A stretch of 64,000 nucleotides of DNA from an uncultured Bacteroidia bacterium. Its GTDB lineage: Bacteria; Bacteroidota; Bacteroidia; Bacteroidales; Prolixibacteraceae. Position 1 is the first letter of the stretch, and every line of letters begins with the position of its first letter. The notes under the pieces were generated by a model. It was not told where the DNA came from. It saw only the letters and a program-made list of their open reading frames with translations, and searched no databases. Shown piece after piece: positions 1 through 64,000 of the stretch. Where the stretch lies: the NCBI GenBank assembly GCA_903897145.1, contig CAIUAN010000040.1, positions 124,001-188,000 of the forward strand, read 5' to 3'. The translations under genes and the position numbers were made by a program.

Positions 1-2
1 CC

Positions 3-296
3 ACCTGTATCGTTAAAAACCTATTGACATTCGCTCGTTTTTACCGACACGAATCATGCGGCCAATGTAGCCCATGTCGCGAAGGAACTAGCTGGATGGA
101 GAAAATATTAATGCGCATTGAAGGCGGACAAGGGACGATGAAAGATATCGACTTGCTGGTTAACATTGCGAAACATGTAGAAGGAAATACAATTTGTCCA
201 CTTGGCGATGCTGCTGCATGGCCCGTTGCGAGTGCGATACTTCATTTCCGTGAAGAATTTGAAGAACACGTAAAACTACAAAAATGCCCCTTTTAA
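3..296 (+). CDS. nuoF: NADH-quinone oxidoreductase subunit F, C-terminal fragment (5' end outside window)
   Basis: In-frame reading TCIVKNLLTFARFYRHESCGQCSPCREGTSWM has the NuoF 4Fe-4S ligand motif ESCGxCxPCREG; directly upstream of nuoG. Confidence 0.95.
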   Translation, partial: TCIVKNLLTFARFYRHESCGQCSPCREGTSWMEKILMRIEGGQGTMKDIDLLVNIAKHVEGNTICPLGDAAAWPVASAILHFREEFEEHVKLQKCPF

Positions 297-1207
297 AGGT
301 AACCATCGACAATGTTGAGGTTGAAGTAGAAGCTGGAACAACCATAATGAATGCAGCCCGTCAGGTTGGTGGGCATATTGTGCCTCCAGCGATGTGCTAT
401 TATTCTAAACTTGAAGGTAGCGGAGGTAAATGCCGTACCTGTCTGGTAAGAGTTGCACAAGGTTCTGCCAAAGACCCGCGTCCAATGCCTAAACTCGTAG
501 CCTCTTGCCGTACCCTCGTTCAAGATGGGATGGTAGTCGAAAATACAACCTCGCCAGAAGCGATGGATAGTCGTCAGGCGATAACAGAATTCTTGTTGAT
601 TAACCACCCTTTGGATTGCCCAGTTTGCGACCAGGCTGGCGAATGTCATCTACAAGATCTTTCTTATGTGCACGGCCTCGAAGAGACACGCACAGTAGAA
701 GAACGTCGGGTATTTAAACCGATTGACATTGGTGATAAGATAAAACTTCATATGAACCGCTGCATCTTATGCTATCGCTGTGTGATGGTCGCTGATCAGA
801 TCACCGATAAAAGGGTTCATGGCATATTGGGTCGAGGCGATCATTCAGAAATTAGCACCCATATTCTGAAAGCAGTAGATAACGATTTCTCTGGTAATAT
901 GATCGATGTTTGTCCAGTAGGAGCCTTGACTGACAACACGTTTAGATTTAAAAGTCGCGTTTGGTTTACGAAACCTTTCGATGCACATCGTAACTGTACC
1001 AAGTGCAGCGGCAAAGTGGTTTTGTGGATGAAAGGGGAAGAACTTCTGCGCGTAACGGGAAGAAAAGATAAATATGGAGAGTTGGATGAGTTTATTTGCA
1101 ACGATTGTCGTTTTGATCACAAGGCAACAGCTGATTGGACTATTGAAGGACCAAGAGCCATTGAGCGTCATTCTGTAATCTCTCAAAATCATTACGGCAA
1201 GCAATAA
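284..1207 (+). CDS. nuoG: NADH-quinone oxidoreductase subunit G, short form (2Fe-2S/4Fe-4S N-terminal part only)
   Basis: CYYSKLEGSGGKCRTCLVRV 2Fe-2S motif; DCPVCDQAGECHLQD; CILCYRCV...VCPVGALTD cluster motifs; lies between nuoF and nuoH. Confidence 0.92.
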   Translation: MPLLKVTIDNVEVEVEAGTTIMNAARQVGGHIVPPAMCYYSKLEGSGGKCRTCLVRVAQGSAKDPRPMPKLVASCRTLVQDGMVVENTTSPEAMDSRQAITEFLLINHPLDCPVCDQAGECHLQDLSYVHGLEETRTVEERRVFKPIDIGDKIKLHMNRCILCYRCVMVADQITDKRVHGILGRGDHSEISTHILKAVDNDFSGNMIDVCPVGALTDNTFRFKSRVWFTKPFDAHRNCTKCSGKVVLWMKGEELLRVTGRKDKYGELDEFICNDCRFDHKATADWTIEGPRAIERHSVISQNHYGKQ

Positions 1208-1213
1208 TAGGAT

Positions 1214-2245
1214 ATGGATTTTTCAACATTAATTTTTAAAGCGATATTTCTGTTCATCATTTTGTTGGTGACTCTAGTCGTTGCGATGTATTCGACTTAT
1301 GCTGAACGGAAAGTAGCTGCATTTATGCAAGATCGGAATGGCCCTAATCGCGCTGGACCATTTGGTTTACTACAGCCTCTTGCCGACGGATTGAAAATGT
1401 TTATGAAAGAGGAGATTATTCCGTTAACGGCGAATAAATATCTTTTTATTTTAGGTCCATCAATTGCGATGACCACTGCGCTGCTCACTGGAGTTGTTAT
1501 TCCTTGGGGTGATACTTTAACGATTGGTGATCATGTCTATTCGTTGCAGATGGCTGATCTGAATATTGGGATTCTGTATGTCTTTGCAATGGTATCTATT
1601 GGCGTTTATGGCATTATGATCGGTGGCTGGGCATCGAATAATAAATATGCATTACTAGGAGCTATCAGAGCAGCATCTCAGATGATTAGCTATGAGTTGG
1701 CCATGGGAATGTCAATTATTGCACTTGTTCTGACCACTGGCTCACTTAGCCTACATGACATTGTTGCTCAGCAACATGGGATGCACTGGAATGTTTTCTA
1801 TCAACCACTGGGCTTCTTTATCTTTTTAATCTGCGCATTTGCCGAGACTAATCGTGCGCCATTTGATCTTCCAGAATGTGAGACAGAGCTAATTGGTGGT
1901 TATCATACCGAATACAGCTCCATGAAACTTGGCTTTTATCTATTTGCTGAATACGTAAATATGTTTATCTCATCAGCTGTCATTGCTACCTTATATTTCG
2001 GGGGATACAATATGCCATTTATTGACCAGTTGGGTCTTTCATCTAATGCAGTCACTTTTATCGGAATGGCCTTTTTCTTTATTAAGATCTTTGCCTTTAT
2101 ATTCCTGTTTATGTGGATCCGTTGGACCTTACCCCGCTTTAGATACGATCAACTCATGAACCTGGGTTGGAAGGGCCTACTTCCGTTAGCGATCTTTAAT
2201 ATTCTAGCTACTGGAACTTATTATTTCTTTACTTCATTAAAATAA
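1214..2245 (+). CDS. nuoH: NADH-quinone oxidoreductase subunit H
   Basis: YAERKVAAFMQDRNGPNRAGPFGLLQPLADGLKMFMKE and AETNRAPFDLPECETELIGGYHTEYSSMKLG motifs. Confidence 0.97.
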   Translation: MDFSTLIFKAIFLFIILLVTLVVAMYSTYAERKVAAFMQDRNGPNRAGPFGLLQPLADGLKMFMKEEIIPLTANKYLFILGPSIAMTTALLTGVVIPWGDTLTIGDHVYSLQMADLNIGILYVFAMVSIGVYGIMIGGWASNNKYALLGAIRAASQMISYELAMGMSIIALVLTTGSLSLHDIVAQQHGMHWNVFYQPLGFFIFLICAFAETNRAPFDLPECETELIGGYHTEYSSMKLGFYLFAEYVNMFISSAVIATLYFGGYNMPFIDQLGLSSNAVTFIGMAFFFIKIFAFIFLFMWIRWTLPRFRYDQLMNLGWKGLLPLAIFNILATGTYYFFTSLK

Positions 2246-2256
2246 TCCGATACACA

Positions 2257-2826
2257 ATGGAAAAATTAACAAACAGATCGGTTGTGGCTTCGGATAAGAA
2301 GATGACGTTTATGGAGCGCATCTATGTTCCTGCAATTCTTAAAGGGATGTCGATCACTATAACCCATTTTTTTAAAAAGAAGGCTACGATTAATTACCCT
2401 GAAGAGAAACGTGAATTTAGTAAAGTATACCGAGGACAGCATGTCTTAAAACGCGATGACGAAGGCCGCGAACGCTGCACTGCCTGTGGATTATGCGCTG
2501 TAGCTTGTCCTGCAGAAGCTATAACCATGGTGGCTGCAGAACGTAAACCAGGAGAAGAGAATCTATATCGCGAAGAGAAATATGCAGCTGTTTATGAGAT
2601 CAATATGCTTCGCTGCATCTATTGCGGCGACTGCGAAGATGCCTGTCCAAAAGAAGCAATATTCTTGACCGACCGTATCGTAGCTTCACAGTATGAGCGT
2701 ATGCCATTTGTATATGGCAAAGATATTCTAGTTGAACCAACAGATCTTAGAGTGGATATCTCTGCTAGACAGACCTCAGCTGTTCATGATTTTAAAAAGA
2801 ATAAAGCATTTGCACACAATAGATAA
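2257..2826 (+). CDS. nuoI: NADH-quinone oxidoreductase subunit I
   Basis: Two 4Fe-4S motifs CTACGLCAVACPAEAI and CIYCGDCEDACPKEAI; operon position. Confidence 0.96.
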   Translation: MEKLTNRSVVASDKKMTFMERIYVPAILKGMSITITHFFKKKATINYPEEKREFSKVYRGQHVLKRDDEGRERCTACGLCAVACPAEAITMVAAERKPGEENLYREEKYAAVYEINMLRCIYCGDCEDACPKEAIFLTDRIVASQYERMPFVYGKDILVEPTDLRVDISARQTSAVHDFKKNKAFAHNR

Positions 2827-2858
2827 GAACTTAAAAACAATATTTTAATACCCGTACA

Positions 2859-3350
2859 ATGATCTTTCTGTTTTATTTGCTTTCAGCCATAATGATCTTC
2901 TGTGCCTTGTTGGTGGTTTTCTCGAAGAATCCAATTAACAATGTCATCTACTTAATTTTGTGCTTCATTGCGATGGCTGGTCATTATATCTTGCTTAATG
3001 CTCAATTTTTGGCGGTTGTTCATATCATTGTTTATACGGGAGCGATCATGGTGCTATTTCTCTTTGTGATCATGTTATTAAACTTAAATAAAGCAATCAT
3101 TATACGGAAGTCAACAGTAACTCGAATTTCAGCGGTTGTTACAGGAGGAATATTCTTCCTTGTTTTACTAGCCGCTACTAGACAGACTTTTGAGATAAAG
3201 GCTAAATATCCTTTTAATAGTGAAATTGGGTTAGTTTCTGGTATTGGCAAAACTCTATTTGGTGAATTTTTGCTTCCATTTGAAATCTCATCCATCTTAT
3301 TTATCTCTGCCATGGTTGGAGCTATGATGTTTGGAAAGAAGGACGCTTAA
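2859..3350 (+). CDS. nuoJ: NADH-quinone oxidoreductase subunit J
   Basis: Multi-TM 163 aa; NAQFLAVVHIIVYTGAIMVLFLFVIMLLN motif; operon position. Confidence 0.95.
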   Translation: MIFLFYLLSAIMIFCALLVVFSKNPINNVIYLILCFIAMAGHYILLNAQFLAVVHIIVYTGAIMVLFLFVIMLLNLNKAIIIRKSTVTRISAVVTGGIFFLVLLAATRQTFEIKAKYPFNSEIGLVSGIGKTLFGEFLLPFEISSILFISAMVGAMMFGKKDA

Positions 3351-3362
3351 CCTATTTATATT

Positions 3363-3692
3363 ATGAAAGAACTATCATCCGCAATACAACTTATTCCACT
3401 TGAGAATTACATTTTCTTAAGTGTTGCCCTTTTCAGCATTGGCATGATGGGTGTGTTGTTTCGAAGAAATACAATTGCCATTTTGATGTGCCTTGAGCTG
3501 ATGTTTAACTCGGTGAACCTTTTGTTAACCGCATTCTCAGCTTATCATTCGGATCCTTCAGGTCAGGTTTTTGTCTTCTTTATTATGATCGTAGCCGCTG
3601 CGGAGGTTGCAGTAGGTTTATCTATTGTTGTTATGATGAAACGTAATGTCGACTCTATTGATATTAATCTTTTGAATAGATTGAAATGGTAG
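3363..3692 (+). CDS. nuoK: NADH-quinone oxidoreductase subunit K
   Basis: 109 aa, three TM; RRNTIAILMCLELMFNSVNLLL motif; overlaps nuoL by 7 nt. Confidence 0.95.
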   Translation: MKELSSAIQLIPLENYIFLSVALFSIGMMGVLFRRNTIAILMCLELMFNSVNLLLTAFSAYHSDPSGQVFVFFIMIVAAAEVAVGLSIVVMMKRNVDSIDINLLNRLKW

Positions 3693-5587
3693 CTTTAATA
3701 CCCTATATAACTATTGCCTGGCTTGTGCCAGCGTTCCCATTAGTAGGTTTTCTGATTACTAGTTTGGCAAAGAATAAGTTGAAACACAACCAAGCTGGAA
3801 TTATTGCCAGTACGATGGTTGCTCTGTCTTTCATCACCTCGGTATTTTTGTTTTTTATCCTGAACTCTTCTGGACAAGATTCAGCAACCTTAACCCTGTT
3901 TAATTGGATTAGCGCTGGTGATTTAAAGATTCCATTTGCTTTTCTTATTGACCACCTATCACTGGTGATGATGCTAATCATTACTGGTATTGGAGCGTTG
4001 ATTCATATTTACTCAATTGGTTATATGCACGATGATGAGCGCCTAAATTCGTTCTTCGCCCAGATGAATCTCTTTACCTTTAGTATGCTTCTTTTGGTCA
4101 TGGGAGCTAACTATTTGATTCTTTTTATTGGTTGGGAAGGGGTTGGTTTTTGCTCGTATTTACTCATTGGATTCTGGTTTAAAAATCCAGCCTTTAACTA
4201 TGCTGCGCGCAAAGCATTTGTGATGAATCGAATTGGTGATCTAGGTTTTATCCTAGGTATCATCATGCTGTTTTTCACGTTTAAATCGGTTAGTTTTAAT
4301 GAGGTTTTCTCACAAGCTGCCACCTTACAAAGTGGCGCCCCAATACTTACACTTATTACCTTATTGCTATTGGTTGGTGCTGTAGGTAAGAGTGCTCAGA
4401 TACCTTTGTTTACTTGGCTTCCTGATGCGATGGCTGGACCAACACCAGTATCGGCATTAATCCATGCTGCAACAATGGTGACTGCCGGTATCTATATGAT
4501 TGCTCGTTCAAGTATACTCTATAACCTAGCTCCGATAACTTCGAATGTGATGATTGTACTCGGTTTAACAACCGCTATCATAACAGCTATTGTCGGTCTT
4601 CGTCAAAACGATATCAAAAAAGTACTGGCTTATTCTACGGTATCTCAGCTGGGATATATGTTCTTAGCTTTGGGATTAGGTGCCTATTCAGCGGCAATCT
4701 TCCATGTTACTACCCATGCATTCTTTAAGGCCTTATTATTCTTAGGCGCAGGAAGTATCATTCACGCCATGGGTGGTGAGCAGGATATTCGCAAAATGGG
4801 TGGACTACGCAGTAAAATGCCAATAACCTTTATAACCTTCTTGATCGCAACATTAGCGATCAGTGGAATACCCCCTTTCTCAGGTTTCTTCAGTAAAGAT
4901 TTAATCCTAACTAAAGCATTTGAGACAAGTCCGTGGCTTTATGCCTTCGCCCTTGGTGGAGCGTTGATTACCTGTTTTTACATGTTTAGACTTTTCTACT
5001 TGGTATTCTTTGGTGATCAGCGTTTGTCTTCTGCACATCCTCATGAATCACCACGTGTGATGACGGTGCCTCTGATGGTCTTAAGTGTGCTCTCACTCTT
5101 TGGAGGGTTCTTGAATATTCCGGCACTCTTTGGGGGCAATTCAGGATTCGAAAATTTCTTACATAAAGCAGTCACTTCAAAAGAATCGGGCGAGATACAT
5201 AGTGCCACCGAGATTGGCTTAATCATTGTTTCCCTATCACTCCTTGGGATTATTATCCTATTGGCTTATCGGACGTATGTTAAAAAGTCAACTGTTCCAG
5301 CGGCCGATGGAGCTCCAAGTTCTCTGATCGCTCGCATAGTGGCAAACAAGTTTTACCTCGATGAGATTTTCGCCGCTTTAATCGAAAAACCATTTGGACG
5401 CTTATCGGTTTTCTTATTTAAATCTGTCGAAGTTAAAGTTCTTGACTCTGCCGTTGATGGAGTTGGAACATTGACCTCTCGATTAGGAAGCCTCGTGCGA
5501 CGTCTGCAACAAGGGAATATCAGTTTCTATCTTTTTGCGATGGTGGCTGGGATACTTTTATTTATCATCTTTATTTTATTTGTCTGA
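3686..5587 (+). CDS. nuoL: NADH-quinone oxidoreductase subunit L
   Basis: 633 aa antiporter-like subunit; FIGWEGVGFCSYLLIGFW and PLFTWLPDAMAGPTPVSALIHAATMVTAGIY motifs. Confidence 0.97.
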   Translation: MVALIPYITIAWLVPAFPLVGFLITSLAKNKLKHNQAGIIASTMVALSFITSVFLFFILNSSGQDSATLTLFNWISAGDLKIPFAFLIDHLSLVMMLIITGIGALIHIYSIGYMHDDERLNSFFAQMNLFTFSMLLLVMGANYLILFIGWEGVGFCSYLLIGFWFKNPAFNYAARKAFVMNRIGDLGFILGIIMLFFTFKSVSFNEVFSQAATLQSGAPILTLITLLLLVGAVGKSAQIPLFTWLPDAMAGPTPVSALIHAATMVTAGIYMIARSSILYNLAPITSNVMIVLGLTTAIITAIVGLRQNDIKKVLAYSTVSQLGYMFLALGLGAYSAAIFHVTTHAFFKALLFLGAGSIIHAMGGEQDIRKMGGLRSKMPITFITFLIATLAISGIPPFSGFFSKDLILTKAFETSPWLYAFALGGALITCFYMFRLFYLVFFGDQRLSSAHPHESPRVMTVPLMVLSVLSLFGGFLNIPALFGGNSGFENFLHKAVTSKESGEIHSATEIGLIIVSLSLLGIIILLAYRTYVKKSTVPAADGAPSSLIARIVANKFYLDEIFAALIEKPFGRLSVFLFKSVEVKVLDSAVDGVGTLTSRLGSLVRRLQQGNISFYLFAMVAGILLFIIFILFV

Positions 5588-5591
5588 AGCC

Positions 5592-7058
5592 ATGATATTA
5601 CTGATAATCTTATTATTGCCTTTAGTTACTGGTCTGGGTATACTCTTTTTGAGAAATTCATGCACCGTGCGTATTGTGGCTTTGACTTCGACAATTGTCA
5701 ATCTATTGCTGACCTTCGTTGTAATGGGAACCTCGCCAGCTGCTACTTTTTCAGCAGAGTGGAATAATCTGATGGGTATAAGGTTCTCATTAGGATTTGA
5801 TGGCATTAGCCTCTTGATGCTATTGCTCACAAACCTATTATTCCCATTTATTATCTTGGCAGGATTTAAGCGCGAGCAGAAGCAGGTCTCTATTTTGAAC
5901 TTCTTAATCTTGCTTACTCAGGCAGCCCTGATCGGTGTTTTCTTGTCACAAAATGCATTCTTGTTTTATATTTTCTGGGAGTTAACACTCATTCCAATCT
6001 ACTTTATCCTGCTTCTATGGGGTGGTGAAAATAGCAGAGCCGTAACCTTGAAATTCTTTATCTATACTTTGGCAGGAAGCTTATTCTTGTTGATTGGAAT
6101 AATCTATTTGGTGCAGTTAACACCCGGAATTCATTCGACTGACTTTTCGGTTTTAAACCAACTTCATATTCCGGCAGCCACACAAATCTGGCTCTTCTGG
6201 GTTTTGTTTATTGCCTTCGCAATCAAAATGCCAATCTTTCCATTTCATACTTGGCAGCCAAATACCTACACCATGGCATCAACTCAAGGGGTGATGATAC
6301 TAGGTGGTGTAATGACGAAAATGGGGATCTATGGAGCCTTGCGCTTCTTATTCCCAATGGTTCCGCAAGGGGTTCTGTATTGGCAGAACATAGTTCTTGT
6401 CATGTGTTTAATTGGCGTTATTTATGCCTCTGTTATTGCCTTTAGGCAGACGAATCTTAAAAGATTGATCGCCTTCTCTTCAATGGCTCATATCTCCCTG
6501 ATGGCAGCAGCTTTATTTATTTACAATTACTATGCTGCACAAGGGTTGTTGTTCCAGGTTGTCACCCATGGGTTAACTGTAGTGGCGTTATTCTATATGG
6601 TTCAGCTGATTCAGGATAAAACAAACACGTTAGAATTGCCTCAGATGGGCGGATTAAAGCACGCAGCTCCGAAAATGGCGATTCTATTACTAATGATCGT
6701 ACTTGTTTCAGTTGCTCTTCCACTTACGGGTGGCTTTATTGGGGAGTTTCTGATCATTATCGGACTTGCGAAACAATCGATTTGGGTGGCATTATTTGGA
6801 GGCACTACCATGATTCTTGGAGCAATATATATGCTTTATGCCTACCAACGAATTATGCTTGGCGACAAAAATGTCTCTTTCAAAAATACCACGGATCTTG
6901 TTCGATTAGATTATTGGATGCTAATACCATTAATTGCAATCTTATTTATCTTAGGTATTTATCCTCAGCCAATACTTAACCTAGTGGAGGTGTCGGCTAA
7001 TACTATGCAAAATCTATTGACTTCTGCTACAGGTGTCGGAACGATGATGCCACATTAA
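5592..7058 (+). CDS. nuoM: NADH-quinone oxidoreductase subunit M
   Basis: WELTLIPIYFILLLWGG and KMPIFPFHTWQPNTYTMASTQGVMILGGVMTKMG motifs; start at ATG 5592 preferred over the longer ORF start. Confidence 0.95.
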   Translation: MILLIILLLPLVTGLGILFLRNSCTVRIVALTSTIVNLLLTFVVMGTSPAATFSAEWNNLMGIRFSLGFDGISLLMLLLTNLLFPFIILAGFKREQKQVSILNFLILLTQAALIGVFLSQNAFLFYIFWELTLIPIYFILLLWGGENSRAVTLKFFIYTLAGSLFLLIGIIYLVQLTPGIHSTDFSVLNQLHIPAATQIWLFWVLFIAFAIKMPIFPFHTWQPNTYTMASTQGVMILGGVMTKMGIYGALRFLFPMVPQGVLYWQNIVLVMCLIGVIYASVIAFRQTNLKRLIAFSSMAHISLMAAALFIYNYYAAQGLLFQVVTHGLTVVALFYMVQLIQDKTNTLELPQMGGLKHAAPKMAILLLMIVLVSVALPLTGGFIGEFLIIIGLAKQSIWVALFGGTTMILGAIYMLYAYQRIMLGDKNVSFKNTTDLVRLDYWMLIPLIAILFILGIYPQPILNLVEVSANTMQNLLTSATGVGTMMPH

Positions 7059-7089
7059 TCTATTTGAAACAACTTGAATTGAACCTATA

Positions 7090-8463
7090 ATGAGCGCACT
7101 AATATTTATAGCAGTATTTGGAATTATTGTCCTTTACCTTGGATTTGCAAATAACAAGGCAATACTAGCACCTGTTGCTATTGGGGGATTATTAATTACA
7201 ATGGCTCTCTCGATTAAAGATTGGGGCGTAGGCTCAAAATATTTCCATGACATGATTGTGGTCGACAACTTCTCGATCGCCTTTAATGTCTCCATGCTAA
7301 TCATCACAACACTGATCTTTCTATTTGGCGTTAACTATTACAAAAGGATGGAGCATCATGTTGCCGAGCAGTATGCCTTGATGATCTTTGCACTTACTGG
7401 GGCATTTTTGATGACCTCTTATTCGAATCTGATTATGCTTTTCTTGGGGATTGAGATTTTGTCAATTCCGCTCTACATTCTTGCAGGTGGAAAAAAATCG
7501 TCGTATCGTTCAAACGAAGCGTCTTTCAAATATTTCTTGCTTGGTTCATTCTCAACCGCATTTTTCCTCTTTGGTATCGCCCTTGTCTATGGTGCCTCTT
7601 CGACATTCTATCTTCCAGAGATCAATACCTATATTGCTCAGTATAATGGCCATCTTCCTCCTATGTTAATGGTCGGACTATTGTTTATCCTTATTGGCGT
7701 TTCGTTTAAAGTGGCAGTAGCTCCATTCCACTTCTGGAGCCCTGATGTGTATGAAGGTGCTCCAACATTGGTTACTGCTTTTATGGCCACCGTGGTTAAG
7801 ACTGCTGGCTTTGCAGCTTTTTATCGATTGTTAGGAATGGGACTTTTACCCTTACCTGCGGCATTGGAAAAAACCCTCTGGGTGATGACAGGATTATCTC
7901 TTTTAGTCGGAAACTTAGCGGCACTAAAACAAAGTAACTTCAAACGATTATTGGCTTATTCGGCCATCGTTCATACCGGATTTATGCTTTTGGCGATGCT
8001 TTCACAGCACGACTCTGCAGGGTCAGTATTGCTTTACTATACCTTTGTCTATTCTTTAGCTACGATCCCTCTTTTCATCATCTTCATCCATATGAAACGT
8101 TCAGCGAAAGGGCTGGAAGATTTGGTTATTTTCCGCGGTCTTTATAAACAGAAACCATGGGTGGCCGTATTTATGACCATCTTGATGATGTCATTGGCCG
8201 GCTTGCCGCCTACATCAGGGTTTATGGCGAAATACCAAGTCTTTACATTGGCTATTTCACAAGGATATATTGCAATAACCATCTTTGCTATCGTCATGGC
8301 AATCATTGGCGTTTACTATTATTTCTATGTTCTGCGTGAAGCTTTTACCGATAGTGAGGAGCCTAATCCAATTTTGATCCCCTTTATTAACGCCGCTTTG
8401 ATCATAGCTTGTGGTATCGCCGTTGTTCTATTAGGTCTGTTTACGTTCACAATCCCCATCTAA
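7090..8463 (+). CDS. nuoN: NADH-quinone oxidoreductase subunit N
   Basis: Antiporter-like TM protein; VAPFHFWSPDVYEGAPTLVTAFMATVVKTAGFAAF motif; last nuo gene. Confidence 0.95.
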   Translation: MSALIFIAVFGIIVLYLGFANNKAILAPVAIGGLLITMALSIKDWGVGSKYFHDMIVVDNFSIAFNVSMLIITTLIFLFGVNYYKRMEHHVAEQYALMIFALTGAFLMTSYSNLIMLFLGIEILSIPLYILAGGKKSSYRSNEASFKYFLLGSFSTAFFLFGIALVYGASSTFYLPEINTYIAQYNGHLPPMLMVGLLFILIGVSFKVAVAPFHFWSPDVYEGAPTLVTAFMATVVKTAGFAAFYRLLGMGLLPLPAALEKTLWVMTGLSLLVGNLAALKQSNFKRLLAYSAIVHTGFMLLAMLSQHDSAGSVLLYYTFVYSLATIPLFIIFIHMKRSAKGLEDLVIFRGLYKQKPWVAVFMTILMMSLAGLPPTSGFMAKYQVFTLAISQGYIAITIFAIVMAIIGVYYYFYVLREAFTDSEEPNPILIPFINAALIIACGIAVVLLGLFTFTIPI

Positions 8464-8656
8464 ACCCCATAGTAGCTCTGATTTCTTTTTCCTGATACTG
8501 GAATAAATTTCGTTGTGAATAATTGATCTTTTTTCTGATCTTTATGCATGACTTATAAACCTATGTTTTATAAGATCCTAAACTAAACTAAACTAATTAG
8601 CCTTACTCAGACTTCTTGGGTGAGCGCGCAAGAAACTATAACTAATCTTGAAAGCA

Positions 8657-9961
8657 ATGTTCGCTAAACTATTTAGTGTGCTGACTTTTTCTATTCTAAT
8701 CTTTCCAGGATTTTCGCAATCGAATGGGAATAAAAACGGCTGCTATATAAATGAGCCGAGATTTAATAGGTCTGGTGAGTTAATACCATTGCAGTCGTAT
8801 GAGCAGACCATTGCTCGTTCAATGAATTTTGTAACGACAAGTGAGAACTGGGTTAAGACCGATTCCCTGACCTTAAGAGATGAAAATGGGTTAAGGCATC
8901 CGGTCTATTTTTTCTATTCCTTCTTCTTAAATGACGATGGCAGTCAGCGTCGAAATAGCTATGTCTCCTATCCTGCATTTCATCACTCGCTGTATATAAA
9001 GGCGTTTATGCGCTATTATCGATTTAGTGGTAAGAAGGAGTTTCTTCAGCGGGCCCTCGATCTGGCAGATTGGAATATGGCACATAGTACCCCGTCAAAT
9101 TATAAATATGGTGGGATGCCTTATAGCACCTGTGCGGCGGGTAAAATGGGTGGCTTTGTTGACGGTCAGGCGATCATGACCGATAAAGCGGCAATCATGG
9201 CTCTTGCCTATCTTGAATTATACCAGTCGACAAAGATCCAGAAGTATCTGGATGCAGCCTTGTTGATCGCTACTAACCTTCTAAAGACACAAAAGCCAGA
9301 AGGTAATTGGTCGTTTCGCGTAGATCCCCAGACCGGAAAAGCAAAAGAAGAATATACAAGTAGCGCCATTTATGCGGTCATGCTCTTTGAGGAGATGGAA
9401 AAACTTTATCCGAAATTAGATTTTAAACAGAGTGGGAGGAGAGCGTTACATTGGATCCTAAATAATCCTGTTAAAACCATGCTCTTTAATGGGTTTTATG
9501 AAGATGTGGGTGCTGATACAACAAACAGAACCAATTGGGACTGTATCGATCTAGCCAAATACTTATTAGCCCATCATCGCGATAATCCTTCCTATTTGAA
9601 AATCGCAACTAAGTTAAATGAGTATATTGAACATACGTTTATTGATAAGCAGCACCAGTATAAACCTGCGGAAGGGATCAAAGAACAACTTCGCTGTTTT
9701 GTTACAATGGGCATTCATAGTGCTCATTGGGCAAGCATGATGGCTAATTTTTATCGCGTCACTGGAGATAAAAGCTATAAGAATAGAGCTGTTCAGACGA
9801 TGAACTTTGTGACCTATCTTCAGCAAGAGAATGGTCGGATCTTAGTGAGCGCCGATCAATATCCTTATTACTGGTATAGCTGCGATATTGGAGTCGATCT
9901 ATTTTTACTTGATTTCTTAGCTGAATTTCCAGAATTTGCCACACCTCAAATACAACAATAA
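8657..9961 (+). CDS. Exported six-hairpin (alpha/alpha toroid) type protein, putative glycosidase or polysaccharide lyase/epimerase-like
   Basis: N-terminal signal peptide (MFAKLFSVLTFSILIFPGFSQS); repeated toroid-like helices (FLQRALDLADWNMAHS, YLDAALLIATNLLKTQKPEGNW); first gene of a 4-gene plus-strand cluster. Confidence 0.5.
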   Translation: MFAKLFSVLTFSILIFPGFSQSNGNKNGCYINEPRFNRSGELIPLQSYEQTIARSMNFVTTSENWVKTDSLTLRDENGLRHPVYFFYSFFLNDDGSQRRNSYVSYPAFHHSLYIKAFMRYYRFSGKKEFLQRALDLADWNMAHSTPSNYKYGGMPYSTCAAGKMGGFVDGQAIMTDKAAIMALAYLELYQSTKIQKYLDAALLIATNLLKTQKPEGNWSFRVDPQTGKAKEEYTSSAIYAVMLFEEMEKLYPKLDFKQSGRRALHWILNNPVKTMLFNGFYEDVGADTTNRTNWDCIDLAKYLLAHHRDNPSYLKIATKLNEYIEHTFIDKQHQYKPAEGIKEQLRCFVTMGIHSAHWASMMANFYRVTGDKSYKNRAVQTMNFVTYLQQENGRILVSADQYPYYWYSCDIGVDLFLLDFLAEFPEFATPQIQQ

Positions 9962-9962
9962 C

Positions 9963-11099
9963 ATGATAAACCTGAAAAATGGCGTCCTATTCTTTCTTAC
10001 GGTTACCCTGATTCTTTGTCTGGGTTTGATCTATACCTTGGAACAGAATCCAACTAAGGACACGAACTATCCTTTCAATGTGAAAAATTTTGGTGCGAAG
10101 GGGGATCATAAAACCGATGATACGAAAGCGATACAAGCAGCGATCAATGCGGCTGTAAGTCATGGCGGTGGTACAGTTTACTTTCCCGATGGCGTCTATC
10201 AGATTGGCGGTCCAGTTATTGATTCGGTGAATCATCAACGTTGCTCTGCACAGCTTTATATCCCAGTAAGTACTTTGGAGCATCCGATTAATATCGTTTT
10301 TAAAGGTGAGACTGCTCCTGAATTTGAGTTGCAAGGCTTAATAAAAACAACCCCTGCAATGAATGGATCAATCCTCTTGTCTACTCTTATAACATCAGAT
10401 TCTACTCAGTTTGTGATCGGAATGGTTCGTGGTCAAGGCAAAAATTGGAGACAGTGGAACTATTCAACTCCTTCCTTTTTTAATCTCGGAATCCGAACAA
10501 GTACGACTAATCTGGGTGATACCGTGCAGGTGCGCAATTCTTTAGGTGGGATAAATCTAGCCTATGCCAGCAAAAGCACTCTAGATAATATCCTAATCAC
10601 AACTCAAAGCCCCTTGGCATCGATCTTAAATCCTACTGGCACGGGCAGCGTAGCTTTGGTGACTCCTAAAGTTGACAATCACGCGCAGATCGACATCGGA
10701 TTAATTCGAATTGGTGGATACGATTATGGAATAAAATTCAGTGAACATTTTGTGGCTCAGGATGTGCAGATTGTCTGCTGTAATATTGGTTTCCTTTCCG
10801 AATTTAGTCACCATAGCAGCTCCGTTCAGACCCTTGAGATTGAATGTGTTCGTTATCCCATTGTTTTTCGGCCCGGACATAACCTGATGGTTGCGAATTA
10901 CAATACGGAACATTTGATGGATAATGTCTGGTACCGATTTGTGCAGGATGTCACCTTTGAAGGTAAAGCCTATTTCCCTGCAAAAATCGTTATTGGCCTT
11001 TGTAATCCAGTGATCTCTAATATTGGATATAACTTTAGTCATTTTAAAACCAACGATTCGTCTAGAGTGGTGCTGTTGGAGAATGCAAAAGTTAATTAG
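9963..11099 (+). CDS. Right-handed beta-helix protein, pectate lyase superfamily-like
   Basis: FNVKNFGAKGDHKTDDTKAIQAAINAAVSHGGGTVYFPDGVY is the N-terminal signature of Pectate_lyase_3/GH28-type beta-helix proteins; N-terminal hydrophobic anchor. Confidence 0.7.
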   Translation: MINLKNGVLFFLTVTLILCLGLIYTLEQNPTKDTNYPFNVKNFGAKGDHKTDDTKAIQAAINAAVSHGGGTVYFPDGVYQIGGPVIDSVNHQRCSAQLYIPVSTLEHPINIVFKGETAPEFELQGLIKTTPAMNGSILLSTLITSDSTQFVIGMVRGQGKNWRQWNYSTPSFFNLGIRTSTTNLGDTVQVRNSLGGINLAYASKSTLDNILITTQSPLASILNPTGTGSVALVTPKVDNHAQIDIGLIRIGGYDYGIKFSEHFVAQDVQIVCCNIGFLSEFSHHSSSVQTLEIECVRYPIVFRPGHNLMVANYNTEHLMDNVWYRFVQDVTFEGKAYFPAKIVIGLCNPVISNIGYNFSHFKTNDSSRVVLLENAKVN

Positions 11100-11138
11100 A
11101 AGTTGAATAGAACTATGAGTTATTTAAAACATAGAATT

Positions 11139-13856
11139 ATGAGCAGAAGCAAGATTTATGGCATCGTACTAGCATTAAGTCTCTTCTTTATACAAGATGC
11201 ATTTAGTCAGAATAGCGTTGATCAAACGGTTCAAACGATTGCGGTAGAGTGGCGCGATGCAGCGCCAAAAGGGACTATTGAGATTTATAATGGTCGACTA
11301 GCAAATATTAAGGTTGTTACAGGAAAAGGGAAAATCCATGGTAATTCATTTGAGTTTAAATCGAAGGGGAGCAGCCGAGTGGAGCTTTCGTTAGCCGATG
11401 TAAATAATCAGGTAGGAAGTGATGCGACGAGGATTACCATCCGAACAGCCACCCATCCTTTTACATTCTTTCTTCGTGATGTTACTTCTCAATACCCGAT
11501 TTCTATCCCTCTCTTTCAGGTTGTGGTTACTGCAGCTCAAGACTCGCGCACCACTGAACAAATAGAAGCTTTTATCAAAGCTCAAGGTTTAAAAAGCAAG
11601 GTTCAGCAGCTGTCCGAACTGCCAGAAGAGAGTTTTGATTCAGCCGCCATTCATACTCGAAACCAATCTTGTCCAACTTGGTTAGGCATCAGTCGTGATA
11701 TCCGTATCTTCGAACTGAACGACAATCGCACCCATCCAGCCAGCGAGATGAATCTCATTAAGCCTCGAAATTCGTCTACCACTATAAAATTGCCAGAGTT
11801 AGATAATAAACCAACTGAGTACGCTTATTTAGTGGGTCGAGGACAAGGGGTTTCCGTGAATGTAACGCGTCGATTAGATGAAGGGGTACTTCCCATATTA
11901 CATTCAACCCTATTGGATGAAGATATTGATTACCATTCAACGATGTTTGTGTCGCTAGAAAGATCACCGTTGAATAATCAAGCTGCTATTGGCACCGATT
12001 ACTTAGTGGCTGATCAGTATAGTGGTGGACACATGCTCACCAAGCAACAGCAAGAGCTGGTAAAGCCTAGAGTGGAAGAAGAAATTAATAAGAGTGAAAC
12101 AACGGTTTTTTATTACCGGTGTGAAGCTATTAACCGCTCGGCAGTGCCGCGTTATGCTTGGTTTAAGACGATCAGACCTGGAGCAGGATGGTGGATCAAA
12201 AATGCCTATTGGTTTGATAATTCGACTGGGTTTTCAGCGTATGCTTCTGATCGAGTATTCGGAATTTCGAAACTAAATGGCCTTCCATTACACGATGAGG
12301 AGATCAGTGTTTTAATTAAACCAGGCGAAAAGGCCATCTTTGAATTTTACGTTCCCCATAGTCCAATCACAAAAGCTCGGGCAGTCCAACTTTCAAGTCA
12401 ATCGTTTGATTCTCGACTTGCTGAATGTAAAACATTTTGGAAAGAGAAGTTAGCTGGAGCAGCACAGATCAGTGTCCCCGAGTCCCGCATCAATGAGATG
12501 ATACAAGCGGGATTATTACACCTTAATTTAATTACCTATGGCAAGGATCCTGCGGGAACGTTGGCTCCTGCTATTGGAGTCTACACACCTATCGGAACTG
12601 AAAGTTCGCCCATTATTCAATTTTATAATTCAATGGGGCTTACTGACGTCGCTAAACGTTCGTTGACCTTCTTCTTGGATAAGCAGCACGATGATGGGAT
12701 GATTCAGAACTTTGGTGGTTATATGGTCGAGACAGGTGCAGCGCTTTGGAGTATGGGCGAATATTTCAGATACACTAAAGATAAACAGTGGGTTCAGAAA
12801 GTCGAACCTCAGCTGTTAAAAGCGACTGAATTCTTGCTTCAATGGCGAGCGAATAATAAGAAGGAGGAACTCAGAGGTAAAGGCTATGGCATGATAGCGG
12901 GCAAAGTTGCCGATCCAGAAGATCCATTTCATCAGTATATGTTAAATGCCTACGCCTATCTTGGTCTTAGCCGAGTTTCGGAGATGCTTAAGGAGGTTGA
13001 CGCTACGCAATCAAATCGTTTGGCACAAGAAGCTCTCGCCTGGAAAAATGACATCCGAACTTCATTGGAAAATAGCATTTCAAATTCCCCTGTTGTTCCA
13101 CTTGGTGATGGAAGTTGGTCCCCCACAGTTCCCCCTTGGACCGAAGCAATTGGTCCCAGAGCCTTGCATATCATCCCAGAGAACTATGTTTCTCATGGCA
13201 CTGTGACGGCTCCTGATGTTCTTCTAGGTCCATTGTATCTCGTTTTTTGCGAGGTTTTGACACCTGAAGATCCAATCTCCAAAATGATGCTTAATTACCA
13301 CAGTGAGCTTTTTTATCAGCGTAATGCAGCATTTAGTCAGCCGTATTATAGTCGTCACAATTGGATGCAGCTTAAACTTGGAATGATAAAGCCATTTCTA
13401 AAAACATACTACAATACTTTTTCTGCTTTAGCTGATCGTGAGACCTACTCTTTTTGGGAGCATCTCTATCAGGTGAGTTCTCATAAAACTCACGAGGAGG
13501 GGTGGTTTTTAATGGAGACACGCTGGATGCTTTACCTTGAAGAGGGACAAACCTTGAACCTACTGCCAGGAGTTCCGCGCCAATGGTTGGAAGATGGAAA
13601 GAAAATCTCCTTAAGTAAGGTGCAAAGTTATTTCGGACCTCTCTCTTTGGACGTAACTTCTCACGTAAATAATGGGTCAATAGAAGCGAACATTACGTGT
13701 AATTCAGCCTCGAAACCTCAAGATGTGCGAATCCGTATTCCTCATCCAGCAGGTAAAAAAGCGATAAAAGTTACCGGAGGAACCTATGATTCGTCAACAG
13801 AATCTGTTTTGATCCAAGGTTTTCAAGGAACAGCAACCGTAAAACTAGAATACTAG
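11139..13856 (+). CDS. Exported large six-hairpin glycosidase-like protein
   Basis: Signal peptide SKIYGIVLALSLFFIQDAFSQ; C-terminal half with toroid-like helices and aromatic/acidic loops (DDGMIQNFGGYMVETGAALWSMGEYFRYTKD), C-terminal beta domain. Confidence 0.5.
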   Translation: MSRSKIYGIVLALSLFFIQDAFSQNSVDQTVQTIAVEWRDAAPKGTIEIYNGRLANIKVVTGKGKIHGNSFEFKSKGSSRVELSLADVNNQVGSDATRITIRTATHPFTFFLRDVTSQYPISIPLFQVVVTAAQDSRTTEQIEAFIKAQGLKSKVQQLSELPEESFDSAAIHTRNQSCPTWLGISRDIRIFELNDNRTHPASEMNLIKPRNSSTTIKLPELDNKPTEYAYLVGRGQGVSVNVTRRLDEGVLPILHSTLLDEDIDYHSTMFVSLERSPLNNQAAIGTDYLVADQYSGGHMLTKQQQELVKPRVEEEINKSETTVFYYRCEAINRSAVPRYAWFKTIRPGAGWWIKNAYWFDNSTGFSAYASDRVFGISKLNGLPLHDEEISVLIKPGEKAIFEFYVPHSPITKARAVQLSSQSFDSRLAECKTFWKEKLAGAAQISVPESRINEMIQAGLLHLNLITYGKDPAGTLAPAIGVYTPIGTESSPIIQFYNSMGLTDVAKRSLTFFLDKQHDDGMIQNFGGYMVETGAALWSMGEYFRYTKDKQWVQKVEPQLLKATEFLLQWRANNKKEELRGKGYGMIAGKVADPEDPFHQYMLNAYAYLGLSRVSEMLKEVDATQSNRLAQEALAWKNDIRTSLENSISNSPVVPLGDGSWSPTVPPWTEAIGPRALHIIPENYVSHGTVTAPDVLLGPLYLVFCEVLTPEDPISKMMLNYHSELFYQRNAAFSQPYYSRHNWMQLKLGMIKPFLKTYYNTFSALADRETYSFWEHLYQVSSHKTHEEGWFLMETRWMLYLEEGQTLNLLPGVPRQWLEDGKKISLSKVQSYFGPLSLDVTSHVNNGSIEANITCNSASKPQDVRIRIPHPAGKKAIKVTGGTYDSSTESVLIQGFQGTATVKLEY

Positions 13857-13860
13857 GACC

Positions 13861-14787
13861 ATGAGAAAGCTACTTGTTGTTGCTGGGATTATCGTTTGTT
13901 TGGGCCTTCACACGTTTGCTCAAATTCGTAAGGCGGATAATTCTGCAGATATCCATTTTGCAATCCAGATCCCCAAACGTCTGATGCATAATTATGCAGT
14001 GGCAAATAGTTCTGTTAAGCAGGCAGCGATTTTTCGTGATCAGGCTATTCTTAAATTGCCCAAGTCTTATACACAGGGAGGTAAGCCAACTCGACTTATC
14101 TACTGTGCTCATGGTGCTGGTGGCGGTGTGACAGCAAAAAATTGGTTTATCAATAATTTTGCAATTGTGGATTCTTTATTGAGCCATGGCTATGCTATTT
14201 TTGATGTCAATGGAGGAGAGTCAATGGAAAATATGGGCGGTCCATTGGTCATTTATTCTGCTTTTCAAGCCTATAAAACCATTCGAAAAAACTATAATAT
14301 TGAACCAAAGATCTTCGTTGTTGGCTTGTCGATGGGAGGTCTCTCGTCGTCGAATTTTTGTCTGCAGCACCCAGCAATTGTCTCAGCTCAAGGTTTGTTT
14401 AGTGCGGTACTCGATTTGAAAGGACAAGCTTGGGATCACCCTTGGTTTCCCACAACTCCCAAAGTCATCTCCACGGTATTTGATTTCACGGATAAGTCAG
14501 GGAAAACTTGGGAGCCAGCTAAGGTAAAAGGATGGAATCCACTTTATGCCAATAGCAGAATTCGGGGTAAGGATACTTTACTTCATTACCCAGTCCCAGT
14601 AGCAATATGGCATGGAACTGGCGATCCAGTTGTTCCTATTTCAGCCTCCCGCACCTTCCAACGCTTCATTCAAAATGGGGGCGGCACCTGTGTGTTGAAT
14701 GAAATCGATTCGTCTGACCATGGACTTAGTTGCGGTAATCCTTTTATGAACCAAGGGTTGGTCACTTTTTTTGATCGAATTAAATAG
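13861..14787 (+). CDS. Exported alpha/beta hydrolase (putative carbohydrate esterase)
   Basis: Signal peptide; nucleophile elbow GLSMGG; IWHGTGDPVVP and SSDHGL supply plausible Asp/His. Confidence 0.7.
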   Translation: MRKLLVVAGIIVCLGLHTFAQIRKADNSADIHFAIQIPKRLMHNYAVANSSVKQAAIFRDQAILKLPKSYTQGGKPTRLIYCAHGAGGGVTAKNWFINNFAIVDSLLSHGYAIFDVNGGESMENMGGPLVIYSAFQAYKTIRKNYNIEPKIFVVGLSMGGLSSSNFCLQHPAIVSAQGLFSAVLDLKGQAWDHPWFPTTPKVISTVFDFTDKSGKTWEPAKVKGWNPLYANSRIRGKDTLLHYPVPVAIWHGTGDPVVPISASRTFQRFIQNGGGTCVLNEIDSSDHGLSCGNPFMNQGLVTFFDRIK

Positions 14788-14797
14788 CTGTTCCTTC

Positions 14798-16891
14798 TTA
14801 TTCGCAACTCACTAACCTGATCTGCCAAGGCCCCACCTCTGGGATCGTGAATTTTTGATAAACTCCGTCAGCACCTGATGAGGTTATCGTTGTTTCCTTG
14901 CACTGCATATCGTATAGCTTTATCGTCTTATTCGCAGTTCGTAACTTCAATATCACATTCTTGGCTTCATCAAAAGAGGCGTTTGTAAAGGCGAGAGCTA
15001 TTTTACCTTGATTCGGCTCGCGGATCCAAAGGTTGATCCGATGAAAAGATTCAATATATCCGGGGAGTGTTTGGTTGGATAGCCAGCGAAAGATCGATTT
15101 CATCTGGGTGCTTTTCGACTTGTTTTCCATAAATGTCCAAGGGTAGTAGCCTGCAATAAATATCCGTCCTCCTAACTTATTTTCAAAAGTCCCGGAGGTG
15201 CATGGGGAGACTTCGTCCCCTGAATAGTCAATAAGTGAACTGATGATTTGCGCCTTCGTATTATTTGGCTTTAGCGTGAAGGCCTCTGACTTCCAAAACG
15301 ATTGTCTATTGTCTCGTGAGGCTCCAGCAAAGCTGCCATTGAGAGGGTGGTTGGTGAAATGCTCAATCCGGTCGACCTTATCCGATTTTACCACTTCAAA
15401 TCCGGTGAGTTCACCATATCCTAAACGATTCAGTTGTGCTAAAGCTTCTGCATCCATATAAACGCCACCTGAAAGAATTTGTCTAACCTCATCCTTCGAT
15501 AAGGTTAGGATATTATCTTTTCCTAGAATAGTCACTTTCGCATTCTTCCCAGAATAGAAGGTAGGTAGTCCGATATTGTATAGGTCGTGGCTTACCAATG
15601 GGTTTCCTGAGCTAAGCCAGTTCCCTTGATCGATATTCCCCGTGGCAAAACTATTTTTATTCCAGAAGGTTTCGATGCCCGTTAAGTCCGTTCTTCCTAA
15701 CTTCTGAACCATCAGATTAAAGAAAGGCCTGGCCTCTTGGAGTTTTGCTAATAGGGGTTCATACTCATCTAATGGCTCATCGTAAAAAGATAACACATTA
15801 AAGGCGGCTCCAGTGCAACCGGCTGCAATGTGTGAACAGGCCTCCAGTACCACCATATTCGCTGCTTTTTTCAGTCTTTGGTAGGGAAAGTTTTCGATCT
15901 CCGACTCAATTGAAACAACCTCTTTCGGCAAGACCGATACTTGACGTCCGACATCGTGCGATTTTCCAACAAGTTCTGCGGTCAGATTATCGGTGTAATA
16001 ACCTCCACCTGGTCGCCACATCACTGGAATATGATTTGGTCCAGCTAAAATTCTGGCCCAATTCTCAAAATCATACCCTTCATAAAATCGATCGCCAGTC
16101 ATAAAGCCTAGCGACATTTTGGGTTGAATCGTATGAACTGTTTTCTCAATTAAGGTAAAAAGGTTGGAGATCGTATTCCGATTATGCTGCAGCCAAGCTA
16201 GTCTGACCTTCAGTTTATCTTCGACTGATCCTTCATTTATCGCACTCTTGAGTTTTTCACGCGTATAGCTCACTCCTGATTCTTTTTCAAAAATTTGCAG
16301 ACAGTTATCGCAAAAACATCCAAGGCCAATGGGCATATGACCAAACCTTACATCATCATCGATCCAGATATAGTCAGGATTTGCTTCGGCTGAAAGCTGA
16401 TAAATGGTTTGCACATACTCGCGCAGGTGTTCTCCATTGGGACAGAAGGAGCCGTTACAAATCTGACCATCAATATTGGTCATATTGACATAATCACCAT
16501 TTAGTGAATTGTCTAGATTCTCGTTGTGATGCCCTATCGAGGAGAGGATATTAATCCCTGCTTTATAGCCCCGTTTCTTGGCTTTAGCTATCCGAATCTT
16601 TAAAATAGACGCTCTCTCTTTGAAAACTTTGATTGGCAGAGGGGGATGGGTGGCTGAAGTAAAAAATGTTATTTCATCGGTTACCCCTTTGTATTTATCG
16701 AACAGATTAAAGACCTCGGTGCATCGTTTTTCTGAAGCCCAAAGCGGAACACCAATTCGGAAGGAGATATTCGCTTTATTAATTATTGGCACGTTCGCTT
16801 CAGCTGTGCCCTTGTCGGGAACGGCTTTTAAAACAAGTGAACTAAAAAATAATATCAGAACAAAAACGATGGTTGTGCTAAATCTGTTCAT
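14798..16891 (-). CDS. Exported putative TIM-barrel glycoside hydrolase-like protein of uncertain family
   Basis: Signal peptide; PDYIWIDDDVRFGHMPIGLGCFCDNCLQIFEKESG resembles hypothetical beta-galactosidase-like barrels; C-terminal domain beta-rich. Confidence 0.4.
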   Translation of the reverse strand: MNRFSTTIVFVLILFFSSLVLKAVPDKGTAEANVPIINKANISFRIGVPLWASEKRCTEVFNLFDKYKGVTDEITFFTSATHPPLPIKVFKERASILKIRIAKAKKRGYKAGINILSSIGHHNENLDNSLNGDYVNMTNIDGQICNGSFCPNGEHLREYVQTIYQLSAEANPDYIWIDDDVRFGHMPIGLGCFCDNCLQIFEKESGVSYTREKLKSAINEGSVEDKLKVRLAWLQHNRNTISNLFTLIEKTVHTIQPKMSLGFMTGDRFYEGYDFENWARILAGPNHIPVMWRPGGGYYTDNLTAELVGKSHDVGRQVSVLPKEVVSIESEIENFPYQRLKKAANMVVLEACSHIAAGCTGAAFNVLSFYDEPLDEYEPLLAKLQEARPFFNLMVQKLGRTDLTGIETFWNKNSFATGNIDQGNWLSSGNPLVSHDLYNIGLPTFYSGKNAKVTILGKDNILTLSKDEVRQILSGGVYMDAEALAQLNRLGYGELTGFEVVKSDKVDRIEHFTNHPLNGSFAGASRDNRQSFWKSEAFTLKPNNTKAQIISSLIDYSGDEVSPCTSGTFENKLGGRIFIAGYYPWTFMENKSKSTQMKSIFRWLSNQTLPGYIESFHRINLWIREPNQGKIALAFTNASFDEAKNVILKLRTANKTIKLYDMQCKETTITSSGADGVYQKFTIPEVGPWQIRLVSCE

Positions 16892-17001
16892 AGGTGGTTC
16901 GATTTGTAAAATTGCATGCGATTATAACGCGAAGAAACGCATGTGAGCTAGGAGCTGTCTGCATTTCTTCGCGTTGTGAATTGATCGTCTAAATGACTAA
17001 C

Positions 17002-18954
17002 CTATTCGGTAATTCCTTTCCAATGATCTGTTCGGAAAGATGAAGCAGGTAGATCGGCACTATTGTATAGGTTGGCATCATCCGGGTTATTTCCCCAGGC
17101 ATAACGCACCGCCACTGGGTTTTTAACCTCAGAAGAGCTAATCTGAAGTGTGTTAATACCCGTTAGCTTGCCAGTGGCCCAATGAAACTCATGGTCTTCT
17201 CCAGCCACAGCAAAACCTTTAACATAGCCATATTTATCTTTGACTTTTAATCCGCTTCCGATCTGATCGAAGGTTAGCGTTACCTTATTGCCCTCGATAT
17301 TCATTGTTTTATAAACAGGTCCAGAATAGACAAGGTCTTGTTGATAAGCCACCTTAAGTCCTGATAATGCCAATCGCATACCAACTGTCTGCTTATCGAT
17401 CGGATGAATATTTACGGCATCCCCAACATCAGTTATGACAGCCATTCCAGTATTTGGTAGAGCAAGTGTCATGCTTTGTGCTTCACGTAATTCAGCCCAT
17501 GTGCTTTCAGTTGGCACTGAGTCTGTTTTCATAAAGTTTGCTAGTTGAACAAATAAAAACGGGAATTCTCCTTGGTTCCAGTGTGCTCTCCAGTCTTTGA
17601 TCAGATTAGGGAAGACCCGCTGATATTGTTTTGCTCGCCCTGCATTGCTCTCTCCTTGGTACCAGATTGCCCCTTTAATAGCATATGGAATTAATGGGCT
17701 TAGCATCGCATTGTAAAGCAAGGTTGGGTAGGAGTTCGGACTTAATACGGTATTGAATTTTACTTGTCCTACTTTGTATTTCCAGTTGCCGCTTAGCGAT
17801 ATATTTTGATCGATGCACTCTAGCTTCAGTGCTGCTGAATCGCCATAAATGCCGCCCATGCCACCGATGTCTTCCACTTGGACCGTAATATTATTTTTTC
17901 CAGCTTTGAGCACTCCAGCAGAAATGGTGTAGACGCGCGAACGTTCTGCGATCAGTTTATTTGAACCGACAAGAGCTCCATTGACGAAAGTATTATCCGA
18001 GTCGTTGATTTTCGCTAACCGAAGTGTTGCAGGTTTTCCAGCCGCCTCTGCTGAGATGGTTACTTCTTTTCTAAACCAGATAATTCCATCAACTCCAGCT
18101 AATCCATTGTTTTCAATGTACCCAGGTAGTTTCATCGATTTCCAGTCTGAGTCATTTAGATTTTGGTCGGCCCAGATAGGCATTCCATGCTCCATGCCAA
18201 GATCTACTTTTGAGATAGCACCCACTCTATCGCGTACCTCTTGCTCGATTGTTTTTGCATAGTTGTCAAGATCGATTTTTTTTAATGCCGCCAATGAAGG
18301 GGCTAAATCTGGGTCTTTGGAAATTGTCTCTTCACTCATCCATGTTTCTGCAACGGTGCCACCCCATGAGGTGTTTATTAATCCAATGGGAACTTTTAAT
18401 TTTTCATAAAGAGCTCTGCCGAAGAAGTAGGCGACAGCAGAAAAACGGGGAGAGGTATTTGGTGAACAGGGTGTCCATTCTCCATCTTCTAATTTATCTT
18501 GTGGCGATTGCGTAATTCGTTTTTTTACGGTGAATAGTCGTATTTGTGGATAATCAGATGCAGCAACTTCAGCATCTCCATTTTTACTATTAACAAGGTA
18601 AAATTCCATGTTCGATTGACCAGAGCAAACCCAGACTTCTCCAATCATAACATTTTCGAATGTGGTAGTTGATTTACCTTTAATAATCAATTTATAAGGT
18701 CCACCATAGTTCATGGATGGCAGTTTAACCATCCATTTTCCAGCTTTATTGGCTTTTGTTGAGGCGCTAGATTTCTCAAGTGATACGGTGACTTTTTCTC
18801 CAGGAGATGCCCATCCCCAGACTGGAATCTCAACCCCTTTCTGAAGAACCATATTATTACTGAATAAAAGGGGAAGTTTTACCTGAGCTGAGAGACTGCC
18901 CGCAATAAGCAAAAGCAGCAACATTGTCCATTTTTTAGTTTTTAGTATTGTCAT
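17002..18954 (-). CDS. Sialate O-acetylesterase (SASA domain)
   Basis: VWVCSGQSNMEFYL (GQSNM nucleophile block) and GAIWYQGESNA motifs; signal peptide. Confidence 0.9.
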   Translation of the reverse strand: MTILKTKKWTMLLLLLIAGSLSAQVKLPLLFSNNMVLQKGVEIPVWGWASPGEKVTVSLEKSSASTKANKAGKWMVKLPSMNYGGPYKLIIKGKSTTTFENVMIGEVWVCSGQSNMEFYLVNSKNGDAEVAASDYPQIRLFTVKKRITQSPQDKLEDGEWTPCSPNTSPRFSAVAYFFGRALYEKLKVPIGLINTSWGGTVAETWMSEETISKDPDLAPSLAALKKIDLDNYAKTIEQEVRDRVGAISKVDLGMEHGMPIWADQNLNDSDWKSMKLPGYIENNGLAGVDGIIWFRKEVTISAEAAGKPATLRLAKINDSDNTFVNGALVGSNKLIAERSRVYTISAGVLKAGKNNITVQVEDIGGMGGIYGDSAALKLECIDQNISLSGNWKYKVGQVKFNTVLSPNSYPTLLYNAMLSPLIPYAIKGAIWYQGESNAGRAKQYQRVFPNLIKDWRAHWNQGEFPFLFVQLANFMKTDSVPTESTWAELREAQSMTLALPNTGMAVITDVGDAVNIHPIDKQTVGMRLALSGLKVAYQQDLVYSGPVYKTMNIEGNKVTLTFDQIGSGLKVKDKYGYVKGFAVAGEDHEFHWATGKLTGINTLQISSSEVKNPVAVRYAWGNNPDDANLYNSADLPASSFRTDHWKGITE

Positions 18955-19129
18955 GATTGATTTAATTTAAGTAAATCTGAAATTTTAAGATAAGTAAAAA
19001 AATAGTTTATATAATTTTTAAAAATAAACCTTAGCAGGCACATTAGGATGATTATTGCAATATGGCAAAAACTGCACTAATTATTTTTGGTATTTTTTCA
19101 TTTCCTGATTATGACGAATCATTAGTTTC

Positions 19130-19147
19130 TATTGTGACCTATTGTGC
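19130..19147. repeat. Second copy of the CTATTGTG-nCCTATTGTG intergenic repeat
   Basis: CTATTGTGACCTATTGTG matches the reverse complement of 61405..61422 (CTATTGTGTCCTATTGTG) at 17 of 18 positions. Confidence 0.8.
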
Positions 19148-19156
19148 CAATTTTGA

Positions 19157-21841
19157 TTAATACATCCTTGGTATGCCGAGTTGAGTTTTTCCTGAAGAGT
19201 GATATTTGACCTTCTCATTTTCGATTGGTTTTTCCCCGACGATCGTCCACGAGTTCCGGTTTTTCCCTTCTGGAACAATTGTAATCACTTCATTAATTTT
19301 TGTGCTGATAACTGAAATCGGCCCTTTCAGCATTTGGCTAGATCTCTTTAAACTGGATTGCGCCACTCCGGTCTTCCAAGGCAATGCTAGATTGCACTTG
19401 TTCCCATAAAGACTCTTAATGCTAATCCATTGCACTTGTCCCGATTGAATCTCTGAAGAGACGATGAAACCTCCTTGTGCATGAAGGGTAAATCGACCTG
19501 ATTTATTGGCTGGGAAAGCCGGAAAAACACGCACGATATCGTTATAGCTTTGAAGGAGTGATTCATTCATAGCCGTTGTCAGCACCGAGGTGGCCTCCAT
19601 CGACATATGTCGGAATGGCCACATGGGTAGTGGGAACTTCTCATCTTTAACTTTTGAGTTTACATCCACAACTAGATTGGTTCGAAAGAACCATTCTGCA
19701 TCTTTATTGACCTCTACTTCGAGGCCCCAATGACCCCAGCCGTTGAGGTAAATTTGCCATCTGCTTGGGAATCGCTCTAGATCGATAGCGAGTTCTTTCG
19801 CCATCCCAAGTCGCGCCATGACAATGGGTACTGGGTCCCACCCTGTTATCTCAGCGCCATATAATAGGGTGGTGGCTTTGGCATGGTCAAATCGTTGATC
19901 ACCCGTGTTTGCTAGTCCAATAACACCAGAAGGAAAGACGGGTGAGGAGGGGACAGAAGGGAAGATGCCATCTAAAAGTTTCAATCCATTATTCGGATAG
20001 TTGCGGTCTTTAATGGTATCGCTCTTGCCAAGTAGATTATAGGTGACGAGCATTTGCTGCTCTTTAATACCCCATCCTGCCGCAAAAATCTCATTGGTTG
20101 GTGAGTTTTCACCTCTGAAAAATCCGCGTTTTAGTTTGTATCCGTCAGCCGTTTTTCCGATGGTCTCCTCGTCGTATTTAAGTATGGGCAGCGGGGCCAA
20201 ATGGTTCAGGATATCTCTCCATCTTACAGATTCTGGAACCGTAGAACCTGCAACTTTCATCGCATCTAAGGCCGCAGTAAAAAGCGCTTGGGCGTATACA
20301 AGTTCGGTAAGTCCATCCTTTAGTTTTATCCATCCTTCATAACCACTCCCTTCCTTGGCATGGTACTGTCCATCGGCTTCTTTGACTAAGATAGACTCAT
20401 AAAACCTCGCTGCTTCAAGGATAAATGGGAGTGCCTTTTCTTGAAGAAATTTCTTGTCGTTGGTAAACTTATATTGTCGCCAGAAATCGAGCGCAATTTC
20501 GGCAATTGGAGTATGGTTAATCTTCTCTCCTGACGAGTTGTACCCTCGTCGTTCCGTTACATCGGAGACAAATGCACCGTTGGCATTGAATAGTTTCTTG
20601 GCATCTTTTTTTGCTTCGGGAAGCGAGTTGAATCTAAAATCAAGATAGGGCGTTACGAGTTCATGAAATCCTGCAGCGTTTAATGGCCAGCTTATCTGTT
20701 GCTGGTTCCAGTGGAAATAAAAATTCCAGTTTTGGACATCGCGACTCCAGCTCCAAATACCATTGTTAAATCGACCAGGATAGTTTCCCCCTTGGGAGGC
20801 ATTGGCATAAAACATAGTGAGATACCATAAACTATTTAGGTAGTCATCGCCATAGTCCATCAGCGAGCGGTTCCAAATTTCTTTCCAGGCTCCTGCATTG
20901 GCTTGCCTAAATGCTTCTAGGCCTAAGTCATTGATGGCTTGCCTATTTTTCCTAAGTATTTCAGTGGGATCACCTTTCGTTGGAGAGGTCACACTAAACG
21001 CTAATTGTGCATCTTTTTGCTGTTTTCCAGCTAATTGTATGGTTGCTGCATGAGAATGGTCACGTGAGTAGGTAACTGTTGATCCATTGTTTTTAAGCAC
21101 GCTCCCGCCAATTCCAAAGGTGCCGGAAGATAATTTTTGGGTAATGGAAACACCATTTTTATCGGCGAATGATTCGGTTCCTGTTGTTCCAATGGTGGCA
21201 TCCCGATTAATCTGATGGTACCAATGTGAAAAGGTTCGAGATCCAAATCGCTCAACGGTAATGTCGACAGGGACATTTTCTTTTAGGTCACTCTTTAGCT
21301 CATAAAGTAGTGTCCCTGTTTTGTGGTCCACAAATGCCTTGAGTCCAACTTGGCCAAACGGACTGGAGCCTTCAAGAGATAAGGAGCCATCGGCAAGATT
21401 TAGTTTGGCTTTAAAACTTGAGATGTATAGCGTGTTAAAGACTGGATATTTAAAATCAATAATTATCCGACAGGCATGGCGTTGCGTGGTACTTACATCT
21501 TCTTCCTTTCCATCCCAGTTATGAAAGGGTCCAAAGGCCGCATCATCCCAGAGATCGCTCTTATTGATCACGGCAATAATTTTGGAATCTTCGCACCAAA
21601 ACAGAGCCCCTATCTCACCGTTTCCTAGGGGAATTCCTTGCATTGGATCAATCGGAGGAGAGAGGTAGACTAGGTCATATTGTGAGACTCGACCTGGCCA
21701 TGCGATATCCCAAGTGGCTGTTTTAGGATTAAAGGCCGATGTCGTTGGACTTTCAGTTGTTTTGCCAAAAGAACTAATCGCTGAAAAGATCAAAAGACTT
21801 CCAAGCAGAAAAGAATAATTATAGGAGAATATTCGTTTCAT
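19157..21841 (-). CDS. Exported GH95/DUF5703-like six-hairpin glycosidase
   Basis: N-terminal PLGNGEIGALFWCEDSKIIAVINKSDLWDD block and toroid core with NFYFHWNQQQISWPLNAAGFHELV; signal peptide. Confidence 0.65.
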   Translation of the reverse strand: MKRIFSYNYSFLLGSLLIFSAISSFGKTTESPTTSAFNPKTATWDIAWPGRVSQYDLVYLSPPIDPMQGIPLGNGEIGALFWCEDSKIIAVINKSDLWDDAAFGPFHNWDGKEEDVSTTQRHACRIIIDFKYPVFNTLYISSFKAKLNLADGSLSLEGSSPFGQVGLKAFVDHKTGTLLYELKSDLKENVPVDITVERFGSRTFSHWYHQINRDATIGTTGTESFADKNGVSITQKLSSGTFGIGGSVLKNNGSTVTYSRDHSHAATIQLAGKQQKDAQLAFSVTSPTKGDPTEILRKNRQAINDLGLEAFRQANAGAWKEIWNRSLMDYGDDYLNSLWYLTMFYANASQGGNYPGRFNNGIWSWSRDVQNWNFYFHWNQQQISWPLNAAGFHELVTPYLDFRFNSLPEAKKDAKKLFNANGAFVSDVTERRGYNSSGEKINHTPIAEIALDFWRQYKFTNDKKFLQEKALPFILEAARFYESILVKEADGQYHAKEGSGYEGWIKLKDGLTELVYAQALFTAALDAMKVAGSTVPESVRWRDILNHLAPLPILKYDEETIGKTADGYKLKRGFFRGENSPTNEIFAAGWGIKEQQMLVTYNLLGKSDTIKDRNYPNNGLKLLDGIFPSVPSSPVFPSGVIGLANTGDQRFDHAKATTLLYGAEITGWDPVPIVMARLGMAKELAIDLERFPSRWQIYLNGWGHWGLEVEVNKDAEWFFRTNLVVDVNSKVKDEKFPLPMWPFRHMSMEATSVLTTAMNESLLQSYNDIVRVFPAFPANKSGRFTLHAQGGFIVSSEIQSGQVQWISIKSLYGNKCNLALPWKTGVAQSSLKRSSQMLKGPISVISTKINEVITIVPEGKNRNSWTIVGEKPIENEKVKYHSSGKTQLGIPRMY

Positions 21842-21844
21842 CCT

Positions 21845-22798
21845 TTATTGCGGTTTGGTAGTTGTTTTTAAGAATTTCTTCCCTTCTGGAAAATGTCCTT
21901 CAAAAAAGGATTTTTCTGATCCGTTGAATTGCGCTACTCGAACCGTGCTCCATGTCTCCTGATCGCCAGTGGCGTAATACAGATATGTTTTTCCTTCGTA
22001 CTCTAAAAGATCAGTGTCTGAATTATTTTTCCCTTCGCCGGCAGCAGCTTCTAAGATCGGATTATAGGGGCTATATTCCCAGGTATCTAAGTCTTTCGAC
22101 CGGATCAGGAATGAATTCCATCCATCATGACCTTTAAATGGCTCATGTACATAAATTACGTAATAGTAAGGTTTGATATAGCGTATCACTGGACAGGATG
22201 AGTATTCGTGCTTCAAACCAGTAAAGACAAGATTTGGAATTTTTTCCCATTTGGCCAGATTGGTGGATCGCGCAAACTTAAAACAAAACTGCACTGGTTT
22301 ATCCGATTCGTATGCCATTAAATACCCTTTTTCATCCTTGCAAACCGATGAATTAAACAGATGCTCATTCCCTTCAGGCAGGATCACTTTTTCGGTTTTC
22401 CAAGTTTTTAAGTCTGCTGAGGTAATCCTGTCGATACCGGTGGAGTTCATCTTATGTCCAAAGTCCGTAAAGTCAAGTGCAAAAACATTTAGTTCATTGT
22501 CATTAAGATAAGCCGAGACAAACGAATGCCCTTGTCCGAAGCGGGCAACTTCCTGACCGGTCTGCATATCGTCAATATACAAATAGGCGTCTTTACCTTT
22601 GGCTTCGGCTCCTCCAGGCCGATAGTTGGAAACTAATAAAAGTTGATGGCCCCAAAGAATGGGAGTATTTTCCATAGGTGTCCGCCCGTTTTGGGAAAAG
22701 GCAAATGGGAGCTTTGTTAAGACCGGTTTTTGAGCATCCGCAGATATCCAAAAAAATAAAAGCGCTGTCAGTAAAATTGGGATTGCCAATGTTTTCAT
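21845..22798 (-). CDS. Exported five-bladed beta-propeller protein (GH43/GH32-like)
   Basis: Signal peptide; propeller-like repeats (STNLAKWEKIPNLVF, SKDLDTWEYSPYNPI, DTDLLEYEGKTYLYYATGDQ). Confidence 0.6.
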   Translation of the reverse strand: MKTLAIPILLTALLFFWISADAQKPVLTKLPFAFSQNGRTPMENTPILWGHQLLLVSNYRPGGAEAKGKDAYLYIDDMQTGQEVARFGQGHSFVSAYLNDNELNVFALDFTDFGHKMNSTGIDRITSADLKTWKTEKVILPEGNEHLFNSSVCKDEKGYLMAYESDKPVQFCFKFARSTNLAKWEKIPNLVFTGLKHEYSSCPVIRYIKPYYYVIYVHEPFKGHDGWNSFLIRSKDLDTWEYSPYNPILEAAAGEGKNNSDTDLLEYEGKTYLYYATGDQETWSTVRVAQFNGSEKSFFEGHFPEGKKFLKTTTKPQ

Positions 22799-22817
22799 CC
22801 TATCTTGTTCTTAGATT

Positions 22818-24875
22818 TTATAACGTTGTTTTTTGATACCGAATCAAAAGAGAGCTTTGTTTGTCTTTTAAGATAAGTGAATAGCCACTCATCAGTTGAG
22901 CACCAGTAAGCGTATTTTTTTCTTTTGTATCGACATTTACTAATTCATAGTTTAGAGCTGATTCGAGTCCGCGAAGCTTCACCGTTATCGATTCTGCCTC
23001 GCAATTTTTTCGCCGGAAGGCCATCATTATTCCATCCCCACTCTCTGGACGGTTTTGTTGATAGGCTAACCAAACTGAATCTTTGGTCATGTTCTCCGTC
23101 GTTGTCAGTGGATAATAGTCACCATAATAATATGGCCTTAGATCCTTAAAAGTTTTCAAAAAACTCTGAAGTTCTGGTATCGTATGAGCTCTACTATTTA
23201 AATCTAGATTGATGGCCATTGAGGTACTCATATTCGACCTAAAATGATACGGTGTTAAGGTAAAATTTCCTGTCCCATGCATCGGAAGATAGAAATTCAA
23301 TCCGTAGGTATGGCATTGTGATCCATCAGGCTCTCCATAATTATAGTCGGTACGCCATAACGGAGAACTGCGCGAAATAGTCTCTAAGTCAAGACGGCGG
23401 CCTCCGCTGGAGCAATTGTCAATCAGTAGATTAGGAAATCGCTCTAGCAAGGTATCCCAAAAGGCATAAAGTCCTTCGATATGTCTGATCTCCGAAATGC
23501 CAATTCGATCAGGTTTATCATTGGCTTTCCAATAAGGCATAGGATCAAAATTAAAATCCTGCCTGTAATAATCTAGACCCTCTTTTTTTATAAAGTTGGA
23601 GATATAGTCAGTCAGCCAAACCCGTGCTTCTGGATTTCCCAGGTTAAATAAGAAGTTCCCATTTTTAGGGATCTTGATGAGCCAATCGGGATTTTGATTC
23701 GCAAATAATGTATTTTTTGTGACCCGTTCTGGTTCAAACCAGAGCATAAATTTAGCTCCTACCTTGTGTGCGGCATCGGTGACGGGCTTAAAGCCACTTG
23801 GAAAATTATCTGGATTAGGAGACCAGTTGCCCACATTAGGCCAGCTTCCATTGCAAGGATACCATCCGGCATCTAACCAAAAGACTTCAGGTACTAACTC
23901 AAATTGTTTGTGCCTATTTATCATTGCAACAGAGAATGACTCGGTAGAACAGGTATGTTCGTTGCATGGTGGTGGACCCTCACGAGCTAAAAAGGCGGAG
24001 AAGGGTAACTCGACATGCTTCCCATTGATTTTCCGCGTGTGGTGTACGAGCACGAATTGTCGAAACTGATTGTGCCCAACCATTCTGTCGGCACCACTCC
24101 AAAATAGCAGACAGATCTTAGGTGTTCGTATCTCCTCGTGTGCCAGTAGCGTAAGTTTCGTCCGCTCCATCCCGGATGTTAGTTTAACCGATTTATCGTC
24201 TAGCTGCTTTAACTCGGCAATCCATTTACCCGTCCAGCCAATGGCAATCATTACGCCATTCTGGTCGGGCATCTCTAGATTGAAAAACGGGAATGCCGTA
24301 TGGTCAGAAGAGCGACCACCAGCCGGCGTCATAACAAGATTTTTCTGGATCGACAGAGTCTCGTCAATCGGCTGAAAATCGGTGATTGCAGCATTGCTTC
24401 CATTGGCATGATGCACAATAAATGGACCTTTTTGTTTTGCATTAAATTGATGATCTACAGCAGAGACGTGCTCCAATATTGGACTATTTTCAGATGACTT
24501 ATTGGTGAATTTCAATACCCATTCAACGGCATGAAAGTCCGTAAACCCTGTCACTGTGCAGGTTACTTCTAAGCTAGTCTTAGGATCGGAATAGGTTATT
24601 AGCCGCCCAATTGTATTGGAATCAAGTGTCTTAATTGGCTCCGAACGATAACCCCAAGATTTTATAAACTTGTTCGAGTTAACACCTCCAAAGTCAAAGG
24701 AGAACGGGGGAATCTTCCCTTTGCCAAAGTTCTGTTCAATCCATTTGCCAATATCTTGACCCTTCATGACAGGTGTTTGCTTGGCATGGACCGATGATCC
24801 ACTAAGGGTTAAAAAGAGAGAAAGAAAAATTGAGAGCACTAGATTAAGTCTGAAAATTCCAATATTATTTTTCAT
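22818..24875 (-). CDS. Alpha-galactosidase, GH36/melibiase-like, exported
   Basis: LMLWFEPERV-type block, YYRQDFNF nucleophile block, NCSSGGRRLDLETISRSSPLWRTDY acid/base block; signal peptide. Confidence 0.85.
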   Translation of the reverse strand: MKNNIGIFRLNLVLSIFLSLFLTLSGSSVHAKQTPVMKGQDIGKWIEQNFGKGKIPPFSFDFGGVNSNKFIKSWGYRSEPIKTLDSNTIGRLITYSDPKTSLEVTCTVTGFTDFHAVEWVLKFTNKSSENSPILEHVSAVDHQFNAKQKGPFIVHHANGSNAAITDFQPIDETLSIQKNLVMTPAGGRSSDHTAFPFFNLEMPDQNGVMIAIGWTGKWIAELKQLDDKSVKLTSGMERTKLTLLAHEEIRTPKICLLFWSGADRMVGHNQFRQFVLVHHTRKINGKHVELPFSAFLAREGPPPCNEHTCSTESFSVAMINRHKQFELVPEVFWLDAGWYPCNGSWPNVGNWSPNPDNFPSGFKPVTDAAHKVGAKFMLWFEPERVTKNTLFANQNPDWLIKIPKNGNFLFNLGNPEARVWLTDYISNFIKKEGLDYYRQDFNFDPMPYWKANDKPDRIGISEIRHIEGLYAFWDTLLERFPNLLIDNCSSGGRRLDLETISRSSPLWRTDYNYGEPDGSQCHTYGLNFYLPMHGTGNFTLTPYHFRSNMSTSMAINLDLNSRAHTIPELQSFLKTFKDLRPYYYGDYYPLTTTENMTKDSVWLAYQQNRPESGDGIMMAFRRKNCEAESITVKLRGLESALNYELVNVDTKEKNTLTGAQLMSGYSLILKDKQSSLLIRYQKTTL

Positions 24876-25021
24876 AACTGTCCGTTAATTTTGATTGACT
24901 TGTGTTCGTATAAGTTGTTTTCAATAGTTAGTCTAGAAGCTAAAATGTGATTTATTTAGCTTGGGCACATTAGATTTGACTGATCCCAAAGGATCGGCCA
25001 ATAATCAATTCTATAATAGAG

Positions 25022-25057
25022 CTATACCTTATGATCGAGGAGGATCATAAGGTATAG
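25022..25057. promoter_or_regulatory. Perfect 15-bp inverted repeat, 6-nt loop, between NagB-like gene and GH36 gene
   Basis: CTATACCTTATGATC-GAGGAG-GATCATAAGGTATAG; no T-tract on the minus (coding) strand. Confidence 0.75.
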
Positions 25058-25116
25058 GAGTTAGTTTAGGTGTGAAAAACGACCGGTTTATTGGTCAAGC
25101 ATTGGTTCTAATCAGT

Positions 25117-26049
25117 TTAGTGCATCTCTGTTTCGCAAGCTCCAATGCCGCCCACGAAATAGTTGAATTGTACATTAGGATGATCGGCTAATAGCGACAT
25201 CGGAACAGAGCTGTCTCTAATTTTCTTGCTGATCATCAGTGCTGTTAGTCTTTGTCCAAAAGGGTTGTCGTGAGCTCCAGCTTGCCAGATCGATACTTTC
25301 TCTGCTTTCCAGGTCTGCACGGGTCCAACAGTTAAGGCTTGTCTTGGAATCCCGGTAACCACACCTCCCGCACTTGTCCGTGCGTTTTGCATGCAGGTAA
25401 TTGGATGCAAATCCACTACACGAGTAGTCAGCTTGCCAAATTCTTCCGGTGTTGGAGGAGCATCTTTATAGATCCCTTCGCGTTTTACTGGGTCATTAAA
25501 TGCCCAATGTTTGGTATCTCCTTGTCCGCCTTGCATCACTGCACAGCGAATGCCACTATCCCAGCTATTGATATATTTGCTGGTCTCGGCTTTCGGGAAA
25601 TGCATATTAGCATCTGGCATTCGATATCGAGGATCGATTTTATTAAAACACAACTCTCTGTCGGCTCGTTCGAAAGATAATGGATGACTAGCATCTAACT
25701 CTTTGCCATCGACATACCACTCATCCATACCCCAGAAATGGGCATTCGAAAGATCAAGCTGTAATTCATTAACCATTCGAGCGACTAAAGGTAACTGTTC
25801 TGTAGGGCCAATTGGACCACATATCCCAATGGGATTGCTGGCTGTAGCTTGTTTCCAAGCGGTGATATATTCAAGCGCTTCGGCAAGGTAAAAATCTTCT
25901 AAGGTATCGTAGAAAACCACTTTAAACCCTGGTCTTGAAAGCTGTAAGATATCTTTGGGTGTGAGCTTGGCGGCATCTCTCAATAAATCATCCTCAAGAG
26001 TGGTGAAATCCCACCAGTCGGGCGCTAACATGCTTAATTTTCTGGCCAT
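25117..26049 (-). CDS. Divergent glucosamine-6-phosphate deaminase/isomerase (NagB-like)
   Basis: [11 protein letters not shown] (NagB MDEY block), [14 protein letters not shown] (cf. GxGxDGHIAFNEP), IPRQALTVG. Confidence 0.75.
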
Positions 26050-26078
26050 ACGAATTAAATTTTAATGGTGTAATTAGT

Positions 26079-26831
26079 TTATTTTAGAACGACCTTGCTT
26101 CCAAGTAACTCTTTTAGAATGTTATCCTGTGGATAGCTATGGCCAAGGTGCTGTCTAAAACCTTCTGCATAGTTTGTCTTAATTTCTTGACCCCGATGTG
26201 CAGCAAATTCCTTCATCGCTACAATATATTGGTCCATCTTGTGATGTTTGCGCAACCATTCCCGCTGACTGGCATGACAAGCTAGGGTATCTTCTTTAAT
26301 TTGAATCTCATCTGTTATATCAACATAAATAGATGGATTGATACCCTTTCCAAATTTATCTTTCCCTTCCAATGGATCGACATAATATAGATGAGGAACC
26401 ATCTCAAAAGGTGTTCCTGAGGCCTCCATGTTTTTTATCCCAGCGGCAAAACAGGCTGTCTGAACCACCAAGCTAGTTAGCTCATGATCGATCATGTAGT
26501 CATTTGGACTTGCTGTAAAAACAATACTTGGACGAACTTTGCGAATAACCTCAACGGCTTTGTTGATGGTCTCACGATCATAGGCGATATACACATCATC
26601 GCATTCCAGACAGTGGTACTCCCCGTCAAGAAGTGCTGCTGCTTGAGCTGCCTCATTTTTTCTGATTGCACTAATCTCTGCTCGCGTATGTTCTGCAGAA
26701 CCTTTGTCGCCCGGAGTCATGGTTGCGATGTGTATTTTCCAGCCAGCCTTTTTTAAAAGCGAAAGAGTGCCTACACACATCAATTCTGCATCGTCAGGAT
26801 GCGAAAAAATTCCTAATGCTATTTTGTCCAT
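26079..26831 (-). CDS. PIG-L/LmbE family deacetylase
   Basis: GIFSHPDDAELMCVGTL (HPDD zinc motif) and NDYMIDHELTSLVV. Confidence 0.9.
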   Translation of the reverse strand: MDKIALGIFSHPDDAELMCVGTLSLLKKAGWKIHIATMTPGDKGSAEHTRAEISAIRKNEAAQAAALLDGEYHCLECDDVYIAYDRETINKAVEVIRKVRPSIVFTASPNDYMIDHELTSLVVQTACFAAGIKNMEASGTPFEMVPHLYYVDPLEGKDKFGKGINPSIYVDITDEIQIKEDTLACHASQREWLRKHHKMDQYIVAMKEFAAHRGQEIKTNYAEGFRQHLGHSYPQDNILKELLGSKVVLK

Positions 26832-26912
26832 TTTTATAGTGGTTTTAGTTCTTAGTTTAATGTTTAAGTATGCTGCATTGAAATAAAGATACTGCTTTTT
26901 AGTTCGCCTCTC

Positions 26913-27701
26913 TTATTTGATAGAAGTTAGGCTAACCTGTTTAAAAAAGATCTCTGCACCTTCCGATTGTATTTGAATACGCCCTCTTTGCGGCGTTACA
27001 TTCGTGGCATGATTCACTAATTTGCCATTTAGGTAAATAGTAATCTCATGCCCTTTGGCAACTACACGGAGTTTATTCCACTTCCCGATAGGTTTTTCAA
27101 GATCATTGGCACCTCGAAAGCCTTTGTCATCTTTCCATAAAGGATCGCGTCCATACCAGTTGATTCGACCACTGTTAATCGTGGCAGGCTCACCATTGGG
27201 ATTGAAGATATACGATTTATCTTGCATCTCTTTCTCGACCGGACAGGTTAACGAGAACTTCGTAGACCCATCACCGACTGCCAGCATATCTCCCGTTCCA
27301 CCTTCAATAAGTTGACATTCTATTGAATACATCCAGATGCCAGAGAAGGCTCCGTCAGCACCAGTCGAATGAAGTAAGATGCCGCTGTCGCGCGCATTTT
27401 TTTCACGCGGAGGATAGGTTAATGCTCCCCATTTATACTCAACTTCAAGCTGGTAATTTTCAAATGCTTCATTGGTGGTGATGCAGCCAAAATCCTCTCC
27501 TGAGATTCTGATCTGACCTTTCTGAACCGTAAATACATGATTCGGATCGATGTTTTTTCCTTTCCCTCGAAGGTAGGTATACCAGCCAGTTAAATCTTTC
27601 CCATTGAAAAGTTGATTTTGCGACTGCTGCGCAAGAACATCCTCGTTGAAGATTCCCCATGAAAGTACAATCAGGATAAGACTCAGTAATCTGTTTTTCA
27701 T
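26913..27701 (-). CDS. DUF1080 (3-keto-disaccharide hydrolase type) exported protein
   Basis: QLFNGKDLTGWYTYLRG start, GILLHSTG, GKWNKLRVVAKGHEITIYLNGKLVNHATNV; signal peptide. Confidence 0.85.
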   Translation of the reverse strand: MKNRLLSLILIVLSWGIFNEDVLAQQSQNQLFNGKDLTGWYTYLRGKGKNIDPNHVFTVQKGQIRISGEDFGCITTNEAFENYQLEVEYKWGALTYPPREKNARDSGILLHSTGADGAFSGIWMYSIECQLIEGGTGDMLAVGDGSTKFSLTCPVEKEMQDKSYIFNPNGEPATINSGRINWYGRDPLWKDDKGFRGANDLEKPIGKWNKLRVVAKGHEITIYLNGKLVNHATNVTPQRGRIQIQSEGAEIFFKQVSLTSIK

Positions 27702-27719
27702 TTGGGTTCTATCTTTTGG

Positions 27720-28730
27720 TTACTTGGTTTCAGCTGATTTATCGGCTTCGAAAATCAACTTGTGTGTTTTCAACGCTTCTGCTAAATTTGTTAATGGCAT
27801 CTCTTTGCCTTCCTCGAGAGCTTTAAAGAAAGCCTCAAACTGAGCCTGATATGGGTGATCTGATACATCACCAGAATCCAACATTTTCATTGGGATCTCG
27901 GTCCACTTGTTTTTGTCGAGCCCTGCTGTTTTCGTTGAATAATATTTATTATCCAATAAGCTTCCTTCGCTTCCCACTAAGTGGAAATGAAAATAATACG
28001 GCTGCAGACAGTCGATCACTGATGCCACTTTCCCAACCGCTCCATTTTTAAATTTGACAATGGATACAGAACTAGTTGGATATTCGTAGGGCTTAAAATC
28101 TTTGTTTTCAGAATAGGAAGCATAGCTACTAACTTCTTCAAACTCGCTTCCCATGCAGAGTAAAAGGGCATCCATGGCATGGCATCCTGCTGACAATAGA
28201 CTACTTCCTGCTGCTGCTTTGATGGTGTTCCAACGATACTGTCCATACCATGGTCCAATACCATGAAAATAATCAACCTCCCCATAATGAATCGTACCCA
28301 GAAGTCCCTGCTCGATCACTGATTTTATAGTTAGCAACTGATTTGAGAACCGACATTCAAAGCAGACACATGAAAATACCCCTGCAGCTTTTACCGCTGC
28401 TTCCACCGCTAAACACTCTTCCCAGGTTAATGCAATGGGCTTTTCAATGATCAGATGTTTGCCTGCCTTTGCTGCTTGAATAGCTTGCTTGGCATGGTCG
28501 GCAGGATAGCTGCAAATTGAGACTGCATGAATTGTTGGATCAGCAAGCATCTTCGAAAGATCGTTATGACACTGGATTGATCCACCGTGTTTGGCACTTA
28601 GTGTTGATGGGTCCAATATTCGAGAAGAGCACACTGCCGTAACTTGAGCGTATGGCGTTTTATTGATCGCTTCAATGTGAGCCTCTGCAGCCCAGCTATA
28701 ACCGATAATCCCAACATTATATTTCTTCAT
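27720..28730 (-). CDS. Gfo/Idh/MocA family oxidoreductase
   Basis: N-terminal Rossmann GIIGYSWAAEAHIEAI; GKHLIIEKPIALTWEEC (EKP motif). Confidence 0.92.
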   Translation of the reverse strand: MKKYNVGIIGYSWAAEAHIEAINKTPYAQVTAVCSSRILDPSTLSAKHGGSIQCHNDLSKMLADPTIHAVSICSYPADHAKQAIQAAKAGKHLIIEKPIALTWEECLAVEAAVKAAGVFSCVCFECRFSNQLLTIKSVIEQGLLGTIHYGEVDYFHGIGPWYGQYRWNTIKAAAGSSLLSAGCHAMDALLLCMGSEFEEVSSYASYSENKDFKPYEYPTSSVSIVKFKNGAVGKVASVIDCLQPYYFHFHLVGSEGSLLDNKYYSTKTAGLDKNKWTEIPMKMLDSGDVSDHPYQAQFEAFFKALEEGKEMPLTNLAEALKTHKLIFEADKSAETK

Positions 28731-28766
28731 GGTTAAGCTTTAATTAGTTAGACTATAAACTTAAGT

Positions 28767-30158
28767 TTAAATTTTTACAATTCCGAACGTGTCGGCACCA
28801 TCGGAGCTCCCTTCAAAGAGATATGGATCGCCCATACCAGATTTTGCATATTGATCGAAGACTCGTTTTACAACTGCCGAAGCGCTCTTCTCAGCAAGGA
28901 TAGCGACTGTTCCTCCAGCACCACCACCTGTGATTTTTGCTCCGTAGATGCCATTTTTTGCTCCCTCTTGGCGGAATAATTCAACAATATAATCGGTCGC
29001 TTTAGCCCCTAATCCACATTCGGTGTAGGCATAATGCGATTGATACATCAGTTCTCCCATCAGCTTAAATGCTCGTTTGGTAGGAGCCAAAGAGGCACCT
29101 CGTGAAAGCTCAGAAAAAAGCTGAACGCGATAATTCTCTTCTACCGCATAACGCGTATTGGCCCGCACATGATAGACCACACCCTCTTTAAGTGGGGTAT
29201 AAGGATCGACATGAAGGTTATGCTTCGACAGATATTCGGTGCTACTTAGATTAATTGGGAGTTGATTCTCATATTTTTCATGAAATACGGAAGCCGAGAG
29301 ATTGGCTAAATAGCCGTTCCAGTTCTCATCAGTATAGCGCTCTATGTCATTTCCTTCTTCTAATTTGACCTCTATTTTTTCTAAATCACAGATCATTTTA
29401 TAGCCCATAAAGGCGGCTGCACGTGCTGCTTCATATTCAATTCCTGAGACTTGGTGACTGACCCCCGAGTCGATGCCCCAGATCTGCAGATCAGCTGGTA
29501 ATTGAATAAGAGGTTCAGGCAGACAAGGCTGACAGACCAGCGGAAGGATGAACCCCTCTTTCCCCGCTACTACGGCAATTTGATCCATAATGCCACATGC
29601 CGAATCGGCAATAACATTTTCAACCCATTGACAAGCCAGTGCTAACTCAACACCTTCAAGCGGAATGTTGTAGACTGAGGCTGCAGCTTTCATAACCGCG
29701 ACTTCAATAGCGGCAGAAGAGCTTACCCCTCTATTTAGCGGAACAGTAGATTCCATATAGACACTAATGCCTAGCTTGGCATGTGCTGGAAATTTCTTTT
29801 TAAGATAAAAAAATGTTCCGAGGACATAAGCTGTCCAGCGGATAGACGGAGAGCTATTGACAAAGGTTTTTACCGTTTCTTCATCACGAAGATCGGCATA
29901 CGGAATAGTCAAATCACCTTGCCAGCCAGCCTCGGAGGCTGTTTGATTCTTGAGAACAATAAGCTCATCTGTTCGAAGTTGAGCTGCTGCCCAAGTTGAT
30001 TCACGAATAGTTGATTCAAAGACTAAACCTCCGGTATAATCGTCGTTGCCTCCCATAAGATCAAGTCTTCCAGGGGATCGAGCGATTGAGACCGTTGCCG
30101 AAGGGTCGAAAAAACCATCGGCTTTGATTAATGTTTTAACCTTGTCTATAAATTCCAT
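28767..30158 (-). CDS. GHMP-family sugar 1-kinase, galactokinase/L-arabinokinase-like
   Basis: SPGRLDLMGGNDDYTGGLVFE, LNRGVSSSAAIEVAV (GHMP ATP motif), YGAKITGGGAGGTVAIL; C-terminal FEGSSDGADTFGIVKI. Confidence 0.85.
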   Translation of the reverse strand: MEFIDKVKTLIKADGFFDPSATVSIARSPGRLDLMGGNDDYTGGLVFESTIRESTWAAAQLRTDELIVLKNQTASEAGWQGDLTIPYADLRDEETVKTFVNSSPSIRWTAYVLGTFFYLKKKFPAHAKLGISVYMESTVPLNRGVSSSAAIEVAVMKAAASVYNIPLEGVELALACQWVENVIADSACGIMDQIAVVAGKEGFILPLVCQPCLPEPLIQLPADLQIWGIDSGVSHQVSGIEYEAARAAAFMGYKMICDLEKIEVKLEEGNDIERYTDENWNGYLANLSASVFHEKYENQLPINLSSTEYLSKHNLHVDPYTPLKEGVVYHVRANTRYAVEENYRVQLFSELSRGASLAPTKRAFKLMGELMYQSHYAYTECGLGAKATDYIVELFRQEGAKNGIYGAKITGGGAGGTVAILAEKSASAVVKRVFDQYAKSGMGDPYLFEGSSDGADTFGIVKI

Positions 30159-30167
30159 CTTCTCGTT

Positions 30168-31358
30168 TTATTTCCGAATCTCTTGAATACTTTTCACTAA
30201 ATATTCTAATGCTTCCTCTGTCTGTCTAGGATTAATAGGCAGGGTAACAAGCTGATCCCCTAATTTCTCCGCATTTGGAAACTGACCTTTTTTAAATCCT
30301 CGGTTTTTAAAGGCCGTAGAATAATGTAATGGGATATAATGGAACCCAATCTTGATTCCAAATTTATGAAGCATATCGTAGATAAAATCTTCTTTGGTCA
30401 TGCCGAACTCTTTCGCGTCAATCATCACGGGATAGAGATGAAAGACATGCTTGTTGTGCTCTTTTACAGCGGGTAACGTTAAACCAGGGACCCCGGCTAA
30501 TCCTTGAGTAATATAAGCGGCGTTGTCGATGCGATTTTGGTTGAGCTGATCTAATTTCTTGAGTTGCTCTATACCTACCGCTGCTTGGATATCGGTCATT
30601 CTGAAGTTATAGCCACAGTCGTCGAAATCTTGCCACCAGAATTTTTTCCCAATCGGGAATTTCTCAGCATCTAGGGTGCAGTATTTAGTACTTGCGCCAT
30701 GTACGCGGGTGCAATGTGAGCGGTATAGGGAGATTCGTTCGAAGATCTCATCGTCATTGGTTAAAACGATCCCGCCTTCACCGAGTGTTGAGATATTTTT
30801 TTGTTCGTGAAAGCTGAAACATCCAGTGGCTCCAATGGTGCCTACCTTTTTCCCTTTGTATTCTGCTCCAATAGCATGTGCTGCATCTTCAACTACGGCA
30901 AAGTTATGCTTCGTCGAAAGAGCCATAATCTCATCCATGTCGCATGGTTGGCCATAGAGATGAACAGGAATAACGGCTTTTGTGTTGGCTGTTAATTTAT
31001 CCTCAATTTGATTTGGATCTAGGTTGTGGGTGATGGGATCAATATCGACAAAGTCGACTTCTGCACCTAAGGTTACAGGTGCCGCCGCAGTTGCAATCCA
31101 GGTTACTGGTGTTGTTAGAACACGATCACCTGGCTTAAGACCAATTCCAATCATGGATAGAAAAAGGGCAGATGTTCCGTTGTTGACTACCCTTGCATGT
31201 TTTGCTCCAGAATATTTAGCGAAATTATTCTCAAAGGCGATACACTCATCTCCGCTTGTGGGAGCGTTGTTGCGTAATACTTTGAGTACCGCTTCTTCTT
31301 CCTCTTTCCCATACTGCGACCCGAATTTTATCTCTAGATCGAATTTGATTTTACTCAT
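30168..31358 (-). CDS. DegT/DnrJ/EryC1/StrS family PLP aminotransferase
   Basis: AKHARVVNNGTSALFLSM, VVEDAAHAIGAEYKGKKVGTIGATGCFSFHEQKNISTLGEGG (PLP-lysine region). Confidence 0.93.
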   Translation of the reverse strand: MSKIKFDLEIKFGSQYGKEEEEAVLKVLRNNAPTSGDECIAFENNFAKYSGAKHARVVNNGTSALFLSMIGIGLKPGDRVLTTPVTWIATAAAPVTLGAEVDFVDIDPITHNLDPNQIEDKLTANTKAVIPVHLYGQPCDMDEIMALSTKHNFAVVEDAAHAIGAEYKGKKVGTIGATGCFSFHEQKNISTLGEGGIVLTNDDEIFERISLYRSHCTRVHGASTKYCTLDAEKFPIGKKFWWQDFDDCGYNFRMTDIQAAVGIEQLKKLDQLNQNRIDNAAYITQGLAGVPGLTLPAVKEHNKHVFHLYPVMIDAKEFGMTKEDFIYDMLHKFGIKIGFHYIPLHYSTAFKNRGFKKGQFPNAEKLGDQLVTLPINPRQTEEALEYLVKSIQEIRK

Positions 31359-31363
31359 GATTG

Positions 31364-32257
31364 TTATTTTTTTGCGTTGAAATTAAGTGTCAAGTTTAAC
31401 CCTTCTGCTAAGGTAAGCATGGGAGTTTTTAAAATTCTTTTTGCTAAGGAGTTGTCCATTGAAGCATCTTCTGCCCGTGGCGCACGGCCTGGCATCGCAT
31501 TTGAATTGGTGCTTAAAATTAATTCGGAGGAGTATCCTAGTGCTTTGGCAATGACCAATCCCATTTCGTATCGATTGATTTTTGTTGATCCTCCGAGATG
31601 CATAATACCCCCAAATTGATTGCCTGCAAGCTCAATGAGTGCAGCTCCTAAGGTTATCACATCGATTGGAGTGCGTATTTCGTTTTCTGGAAATGGAACT
31701 TTAATCCCTTGCTCTAACTTTGATATGGTGTCGGCAAGAAAAGAGTTGCCTTTTCCGATAACTGGAATCCCCATCACCAGAGCTAGTCTGCCTACTACAT
31801 TTTTTGGAGAGGCAGATAGTACGATCTCTTCAGCTCTGATTTTTGTCTGAGCATAATAGTTGATCCCATTCGGCTTGTCTGATTCGATATAATCACCTTT
31901 GAGACCATCAAAAATTGTATCGGTTGAACAGAAAACCATTTTTACGTCATGCTCTTGGCAGGCTATCGCGATCATTTTAGTTACTTCAACATTGGTCTGC
32001 TCTGCTTGCTCTTGGTTGGCTTGACAAATATCGATATTCGCCATTGCTGCAGCATGGATAACCGCGTCGGGGGCTATCTCCTTGAAGAGGGCATTAAAAC
32101 TTTCCGAATCTTTAAGGTCAAGAGAGTGGTAATAAATGCCAGGTTCATCAATCGGATTTTCTGTCCGTCCAATACCATGAATTTCCCAGTCCCCTTTCGC
32201 TTGAGCAATAATACTGCCTGCCACAAATCCATTAAAACCGGTGATTAATAATTTCAT
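31364..32257 (-). CDS. NAD(P)-dependent SDR, RmlD-like sugar reductase/epimerase
   Basis: MKLLITGFNGFVAG nucleotide-binding motif; STDTIFDG; YYAQTKIRAEE (YxxxK). Confidence 0.85.
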   Translation of the reverse strand: MKLLITGFNGFVAGSIIAQAKGDWEIHGIGRTENPIDEPGIYYHSLDLKDSESFNALFKEIAPDAVIHAAAMANIDICQANQEQAEQTNVEVTKMIAIACQEHDVKMVFCSTDTIFDGLKGDYIESDKPNGINYYAQTKIRAEEIVLSASPKNVVGRLALVMGIPVIGKGNSFLADTISKLEQGIKVPFPENEIRTPIDVITLGAALIELAGNQFGGIMHLGGSTKINRYEMGLVIAKALGYSSELILSTNSNAMPGRAPRAEDASMDNSLAKRILKTPMLTLAEGLNLTLNFNAKK

Positions 32258-32279
32258 TTGTAATCTGTTTTTAAGTCAT

Positions 32280-33782
32280 TTATTCTATTTCCTTCCCTCC
32301 GAAATCCGTCTGAAGAAGGTTAATTATTCTTTTCTGAAGCTCTTTACCTGTTTGTTTATCACTGCTTGAAATATAACTGCGAACAACACCTTTTTCATTG
32401 GTTGCGGTTCGCACGTAGGCTGCATACCAATTGTCGTCTATGCTAATGCGAGCTGATTGTTTCCTAATCCCTTTGTAAATAAAGGTCCCTTCGAGGTCGT
32501 CGCCATTCTCAGAATGTGTGGTTAACTCAGCTTGATCGTCTTTAAATAATTTTAGTACCGCATTCATAGCCTTGTCACGAATGTCGTTATTCACAAATTC
32601 AAAGTTAAACTCCCCACTAGTAAAAATCTGATCTTGCATTCCTCGAATATCGTTGATGCAATTTTTATCTTGATAAACTGATTTAAGAAATAACAGTATG
32701 GTATAGAGTGAGTTTTCCCCAGAAACCAACATCTTCTCAAGAGGGAGTTGATGGTAAAAATGACCAGACTCTTCAGCTCCAGCTAAAGCATTCGTCTGCT
32801 TCATAAAAGCTTTGATTTGTGAATGTCCATTGCGAAATAAAATCGGGTCAGCATTTGCTTCCGCCCATTTAAGGAGCGCCAGTGGATTTACTTTAGGGTC
32901 ATAGAGCACTTTTGATACAGCGGCATTCCCTGAAGTTATTGATCTCAAGATTGGGATCATCACAAATCCAGCACTAAATACCCCTTTTTGATCGCCGAAA
33001 ACGATGCGATCGCCATCTCCGTCGATGCCGATTATTAGGTCTGTATTGTGCTGCTTTGCTAAATCAATAGCATGATCCATCTTATGCTGACTAGTTGGAT
33101 TTGGTGATCCGGTAGGGAACTCTCCATTTGGAGTTAGTCGATATGCGGTCACTTTTACCCCAGCTAAAGTTAAAGCACGATATAATTCAGGTCCTGCTGA
33201 GCCGTTAAACGTGTCCAGGATTATGGATATACCCTTAAGTGAGTCTTCTGTAACAGAGGCTAATTGAAACGTGTAGTTGATGTATTCGTCGACGGGATTT
33301 TCTAAAATTGTTAGCGATCCTCCAGCTGATTTATTTAGTTTAAAGTCTGACTGATGATAGAGCTCTTTGACCTTTTTCAACCCACCTAGTGGACCGCAGT
33401 CGTAGCCAATGGCTTCAACGGTTGGCACCGTATATTTGATCCCTACATACTGTTTTGGGTTATGCGATGCGGTAATGGTTAAGCCCATTGTATTGGGGTA
33501 ATGCACACTTGTTTGCATGGTGGCAAAATAGCTCAAAGGAGTGCTAATCGGATCGAAGCAGACAAAGATTCTAAATCCGGATTCTAACGCAACTTTTATC
33601 CCAATCTCTAGCACACGAGCACATCCCAGTCGGGTATCTCGAGCCATCACCAAGGTGTCTATTCCAAGCATTTTAGCATACCCAAGAGACGCCTCAAATA
33701 GGCGTTGTACCTCTTGGTCGTTAAATTCATCGACCTCCCATCGAGCATCGTAAACTTTTATGGGATCTTTGGAGGAAGTCAT
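32280..33782 (-). CDS. Phosphomannomutase/phosphoglucomutase family phosphohexomutase
   Basis: LTITASHNPKQYVGIK (phosphoserine loop), IGIDGDGDRIVFGD (metal loop), AGAEESGHFYH (sugar loop). Confidence 0.92.
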   Translation of the reverse strand: MTSSKDPIKVYDARWEVDEFNDQEVQRLFEASLGYAKMLGIDTLVMARDTRLGCARVLEIGIKVALESGFRIFVCFDPISTPLSYFATMQTSVHYPNTMGLTITASHNPKQYVGIKYTVPTVEAIGYDCGPLGGLKKVKELYHQSDFKLNKSAGGSLTILENPVDEYINYTFQLASVTEDSLKGISIILDTFNGSAGPELYRALTLAGVKVTAYRLTPNGEFPTGSPNPTSQHKMDHAIDLAKQHNTDLIIGIDGDGDRIVFGDQKGVFSAGFVMIPILRSITSGNAAVSKVLYDPKVNPLALLKWAEANADPILFRNGHSQIKAFMKQTNALAGAEESGHFYHQLPLEKMLVSGENSLYTILLFLKSVYQDKNCINDIRGMQDQIFTSGEFNFEFVNNDIRDKAMNAVLKLFKDDQAELTTHSENGDDLEGTFIYKGIRKQSARISIDDNWYAAYVRTATNEKGVVRSYISSSDKQTGKELQKRIINLLQTDFGGKEIE

Positions 33783-33819
33783 TTTTTCTTGTTGGTTGAA
33801 AACTAATTAACAATTAATC

Positions 33820-35010
33820 TTAGGCTTTACTTCTCTGTAATAACGGTATCCTAGTGAAGAAAAAGGCATAAATTGTAACCATGACGATGCAGACCATTGG
33901 AATAATATACGAGATTTGAACACCATGCTGATCGGCGATCATTCCTTGGATAGGAGGGAGGATTGATCCTCCTATGAATGCAAAATTTAGCAATGCAGAA
34001 CCTTTGCCGGTAAAAGAGCCAATGTCTTCAATTGCCAGACTAAAGATTGTTGGAAACATAATGGATAGGAATAGTCCAAGTCCAGCCAATAAATATTCAT
34101 TATAGCCTGTATTTGTATGAATGATGACCATAAACAGGGCGATCATTCCAAGGCCAAAGAATCCCAATAATTTGTGTGCATTGAAATATTTTAGGAGCAC
34201 AACGCCTAGGATTCCCATCACTGCCGTGAAGATATAGTAGAGCGTAAGATAGCTTGCAGCCGTTGTGTCGGTATATCCAAGGACTGATTTAAGGTATGGG
34301 ATAAAGAATCCACAGGTGGACGCTTCGGCGCCCATATAAAAGAACATGGCAAAGACACCAAAGAAAAGATGTTTATGAGAATATCCTTCAGCAAAAATTC
34401 CCTTTAACGAAAACTGGTCATCCTCTTCTGCTTTCATGGCTGGGAGTTTAGAAAGCGCAAATAAGAGAGCGATCATTATTAGTATACCCGCAAGTAATAG
34501 GTAAGGAAAATGAAATTGAATTTCTCCTAGGCTATTGTAAATTAATGCTGTCGCTACTGTAGGTGTGAAGGCATATCCGACTCTAGAAAAAACTTGAACG
34601 AAGTTGATACGCTGATGAGCTCCTTCAGGATCGCCAAGCATTGAAGCAAACGGATTCGCCGCAACATTGATAATTGTTAGTCCTGTTGAGATAATGAAAA
34701 TGGCCGTTAATACCAGAGCATACGAATTAAATAATTTTGCAGGCCAGAAAAATGCAGCACCTAAAGCACAGGTAATCAGAGCTACTAACAGACTCACTTT
34801 GTAGCCATGGCGATGGATCATCCATGCAATTGGAATTGGGAAGATGATATAAGTGAGGTAAAAAGTAAACTGAATCATCGTTGCCTGAGTATAATTTAGC
34901 TTAAACTCAGTAATTAAGGATGGCAACAAAATGTCGTTCATGCAGAACAGCGCTCCGACCATGAAGAACATCAATGATAACAACATCAGTGGTTTATAGT
35001 GGTGTTTCAT
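33820..35010 (-). CDS. MFS sugar transporter, FucP/FHS-like
   Basis: About 12 TM; GLTIINVAANPFASMLGDPEGAHQRINFVQVF typical of the fucose/glucose:H+ symporter group. Confidence 0.85.
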   Translation of the reverse strand: MKHHYKPLMLLSLMFFMVGALFCMNDILLPSLITEFKLNYTQATMIQFTFYLTYIIFPIPIAWMIHRHGYKVSLLVALITCALGAAFFWPAKLFNSYALVLTAIFIISTGLTIINVAANPFASMLGDPEGAHQRINFVQVFSRVGYAFTPTVATALIYNSLGEIQFHFPYLLLAGILIMIALLFALSKLPAMKAEEDDQFSLKGIFAEGYSHKHLFFGVFAMFFYMGAEASTCGFFIPYLKSVLGYTDTTAASYLTLYYIFTAVMGILGVVLLKYFNAHKLLGFFGLGMIALFMVIIHTNTGYNEYLLAGLGLFLSIMFPTIFSLAIEDIGSFTGKGSALLNFAFIGGSILPPIQGMIADQHGVQISYIIPMVCIVMVTIYAFFFTRIPLLQRSKA

Positions 35011-35043
35011 CCAGATTCAAGTTTTGATGAGGTGATTATGATT

Positions 35044-35051
35044 CAAAAGTA
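35044..35051 (-). promoter_or_regulatory. Putative Bacteroidetes -7 box (TACTTTTG) for the MFS-led operon
   Basis: CAAAAGTA on plus strand = TAnnTTTG on minus, 34 nt upstream of the ATG; no clear -33 TTTG found. Confidence 0.4.
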
Positions 35052-35111
35052 CATTTCCAACACCTTAAATACTTCCTTAATATTAGATAATGCACATGGT
35101 ATATTAACTAT

Positions 35112-35151
35112 TTGGTCGTTTTTTTATGATTCGTCATGCTTATTTGACCAA
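35112..35151. promoter_or_regulatory. 40-bp dyad upstream of the MFS gene
   Basis: TTGGTC-N8-ATGA-TTCG-TCAT-N8-GACCAA, symmetric spacing; core ATGACGAATCAT recurs at 19112..19123. Confidence 0.45.
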
Positions 35152-35152
35152 T

Positions 35153-35977
35153 TTAGTTTGATAGGTTAAAGATCACTTTAGCCCTTAAACTTAATCCGGA
35201 TTGACCAGGTAGTTCTCGAAGTGCTTGGTTGTTCGTAATTGGATTACTCGTGGCATAAAATACAGGTCCGCCAGATAGGGCGAATGATAATCGATTATTT
35301 TTTGTTGTCATATTCAACGATGGTCCAATAAGTATTTTTGCGCCACCTTCTGCTTCATCAGACCATAATCCTTCAAGGTCTTCTCCAACAGCCTCCAATC
35401 CGCCATAGAATTTGCCTTTCAGACGGTAATGAAATCCAATGCTTGAGATAATATCGATCTTGTCACGATTGGCTGCGATTGCCTTTTCGAATAAGATATT
35501 ACCCCCAGTTTTCCATCTCGGTGCGTCATAGGCGATCGTTGCTCGACTTAGGATTGAGTTTGTGCTGCTGTAATCTCTTCGCATGCCTAGTCCTAATCCT
35601 ACTCGTAATCCACCTATTTTCTTGCCACCGATAAAATCACGAATCACTTCAACTTGCTGAGCGCTTGAGACGTTAGATGAAAACGTATTGCCAACTGCGG
35701 CATGTGCATAAACGGTAAGCTGCTTCCCTAGATAACCTTTAACACCAACTTGCTGACCAACTCCCTCTTGTCCAAATGGACCGGTTACTTTCTCCCCATA
35801 GCTAGACGAATAATCAAGGCTCCACTTTAAATCTTCAGGTGTTAGCGTGGTAGTCGAAAATAGAAATGGTTCCGCTGATCTTTTGGGTGTTATTAAACCG
35901 GAATTTTCTATGGACTGAGCGAAGGTAGTTTGGATCATTAGGCAGGTAAGCAGAAGCGTGACTAAGGTTGTTTTCAT
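35153..35977 (-). CDS. Hypothetical exported protein, putative outer-membrane beta-barrel
   Basis: Signal peptide MKTTLVTLLLTCLMIQTTFAQS; alternating amphipathic strands with aromatic ends. Confidence 0.5.
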   Translation of the reverse strand: MKTTLVTLLLTCLMIQTTFAQSIENSGLITPKRSAEPFLFSTTTLTPEDLKWSLDYSSSYGEKVTGPFGQEGVGQQVGVKGYLGKQLTVYAHAAVGNTFSSNVSSAQQVEVIRDFIGGKKIGGLRVGLGLGMRRDYSSTNSILSRATIAYDAPRWKTGGNILFEKAIAANRDKIDIISSIGFHYRLKGKFYGGLEAVGEDLEGLWSDEAEGGAKILIGPSLNMTTKNNRLSFALSGGPVFYATSNPITNNQALRELPGQSGLSLRAKVIFNLSN

Positions 35978-36010
35978 AGAATTCCGATTTTAATTGGTAA
36001 CTTTTTTTTT

Positions 36011-36018
36011 CAAATATA
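36011..36018 (-). promoter_or_regulatory. Putative -7 box (TATATTTG) for the 35153..35977 gene
   Basis: CAAATATA on plus strand, 34 nt upstream of the ATG; no properly spaced -33 found. Confidence 0.4.
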
Positions 36019-36187
36019 GATTGATTTATTGGATTTTAAAGGTCTCAAATATGACATAAAAAATAAATTTTCAGTCATTGCTCTGTGGTAATTGGCTAGT
36101 TTTTGAAACGAAATAGAGCATTCAAACGTATAACTAGCGATTGTCAATTTTAGATCGTCAAGCCACATTAATTTAAAACTCGTTAAC

Positions 36188-37060
36188 ATGAATGAACCTA
36201 TCTATCGGAATAGCTTGGGCTGGCTGCCCGATTATCCAGATTTTAGAGATTACACGGTAGAACACGACGATATTAAAGGGATGCTAAGGCATATTGGGGT
36301 CATTAAAGTAACCAGTCTGCCTGAATCTGTGGACTTAAGACCATGGTGTTCGCCGATTGAGGACCAGGGCGAATTAGGGTCGTGCACGGCTCATGCAGGC
36401 GTTGGCATGGTTGAATATTTTGAGATTCGGGCTTTTGGAAAGCATGTTGTTGGTTCGCGATTATTCCTTTATAAAGTTACCCGTAACTTGTTGCATTGGA
36501 CTGGTGATTCTGGAGCTTTTACTCGGAGTATGATGGGAGCTTTAGTGCTGTTCGGATTGGTACCTGAGGAATATTGGCCTTACAATATTGCCGACTTCGA
36601 TAAAGAGCCGACCGCATTTTGTTATGCATACGCCCAGAATTTTCAGTCGATAGATTACTATCGTTTAGATCCTCCTGGAATCACTCCAATTAAACTGTTA
36701 AACCAGATAAAGATCAATATTTCAGCAGGTCTTCCAGCAATTTGTGGATTCACCATTTATAGTTCATACTTACAAGGGATGGTATCGGGTAAAATTCCAT
36801 TTCCTACCTCCGATGAAAAAATCATTGGCGGTCATGCTGTGATGGTAGTTGGGTATGACGACACACTGAAAATAAAAAACTCAAACATCGGAAGTGCAGA
36901 AACAACGGGGGCATTCTTGATTCGAAACTCTTGGGGCGCTAAGTGGGGTGTTGAGGGATATGGCTGGCTTCCATATCAGTATGTGACCAAAAGATTGGCC
37001 ATCGACTGGTGGAGTTTATTAAAAAATGAATGGGTCGATACGGGTGCTTTTAAGGCGTAG
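36188..37060 (+). CDS. C1 (papain-like) family peptidase
   Basis: PIEDQGELGSCTAHAGVG (Cys), IGGHAVMVVGYDD (His), LIRNSWGAKWGVEGYGWLP (Asn). Confidence 0.9.
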   Translation: MNEPIYRNSLGWLPDYPDFRDYTVEHDDIKGMLRHIGVIKVTSLPESVDLRPWCSPIEDQGELGSCTAHAGVGMVEYFEIRAFGKHVVGSRLFLYKVTRNLLHWTGDSGAFTRSMMGALVLFGLVPEEYWPYNIADFDKEPTAFCYAYAQNFQSIDYYRLDPPGITPIKLLNQIKINISAGLPAICGFTIYSSYLQGMVSGKIPFPTSDEKIIGGHAVMVVGYDDTLKIKNSNIGSAETTGAFLIRNSWGAKWGVEGYGWLPYQYVTKRLAIDWWSLLKNEWVDTGAFKA

Positions 37061-37082
37061 CATTTCGAATTTTATCTTCTTC

Positions 37083-37691
37083 CTATTTTACGTTTTCTTG
37101 AGACCACTCAACGGTTACTATGATCTCATTCCTCCTCCCAACAAGTTGAAAGGGGGGATTGTATGCTAGGAATCTAAAGTTCCCATGGTATTTTATCCCT
37201 TTTGAATCTAAAAGCGTTTTTAATTTATCGGAGTGACGAAGAATCTCCTCATCCGAGGCAAATCCTCCAAATTGCAATGCTGCAACAGTTTCGTCAACTG
37301 ATTGATGAAGGATAACTTTAGCATCCTTTGGCTTTGGTAATTTGTCGAGAGAATACTCAGCGGGCATCACAAAACTCATTTCCGAAACCGAATCATTGAT
37401 GTTCATCTGAACCGGCGTGGTCATAGCGATTTTAGTCTCCGATTCATTGCCCCCAAAAATATAACCAGCGAGCTGTCTAAATCCAGGGCTCGACACCTCT
37501 CGATAGCTTTTGGCCTTTAGATAAACCGTTGCTAAAGTAGCTGATGGATAAAAGCGAATTTCAAATTCGGGTTCTGTATGAAGAACCTTGAAAATTCGGG
37601 CTTCTGTCTTTTGGGTTGCCATCGTAGTAAAAGATTGAAAGGTTATAAAGGCTATGGTTATGATTCCGAAAATGATTAATATGATTTTCAT
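37083..37691 (-). CDS. SOUL family heme-binding protein
   Basis: EPEFEIRFYPSATLATVYL...GFRQLAGYIFGGNESETKIAMTTPVQM. Confidence 0.85.
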   Translation of the reverse strand: MKIILIIFGIITIAFITFQSFTTMATQKTEARIFKVLHTEPEFEIRFYPSATLATVYLKAKSYREVSSPGFRQLAGYIFGGNESETKIAMTTPVQMNINDSVSEMSFVMPAEYSLDKLPKPKDAKVILHQSVDETVAALQFGGFASDEEILRHSDKLKTLLDSKGIKYHGNFRFLAYNPPFQLVGRRNEIIVTVEWSQENVK

Positions 37692-37727
37692 GCACCTACT
37701 AAATTAAGCGTTAACATTAAAATTTGT

Positions 37728-38501
37728 TCAATTCACTCTTTTTATAACGGTAATAACTTCTGACGGTTGTTTCCGTGAAGTTACAATAATTTGAAAACGG
37801 TCCTCCAAATGCTTCACCGCTTGGTAAGCAATCTCTGGCGTATTGTTCTCCCCCGAAAGGTGACTTAACAAGACAACCTTTAGGTGTTCTGCCGCATGCT
37901 CTTCTAATAGTTCAGCAGCTTGCAGATTGGAAAGATGACCAACATCAGAAGCTACACGCTCTTTTAAATGCGGTGGATATGATCCACCCCGCAACATTTT
38001 CTCATCATAATTAGATTCTAAAAATAATGCATCGCAAACTTTAAGATGGGCAGTAACATTGTCACACGGTGATCCAATATCTGTAAATACTCCAATGTTT
38101 ATCCCTTGATGTTCGACACGAAAGGAGGTGGGCTCTTTGCCGTCGTGTTTTTTTAATACGGGATGAATGATAAACGAGCATAGATCGATTGATTGGTCAG
38201 ACTCAATAAGTCGAACCGCATCTGGTCGATTGGTAAGATAGAGTCCCTGATAGGTCCCCTTAGTCATGAAAACAGGGATATCGAGTTTCTTTGCAAGGAC
38301 TCGAACGCCGCAAACATGATCGTTGTGCTCGTGCGTAATAAAGATGCCGCGAAGTTTCGATGGACTTAATCCACTTATCTTCATTTTTGAAAGAATCTGC
38401 TTGCAATTTACACCGGCATCGACCAGAATAGCATTTTCATGGTTTCCAATATAGTAGCAATTCCCATTGCTGCCTGAAGCTATTGCACATATTTCAACCA
38501 T
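37728..38501 (-). CDS. MBL-fold metallohydrolase (YycJ/WalJ-like)
   Basis: IASGSNGNCYYIG start; FITHEHNDHVCGV metal motif; SNYDEKML and LLSHLSGENNTPE. Confidence 0.88.
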   Translation of the reverse strand: MVEICAIASGSNGNCYYIGNHENAILVDAGVNCKQILSKMKISGLSPSKLRGIFITHEHNDHVCGVRVLAKKLDIPVFMTKGTYQGLYLTNRPDAVRLIESDQSIDLCSFIIHPVLKKHDGKEPTSFRVEHQGINIGVFTDIGSPCDNVTAHLKVCDALFLESNYDEKMLRGGSYPPHLKERVASDVGHLSNLQAAELLEEHAAEHLKVVLLSHLSGENNTPEIAYQAVKHLEDRFQIIVTSRKQPSEVITVIKRVN

Positions 38502-38545
38502 CCAGTCTATTTATAAGGAACTGTTAATTTTTGTATTAGACAGGC

Positions 38546-41206
38546 TTATTTGAGCACGACGTTTACAATCTTATTAGGGACAATAATAATTTTAGCTATC
38601 GTTTTTCCTTCGATCCATTTACTAGTATGTTCGTGGTTTATCACAGCTTGCTCGAGTTCATTCACTGGCATATCTACTGCTGCAGCAATTTTAAATCGAA
38701 CTTTTCCATTAAATGAAACGGGATATTCAAAGGTGTCTTCTGTTAGGTATTCCTCTTTGAAAATTGGCCAAGGATGGAAGCTTAAGTCCATGTTATTGCC
38801 ATAAAGTTGCCACAGCTCTTCTGCCACATGAGGGGCAAAAGGAGCAAGCACTTGGATGAACGTTAGGGCCGTTTCGCGATTGACTTTTCCAGCCTTGTAA
38901 CAATGATTCGTAAAGACCATCATTTGTGAAATAGCCGTATTGAATTTCATATCCGTAATGTCATCGCTGACTTTGCGAATTGTTTGGTGTAGAATTTTTA
39001 GAGTCTCTTTGCTTTCGTCGTCAATGGTAATATTACCTAGTTCGCCAAAGAAGGTGACCACTCTGCGCAAGAAATTGTATACCCCCTTCACTCCATTTTC
39101 GGTCCAAGGTTTTGTCGCATCTAAAGGTCCGATAAACATCTCGAAAAGACGCAAAGAGTCTGCTCCATAGACCTTGATCACATCATCGGGATTGACGACA
39201 TTTTTCAATGATTTCGACATTTTGGCAACGATCTGACGAAGCTCTTCTCCCGTTACGGTGCTGAAAAATTTACCTTCACGCTCTTCCACTTGATCCGATG
39301 GAACTTTAGATCCTGACTCTGTTTCGTAAGCAAAAGCCAAAATCATCCCTTGGTTAAATAGCTTTTGAAAAGGTTCAGCTGTAGAAACAATTCCTAGATC
39401 ATAAAGAACTTTGTGCCAGAATCGGCTATAAAGTAGATGCAATACCGCATGCTCGGCGCCACCGACATATAGATCGACAGGCATCCAATAATTTTCGGCC
39501 ACTGCACTAAATGGAGCATCGTTATTTAGTGGATCCGTAAAGCGGAGATAATACCAACATGAACCAGCCCATTGTGGCATGGTATTGGTTTCTCTGCGTC
39601 CTTTTCGACCATTTTTATCTGTTACGATTAGCCAATCACCCGCATTTGAAAGTGGCGATTCTCCAGTCTCTCCGGGCATGTATTTCTCAACGTCAGGCAA
39701 GGCAAGTGGCAATTCTGAATCTTGTAAAACACTTACTTCCCCGTCTTCCCAGTGAATTACAGGGAATGGTTCGCCCCAATAGCGTTGACGACTGAATAAC
39801 CAATCGCGAAGTTTATAGTTGATAGTCGATTTGCCAAGGCCATTCTGATCGAGCCATTCGGTTATTTTTGCAATTCCCTCTTCTTTCGTTAGTCCATTGA
39901 TGTCAAGACCAATAGACGCATTGGTAGAATTGATATAAGTTCCATTCTCAGTCCAGCATGCAGTGCCATTTAATACTTTTTCGCGGAGTTCTGCAGTTGC
40001 ATTTTTAGGATCAAGAATGCAAATAATTGGAATATTAAAAGTTTGAGCAAATTCAAAGTCACGAGTGTCATGAGCCGGCACCGCCATAATCGCTCCTGTG
40101 CCATAGCCCATCAGCACATAATCGGCAACCCAGATTTGAATCTTTGTTCCGTTAATTGGATTTATAGCGTAACGTCCAGTGAAGACTCCACTTTTCCCTT
40201 TGGCAAGATCGGTCCTGTCAAGATCACTTTTTAAGGCGGAATTGAGAACGTAGCTGTTTACCGCTTGACGTTGATCATCCGTGGTGATGGTTTGAACTAA
40301 GTCATGTTCTGGTGCGATGACCATATAGGTTGCTCCGAAAAGCGTATCAGGACGGGTTGTATAGACTCTTAATTTTTCATCTAAACCATCGATGCTAAAA
40401 TCCACTTCGGCACCCGTAGAGCGACCGATCCAGTTGCGTTGCATATCTTTAACACCCTCTGGCCAGTCTAGTTCGTCAAGTCCTTCCAATAACCGTTCAG
40501 CATAATGGGGAATACGCAACATCCATTGTTTCAGAAATCGTCTTTCCACCTCTTTAGTCCCGCATTTTTCATGCGATCCATCGTTTAAGACCTCCTCATT
40601 GGCACAAACAGTTTTGCAATTGCGACAGTACCATACCTGTGCGTTGTCGTAATAGGCTAATCGTTTGCTGCTGATGAATTTTTGTGTGGCTTCGGCTCCA
40701 CTTTTTTTGATCTCTTCTGGAATAGGGAGCTCCGATATATTTCTCCCTTTATTTTGAGCGGTATCGAACCAGGTGTTAAATAACCGGGTAAAAATCCACT
40801 GGGTCCATTTAAAATATTTTGGATCTGTGGTGTTGATTTCTCGCTCCCAATCGTAACTCAATCCTAATGATTGAATTTGTCCACGAAAAGTATCACAGTT
40901 TTTTTGTGTTGTGATGGCTGGATGCGTTCCAGTCTGTATTGCATATTGTTCGGCAGGAAGTCCAAAAGCATCCCAGCCCATCGGGTGCAACACATTAAAT
41001 CCATTTGCTCGCTTATAACGGCAAATAATATCTGTTGCAGTATAACCTTCAGGATGGCCAACATGCAATCCTGCTCCCGAAGGATAAGGAAACATGTCAA
41101 GACAATAGAATTTTGGCTTAGTTAGATCGATTTCCGTCCGAAATGTATGGTTGTCGGCCCAGTGTTTCTGCCACTTCTGCTCAATTTCTTTAAAATTGTA
41201 TTCCAT
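38546..41206 (-). CDS. leuS: Leucyl-tRNA synthetase
   Basis: [24 protein letters not shown] (HIGH region), [15 protein letters not shown] (KMSKS). Confidence 0.98.
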
Positions 41207-41600
41207 CCCTATTTTACTTATTCGTTCAATTGCATTATAAGTAGGCGAAATTAACGCTTTATTCGCTCTCCTAATCAGTCTATTTGCAGAATTCTATTAA
41301 AAAATAGAGATTAGCACTAATTTCTACCCTTTTTAGCCCTTGCGCTTAACTTATAGCCTTCTGAAACTTATGCCAAATGAACGTTTTGGTCGTTTAAAAA
41401 CATGACTTTTATCATGTTTTTATGAATTTTAGATTGAAATATTAACGGGCGGATATTAAACGACTGTTTTTCAGTAACATAATATTTTTATTATTTACTT
41501 GAAACCTCTTCCTTTTTGGTTTAGATTTCTGTAAATTTGGTAATCATTTAGTTGTTCTCAGTGGTGTTTTTCGTAGTTTGATCATTTAAAATAATCAAGT

Positions 41601-42938
41601 ATGAATGTCGATATAGTCCAATTTATGGATGGAGTAAAAGCCCGTACTCCTGGGGAAGATGAGTTTCACCAAGCCGTATTTGAAGTTGTAGTCTCCGTGT
41701 GGGATGTGTATGATGCGAATGTGCGTTATAAGCGAGCACGGATCTTAGAAAGAATGGTCGAGCCAGAGCGCACAATAATTTTTCGCGTTTTATGGACCAA
41801 TGACAAAGGGGAGGTGGAGATCAACAGGGGTTATCGAGTAGAATTTAATAGTGCTTTAGGCCCATATAAAGGTGGTTTGCGGTTTCATAAGAGTGTTACA
41901 TTAAGTATTTTAAAGTTCTTAGGTTTTGAACAAACATTTAAGAATAGTCTAACCACCTTGCCGATGGGCGGTGGGAAAGGTGGTTCCGACTTTAGTGCGA
42001 AGGGTAAAAGTGACAGTGAGATTATGCGATTTTGCCAGTCATTTATGACTGAGCTTTATCGTCACATTGGTCCAAATACCGATGTTTCTGCTGGTGATAT
42101 TGGTGTTGGAGGTCGGGAGATTGGCTATCTATTTGGTCAATATAAACGAATTAAGAATGAATTTACAGGCGTTCTTACGGGCAAGGGACTTAGCTGGGGC
42201 GGTTCATTAATTCGACCGGAGGCTACAGGCTTTGGCGCAGTATATTTTGTACAGCATATGTTAGCCGAGATGGGCAAACAGATCAATGGTCTTACCTTTG
42301 GTGTTTCAGGCTTTGGGAATGTTGCTTGGGGGGTTATTACCAAGATCAATGAACTTGGTGGGAGAGTGGTTACTATATCGGGCCCAGATGGAACGGTATA
42401 TGATCCATCCGGAATATCAGGTGAGAAAGTTGATTATTTGCTTACATTACGAGAGAGTAATAACGATGTTGTTGCGCCTTATGCTGCAACCTTCGGAGTC
42501 GATTTTTATCCAAATGTCAAGCCCTGGGAGATAAAAGTGGATATTGCCATGCCGTGTGCAACACAAAATGAGTTGGATGAAATAGATGCTTTTCATTTAA
42601 AGCAAAATGGCTGTTTGCTTGTCGCAGAGGTCTCGAATATGGGGTGTACACTTGATGCAATTAATTTTTTCTTGTCACAAAAAATACCTTTCGCTCCTGG
42701 GAAAGCGGTAAATGCTGGAGGTGTAGCAGTTTCTGGATTGGAAATGTCGCAAAACAGCATGCGTTATAGCTGGACCAAAGAGGAGGTTGATAAAAAGCTA
42801 CATCAGATTATGCACGAGATTCACCAAACATGCATGCAGTATGGTCGCACCTCGGATTATATCAATTATGTTAAAGGATCGAATGTTGCCGGATTTGTAA
42901 AAGTTGCAGATGCTATGTTGGCCCAAGGGTTAGTCTAG
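41601..42938 (+). CDS. gdhA: NADP-type glutamate dehydrogenase
   Basis: VLWTNDKGEVEINRGYRVEFNSALGPYKGGLRFHKSV and LPMGGGKGGSDFSAKGKS. Confidence 0.97.
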   Translation: MNVDIVQFMDGVKARTPGEDEFHQAVFEVVVSVWDVYDANVRYKRARILERMVEPERTIIFRVLWTNDKGEVEINRGYRVEFNSALGPYKGGLRFHKSVTLSILKFLGFEQTFKNSLTTLPMGGGKGGSDFSAKGKSDSEIMRFCQSFMTELYRHIGPNTDVSAGDIGVGGREIGYLFGQYKRIKNEFTGVLTGKGLSWGGSLIRPEATGFGAVYFVQHMLAEMGKQINGLTFGVSGFGNVAWGVITKINELGGRVVTISGPDGTVYDPSGISGEKVDYLLTLRESNNDVVAPYAATFGVDFYPNVKPWEIKVDIAMPCATQNELDEIDAFHLKQNGCLLVAEVSNMGCTLDAINFFLSQKIPFAPGKAVNAGGVAVSGLEMSQNSMRYSWTKEEVDKKLHQIMHEIHQTCMQYGRTSDYINYVKGSNVAGFVKVADAMLAQGLV

Positions 42939-42954
42939 GCGAAAAATTGGAATC

Positions 42955-42988
42955 AAAAAATCCCGGACTGTAGAGTCCGGGATTTTTT
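42955..42988. terminator. Bidirectional rho-independent terminator between gdhA and response regulator
   Basis: AAAAAA-TCCCGGACT-GTAG-AGTCCGGGA-TTTTTT: 9-bp GC-rich stem with A/T tracts on both sides, between convergent genes. Confidence 0.9.
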
Positions 42989-43006
42989 GATGAATCTTAA
43001 ATAAGA

Positions 43007-43696
43007 TTAGAGAATTAGTTTGTATCCTTTGCCATGGATGTTGATAATCTCAATTCCTTCTTCTGATTTCAGATGCTTACGAAGTTTGGTGATATAAACA
43101 TCCATGCTTCGTGCATTGAAATAGTTGTCGTCAACCCAAATTGTTTTAAGGGCGAAATTTCGCTCTAGAATTTTATTGGCATTGACGCATAGAAGTTTAA
43201 GGAGATCTGACTCTTTGGTTGTTAATTTAGTTTGGATGTTTGCGTCAGACAAGGTTTGTTTTCTAGCATCAAAGATAAATCGACCTAATTTAAAAACAGC
43301 CTGTGAATTTTCGCTCTCTCCGTTTACCCTTCTTAGAATGGCTTCGATACGGAAGAGTAGTTCTTCCATGCTAAATGGCTTGGTCATGTAGTCATCTGCA
43401 CCAATCTTAAACCCTTCGATCACATCGTCTTTCATGCTTTTAGCAGTTAGAAAGATAATTGGGATTTCGGCATTTAACATCCGGATCTCTTTCGCCAAGG
43501 TGAACCCATCTTTCTTTGGCATCATCACATCAAAGATGCAAATGTCATATTGGTTATTTTGGAACTCTTTATACGCGATCTCCCCATCCGGAAATAAATC
43601 GGTGTCATAGCCTTTTGCGATAAGATATTCTCTAAGTAGAAGTCCAAGATTTTCATCGTCTTCTGTGAGGATTACTCTAGGTCTCTTTTCCATCAT
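43007..43696 (-). CDS. OmpR-family response regulator (RprY-like)
   Basis: RVILTEDDENLG, DVMMPKKDGF, FLTAKS receiver motifs; C-terminal winged helix; overlaps the histidine kinase ORF by 20 nt. Confidence 0.9.
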   Translation of the reverse strand: MMEKRPRVILTEDDENLGLLLREYLIAKGYDTDLFPDGEIAYKEFQNNQYDICIFDVMMPKKDGFTLAKEIRMLNAEIPIIFLTAKSMKDDVIEGFKIGADDYMTKPFSMEELLFRIEAILRRVNGESENSQAVFKLGRFIFDARKQTLSDANIQTKLTTKESDLLKLLCVNANKILERNFALKTIWVDDNYFNARSMDVYITKLRKHLKSEEGIEIINIHGKGYKLIL

Positions 43697-45215
43697 TGTC
43701 TGAATTTTTTAAAGGGAAGTATATTCTAAATCGAGTACCTTTCCCCAGGGTACTATCTACTTTTATTTTACCATTATGTACATCAACAATCCTTTTCACA
43801 TAGGACAAGCCTAATCCAAATCCCTTTACATTATGCACATTTCCGGTTGGTACGCGAAAGAAGCGTTCGAAAATTTGTGCTTGATGTTCCTTTGGGATTC
43901 CAATCCCATTGTCCTTGACTTGAATGATCGCCCACCCATTTTTATTCTCTGTCGATAGTTCAATTAACGGGTTCTCTGTACTATATTTTACTGCATTATC
44001 AAGTAAGTTGAAGATCACGTTCGTAATGTGTACCTCATCGCCCTTGATAAAAGGATTTTCAGCTAATAATTCGGTTCGTAACTCTCCATTCTCAGTGGAG
44101 ACTCTAATGTCGAAATTAGAAGCCACACTCTCGGCCAATTTATTTAGATCAATCTCGGCAAATTTAAGTTTCAAACGACCTTCATTAAAGACCGCCATTT
44201 GTAAAACTTTTTCAACTTGATTGCTCAGTCTCTTACTCTCTTCAAAAATCACGCCAGAAATATGATCGACCGTTGATTTGGAAAGTGAGACGGAAGAATC
44301 CCGCAACATTTGAGAGGCTAGAGAGATCGTTGAGATAGGCGTTTTTAGCTCATGAGTCATATTATTTATGAAGTCATTCTTGATCTGAGAGATTTTTTTC
44401 TGACGCCAAATAATCTGCAAGGTGACGATGAAAATGCCAATGATCATTAAGGTTAATAACAATGAAGGGAAGACTAAAAACGAGGTAGATTTAAAGAAGT
44501 TATTGTCCTGCCCAGGAAAATAAATACAGAGGTAGTTGGGTTTTATAGGCTCATCATCAGCCAAGAGCAATCTTTTATATTGTTTAGTTTTTAGTCCGGG
44601 TTGGTAATCTCTACTCCCCATGATGTAAGCATTCTTGCCATTTATCTGGGTTGCAATCGTGTATTTATAATCAATTAGAATATCGTTTCGCTTCAGGGCT
44701 GTATCAATAGCTTGTGCCAGAATCTCCGGGGGTAAACGAAGAGAAAGCGGGAGGTCGGCCCGCTCTTTCATGAAAATTTGATACCTTAACTTCTGGGCAT
44801 CTTGCGCACTTTTTCGATTGTAGCCATGCTGAAAACTCTGAATCTCCACTTGGGAGAAATATTTGGATTGAGAATTTGGCTGTCCATTGCTTCCGGAGGC
44901 TGAGAACTTTTGATAGATCGATATTTCATTGGTTTTTTCTAACGCTCCTAAATTAAAACTTGGGTCTGAGTTTGGAAATTGGTCAATTGAGTTCGGCGGA
45001 TAATTCGTTCTGTCGGCATCAATCGCATAAAACTGATTTATTTCCAGAATGTCGATATATTCGGCTACGTCTTGTAATGCTTTGTAGGCTTGAGTGCTGA
45101 AATTTTTCTCTTGCAGCTCTGCGGTATGCTTGATGGTCATCATCTGCACAACGATGAGAAAAGCTGCAGCAATAGCCATAGCAACACTTAAAATATAGAT
45201 CAATCTTTTACTCAT
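43677..45215 (-). CDS. Sensor histidine kinase (RprX-like)
   Basis: H-box NNMTHELKTPISTI, N-box NLLDNAVKYS, FGLGLSYVKRIV; two TM segments. Confidence 0.92.
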   Translation of the reverse strand: MSKRLIYILSVAMAIAAAFLIVVQMMTIKHTAELQEKNFSTQAYKALQDVAEYIDILEINQFYAIDADRTNYPPNSIDQFPNSDPSFNLGALEKTNEISIYQKFSASGSNGQPNSQSKYFSQVEIQSFQHGYNRKSAQDAQKLRYQIFMKERADLPLSLRLPPEILAQAIDTALKRNDILIDYKYTIATQINGKNAYIMGSRDYQPGLKTKQYKRLLLADDEPIKPNYLCIYFPGQDNNFFKSTSFLVFPSLLLTLMIIGIFIVTLQIIWRQKKISQIKNDFINNMTHELKTPISTISLASQMLRDSSVSLSKSTVDHISGVIFEESKRLSNQVEKVLQMAVFNEGRLKLKFAEIDLNKLAESVASNFDIRVSTENGELRTELLAENPFIKGDEVHITNVIFNLLDNAVKYSTENPLIELSTENKNGWAIIQVKDNGIGIPKEHQAQIFERFFRVPTGNVHNVKGFGLGLSYVKRIVDVHNGKIKVDSTLGKGTRFRIYFPLKNSDNDGKET

Positions 45216-45220
45216 AGAAG

Positions 45221-45228
45221 CAAAGATA
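45221..45228 (-). promoter_or_regulatory. Putative -7 box (TATCTTTG) directly before the histidine kinase start codon
   Basis: Minus strand TTTATCTTTGCTTCT-ATG-AGT-AAA. Confidence 0.4.
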
Positions 45229-45297
45229 AAGCTATTAATGGATGTAAAAACTTCTACTTAACATTATTTAACTTAGGAAGTTAAATCGCTGTAGTAA

Positions 45298-46071
45298 TTA
45301 GGGTGTTTTAATGCCAAGGGCTGCCAGCGCTTTCCCTGCAGAATTTTGTTGAGCCTCTTTTTTTGAGTATCCATCACCTTGTCCTCCTAATTCACCATCG
45401 ATGTAAATCTTGGACTTAAATGGCATGCTATTGGATTTTCCTTCTCTGATTTCTTGGGTGTCGAAGGTTACCTCTCGTTTGTTTTTTTGTCCCCACTCTA
45501 TGAGCTGAGATTTGTAATTGGTATCGCTCTGCTCTAGCTGTTCGATATCGATATGAATGGCAAGCACTTTTCTCAAAACAAATTCACGGGCTCCTTCATA
45601 ACCCATATCCAGATATATGGCCCCAATAAAGGCTTCAAACACGTCACCATAAATATGACTTGAATCGCTTACCGTGTTTGTATTTGCGTTGATAAAACGG
45701 TTAAGGCCTAATTTAAAAGTTAACTTGGTCAGAAAACTACGATTGACCATTCTCGAACGCATCTGAGTTAAGAACCCTTCATCTTTTCGAGGAAATCTAT
45801 TGTAGAGATATTCCGCTATGATGGCACCTAAGACGGCATCCCCCAAATATTCTAAACGCTCATTGTTGATAGGTTGTCCCATAAGGTCAGCGGAGGATGC
45901 TGATCTGTGAATAAAAGCCAAATCATACAATCGGAATTTAAGTGGACTAATGCCGGTTGTTGCTTTTATGAAACGATAAAACTCTTTTCTTGTAGAAGAA
46001 AAGAGTTTTATTTGATACCTTAAATCTCGTAGCACTTTACTCCGAAAGTTTTTTAAATATGACACTTCCAT
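45298..46071 (-). CDS. rnc: Ribonuclease III
   Basis: NERLEYLGDAVLGAIIAEYLY catalytic block and C-terminal dsRBD (KSQLIEWGQKNKR... KKEAQQNSAGKAL). Start uncertain (ATG 46089, ATG 46071 or GTG 46035). Confidence 0.93.
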   Translation of the reverse strand: MEVSYLKNFRSKVLRDLRYQIKLFSSTRKEFYRFIKATTGISPLKFRLYDLAFIHRSASSADLMGQPINNERLEYLGDAVLGAIIAEYLYNRFPRKDEGFLTQMRSRMVNRSFLTKLTFKLGLNRFINANTNTVSDSSHIYGDVFEAFIGAIYLDMGYEGAREFVLRKVLAIHIDIEQLEQSDTNYKSQLIEWGQKNKREVTFDTQEIREGKSNSMPFKSKIYIDGELGGQGDGYSKKEAQQNSAGKALAALGIKTP

Positions 46072-47290
46072 TGTGACCGCCAAATCCAAAGGTGTTACTT
46101 AAAACATAATTGAGTTCGCGTTTTTTAGCCTTGTTAAAGGTGAAATCAATTTTTGGATCGATTTCTGGATCTAGCTCAAATTGATTAATGGTCGGAGGGA
46201 CAATACTATCTCTCATGGCCAAGATTGAGGCAATACCTTCAACTGCTCCAGCAGCCCCCAGTAGATGACCAGTCATCGATTTGGTTGCACTGATGCTTAG
46301 ATTATATATATGGTCTCCAAAGACTCGTCTGATTGCTTTAGGTTCTGCAATGTCGCCTAGTCCAGTAGAAGTTCCATGAACATTGATGTAATCAATATCT
46401 GTTGGCTTGAGACCTGCATCTTGCAAGGCTCTCTGCATCACTAAGGCAGCACCACCACCTTCAGGATCTGGTGCTGTCATATGGTATGCATCGGTTGACA
46501 TTCCTATGCCGACAAGTTCTGCATAAATAGTCGCTCCTCGTTTTTTTGCATGCTCGTACTCTTCAAGAATTAACGCACCACCACCTTCAGCCATCACAAA
46601 ACCATCACGACCAACGTCAAAAGGTCTGGAGGCTGTTTTGGGATCATCGTTTCTGGTAGAAAGTGCACGCATCGCATTGAATCCTCCAACTCCGGCATCA
46701 TTGATTGCGGACTCCGATCCACCTGCGACAAATAAATTGGCTTTCCCTAGGCGGATATAAGTAGCTGCATCAATCATTGCATGCGTTGCAGAGGCACAAG
46801 CCGTAACGGTTGTAATTGTTGGCCCACGGAAGCCATACTTTAGCGCAATATTCCCACTAGCCATATTGGCAATCATTTTAGGAATAAAAAATGGAGAAAA
46901 TCTAGGAGTTTCAGGATTTTCATTGTACTCAGTTACAGTCTGTAAAAAAGTATTTAATCCCCCAATTCCAGCTCCCCAAATTACGCCGCATTCATCTTTG
47001 TCAATTGTTTCAAGATTAATGCCAGAGTGTTCTATAGCTTGAGCTGCAGCAATGTATGCAAATTGAGCATACATATCATGCTTGTGAACCTCTTTTTTAT
47101 CAAGGTAATCAGTCGGTTCGAAATTCTTAACCTCGCAAGCAAAATGTGTTTTGAAATTGGTTGAATCAAAACGAGTAATGGGGCCGGCACCGCTAACCCC
47201 ATTGCACAAGTTCTTCCAAAATTCCTCAACATTCTTACCTAACGGGTTAATCGTGCCAAAGCCGGTAACAACAACTCGTTTTAATTCCAT
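46037..47290 (-). CDS. fabF: 3-oxoacyl-ACP synthase II
   Basis: VVVTGFGTINPLGKNVEEFW; TACASATHAMIDAA; NVHGTSTGLGD; SMTGHLLGAAG; NTFGFGGHNG. Confidence 0.97.
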   Translation of the reverse strand: MELKRVVVTGFGTINPLGKNVEEFWKNLCNGVSGAGPITRFDSTNFKTHFACEVKNFEPTDYLDKKEVHKHDMYAQFAYIAAAQAIEHSGINLETIDKDECGVIWGAGIGGLNTFLQTVTEYNENPETPRFSPFFIPKMIANMASGNIALKYGFRGPTITTVTACASATHAMIDAATYIRLGKANLFVAGGSESAINDAGVGGFNAMRALSTRNDDPKTASRPFDVGRDGFVMAEGGGALILEEYEHAKKRGATIYAELVGIGMSTDAYHMTAPDPEGGGAALVMQRALQDAGLKPTDIDYINVHGTSTGLGDIAEPKAIRRVFGDHIYNLSISATKSMTGHLLGAAGAVEGIASILAMRDSIVPPTINQFELDPEIDPKIDFTFNKAKKRELNYVLSNTFGFGGHNGSVIFKKLSE

Positions 47291-47330
47291 AGTAAGCTTT
47301 TGAGCCCTATATTATTAGTGAAAAACTTTA

Positions 47331-47567
47331 TTACTTTGCGTTTTCAGTGATGTAATTAATTGCATCGCCAACAGTTCCAATTTTTTCTGCCTGATCGTCA
47401 GGGATTGCAATGTTGAATTCTTTCTCGAATTCCATAATCAACTCTACAGTATCAAGTGAATCAGCACCTAAATCGTTTGTGAATGATGCTTGTGGGGTAA
47501 CTTCACTCTCGTCAACACCTAATTTATCAACAATGATCGCTTTTACTTTACCTGAAATGTCAGACAT
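47331..47567 (-). CDS. acpP: Acyl carrier protein
   Basis: [33 protein letters not shown] phosphopantetheine site. Confidence 0.98.
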
Positions 47568-47605
47568 AATTTTTAATTTTTACGTTAATACTTATTGCTA
47601 AATTT

Positions 47606-47635
47606 ACTCGCTGAAATTATTTTGACTCAGCGAGT
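47606..47635. promoter_or_regulatory. 9-bp inverted repeat in the acpP leader
   Basis: ACTCGCTGA-N12-TCAGCGAGT, about 40 nt upstream of the acpP ATG. Confidence 0.6.
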
Positions 47636-47777
47636 GCAAAGAAACAAAGAAAGAAATTTATCTTCCAAATATTTAGACAAGAATCTATTATATTGAACGT
47701 GAAAATAAGGGTGCCTCGAATTAATTAAAACATTTGAGTCGAATATTCTAAAAATATACTTTTATAAGAAATTACTA

Positions 47778-48338
47778 ATGAGGACTATAGCCATATTTGC
47801 GTCTGGATCGGGCAGTAACGCCGAGAATATTATTCGATACTTCCAATCGAACCCCTTAGTTCGGATCGACTCTGTTTGGTCGAACAAAAAAGATGCATTT
47901 GTACTTGAACGTGCTAAAAATTTGGGTGTTGAGGCAAATATTTTTACTCGATCAGTCTTCTCTGAATCTAATCAACTTCGAGATGAGTTAATTCAAAGAG
48001 GTGTTGAAGTGATTATTTTAGCCGGTTTTCTCTGGTTAATACCCCCTGCTTTTATAGAGTCATTTACGTTAATAAATATACATCCAGCACTCCTGCCCAA
48101 ATATGGTGGAAAAGGTATGTATGGCTCTTTTGTCCATGAAGCAGTCATTCAGAATAAGGAGATAGAATCAGGAATTACAGTTCATCTGGTGAACAAAGAG
48201 TTCGATAAAGGGGAGCATTTACTACAAAAAACATGTCCAGTATATCCGGATGATTCGCCAGAGACCTTGGCGCAGCGTATTCATGAATTGGAATATGCCT
48301 ATTTTCCTGCTGCAATTGAGACTTATTTATTTAAGTAA
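47778..48338 (+). CDS. purN: Phosphoribosylglycinamide formyltransferase
   Basis: IAIFASGSGSNAENII; INIHPALLPKYGGKGMYG. Confidence 0.95.
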   Translation: MRTIAIFASGSGSNAENIIRYFQSNPLVRIDSVWSNKKDAFVLERAKNLGVEANIFTRSVFSESNQLRDELIQRGVEVIILAGFLWLIPPAFIESFTLINIHPALLPKYGGKGMYGSFVHEAVIQNKEIESGITVHLVNKEFDKGEHLLQKTCPVYPDDSPETLAQRIHELEYAYFPAAIETYLFK

Positions 48339-48357
48339 ATCTAACTCGACCTCCACT

Positions 48358-49260
48358 ATGAAATTTCCACCATTCCTAATTCCTGGAGATCACGTTGCCA
48401 TCGTTTCTCCAGCAGGTTTTATCAATGAAAAAATTGTTGAGAGAGGAGCAGAAATTTTACGTGCTCAAGGATTTATTGTGAAAATCGGTCTGCATGCTTG
48501 CGGGAAAGAAGGTGTGTTTGCAGGCTCCGACCCTGATCGCAGCGCAGATATGCAAAAAGCGCTTGATGATAAATCGATTAAAGCAGTATTTTTCTCACGA
48601 GGAGGGTATGGCTCAATTCGAACGCACGCGAATCTGAATTGGTCCTCATTTTTTAAAAAGCCAAAATGGCTTATTGGATTTAGTGACATCACTGTTTTTC
48701 ATTCCTATTTATCCAATCATACTATAGCTTCTGTTCATGGGGTTATGACGGCTTGGTTTCAACAAGATAATGAATTGACAGATAGTTTTATCGAAATGCT
48801 TGCGCTGCTTCGGGGTGAAAAACTTCAATATAATTTGGCTCCTCACCCTTTAAATAGACTAGGAGAAGTCTCAGGAACTCTAATTGGAGGTAACTTATCC
48901 ATTCTTCAAAGCCTAAGAGGCACCCCCCTCGATGTCGATCCTAAAGGAAAAATTCTTTTTATTGAAGATATTGACGAACATCATTATCATATCGATAGAA
49001 TGATGTTAAATTTAAAGACTGGTGGAGTATTAAAGAATCTATCAGGATTAATTGTTGGTTATTTTACCGCCATTACTGATGGGGAAGCACCTTTTGAAAA
49101 ATCGAGTGAAGAAATTATCAAAGAAGCAGTATCAGACTATGGTTATCCAGTTCTATTTGGGTTTCCCGCTGGTCATGAATTGCCGAATAAACCGTTGCTT
49201 TTAGGTGGTAATATCTCCTTAAAAGTAACTTCCGAGCAAGTGACTGTGAATATGCTATAA
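48358..49260 (+). CDS. LD-carboxypeptidase (S66 family)
   Basis: IPGDHVAIVSPAGFI; FFSRGGYGSIR; GFSDITVFHSYL; LFIEDIDEHHYHIDRMM. Start at ATG 48358 preferred over the long ORF that overlaps purN. Confidence 0.92.
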   Translation: MKFPPFLIPGDHVAIVSPAGFINEKIVERGAEILRAQGFIVKIGLHACGKEGVFAGSDPDRSADMQKALDDKSIKAVFFSRGGYGSIRTHANLNWSSFFKKPKWLIGFSDITVFHSYLSNHTIASVHGVMTAWFQQDNELTDSFIEMLALLRGEKLQYNLAPHPLNRLGEVSGTLIGGNLSILQSLRGTPLDVDPKGKILFIEDIDEHHYHIDRMMLNLKTGGVLKNLSGLIVGYFTAITDGEAPFEKSSEEIIKEAVSDYGYPVLFGFPAGHELPNKPLLLGGNISLKVTSEQVTVNML

Positions 49261-49272
49261 ACTTATTGTGAA

Positions 49273-49641
49273 ATGTTAACACCCAAAGAACTCGGTAAAA
49301 AAGGGGAAGATTTGGCGGTTGGCTATCTGAAAAAGAAAGGGTACCAAATTCTTGCGCGTAATTGGCATTGCGATCATAAAGAGATCGATATTATAGCTAA
49401 GCAACATGAGGAATTGGTTATCCTAGAGGTAAAGACTCGGGAGGGTGATTATTTTGAAGAGCCCTGGGAAGCTATTTCCGTTCGAAAAATTAGAAATTTA
49501 GTTGAAGCAGCTGACGCCTGGATTCTGAAGAATAATAGTGATGCTGCAACTCGTTTTGATGTGGTTTCTATCGTCTTCTCTAATGGAGTAACCTATGAAT
49601 TAAAACATTTTGAAGGGGCCTTCATCCCTCCAGTCAATTAG
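49273..49641 (+). CDS. YraN/UPF0102 family protein (predicted endonuclease-like)
   Basis: GKKGEDLAVGYLKKKGYQILARNWHCDHKEIDIIAKQHEELVILEVKTR. Confidence 0.93.
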   Translation: MLTPKELGKKGEDLAVGYLKKKGYQILARNWHCDHKEIDIIAKQHEELVILEVKTREGDYFEEPWEAISVRKIRNLVEAADAWILKNNSDAATRFDVVSIVFSNGVTYELKHFEGAFIPPVN

Positions 49642-49768
49642 CCGTTTCTACCCCTTTTCTTATTTCCTTCAATGCTCTATTTCAGACGAAGTTCATTAAT
49701 TCAAGATCGATTTATGAGCCGTCTCCTTTGTTTTACCTATCTTTGATTCGAATTTTACGCTTACGATT

Positions 49769-50131
49769 TTGAATATTGAAGAGGTCGCTGAATTCTGTCT
49801 TTCAAAAGAGGGAGCAACAGAGAGTTTCCCTTTCGGAGATTCTGCGCTGGTAGTAAAGGTTGGTGAAAAAATCTTCGCTATCTTAAATCTAGATTCAAAT
49901 TCTTGGATTAATCTGAAGTGTGACCCGGAGCGAGCTATTGAACTAAGAGAGACGAATCATGCAATATCTCCAGGTTATCATATGAATAAAAATCATTGGA
50001 ACACTATTCAGCTAGAAGGATCGCTGCCTGATAAGCTGCTTAGGGAGATGATTGATCATTCTTACGACTTGGTTTATCAATCGTTACCGGCACAGTTAAA
50101 ATTGAATGTGTCGCGTAAATCATTAAAATAA
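49769..50131 (+). CDS. MmcQ/YjbR family DNA-binding-like protein
   Basis: ESFPFGDSALVVKVGEKIFAILNL...WINLKCDPERAIELRE...GYHMNKNHWNTI; TTG start. Confidence 0.9.
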   Translation: MNIEEVAEFCLSKEGATESFPFGDSALVVKVGEKIFAILNLDSNSWINLKCDPERAIELRETNHAISPGYHMNKNHWNTIQLEGSLPDKLLREMIDHSYDLVYQSLPAQLKLNVSRKSLK

Positions 50132-50136
50132 ATGCG

Positions 50137-50346
50137 ATGGTCTTTAATTTAAATGGGGCAGAATATATTGAATTGATTAAGCTATTAAAACATCTTCACA
50201 TTGCTCAATCTGGCGGTCATGCTAAGATAATGGTCGAAGATGGGGAGGTTAAACTGAATGGCGAGATTGAATTTAGAAAGCGCGCAAAGTTAAGACCTGG
50301 AGATCTGGTGGAAACTTCTGGCAAAGCCATTTCTATTGAGGCCTAA
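50137..50346 (+). CDS. S4-domain RNA-binding protein (YbcJ-like)
   Basis: 69 aa; YIELIKLLKHLHIAQSGGHAKIMVEDGEVKLNGEIEFRKRAKLRPGDLVE. Confidence 0.9.
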   Translation: MVFNLNGAEYIELIKLLKHLHIAQSGGHAKIMVEDGEVKLNGEIEFRKRAKLRPGDLVETSGKAISIEA

Positions 50347-50495
50347 TTATTCCTCCTGTGGGCAAGTAGAAAAAAGAATGCTCGAATTTAACTTCTTACG
50401 TTTTTCTGCGTCTAACGTACTTTAACTTGTATTACATATATTAGGTCGCAATCTCAATTTTTGATTTGGCCTATTTCTTGCTTTAAAATTGTCCG

Positions 50496-52946
50496 ATGAG
50501 AATATTTTTGAGTTTCCTTGTTCTGTTATTCTCCTTAATCGGGAATGTTAATGGTCAAAAAACTGTTGTTTATGGAAAAATAACAGATGCGAGTTCCAAT
50601 GCCCCAATACCTTATGTCAATATTGTATTCAAAGGGACCTATACTGGAACAAACTCTGATCTGAATGGAAATTTCAATCTAAGCTCCGCAGACCCTACTG
50701 CCACCATCGAGGTTACAGCTGTTGGATACAGATCGCAGCTTATTCCAATTAAATTAAAACAGTCGAATAAGATTGACGTTGCCTTGGCAGAAGATATTAT
50801 TTCGCTAGGAGAGATATCCGTGAAACCTGGGGAGAACCCGGCTATCCCACTTTTCCGCAAGATCATCGCCCGAAAAAAAGAGAATAATACAGCAAACTTT
50901 CCATCATGGCAATCGAAACTCTATGCCAAATCAGAAATTGACATTAAAAATGTAAACCGTTCACTGAGCAAGAAAAAGCTACTCAAGCAATTTAATTTTG
51001 TTTTTAAATACATCGATTCCTTAGAGATTCAAGGGAAAACTTTTCTTCCGGTATTTTTTACTGAAACAGTCTCAAGCTATTCACATAACAGCATTTCCAA
51101 TACAAATAAGGAGGAAATCCTTGCGAGCAAAATTTCTGGAATAACATCTGATATGATCTCTCAGTTTACTGGAAAAATGTATGAAGGGATTAACGTATAC
51201 GATAATTACATTATGATCTCCGACGTGGGATTAATCTCTCCCTTAAATTCCTTAGGATTGCAATTCTACCATTACTATTTAAGGGATAGTGCTATGGTGA
51301 AGGGAAGAAAGATTTACGAAATCTCATTCAAACCGCGACAAGCTCTTGATCCAACGTTCAAAGGTAAATTCTGGGTTGAAGATGAGAGCTTTGCGTTGAC
51401 TAAAGTTGATATGCAGCTTTCGACCAAGGCGAATGTTAATTTCTTAAATAATTTTCAATATTCTATAGAATTTCAGCCTGCTGAAAACAGGTGGGTCCCA
51501 CTAAAAGAGGCCTTGATTGCGGATCTAGATATCAAGAAGGATAAAAATTCAGAGATGATGGGCTTTATGGGCCGCAAGACTAATATTTATCAAGACTTTA
51601 AATTTGTAGAGGTCTCTGCTCCTTTGAATGCACCTAAAAATTTGATTGTTGTTGACAAAAATGCGATGTTGAAAGATGAGAATTTCTGGATGAAATCGAG
51701 ACCGATTGAATTGCAGAAGAGAGAATCTGGAATATATGCGATGGTCGATTCTATTCAGAATGTACCGCTTTATAAAACAATAGCTGAGTATATTTATATG
51801 TTCTACTACGGCTACCGCGACCTTGGAAAGATCGAGTTAGGTCCTTATTATTCGGCCTATAGCACTAACAAAATTGAGGGAAACCGATTTCGAATTGGTG
51901 GTCGAACAACAATGAAGTTTGATCAGAAATGGAGATTGAAAGGTTATGGAGCCTATGGCACCTCAGACGATGATTTTAAATATGGTGGTGGGATTGAATA
52001 TTTTTTCTCCAAAAAGCCAAGAATCATGATCGCTGTAAGTGGATCGCACGATTATCAACTTATGGGATTGAGCTCAAATGCGTTTACGCGCGATAACTTT
52101 CTAACATCGGCCCTAAGTAAGGCTCCATATAGTAAACTTAATATGATTGATCGATTCGATATCACTTTTGATAAAGATTGGGTCCGTGGCTTGTCAAATC
52201 AGCTAACTTTTACATCTTCGACTATTAAATCAGGTCCGTTTGTCCCATTTGTTGACGCGCAAGGCAATCAGTTGTCTTCCATTCGGACTGGGGAAATCAC
52301 CTTTAATACACGATTTGCACCTAAAGAGACGATTGTGATTAAGGGCTTTGAGCGTTCAACATTTGGAATTTTTAATCCAGTGCTAAACGTATCTGTCACA
52401 GGAGGATTAAAAGGCTTTCTTGGCGGAGAGTACCCTTATCTAAAATTGAATGCCAACTTTGCCGATAAGTTAGCGGTGAACCCATTTGGCTATATTACCT
52501 ATTATGTGCAGGCAGGCAAGATATACGGTAAGGTGCCATGGCCTTTGATGAAAATTCATGAGGGGAATGAATCGTATGCTTTTGATGCGTACGCCTTTAA
52601 TCTGATGAATCATCAAGAATTTGTAAGTGACACTTATGTTAGCTTATTTTTAGAACATCATCTTCAAGGGTTCTTTTTGAATAAAATCCCGCTTTTCCAG
52701 CGTCTTAAATGGCGTGAGGTTTTAGGTGTCCGTTCTTTGATGGGGAATTACGATGAAGCACAACATACAAGTCTTGTATTTCCAGCTGGTATGAAGGGGC
52801 TGAAAAGTACTCCCTATACGGAGTTTTCAGCGGGAATTGAAAATATTTTAAAGATTATCCGTGTCGATGCGGTTTGGCGCTACAACTACAATCAAGACCG
52901 TAAAATTCAACTTGGTCTCTTATTCTCACTTCAGCTGACACTTTAA
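50496..52946 (+). CDS. DUF5686/carboxypeptidase-regulatory-like-domain outer-membrane protein
   Basis: Signal peptide; N-terminal CarboxypepD_reg-like VYGKITDASSNAPIPYVNIVFKGTYTGTNSDLNGNFNL; long beta-barrel-like C-terminus. Confidence 0.8.
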   Translation: MRIFLSFLVLLFSLIGNVNGQKTVVYGKITDASSNAPIPYVNIVFKGTYTGTNSDLNGNFNLSSADPTATIEVTAVGYRSQLIPIKLKQSNKIDVALAEDIISLGEISVKPGENPAIPLFRKIIARKKENNTANFPSWQSKLYAKSEIDIKNVNRSLSKKKLLKQFNFVFKYIDSLEIQGKTFLPVFFTETVSSYSHNSISNTNKEEILASKISGITSDMISQFTGKMYEGINVYDNYIMISDVGLISPLNSLGLQFYHYYLRDSAMVKGRKIYEISFKPRQALDPTFKGKFWVEDESFALTKVDMQLSTKANVNFLNNFQYSIEFQPAENRWVPLKEALIADLDIKKDKNSEMMGFMGRKTNIYQDFKFVEVSAPLNAPKNLIVVDKNAMLKDENFWMKSRPIELQKRESGIYAMVDSIQNVPLYKTIAEYIYMFYYGYRDLGKIELGPYYSAYSTNKIEGNRFRIGGRTTMKFDQKWRLKGYGAYGTSDDDFKYGGGIEYFFSKKPRIMIAVSGSHDYQLMGLSSNAFTRDNFLTSALSKAPYSKLNMIDRFDITFDKDWVRGLSNQLTFTSSTIKSGPFVPFVDAQGNQLSSIRTGEITFNTRFAPKETIVIKGFERSTFGIFNPVLNVSVTGGLKGFLGGEYPYLKLNANFADKLAVNPFGYITYYVQAGKIYGKVPWPLMKIHEGNESYAFDAYAFNLMNHQEFVSDTYVSLFLEHHLQGFFLNKIPLFQRLKWREVLGVRSLMGNYDEAQHTSLVFPAGMKGLKSTPYTEFSAGIENILKIIRVDAVWRYNYNQDRKIQLGLLFSLQLTL

Positions 52947-53386
52947 CGACGTAGTTCGAAAAATTGTTTTAATATTTGCGTGCACTCATTTTGTAGAATC
53001 CCGCCTAAAACTTCTGTTTTAGGATGCATCACTTGGGGTGCAAACTTTAAAAATCCTCTTTTCTCGTCACTCGCTCCATAGACTATTCTCCCAATCTGTG
53101 ACCATCCTAGCGCACCGGCGCACATGGTGCATGGCTCGAGCGTGACATATAAGGTACAATCAACGAGGTATTTCCCTCCTAGTAAATTGGTCGCTGCTGT
53201 GATCGCTTGCATCTCCGCATGAGCGGTTACATCGTTTAAAAGTTCGGTGAGATTATGCGCCCTTGAGATAATTTGATTCCGACAGACTACGAGCGCTCCA
53301 ACAGGGACTTCTCCTTCAGCGAAGGCTTGTTCAGCTTCTACTAAGGCTCTTTTCATGAAATATTCGTCGTCAAATGGATCTATCAT
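52943..53386 (-). CDS. tadA: tRNA-adenosine deaminase/nucleoside deaminase
   Basis: TAHAEMQAI (HAE) and LEPCTMCAGAL (PCxxC) zinc motifs. Confidence 0.92.
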   Translation of the reverse strand: MIDPFDDEYFMKRALVEAEQAFAEGEVPVGALVVCRNQIISRAHNLTELLNDVTAHAEMQAITAATNLLGGKYLVDCTLYVTLEPCTMCAGALGWSQIGRIVYGASDEKRGFLKFAPQVMHPKTEVLGGILQNECTQILKQFFELRR

Positions 53387-53518
53387 AGCAGCAGATTTTC
53401 AACTTCAAAAGTAGAAACTATTCCCAAATTAACCTTAGGGAGATCTGCTTTGATATTAATTTTCCGTATCTCGTGGTAGTTTTGTAATTTTACCACTTCA
53501 ATCATACCCAATAATTCA

Positions 53519-55279
53519 ATGTATAGAACTTTTACTTGCGGTGAACTTCGGATCGCACATGTTGGTCAGGAGCCTGTTTTGGCTGGATGGGTCCAAACGA
53601 TTAGAAATCTTGGAGCCATGACTTTTATTGATATTCGTGATCGTTATGGGATCACGCAGCTAGTCGCAGATGAAAATACCACGATTGAACTAAAAGATAA
53701 ATTTGAAAAGCTTGGACGTGAATTTGTCATTCAGGTAAAAGGGATAGTGCGCGAACGCTCTAGCAAAAATAGCAAGATTCCTACTGGTGAAATTGAGATT
53801 GACATCAAAGAACTTACAATACTAAATAAGGCTGCAGTTCCTCCATTCACCATTCAGGATGATACCGATGGTGGAGATGAATTGCGCATGAAATTTCGCT
53901 ACCTGGATTTACGCCGCGAAACAGTTCGAAAGAACCTAGAGCTAAGAGCTAAGATGGCGCATGTCGTTCGTAATTATCTAGATGATCTGCATTTTATAGA
54001 GACTGAAACCCCTGTTTTAATAAAATCAACCCCTGAAGGAGCACGTGATTTTGTAGTTCCATCTCGGATGAATCCAAATCAATTTTATGCGCTGCCTCAG
54101 TCGCCTCAGATCTTTAAACAGCTGCTGATGGTCGCTGGCTTTGATCGCTATTATCAAATCGTAAAATGCTTCCGCGACGAGGATCTTCGTGCAGACCGTC
54201 AGCCTGAGTTTACACAGATCGATTGTGAGATGTCGTTTGTGCAACAGGAAGATGTGCTTAATATGTTCGAAGGGCTGACCAGACATATGTTTAAAGAGAT
54301 TAAAGGGATTGATCCAGGAGAATTTCCACGGATGACTTATGCCGATGCCATGGAGAACTATGGCAACGACAAACCAGATATTCGCTTTGATCTGAAATTT
54401 AAAGATTTAACAACTGTCGTTAAAGGGAAAGATTTTAAGGTCTTTGACGATGCTGAATATATTGGCGGAATCTGTGTTCCTGGTTGTGGCGAATATTCGC
54501 GGAAGCAACTCGACGAACTTACTGAGTTTGTTAAACGACCTCAGGTGGGTGCCAAAGGACTTATTTATGCCAAGGTTAATGAAGATGGATCGGTAAAATC
54601 ATCGGTCGATAAGTTTTATGCTCCAGAAGACCTTTCTAAGTGGACTCAGATTTTCGATGCTAAACCGGGTGATTTAATTCTTATGCTCTCTGGGGAGAAA
54701 GATCGGACACTCCCTGCTCTCTCAATTCTTCGTTTAGAGATGGGACGATTGGCTGGGTTAATGGATAAAGAAGTCTTTAGACCGCTTTGGGTAATCGACT
54801 TCCCATTGTTGGAATGGAACGAGGAGGCTAGTCGCTTTCATGCGATGCATCACCCATTCACAGCACCAAAACCTGAAGATATTGCGCTACTCGATACCGC
54901 CCCTGGAACTGTTCGGGCGAATGCTTACGACTTAGTCATTAATGGCGTGGAGATTGGTGGAGGTTCGGTGCGAATTTTCGACAGCGAGCTTCAGGCTAAG
55001 ATGTTTAAGACTCTTGGTTTTTCCAAGCAAGATGCTGAAAATCAGTTTGGTTTCTTGATGGAAGCATTTAAATATGGTGCTCCACCTCATGCTGGTATAG
55101 CTTTTGGCTTCGATCGTTTAGCTTCTATGTTTGCAGGTCTTGACTCTATTCGTGATGTGATTGCTTTCCCGAAAAACAACTCAGGACGCGATGTGATGAA
55201 CGATTCACCAGCCGAAATTGCACAAGCGCAACTCGATGAATTGTGTCTATCATTGGTTGCTCCAAAACAGAAGAATTAA
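53519..55279 (+). CDS. aspS: Aspartyl-tRNA synthetase
   Basis: [55 protein letters not shown]. Confidence 0.98.
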
Positions 55280-55480
55280 TCCGTTAGCGGATAATAGCGC
55301 ATTTAAATAAGCGCACACTAAGTAATTTGCTTGATGGGCTATTTATTTGTAATTATCAATATGTCAACTATTTAATCGATTGTGTAGCTAAGCGAATTAG
55401 ATGCTCTTGAATTAAAAAATGAGTATATTTGATACCGGAAGATCGGGTCTACATTGATCTTAAAATTAGCATTATCCTCA

Positions 55481-56161
55481 ATGAATAAATTAAAAGTCAT
55501 ACTCACTGGCGCCACTGGTATGGTTGGAGAAGGTGTTCTATATGAATGCTTGAACCATCCAGAAGTTGAAAAAGTTTTAGTGATCACTCGAAAACCGACA
55601 GGTTATAGTCACCCTAAACTTCAAGAGATTATCCATCCTGATTTTTCCGATTTTTCGGCACTAAGCCATGATGTGGCTGGATATAACGCCTGTTATTTCT
55701 GTTTAGGGGTTACTTCAATTGGGAAAAAGGAACCTGAATACGCCCGACTAACCTATGACTTAACCATCGATTTTGCGAAGGTCCTTGCATCACAAAATCC
55801 CGACATGACCTTTTGTTATATCTCAGGGGCTGGAACGGATAGCACTGAAAAGGGTAGCGTCATGTGGGCTCGTGTAAAAGGGAAAACGGAGAACGATTTG
55901 ATGAAACTCCCATTTAAAAAGGCCTACAACTTTAGACCTGCTGGGATTATTCCATTTTTGCCACTACGGCCTTCGATGACATTTTATAAAAGTTTAAAAT
56001 ATGTTGGGTGGTTATTCCCAATCATGGCGGTGCTTACCCCGAATCTAATTATCACACTAAAAGATCTTGCTGCTGCTTTAATAAATGCTTCTTTGATCGG
56101 CTATTCTAAGCCTATATTAGAAGTTAAGGATATGAAAATATTAGCCAAATCAGCCAACTAA
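55481..56161 (+). CDS. NAD(P)-binding epimerase/reductase-like protein
   Basis: KVILTGATGMVGEGVLYECLNHPEVEKVLVI Rossmann start; ATG 55481. Confidence 0.8.
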   Translation: MNKLKVILTGATGMVGEGVLYECLNHPEVEKVLVITRKPTGYSHPKLQEIIHPDFSDFSALSHDVAGYNACYFCLGVTSIGKKEPEYARLTYDLTIDFAKVLASQNPDMTFCYISGAGTDSTEKGSVMWARVKGKTENDLMKLPFKKAYNFRPAGIIPFLPLRPSMTFYKSLKYVGWLFPIMAVLTPNLIITLKDLAAALINASLIGYSKPILEVKDMKILAKSAN

Positions 56162-56193
56162 AGGAGAGTCATAGAGATTATTCTGCAATTTAC

Positions 56194-57231
56194 TCAGTTT
56201 TCGATCTCTCCGCTAAGGTTTTGGTTTAGGTATTCCACCACTTCATCGGCACTTAATTTCTGTCCTAACAAGAACATTAGTTTTGTTACCGCAGCTTCAA
56301 TGGTAATATCTTTGCCGCTCACTACTCCAGCCTCTTGAAGCTCGCGGCTAGTTTCGTAATACCCCATTTTTACACGGCCACCAGGGCACTGACTAACATT
56401 TAGGAAGATAACACCGCGCAGAGTGGCTGACTTAATAGCCTCAAAAATCCAGGGATAGGTAGGCATATTGCCAGATCCGTACGATTCTAAGATAACACCC
56501 TTTAAACCTGGCAAGGAAAGTATTGATTCAAAATATTTGCGGTTAAGACCCGGGAAAACTTTCAAAACAATCACGTTGTCGTTGATCGAGGTATTGATCT
56601 TAAACGTCCCTTTGCTGCTAGGGTAATTGATTAACCCATAATAATATTCAATGTCAATACCTGCTATGGCAAGTTTTGGATAGTGGTGTGATGCAAAGGC
56701 ACTAAATTGTTGAGAATCTTCTTTTGTTGTTCGATTGCCGCGAAAAAGAAACGAGCTAAAATAGACACAAACTTCAGGCACAATTGCTTTCCCTTTTCGT
56801 TGAGCTGCCGCTATTTGTATCGCGGTGATAATATTCTCTTTTCCATCTGTCCGAAGCACTCCAATGGGTAGTTGTGAACCTGTAAGTATAACGGGCTTGT
56901 CTAAGTTCTCGAGCATATAGCTTAACGCAGATGCGGTATAAGCCATGGTATCAGTTCCATGCAAGATCACAAACCCGTCGTATTTCGAATAGCACTCCTT
57001 GATGGTCTTGGCCAAATCAATCCATATTTCTGGAGTCATGTTGGCTGAATCGATGGGAGGGCTAAAGGTGACAGAATCGATCTTAAATCCAAGCTTATGA
57101 AGCTCTGGAATTTCATCCTGAATCAATTCGAAACGCATAGGAGAGAGCGTCTTGGTCATGGGATCTTCACGCATCCCAATGGTTCCACCGGTGTAAATGA
57201 TCAGAATAGATTGCGTGTCTGATTTCATCAT
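56194..57231 (-). CDS. ansA: Type I L-asparaginase
   Basis: ILIIYTGGTIGM; GFVILHGTDTMAYTASALSYML. Confidence 0.94.
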   Translation of the reverse strand: MMKSDTQSILIIYTGGTIGMREDPMTKTLSPMRFELIQDEIPELHKLGFKIDSVTFSPPIDSANMTPEIWIDLAKTIKECYSKYDGFVILHGTDTMAYTASALSYMLENLDKPVILTGSQLPIGVLRTDGKENIITAIQIAAAQRKGKAIVPEVCVYFSSFLFRGNRTTKEDSQQFSAFASHHYPKLAIAGIDIEYYYGLINYPSSKGTFKINTSINDNVIVLKVFPGLNRKYFESILSLPGLKGVILESYGSGNMPTYPWIFEAIKSATLRGVIFLNVSQCPGGRVKMGYYETSRELQEAGVVSGKDITIEAAVTKLMFLLGQKLSADEVVEYLNQNLSGEIEN

Positions 57232-57262
57232 AGCGTCAATTAATTTGAGTCGATATCCGACA

Positions 57263-57294
57263 CAAAATTACTAATTATGAAATACTTATATCAA
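57263..57294 (-). promoter_or_regulatory. Putative promoter of ansA
   Basis: Minus strand TTG-N21-TAATTTTG, -7 box 32 nt upstream of the ATG. Confidence 0.45.
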
Positions 57295-57295
57295 T

Positions 57296-58060
57296 CTATA
57301 AGTTAAATAATTGTTTCGAATTTTGAGTGGTAACTCGTCCAACTTCTTCGACCGATATCTGTTGCAACTGAGCAATTTTGTTCGCTATGATTGATAGGTA
57401 GGCTGTCTCATTTCGTTTTCCTCTGTGGGGTACTGGTGCTAGGTAAGGCGAGTCAGTCTCAAGGAGGATATGTTGAAGATCGATCTGTTGAACGACCGCA
57501 TCAAGACCTGAATTTTTAAAAGTTACGACCCCGCCAATTCCAATCTTAAACCCAAGGTCGATCACTTGGTGAGCTTGTTCTAGGTTGCCGCTAAAGCAAT
57601 GAAAAACGCCAGTAAGTCTTTCACCTTTCTCTTTCTCAAGGACTTCAAAAACCTCTTCAAAAGAGTTTCGAGTATGGATGACAATCGGGATATTTAAATC
57701 TTTAGCCCAATTCAGCTGAATCTTAAATGCATCTATTTGCTCACTTAAAAAGGTTTTATCCCAATATAAATCAATGCCAATCTCGCCAATTGCGCAAAAA
57801 GAACGCTTGGCTAACCATTGCTCCACCACTTGTAATTCTAGTTTATAATCCTCCTTCACCGATGTGGGATGAAGACCAATCAGGGGAACAAATAGATCGG
57901 GATGCGAATCGGTTAAATCAAACATCGCCTGAATGGTTGACTGATCAATATTGGGCAGAATGATTTTCTCGACCCCCGCATTTATGGCGCGTTGAATCAT
58001 CTCTTCTCGGTCGGGGAGAAACTCTTCGGCGTAGAGATGCGAGTGAGAATCAACAAACAT
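57296..58060 (-). CDS. TatD family DNase
   Basis: FVDSHSHLYAEEF; GEIGIDLYWDK; PIVIHTRNSFEE; LLETDSPYLAPVPHRGKRNE. Confidence 0.94.
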   Translation of the reverse strand: MFVDSHSHLYAEEFLPDREEMIQRAINAGVEKIILPNIDQSTIQAMFDLTDSHPDLFVPLIGLHPTSVKEDYKLELQVVEQWLAKRSFCAIGEIGIDLYWDKTFLSEQIDAFKIQLNWAKDLNIPIVIHTRNSFEEVFEVLEKEKGERLTGVFHCFSGNLEQAHQVIDLGFKIGIGGVVTFKNSGLDAVVQQIDLQHILLETDSPYLAPVPHRGKRNETAYLSIIANKIAQLQQISVEEVGRVTTQNSKQLFNL

Positions 58061-58111
58061 GGTCTGAGATTTGAAGGATGATATGAGTGGTAAACAGCGC
58101 CGATTCGATGT

Positions 58112-59905
58112 TTAGTCGAGCTTTAAAACGGCAAGGAAGGCTTTTTGTGGTACTTCGACATTCCCGATCTGCTTCATTTTTTTCTTTCCCTTTTTCTGCT
58201 TGTCTAGTAGCTTACGCTTTCTAGAGATGTCACCACCATAACATTTGGCAGTTACATCTTTTCGGACAGCTTTAATGGTCTCTCGGGCAATAATTTTTGC
58301 TCCGATAGCAGCTTGTATGGCCACATCATATTGTTGACGCGGGATCAGTTCTTTTAGTTTCTCGCACATCCGTCGTCCGAAATTATAGGCATTATCGGCG
58401 TGAATCAATGTGGATAGTGCATCCACAGGCTCACTATTCAACAGGATGTCAAGTTTGGCTAATTTTGCTGGTCTGTAACCAGTAATATGGTAATCAAATG
58501 AGGCGTATCCTTTTGAGATACTCTTAAGCTTATCGTAGAAGTCGAAGACGATCTCACCAAGAGGTAAATCAAAAGTTAATTCGGCTCTTTCGGCGGTGAG
58601 ATAATCTTGCTTGGTTAACATGCCACGTTTGTCCAAGCACAAAGTCATTATCGCTCCGATATATTCAGATCGTGTGATAATTTGAGCTCGGATATAAGGC
58701 TCTTCAATCAGGTCGATCATCGAGCCATCAGGCATTCCCGCAGGGTTATAAACTTCGACAGTCTCACCTGCTCTAGTATGAATCAGATATGAAACGTTTG
58801 GGACAGTTGTGATGACGTTCATGTCAAATTCACGGTCAAGGCGCTCTTGAATGATCTCCATATGCAGCAATCCTAGGAATCCGCAGCGGAATCCAAAGCC
58901 TAAGGCCGCAGATGATTCAAGGGTATACGTTAACGAGGCATCGTTCAATTGTAGTTTCTCCATCGCTGCTCGAAGATCTTCATAGTCGTCACTGTCGATC
59001 GGATAGACTCCGGCAAAGACCATCGGCTTAACCTCCTCGAACCCAGAAATGACATTTGAACAAGGTTGTTTAACGTTGGTTACGGTATCGCCAACTCGAA
59101 TCTCACGCGCCGTTTTAATGTTTGAAATAATATATCCAACATCGCCGGCACTTAGTGATTCACGCGAGTCGAGGCCCATTTTTAAAACGCCAACCTCATC
59201 GACATTGTATTGCTTTTCAGTCGCGACAAATTTTACAACATCTCCCTTACGGACAGTTCCATTTACAATTTTTACATAGGCAATTACGCCTCTGAATTGA
59301 TTGTAAACAGAGTCGAAAATTAATCCTTGAAGTGGTGCTCCTGGATCTCCCGCAGGGGATGGTACATCAGAGATGATGCGACTAATAATTTCATCGATTC
59401 CTTCACCTGTTTTACCAGAAGCTCGGATAATTGTATCTCTTTTGCACCCGATTAATTCGATAATTTGGTCTTCAACAAGTTCTGGATTCGCATTTGGAAG
59501 GTCCATTTTGTTGAGGATAGGGATAATCTCCAGATCGTGCTCGATGGCAAGATACAGGTTTGAGATTGTCTGTGCTTGAATTCCTTGCGTGGCATCGATA
59601 ATAAGCAGAGCGCCTTCGCAGGCAGCAATAGAACGGGAAACTTCGTAAGAGAAGTCGACGTGCCCTGGGGTATCAATTAAGTTAAGTCTATATTTTATCC
59701 CATCTTGAATATGGTCCATTTGAATGGCGTGACTCTTGATGGTAATTCCTCTCTCTTTTTCTAGCTCCATATCATCCAAAACTTGAGCTTGCATATCTCG
59801 TCCGCTGATCGTTTGAGTAACCTCTAAAAGACGATCTGCCAATGTACTTTTCCCGTGATCAATATGGGCTATTATGCAAAAATTCCGGATGTTCTTCATG
59901 GTCAA
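58112..59905 (-). CDS. lepA: Elongation factor 4
   Basis: [38 protein letters not shown]4-specific C-terminus. Confidence 0.98.
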
Positions 59906-59961
59906 AAATTCCTATTATACTTGAATCGTATGGTTCTTTTACTTCTGTTTTATTCGTTGTA

Positions 59962-59989
59962 CAAAGATATTTAAAAATAGATAATTCAA
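59962..59989 (-). promoter_or_regulatory. Putative promoter of lepA
   Basis: Minus strand TTG-N17-TATCTTTG (-7 consensus TAnnTTTG), 57 nt upstream of the ATG. Confidence 0.5.
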
Positions 59990-60014
59990 GCTATTCTGCA
60001 GGTCCTGTAATAGA

Positions 60015-60050
60015 CAAAAGCCTCGGATGATGTTTCATTCGAGGCTTTTG
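60015..60050 (-). terminator. Rho-independent-like hairpin downstream of tatA
   Basis: CAAAAGCCTCG...CGAGGCTTTTG perfect 11-bp arms, extendable inward; sits between tatA stop and the lepA promoter region. Confidence 0.75.
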
Positions 60051-60070
60051 CAAAATAGGGCTTAAAAAAT

Positions 60071-60280
60071 CTATTCTTTTAAAGGTTCTTTTTTATTGCT
60101 TGCCTTTGGAGCCTCTTTTGGCGGCTCTGCAGGAGTTCCAGTTTCGTCTTTCAGGGCTTTTTTAAATTCTTTCATCCCTTTCCCGATTCCACTCATCATT
60201 TCAGGAATTTTCGCCCCTCCAAAAAGAAGAAGAATCGCTCCTAAAAGGATTATAAGATGCCAAGGTGCAAATAAGTCCAT
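60071..60280 (-). CDS. tatA: Sec-independent translocase TatA/TatE
   Basis: Single N-terminal TM then FGGAKIPEMMSGIGKGMKEFKKAL amphipathic helix. Confidence 0.95.
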   Translation of the reverse strand: MDLFAPWHLIILLGAILLLFGGAKIPEMMSGIGKGMKEFKKALKDETGTPAEPPKEAPKASNKKEPLKE

Positions 60281-60532
60281 TGTATGTGAATTAAATTGTT
60301 CACTACAAACTTACAAACCTTTGGTTAGATTGAAGTATAATTTGGTATTTATTTTAAGTAATTTCTATTTCCTGTTTTTTGATTTCTAGGTCCGCTTGCA
60401 TTGATGGTTTAGACCTTATCATATTTCCATGTTTCTCCCCAGTAAAATTGTCATTAATTATTATCTTTGGTCGCAAATTAACCAATTCAAATAGTATTCA
60501 TTCTCCCATTTTGGGGGTTTAAATTAAAAATC

Positions 60533-61270
60533 ATGACAAAAAACATTTTAGTGACTTTATCGTTAACGGTGGCTTTATTCCTATCGTTATCTGGATTTTC
60601 GCAAGAGTTGAATAAACTGACCAAAAAAGAGAAGAAACAAGGATGGCAACTTCTTTTTAACGGTGAGAATTTTGATGGTTGGAGACAATGTAATGGAACA
60701 GCAATGCCAGCTAACTGGGTTGTTGAGGATCACTCCATGAAAATATTTACGGGTGCAGGAAAAAAACCTGGACAAGGTTCTAATGGTGATGTCCTTTATC
60801 CTGGTAAGAAATTTAAGAATTTCGAACTTTCTATTGATTTCAAGGCTGGCAAAGCTGCTAACTCAGGGATCTTCTACTATGTTCGTGAGGTAAAAGGTGA
60901 GCCAATCTATTATGCAGCTCCTGAAGTTCAAGTTTTGGATAATGTGGATGCGGGTGATAATAAAGTAGCAAGTCACCTTGCTGGTTCTTTATACGATATT
61001 CTTCCTTGCGATCCGAAAACTGTTCATCCAGCTTATTCTTGGAACACCGTTGTTGTTCGTGTTAAAGATGGTCATGCCACTCATTTTATGAATGGCATAA
61101 AAGTGGTAGAGTATACATTATGGACACCGGAATGGGATGCGATGGTAGCTAAAAGTAAATTCAAAAACTTTAAAGGCTGGTCTGAAGGAATCGACAAAGA
61201 AGGTTACATTGGTCTACAAGATCATGGTTATACGCTATGGTTCCGCAACATTAAAATTCGCGAGCTTTAG
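60533..61270 (+). CDS. DUF1080 (3-keto-disaccharide hydrolase type) exported protein
   Basis: Signal peptide; GWQLLFNGENFDGWRQCNG; NSGIFYYVREVKGEPIYYAAPEVQVLDN. Confidence 0.88.
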   Translation: MTKNILVTLSLTVALFLSLSGFSQELNKLTKKEKKQGWQLLFNGENFDGWRQCNGTAMPANWVVEDHSMKIFTGAGKKPGQGSNGDVLYPGKKFKNFELSIDFKAGKAANSGIFYYVREVKGEPIYYAAPEVQVLDNVDAGDNKVASHLAGSLYDILPCDPKTVHPAYSWNTVVVRVKDGHATHFMNGIKVVEYTLWTPEWDAMVAKSKFKNFKGWSEGIDKEGYIGLQDHGYTLWFRNIKIREL

Positions 61271-61302
61271 TCTTTCAATACTAACGCAGATATTAAGCTG
61301 CG

Positions 61303-61360
61303 AAAAGCCGAGGCTTAGCCCTGATATGAATAATGTCAGGGCCGAGTTTCGGCTTTTTTT
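61303..61360 (+). terminator. Rho-independent terminator after DUF1080 gene
   Basis: AAAAGCCGA...GCCCTGA...TCAGGGC...TCGGCTTTTTTT: two-part stem followed by T tract. Confidence 0.8.
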
Positions 61361-61373
61361 CTACTGTGGCTTT

Positions 61374-61552
61374 CTATGTGCCTATGTGGTGAAAAAAAAG
61401 GAAACACAATAGGACACAATAGGGAAAACACAATAGACAATAGTTTTTGATTTGCTTTCTAATGTGCCTTCTATGTGGCCTATGTGCCTATGTGTTGAAA
61501 AAAAAAAAAAGAAAAAAAAAGAAAATAAAACACAATAGACACAATAGAAAAG
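61374..61552. repeat. Cluster of CTATGTG/CACAATAG short repeats forming imperfect inverted pairs around A-tracts
   Basis: CTATGTGCCTATGTG(G/T)TGAAAA... followed by CACAATAGGACACAATAG, then a second copy CTATGTGGCCTATGTGCCTATGTGTTGAAAA...CACAATAGACACAATAG. Confidence 0.85.
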
Positions 61553-61558
61553 CAAGTT

Positions 61559-64000
61559 CTATTGCCGATCCATCTCCTCTTTGAGATATTTTGCGGTATA
61601 GGATTTTTTAAGCTTTATGATCTCTTGAGGAGTTCCATTGCCTAGAAGATATCCACCCTCTTTGCCACCTTCGGGACCAATATCGATGATATGGTCTACC
61701 ATCTTAATAACCTCCATGTTGTGCTCAATAACAATCACGGTATTTCCTTTGTCTACTAGCTTGTTTAGCACCTCGAGCAGTACTCTGATATCCTCAAAAT
61801 GAAGCCCTGTCGTTGGCTCATCAAGGATGTAAAGGGTCATGCCAGTATCTCTTTTACTAAGTTCCGTGGCCAGCTTAACCCGTTGTGATTCTCCTCCTGA
61901 TAAGGTTGTAGAGGATTGTCCAAGCGTAATATATCCTAGACCAACATCTTGAAGCGTCCGCAGGCGGTGAACGATCGATGGAATGCTTTCGAAAAATTCA
62001 ACACCTTGATCGATGGTCATATCTAAAACATCGCTGATCGATTTGCCTTTAAAACGGATCTCTAAAGTTTCCCGATTGTAACGCTTCCCATTGCATTTAT
62101 CGCAGTGGACATAGACATCTGGGAGGAAATTCATCTCGATCACTTTCATGCCAGCCCCCTCACAGGCTTCGCAACGACCTCCTTTGACATTAAAAGAGAA
62201 TCGCCCAGGCTGATAGCCTCTGATCTTAGCTTCGGGTAATAGGGTGAAGATATTCCGAATATCTGTGAACACACCTGTGTATGTGACTGGATTGGACCGC
62301 GGAGTACGACCAATTGGAGATTGGTCTACTTGCACGACTTTATCAATCAGATCGATCCCCTCGATACTTTTGTAAGCTAGAGGATCAAGCAAGGATTTAT
62401 AAAAATATTGACTTAAGATTGGCTGAAGAGTTTCGTTAATCAAGGTCGACTTGCCACTTCCGGATACCCCAGTGACGCAGATTAGTTTGCCAAGCGGAAA
62501 TTCAACATCAATATTCTTTAGGTTATTTCCGGAGGCTCCCCTAAGCTTCAGTGATTTCCCATTTCCTGGTCGAATTACCGTGGGAACTTCTATTTTCTTT
62601 TTGTTGGTAAGGTATTGAGCCGTCAGGGTATTCTTCTTTAAGACTTCGGAAGGAAGACCTGCGGCTACAATTTCGCCTCCATGTATCCCGGCCAGCGGTC
62701 CCATGTCGATTAGGTAATCGGCCTGCAGCATCATATCCCGATCGTGCTCCACCACTACCACCGAATTACCCGTATCGCGCAACTGTTTAAGTGAATTGAT
62801 GAGGCGTAGGTTGTCGCGGTGGTGCAATCCAATACTTGGTTCATCAAGGATGTATAACACATTCACTAGCTGCGATCCAATTTGGGTGGCTAGTCGAATC
62901 CGTTGTGATTCTCCTCCTGACAAGGTTCCTGCAGAGCGATCGAGCGAGAGGTAAGTTAAACCAACGTCGACTAGAAACTGAAGTCGAGTGCGCAGTTCTT
63001 TAATAACCTCAGTCGCGATTTGCAATTGACGTTTGCTAAGTCTTTTTTCAATGTCGTCGAAGAAAACAGCTAGCTCACTGATGTCTAGTTGAGTAAGTTC
63101 AGAGATATTTTTCTCGTCAATTTTAAAGTGAAGAGGTTCTTTTTGAAGACGTTGTCCGTCGCACTCTGGGCACGTCATGCTTTTATGAAATTGATCAGCC
63201 CATTTTTGAGCAGTCTTGGAAAGGTTATCGCTTTTTTGATTGAGAATGTATTTTACAATTCCCTCATAGGCCATCATATAATCGATCGAGCTTCCTAGCG
63301 GGGAGTTTTTTAATTTAATCCGTTCTCCAGTCCCGAATAATAAGGCATTTATGGCTTCTTCGGAAATCTCTCCGACGGGTGTTTTTAAGGTAAACCCGTA
63401 TTTTTCAGACAAGGCTTCAATCTGCCAAAAGATCATGGTATTCTTGTGAGGCCCAAGTGGAGCAATTCCCCCTTTTGCAATCGAGAGATCTGGATCTGGA
63501 ATAAGTTTGGCTTGATCTATTTCAGTGATCTCTCCAAGACCATTGCATTTATGACATGCGCCCTGTGGTGAGTTAAAGGAGAAGCTATGTGGAGCAGGGT
63601 CATTATAAGATATACCTGTGGTTGGGCACATCAGATGTCGGGAGAAGAATCGGGTATCGTTTGATTCTACATCCAATACCATCATGATTCCTTGTCCGTG
63701 TTTCATCGCAATGTCGACAGAGTCGCGAAGTCTCTTCGCATCATTCTCATCAACGACCACTTTGTCGATGACCATCTCGATGTGGTGATTTTTATACCGG
63801 TCAAGTTTAAAACCATGCGTTACCTCTTTCACTTCACCATCTACTCGAGCATATAGGAATCCTTTCTTTCGTATTTGCTCAAAAAGTTCGCGGTAATGGC
63901 CTTTTCGACCTCTGACTACTGGAGCAAGAAGCATGGTTCGCTTGCCTTGAAACTTTTCTAGGATCAGTTTAATGATTTGTTCATCGGTATACTTAACCAT
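61559..64000 (-). CDS. uvrA: Excinuclease ABC subunit A, partial (N-terminus outside window)
   Basis: LSGGESQRIRLATQIGSQL and LSGGESQRVKLATELSKRD ABC signatures, CPECDGQRL and CEACEGAGMKVIEM zinc motifs. Confidence 0.97.
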   Translation of the reverse strand: MVKYTDEQIIKLILEKFQGKRTMLLAPVVRGRKGHYRELFEQIRKKGFLYARVDGEVKEVTHGFKLDRYKNHHIEMVIDKVVVDENDAKRLRDSVDIAMKHGQGIMMVLDVESNDTRFFSRHLMCPTTGISYNDPAPHSFSFNSPQGACHKCNGLGEITEIDQAKLIPDPDLSIAKGGIAPLGPHKNTMIFWQIEALSEKYGFTLKTPVGEISEEAINALLFGTGERIKLKNSPLGSSIDYMMAYEGIVKYILNQKSDNLSKTAQKWADQFHKSMTCPECDGQRLQKEPLHFKIDEKNISELTQLDISELAVFFDDIEKRLSKRQLQIATEVIKELRTRLQFLVDVGLTYLSLDRSAGTLSGGESQRIRLATQIGSQLVNVLYILDEPSIGLHHRDNLRLINSLKQLRDTGNSVVVVEHDRDMMLQADYLIDMGPLAGIHGGEIVAAGLPSEVLKKNTLTAQYLTNKKKIEVPTVIRPGNGKSLKLRGASGNNLKNIDVEFPLGKLICVTGVSGSGKSTLINETLQPILSQYFYKSLLDPLAYKSIEGIDLIDKVVQVDQSPIGRTPRSNPVTYTGVFTDIRNIFTLLPEAKIRGYQPGRFSFNVKGGRCEACEGAGMKVIEMNFLPDVYVHCDKCNGKRYNRETLEIRFKGKSISDVLDMTIDQGVEFFESIPSIVHRLRTLQDVGLGYITLGQSSTTLSGGESQRVKLATELSKRDTGMTLYILDEPTTGLHFEDIRVLLEVLNKLVDKGNTVIVIEHNMEVIKMVDHIIDIGPEGGKEGGYLLGNGTPQEIIKLKKSYTAKYLKEEMDRQ

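Follow-up and report, generated by a model that had tools for sequence, protein, structure and literature searches.

PseC, ArnB and WecE/RffA are C4 aminotransferases, and their pathways for 4-amino sugar nucleotides (PseB-PseC, ArnA-ArnB and WecE) resemble the locus described here in pairing an SDR with a DegT protein, the DegT of this locus being closest to PseC and ArnB. It scores under the cut-offs of both, however, and the core of the locus lacks both a dehydratase and a nucleotidyltransferase, having in their place a sugar 1-kinase and a transporter for sugars. The NtdABC kanosamine pathway uses a DegT enzyme with a dehydrogenase and a HAD enzyme on sugar phosphates. This combination has a likeness in the present system, but NtdC is of the Gfo type, whereas the core partner here is of the RmlD type, and a kinase and an importer are present here. 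That kinase shares fold, ATP motif and catalytic Arg/Asp with galactokinase, GalNAc kinase and AbGHMP, but Gly-Asn replaces the Glu that reads C6 and the His next to it, and the protein is a longer, 463-aa form. As in Bacteroides-type polysaccharide utilization loci (PULs), exported glycosidases lie near a sugar transporter, but SusC/SusD and an HTCS, ECF or AraC regulator are lacking. Finally, a Gfo and DUF1080 pair recalls the 3-keto-disaccharide pathway (BT2157 3-ketotrehalose hydrolase; Caulobacter CCNA_01705, PMC9007349), but is here an add-on at genus level and not in the core of other phyla. The enzyme families are all known, while in the open-access literature we found no description of their combination and no paper on AbGHMP, on GHMP with DegT and RmlD, on DegT amino-sugar catabolism or on kanosamine or perosamine catabolism.

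Layout of the locus

The window is a 64,000-nucleotide stretch of a contig from an uncultured member of the Prolixibacteraceae, a lake bacterium. Its part from 8648 to 35010 consists of two convergent runs, 8648-14787 on the plus strand and 14798-35010 on the minus strand, as the first-pass annotation had described; the 18 open reading frames are confirmed, but the first starts at 8648, not 8657. Pfam and NCBIfam agree with most of the enzyme families named earlier:

33820-35010, minus: FHS-family MFS sugar transporter, fucP/gluP-like (MFS_1, 92 bits)
32280-33782, minus: phosphohexomutase-family enzyme, PMM/PGM (PGM_PMM I/II/III; TASHNP and DGDGDR motifs in the translation)
31364-32257, minus: RmlD-like SDR reductase, core (RmlD_sub_bind, 168 bits)
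30168-31358, minus: DegT/PseC/ArnB-like PLP aminotransferase, core (DegT, 378 bits)
28767-30158, minus: galactokinase-like GHMP kinase, core (GHMP_N/C and GalKase_gal_bdg)
27720-28730, minus: Gfo/Idh/MocA oxidoreductase, genus-level extension (GFO_IDH_MocA)
26913-27701, minus: DUF1080, 3-keto-disaccharide hydrolase-like (3keto-disac_hyd, 108 bits; signal-peptide-like N-terminus by eye)
26079-26831, minus: PIG-L deacetylase, BshB1-like (PIG-L, 91 bits)
25117-26049, minus: NagB-like protein with altered active-site motif (nagB, 31.6 bits, cut-off 237)
25022-25057, minus: probable terminator, a hairpin with a perfect 15-bp stem in the gap from the NagB-like gene to GH36
19157-24875, minus: neighboring run of GH36-like, 317-aa propeller-like and GH95/DUF5703-like genes (gaps 19 and 3 bp)
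14798-18954, minus: SASA esterase and 697-aa orphan (set apart, with gaps 202 bp and 110 bp long)
8648-14787, plus: independent convergent run of the (alpha/alpha)6-barrel protein SH1, a beta-helix protein, a 917-aa protein and an alpha/beta hydrolase

The nine genes from the FHS transporter to the NagB-like gene (35010-25117) form one tight run with intergenic gaps of 5-81 bp. Downstream follows a 241-bp gap containing the hairpin, the probable terminator of the operon, and after it come GH36, propeller and GH95, then SASA, then the 697-aa orphan. The 26-kb stretch is not a single locus: the nine-gene run ends at the hairpin, and the exported enzymes stand in separate runs. Promoter scans did not yield above chance level. 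The earlier labels of exported proteins hold for the beta-helix protein, GH36 (Melibiase family), GH95 (with DUF5703_N), SASA and the alpha/beta hydrolase, but the 917-, 697- and 317-aa proteins matched no family in the Pfam search.

Neither SusC/SusD nor a regulator is found among the 18 genes by Pfam and NCBIfam, in agreement with the earlier reading, and the region thus lacks the SusC/SusD pair that defines a Bacteroidetes PUL. The genome has only two SusD genes, both outside the region, so their absence reflects the organism as much as the locus. The lack of a local regulator does not hold as a general feature, because DeoR, LacI, GntR or AraC regulators adjoin the core in other lineages.

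Core enzymes and genus-level additions

Catalytic residues are intact and invariant in the alignments of all three core enzymes. In the RmlD-like SDR these are Tyr135 and Lys139; the protein scores 147 bits against a cut-off of 224 for dTDP-4-dehydrorhamnose reductase, and the genome encodes a separate canonical RmlD (C30:66086, 321 bits), by which we rejected the window protein as the dTDP-rhamnose enzyme. The DegT protein is an aminotransferase rather than a dehydratase, with the PLP-binding Lys187 in 100% of 63 aligned rows and Asp158 likewise invariant. It falls short of the equivalogs PseC (342 bits, cut-off 423) and ArnB (254, cut-off 631), and the best models of both DegT types found across phyla, A and B, are PseC, ArnB and WecE/RffA. 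The GHMP protein has the fold, ATP motif and catalytic Arg/Asp of an anomeric kinase of the GHMP/galactokinase type: its AF2 model (pLDDT 86.5) is best matched by galactokinases and GalNAc kinase, its closest solved structure is AbGHMP (9ulx, 365 bits), and the catalytic Asp192 is invariant. It is not a true galactokinase, scoring 123 bits (cut-off 227) and carrying GGN(D/V)DY in place of GEHTDY in all 57 rows, so that the Glu, which in galactokinase reads the C6 hydroxyl, is Gly in every orthologue; a separate galactokinase with intact GEHTDY is encoded on contig C18.

The operon has no GalT or GalE partner of the kinase, as the Leloir pathway would have, and no nucleotidyltransferase linked to it, as NDP-sugar salvage or synthesis would have. 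RmlA, a ManC-like enzyme and a third nucleotidyltransferase are encoded unlinked in the genome, and phmmer searches with these three as queries found no such enzyme in the core loci. The objection already raised against normal NDP-sugar synthesis and the Leloir pathway is thus strengthened, since the core recurs across phyla with no adjacent nucleotidyltransferase found.

Around the core, the FHS transporter has fucP as its best NCBIfam model (219 bits, below the cut-off of 280), followed by gluP (192). It is the first cassette gene in Bacteroidota loci with upstream sequence, except that one Flavihumibacter locus has EamA instead; FHS, EamA and OPA-type MFS transporters replace one another between lineages. 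PMM is present in 13 Bacteroidota loci, and a homologue (31-33% identity) adjoins RmlD-DegT in one Hydrogenedentota genome. Gfo follows GHMP in eight loci of the genus (81-99% identity), with a DUF1080 gene after it in several, and PIG-L is conserved in the genus (thiol_BshB1 119 bits, under the cut-off of 182). The NagB-like protein is only a distant homologue of glucosamine-6-phosphate deaminase, being far below the equivalog score and having Asp141 of the E. coli NagB motif GGVGNDGHIAFNEP changed to Thr and Glu148 to Asp. An orthologue with 89% identity occupies the same position in L032, where propeller and GH95 also lie downstream of the operon; the NagB-like protein as a widespread enzyme was rejected (1 of 247 class genomes).

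A conserved module recurring across phyla

Conserved gene order was the check proposed for the earlier reading, and we found FHS-PMM-RmlD-DegT-GHMP-Gfo-(DUF1080)-PIGL-(NagB-like) again in further species of this genus, with 59-94% identity. The intracellular genes thus belong together as a conserved unit and are not neighbors by chance. In Bacteroidota, Acidobacteriota, Planctomycetota, Armatimonadota and Verrucomicrobiota, RmlD, DegT and GHMP lie side by side and have kept their catalytic residues, and in Hydrogenedentota the core is split between two loci; aminotransferase, reductase, galactokinase-like kinase and transporter are thus found in at least six phyla. Within Bacteroidota, DegT adjoins GHMP in 26 of 27 loci, the single exception being cut by a contig end. 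Among 101 relatives, 13 genomes have GHMP, and DegT occurs in the same 13 and, at a contig end, in a 14th (hypergeometric p = 2e-15, ignoring phylogeny). Nine genomes without a called DegT-GHMP neighborhood were checked, and all nine have a DegT orthologue, on the GHMP contig in three (L059, L064 and L068) and elsewhere in five; the remaining one, L061, has a truncated GHMP contig.

The DegT and RmlD trees show the same split into types A and B (100/100), and verrucomicrobial GHMP groups with that of Acidobacteria, which shows the DegT-RmlD pair to be exchanged as a unit. In a sample of 20 Hydrogenedentota genomes, 10 have DegT and only 3 have GHMP, which means that the pair is able to work without the kinase. 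A strict dependence of DegT on GHMP is rejected by this survey, the dependence being one-way there, with DegT often present without GHMP.

The genes that surround the core are variable. CAZymes beside it are GH36, GH92, GH123-like or GH78 with DUF4838 depending on lineage, and none in Dyadobacter; in Dyadobacter and Flavihumibacter the cassette lies among housekeeping genes without hydrolases. A profile built from six-hairpin proteins of 12 core-bearing loci outside Bacteroidota does match SH1 (184 bits). Nevertheless, we consider the link of SH1 to the core weak, because SH1 and the beta-helix protein occur as a pair in a coreless genome (G002, 82% complete) and on contigs other than that of the core in G005 and G014, five core-bearing genomes of the genus have no close SH1 orthologue, and weaker paralogues are many. 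The SH1 structure model (pLDDT 73) shows only a generic (alpha/alpha)6 barrel, like AGE epimerases, GH76 and GH105, and a profile search against the PDB gave matches at superfamily level only. Membership of the exported enzymes in one self-contained 26-kb system is thus unsupported, since the CAZymes change between lineages and the plus-strand cluster moves independently.

A possible salvage route for amino sugars

The operon probably feeds an unusual sugar into metabolism, most likely an amino-bearing one, and we read it best as the salvage route proposed in the first-pass annotation, for a sugar with an amino substituent. Specifically, we favor, tentatively and at somewhat under an even chance, a catabolic route for a 4-amino-4-deoxy sugar that works on the sugar-1-phosphate and not on a nucleotide sugar, and whose C6 hydroxyl is probably missing or substituted. 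We infer substrate, direction, step order and the C4 position as follows. The sugar would enter through the FHS transporter, or in other phyla through EamA or an OPA-type MFS, and be phosphorylated at the anomeric C1 by the GHMP kinase; the DegT enzyme would then transfer the 4-amino group to 2-oxoglutarate, and the RmlD-like SDR would reduce the resulting 4-keto to a 4-hydroxy sugar-1-phosphate. Exit may be through the PMM-family mutase where present, or through a HAD protein found with the core in Dyadobacter, Flavihumibacter and one acidobacterium, whose best model is glucose-1-phosphatase. The additions of the window's genus, Gfo with DUF1080 and PIG-L with the NagB-like protein, probably process glycoside or N-acyl forms.

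This salvage reading is supported by the adjacency, co-occurrence and intact catalytic residues of the triad, the exchange of DegT-RmlD as a unit, the lack of a nucleotidyltransferase in the core loci, the DegT types scoring best on C4 aminotransferases, the Gly in place of the Glu reading C6, and the glucose-1-phosphatase-like HAD; its catabolic direction is suggested by the regulators, the exported hydrolases and, by eye, the TonB-dependent-receptor-like proteins beside the core elsewhere. Against it, DegT and RmlD enzymes known so far mostly act on nucleotide sugars, none of the triad has a characterized close homologue, and we know of no abundance of 4-amino sugars in lakes or soils. Moreover, the mutase requires a C5/C6 hydroxyl, in conflict with a 6-deoxy hexose as substrate. 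The hydrolase-free cassette of Dyadobacter and Flavihumibacter and the DegT without GHMP in Hydrogenedentota also count against it.

The same enzymes could instead serve biosynthesis, much as Bacteroides Fkp salvages fucose: a free sugar would be imported, phosphorylated at C1 and activated by an unlinked nucleotidyltransferase, after which amination and reduction, through DegT and RmlD, would yield an NDP-amino sugar that goes into a glycan of the cell itself. The usual role of both families on NDP-sugars, PseC as best DegT model, the three nucleotidyltransferases elsewhere in the genome and the Hydrogenedentota DegT-RmlD pairs without GHMP fit this, but we judge it unlikely, as core loci have no nucleotidyltransferase, no core-associated glycosyltransferase was noticed, a mutase or sugar-1-phosphatase frequently adjoins the core, and so do catabolic-type regulators and exported hydrolases. 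Amination may also run at the sugar-phosphate level, as in NtdABC, with the SDR or Gfo oxidizing a sugar-1-phosphate, DegT aminating it and HAD releasing a free amino sugar, possibly exported by EamA. Among the DegT matches is NtdA (4k2b/4k2i), a DegT-family enzyme whose substrate is a sugar phosphate; a HAD phosphatase lies next to the kinase in some lineages, and models of metabolite exporters pick up the EamA proteins. However, the FHS family consists of importers, enzymes of the RmlD type are reductases, the presence of PMM and hydrolases suggests consumption, and the core was not seen to be accompanied by genes for resistance, a synthetase or dedicated export, making this quite improbable. 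That conserved sugar enzymes merely came to be neighbors in one clade, with no shared pathway, would suit the lineage-variable CAZymes and the separate movement of SH1, and chance neighborhood may hold for GH36-GH95-SASA as well as for the plus-strand cluster. For the triad it is contradicted by adjacency in at least five phyla, co-occurrence when unlinked and exchange of DegT-RmlD as a unit, leaving it a very slight chance overall.

The salvage reading has a broader form, which we regard as rather doubtful: a previously undescribed pathway, spread as a swappable module over at least six phyla, in which transamination and reduction of a sugar-1-phosphate strip it of a ring amino group, with the "biosynthetic" DegT and RmlD run degradatively. 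If true, DegT and RmlD enzymes, whose usual annotation is nucleotide-sugar or LPS biosynthesis, would together make up a widespread pathway for the catabolism of ring-amino sugars, explaining the recovery of these sugars by environmental Bacteroidota, Acidobacteriota and Hydrogenedentota, and "PseC" and "RmlD" annotations outside glycan loci would need re-reading. The module is directly testable in its cultured carriers, Dyadobacter frigoris and Flavihumibacter profundi.

The 26-kb region comprises at least two independent units

The source assembly (2.8 Mb, Bacteroidota) has lake Bacteroidia MAGs as its closest named relatives. In the 64-kb window, two convergent gene runs occupy the 26 kb that the first-pass annotation had read as one carbohydrate locus of 18 named genes. 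All 18 are open reading frames and the families stated for them stand, except that three lack any Pfam family. Proteins without a Pfam family in this part of the window include:

11103-13856, plus strand: 917-aa exported-looking large protein
14798-16891, minus strand: 697-aa exported-looking large protein
35153-35977, minus strand: 274-aa protein with a signal-peptide-like N-terminus, upstream of FHS

The sole match of the 917-aa protein is weak and oligosaccharide amylase-like. The absence of SusC, SusD, and a regulator from the region's genes was correctly noted, and the entire genome has two SusD genes.

Spacing suggests that FHS-PMM-RmlD-DegT-GHMP-Gfo-DUF1080-PIGL-NagB-like is one operon, since the minus-strand gaps from the FHS sugar transporter (35010) to the NagB-like gene (25117) are short (37, 22, 5, 9, 36, 18, 81, and 29 bp) and are followed by a 241-bp gap holding a perfect 15-bp stem at 25022-25057. 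GH36-propeller-GH95, SASA, and the 697-aa protein would, also judged by spacing, be neighbours rather than members. The 274-aa protein may belong to the operon's surroundings, since its family (cluster 13) also precedes FHS in four loci of the genus (L026, L031, L032, and L074).

The nine-gene order is kept at L032 in genome G006, a different species (68-92% identity), and in part at loci L030, L031, L034, L054, and L074; in genome G014 (L103), DUF1080 and PIGL are separated by an insertion of about 15 kb carrying other genes. The six-hairpin protein SH1 of the plus-strand run (8648-14787) and its beta-helix partner occur paired in genome G002, which has no RmlD-DegT-GHMP core, and in G005 and G014, where the core is on a different contig. 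Thus, the 26 kb is not the single system first proposed and comprises at least two independent units.

Distribution and inheritance of the core

Scanning genomes of 84,980 species for the core, we found 51 loci. The phyla in which RmlD, DegT, and GHMP are neighbours are Bacteroidota, Acidobacteriota, Planctomycetota, Armatimonadota (Chthonomonadaceae), and Verrucomicrobiota. The core is split in Hydrogenedentota and Limisphaerales, where DegT-RmlD and GHMP are at two loci within the same genome, the former often with an OPA-type MFS transporter (adjoining DegT in Hydrogenedentota) and the latter often with EamA. The transporter at the core varies, being FHS in Bacteroidota and EamA in most others, also in Flavihumibacter (L043).

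GHMP is present in 13 of 101 relatives and DegT in the same 13 plus G012, a genome whose DegT-RmlD pair is cut off by the contig end on the side expected to hold GHMP (hypergeometric p = 2e-15 for GHMP/DegT co-occurrence, a statistic that does not correct for shared ancestry). Across the phylum, the kinase is rare (1/396). In a sample of Hydrogenedentota, the dependence runs one way: GHMP is found in 3 genomes, each of which also carries DegT (a 42% paralogue comes in addition), whereas DegT is present in 10 of 20. Type-A DegT, one of the two groups in the DegT tree, lies at L117:8601-9809 and L113:3697-4959 in Hydrogenedentota genomes without GHMP, and no RmlD was detected beside either.

The DegT and RmlD trees show the same split, Bacteroidota, Hydrogenedentota, and Verrucomicrobiota versus Acidobacteriota, Planctomycetota, and Armatimonadota (100/100). 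In the GHMP tree, unlike these, Verrucomicrobia group with Acidobacteria, a pattern indicating that DegT-RmlD is exchanged as a unit.

A candidate salvage route

Practically all sequences keep the PLP lysine Lys187 and Asp158 of DegT, Tyr135/Lys139 of RmlD, and Arg31 and Asp192 of GHMP. For both DegT types, the best-scoring models are PseC, ArnB, and WecE/RffA, each of them a C4 aminotransferase. The AF2 model of GHMP, with a pLDDT of 86.5, has galactokinases and GalNAc kinase as its matches, and GGN(D/V)DY everywhere replaces the galactokinase motif GEHTDY. The Glu thereby lost binds the C6 hydroxyl in galactokinase structures; it is likewise lost in plant L-arabinokinase and Fkp, suggesting a substrate without a C6 group or with a different one.

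The genes are present, intact, and linked, and their enzyme families point to a route in which a sugar would be imported and phosphorylated at C1, its 4-amino group removed by transamination, the resulting 4-keto group reduced, and the product released through a mutase or phosphatase. A PMM homologue lies next to RmlD-DegT in Hydrogenedentota genome G726 (L119: 4926-6479, 6440-8648), with GHMP on another contig. In Dyadobacter, the HAD protein adjoining GHMP has its best score on glucose-1-phosphatase; Flavihumibacter and one acidobacterium carry homologues of it next to GHMP. The mutase argues against a 6-deoxy hexose unless its substrate is a pentose phosphate or some other product. No nucleotidyltransferase of the host's three kinds was found in core loci. 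Catabolism is favoured because DeoR, LacI, GntR, and AraC regulators and exported hydrolases adjoin the core outside the window's clade. The intracellular gene set was rightly called unusual, and we rate its core as putative sugar salvage assembled from already known enzyme families.

Additions in the window's genus

The window's genus adds Gfo and DUF1080, and PIG-L and the NagB-like protein. The former pair resembles the 3-keto-disaccharide pathway, DUF1080 proteins being treated as 3-keto-glycoside hydrolases (PMC9007349). The NagB-like protein (25117-26049, minus strand) should not be named glucosamine-6-phosphate deaminase, since Thr and Asp replace two canonical NagB active-site acids. 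It is rare (1/247 genomes of the class) and 89% conserved in another species.
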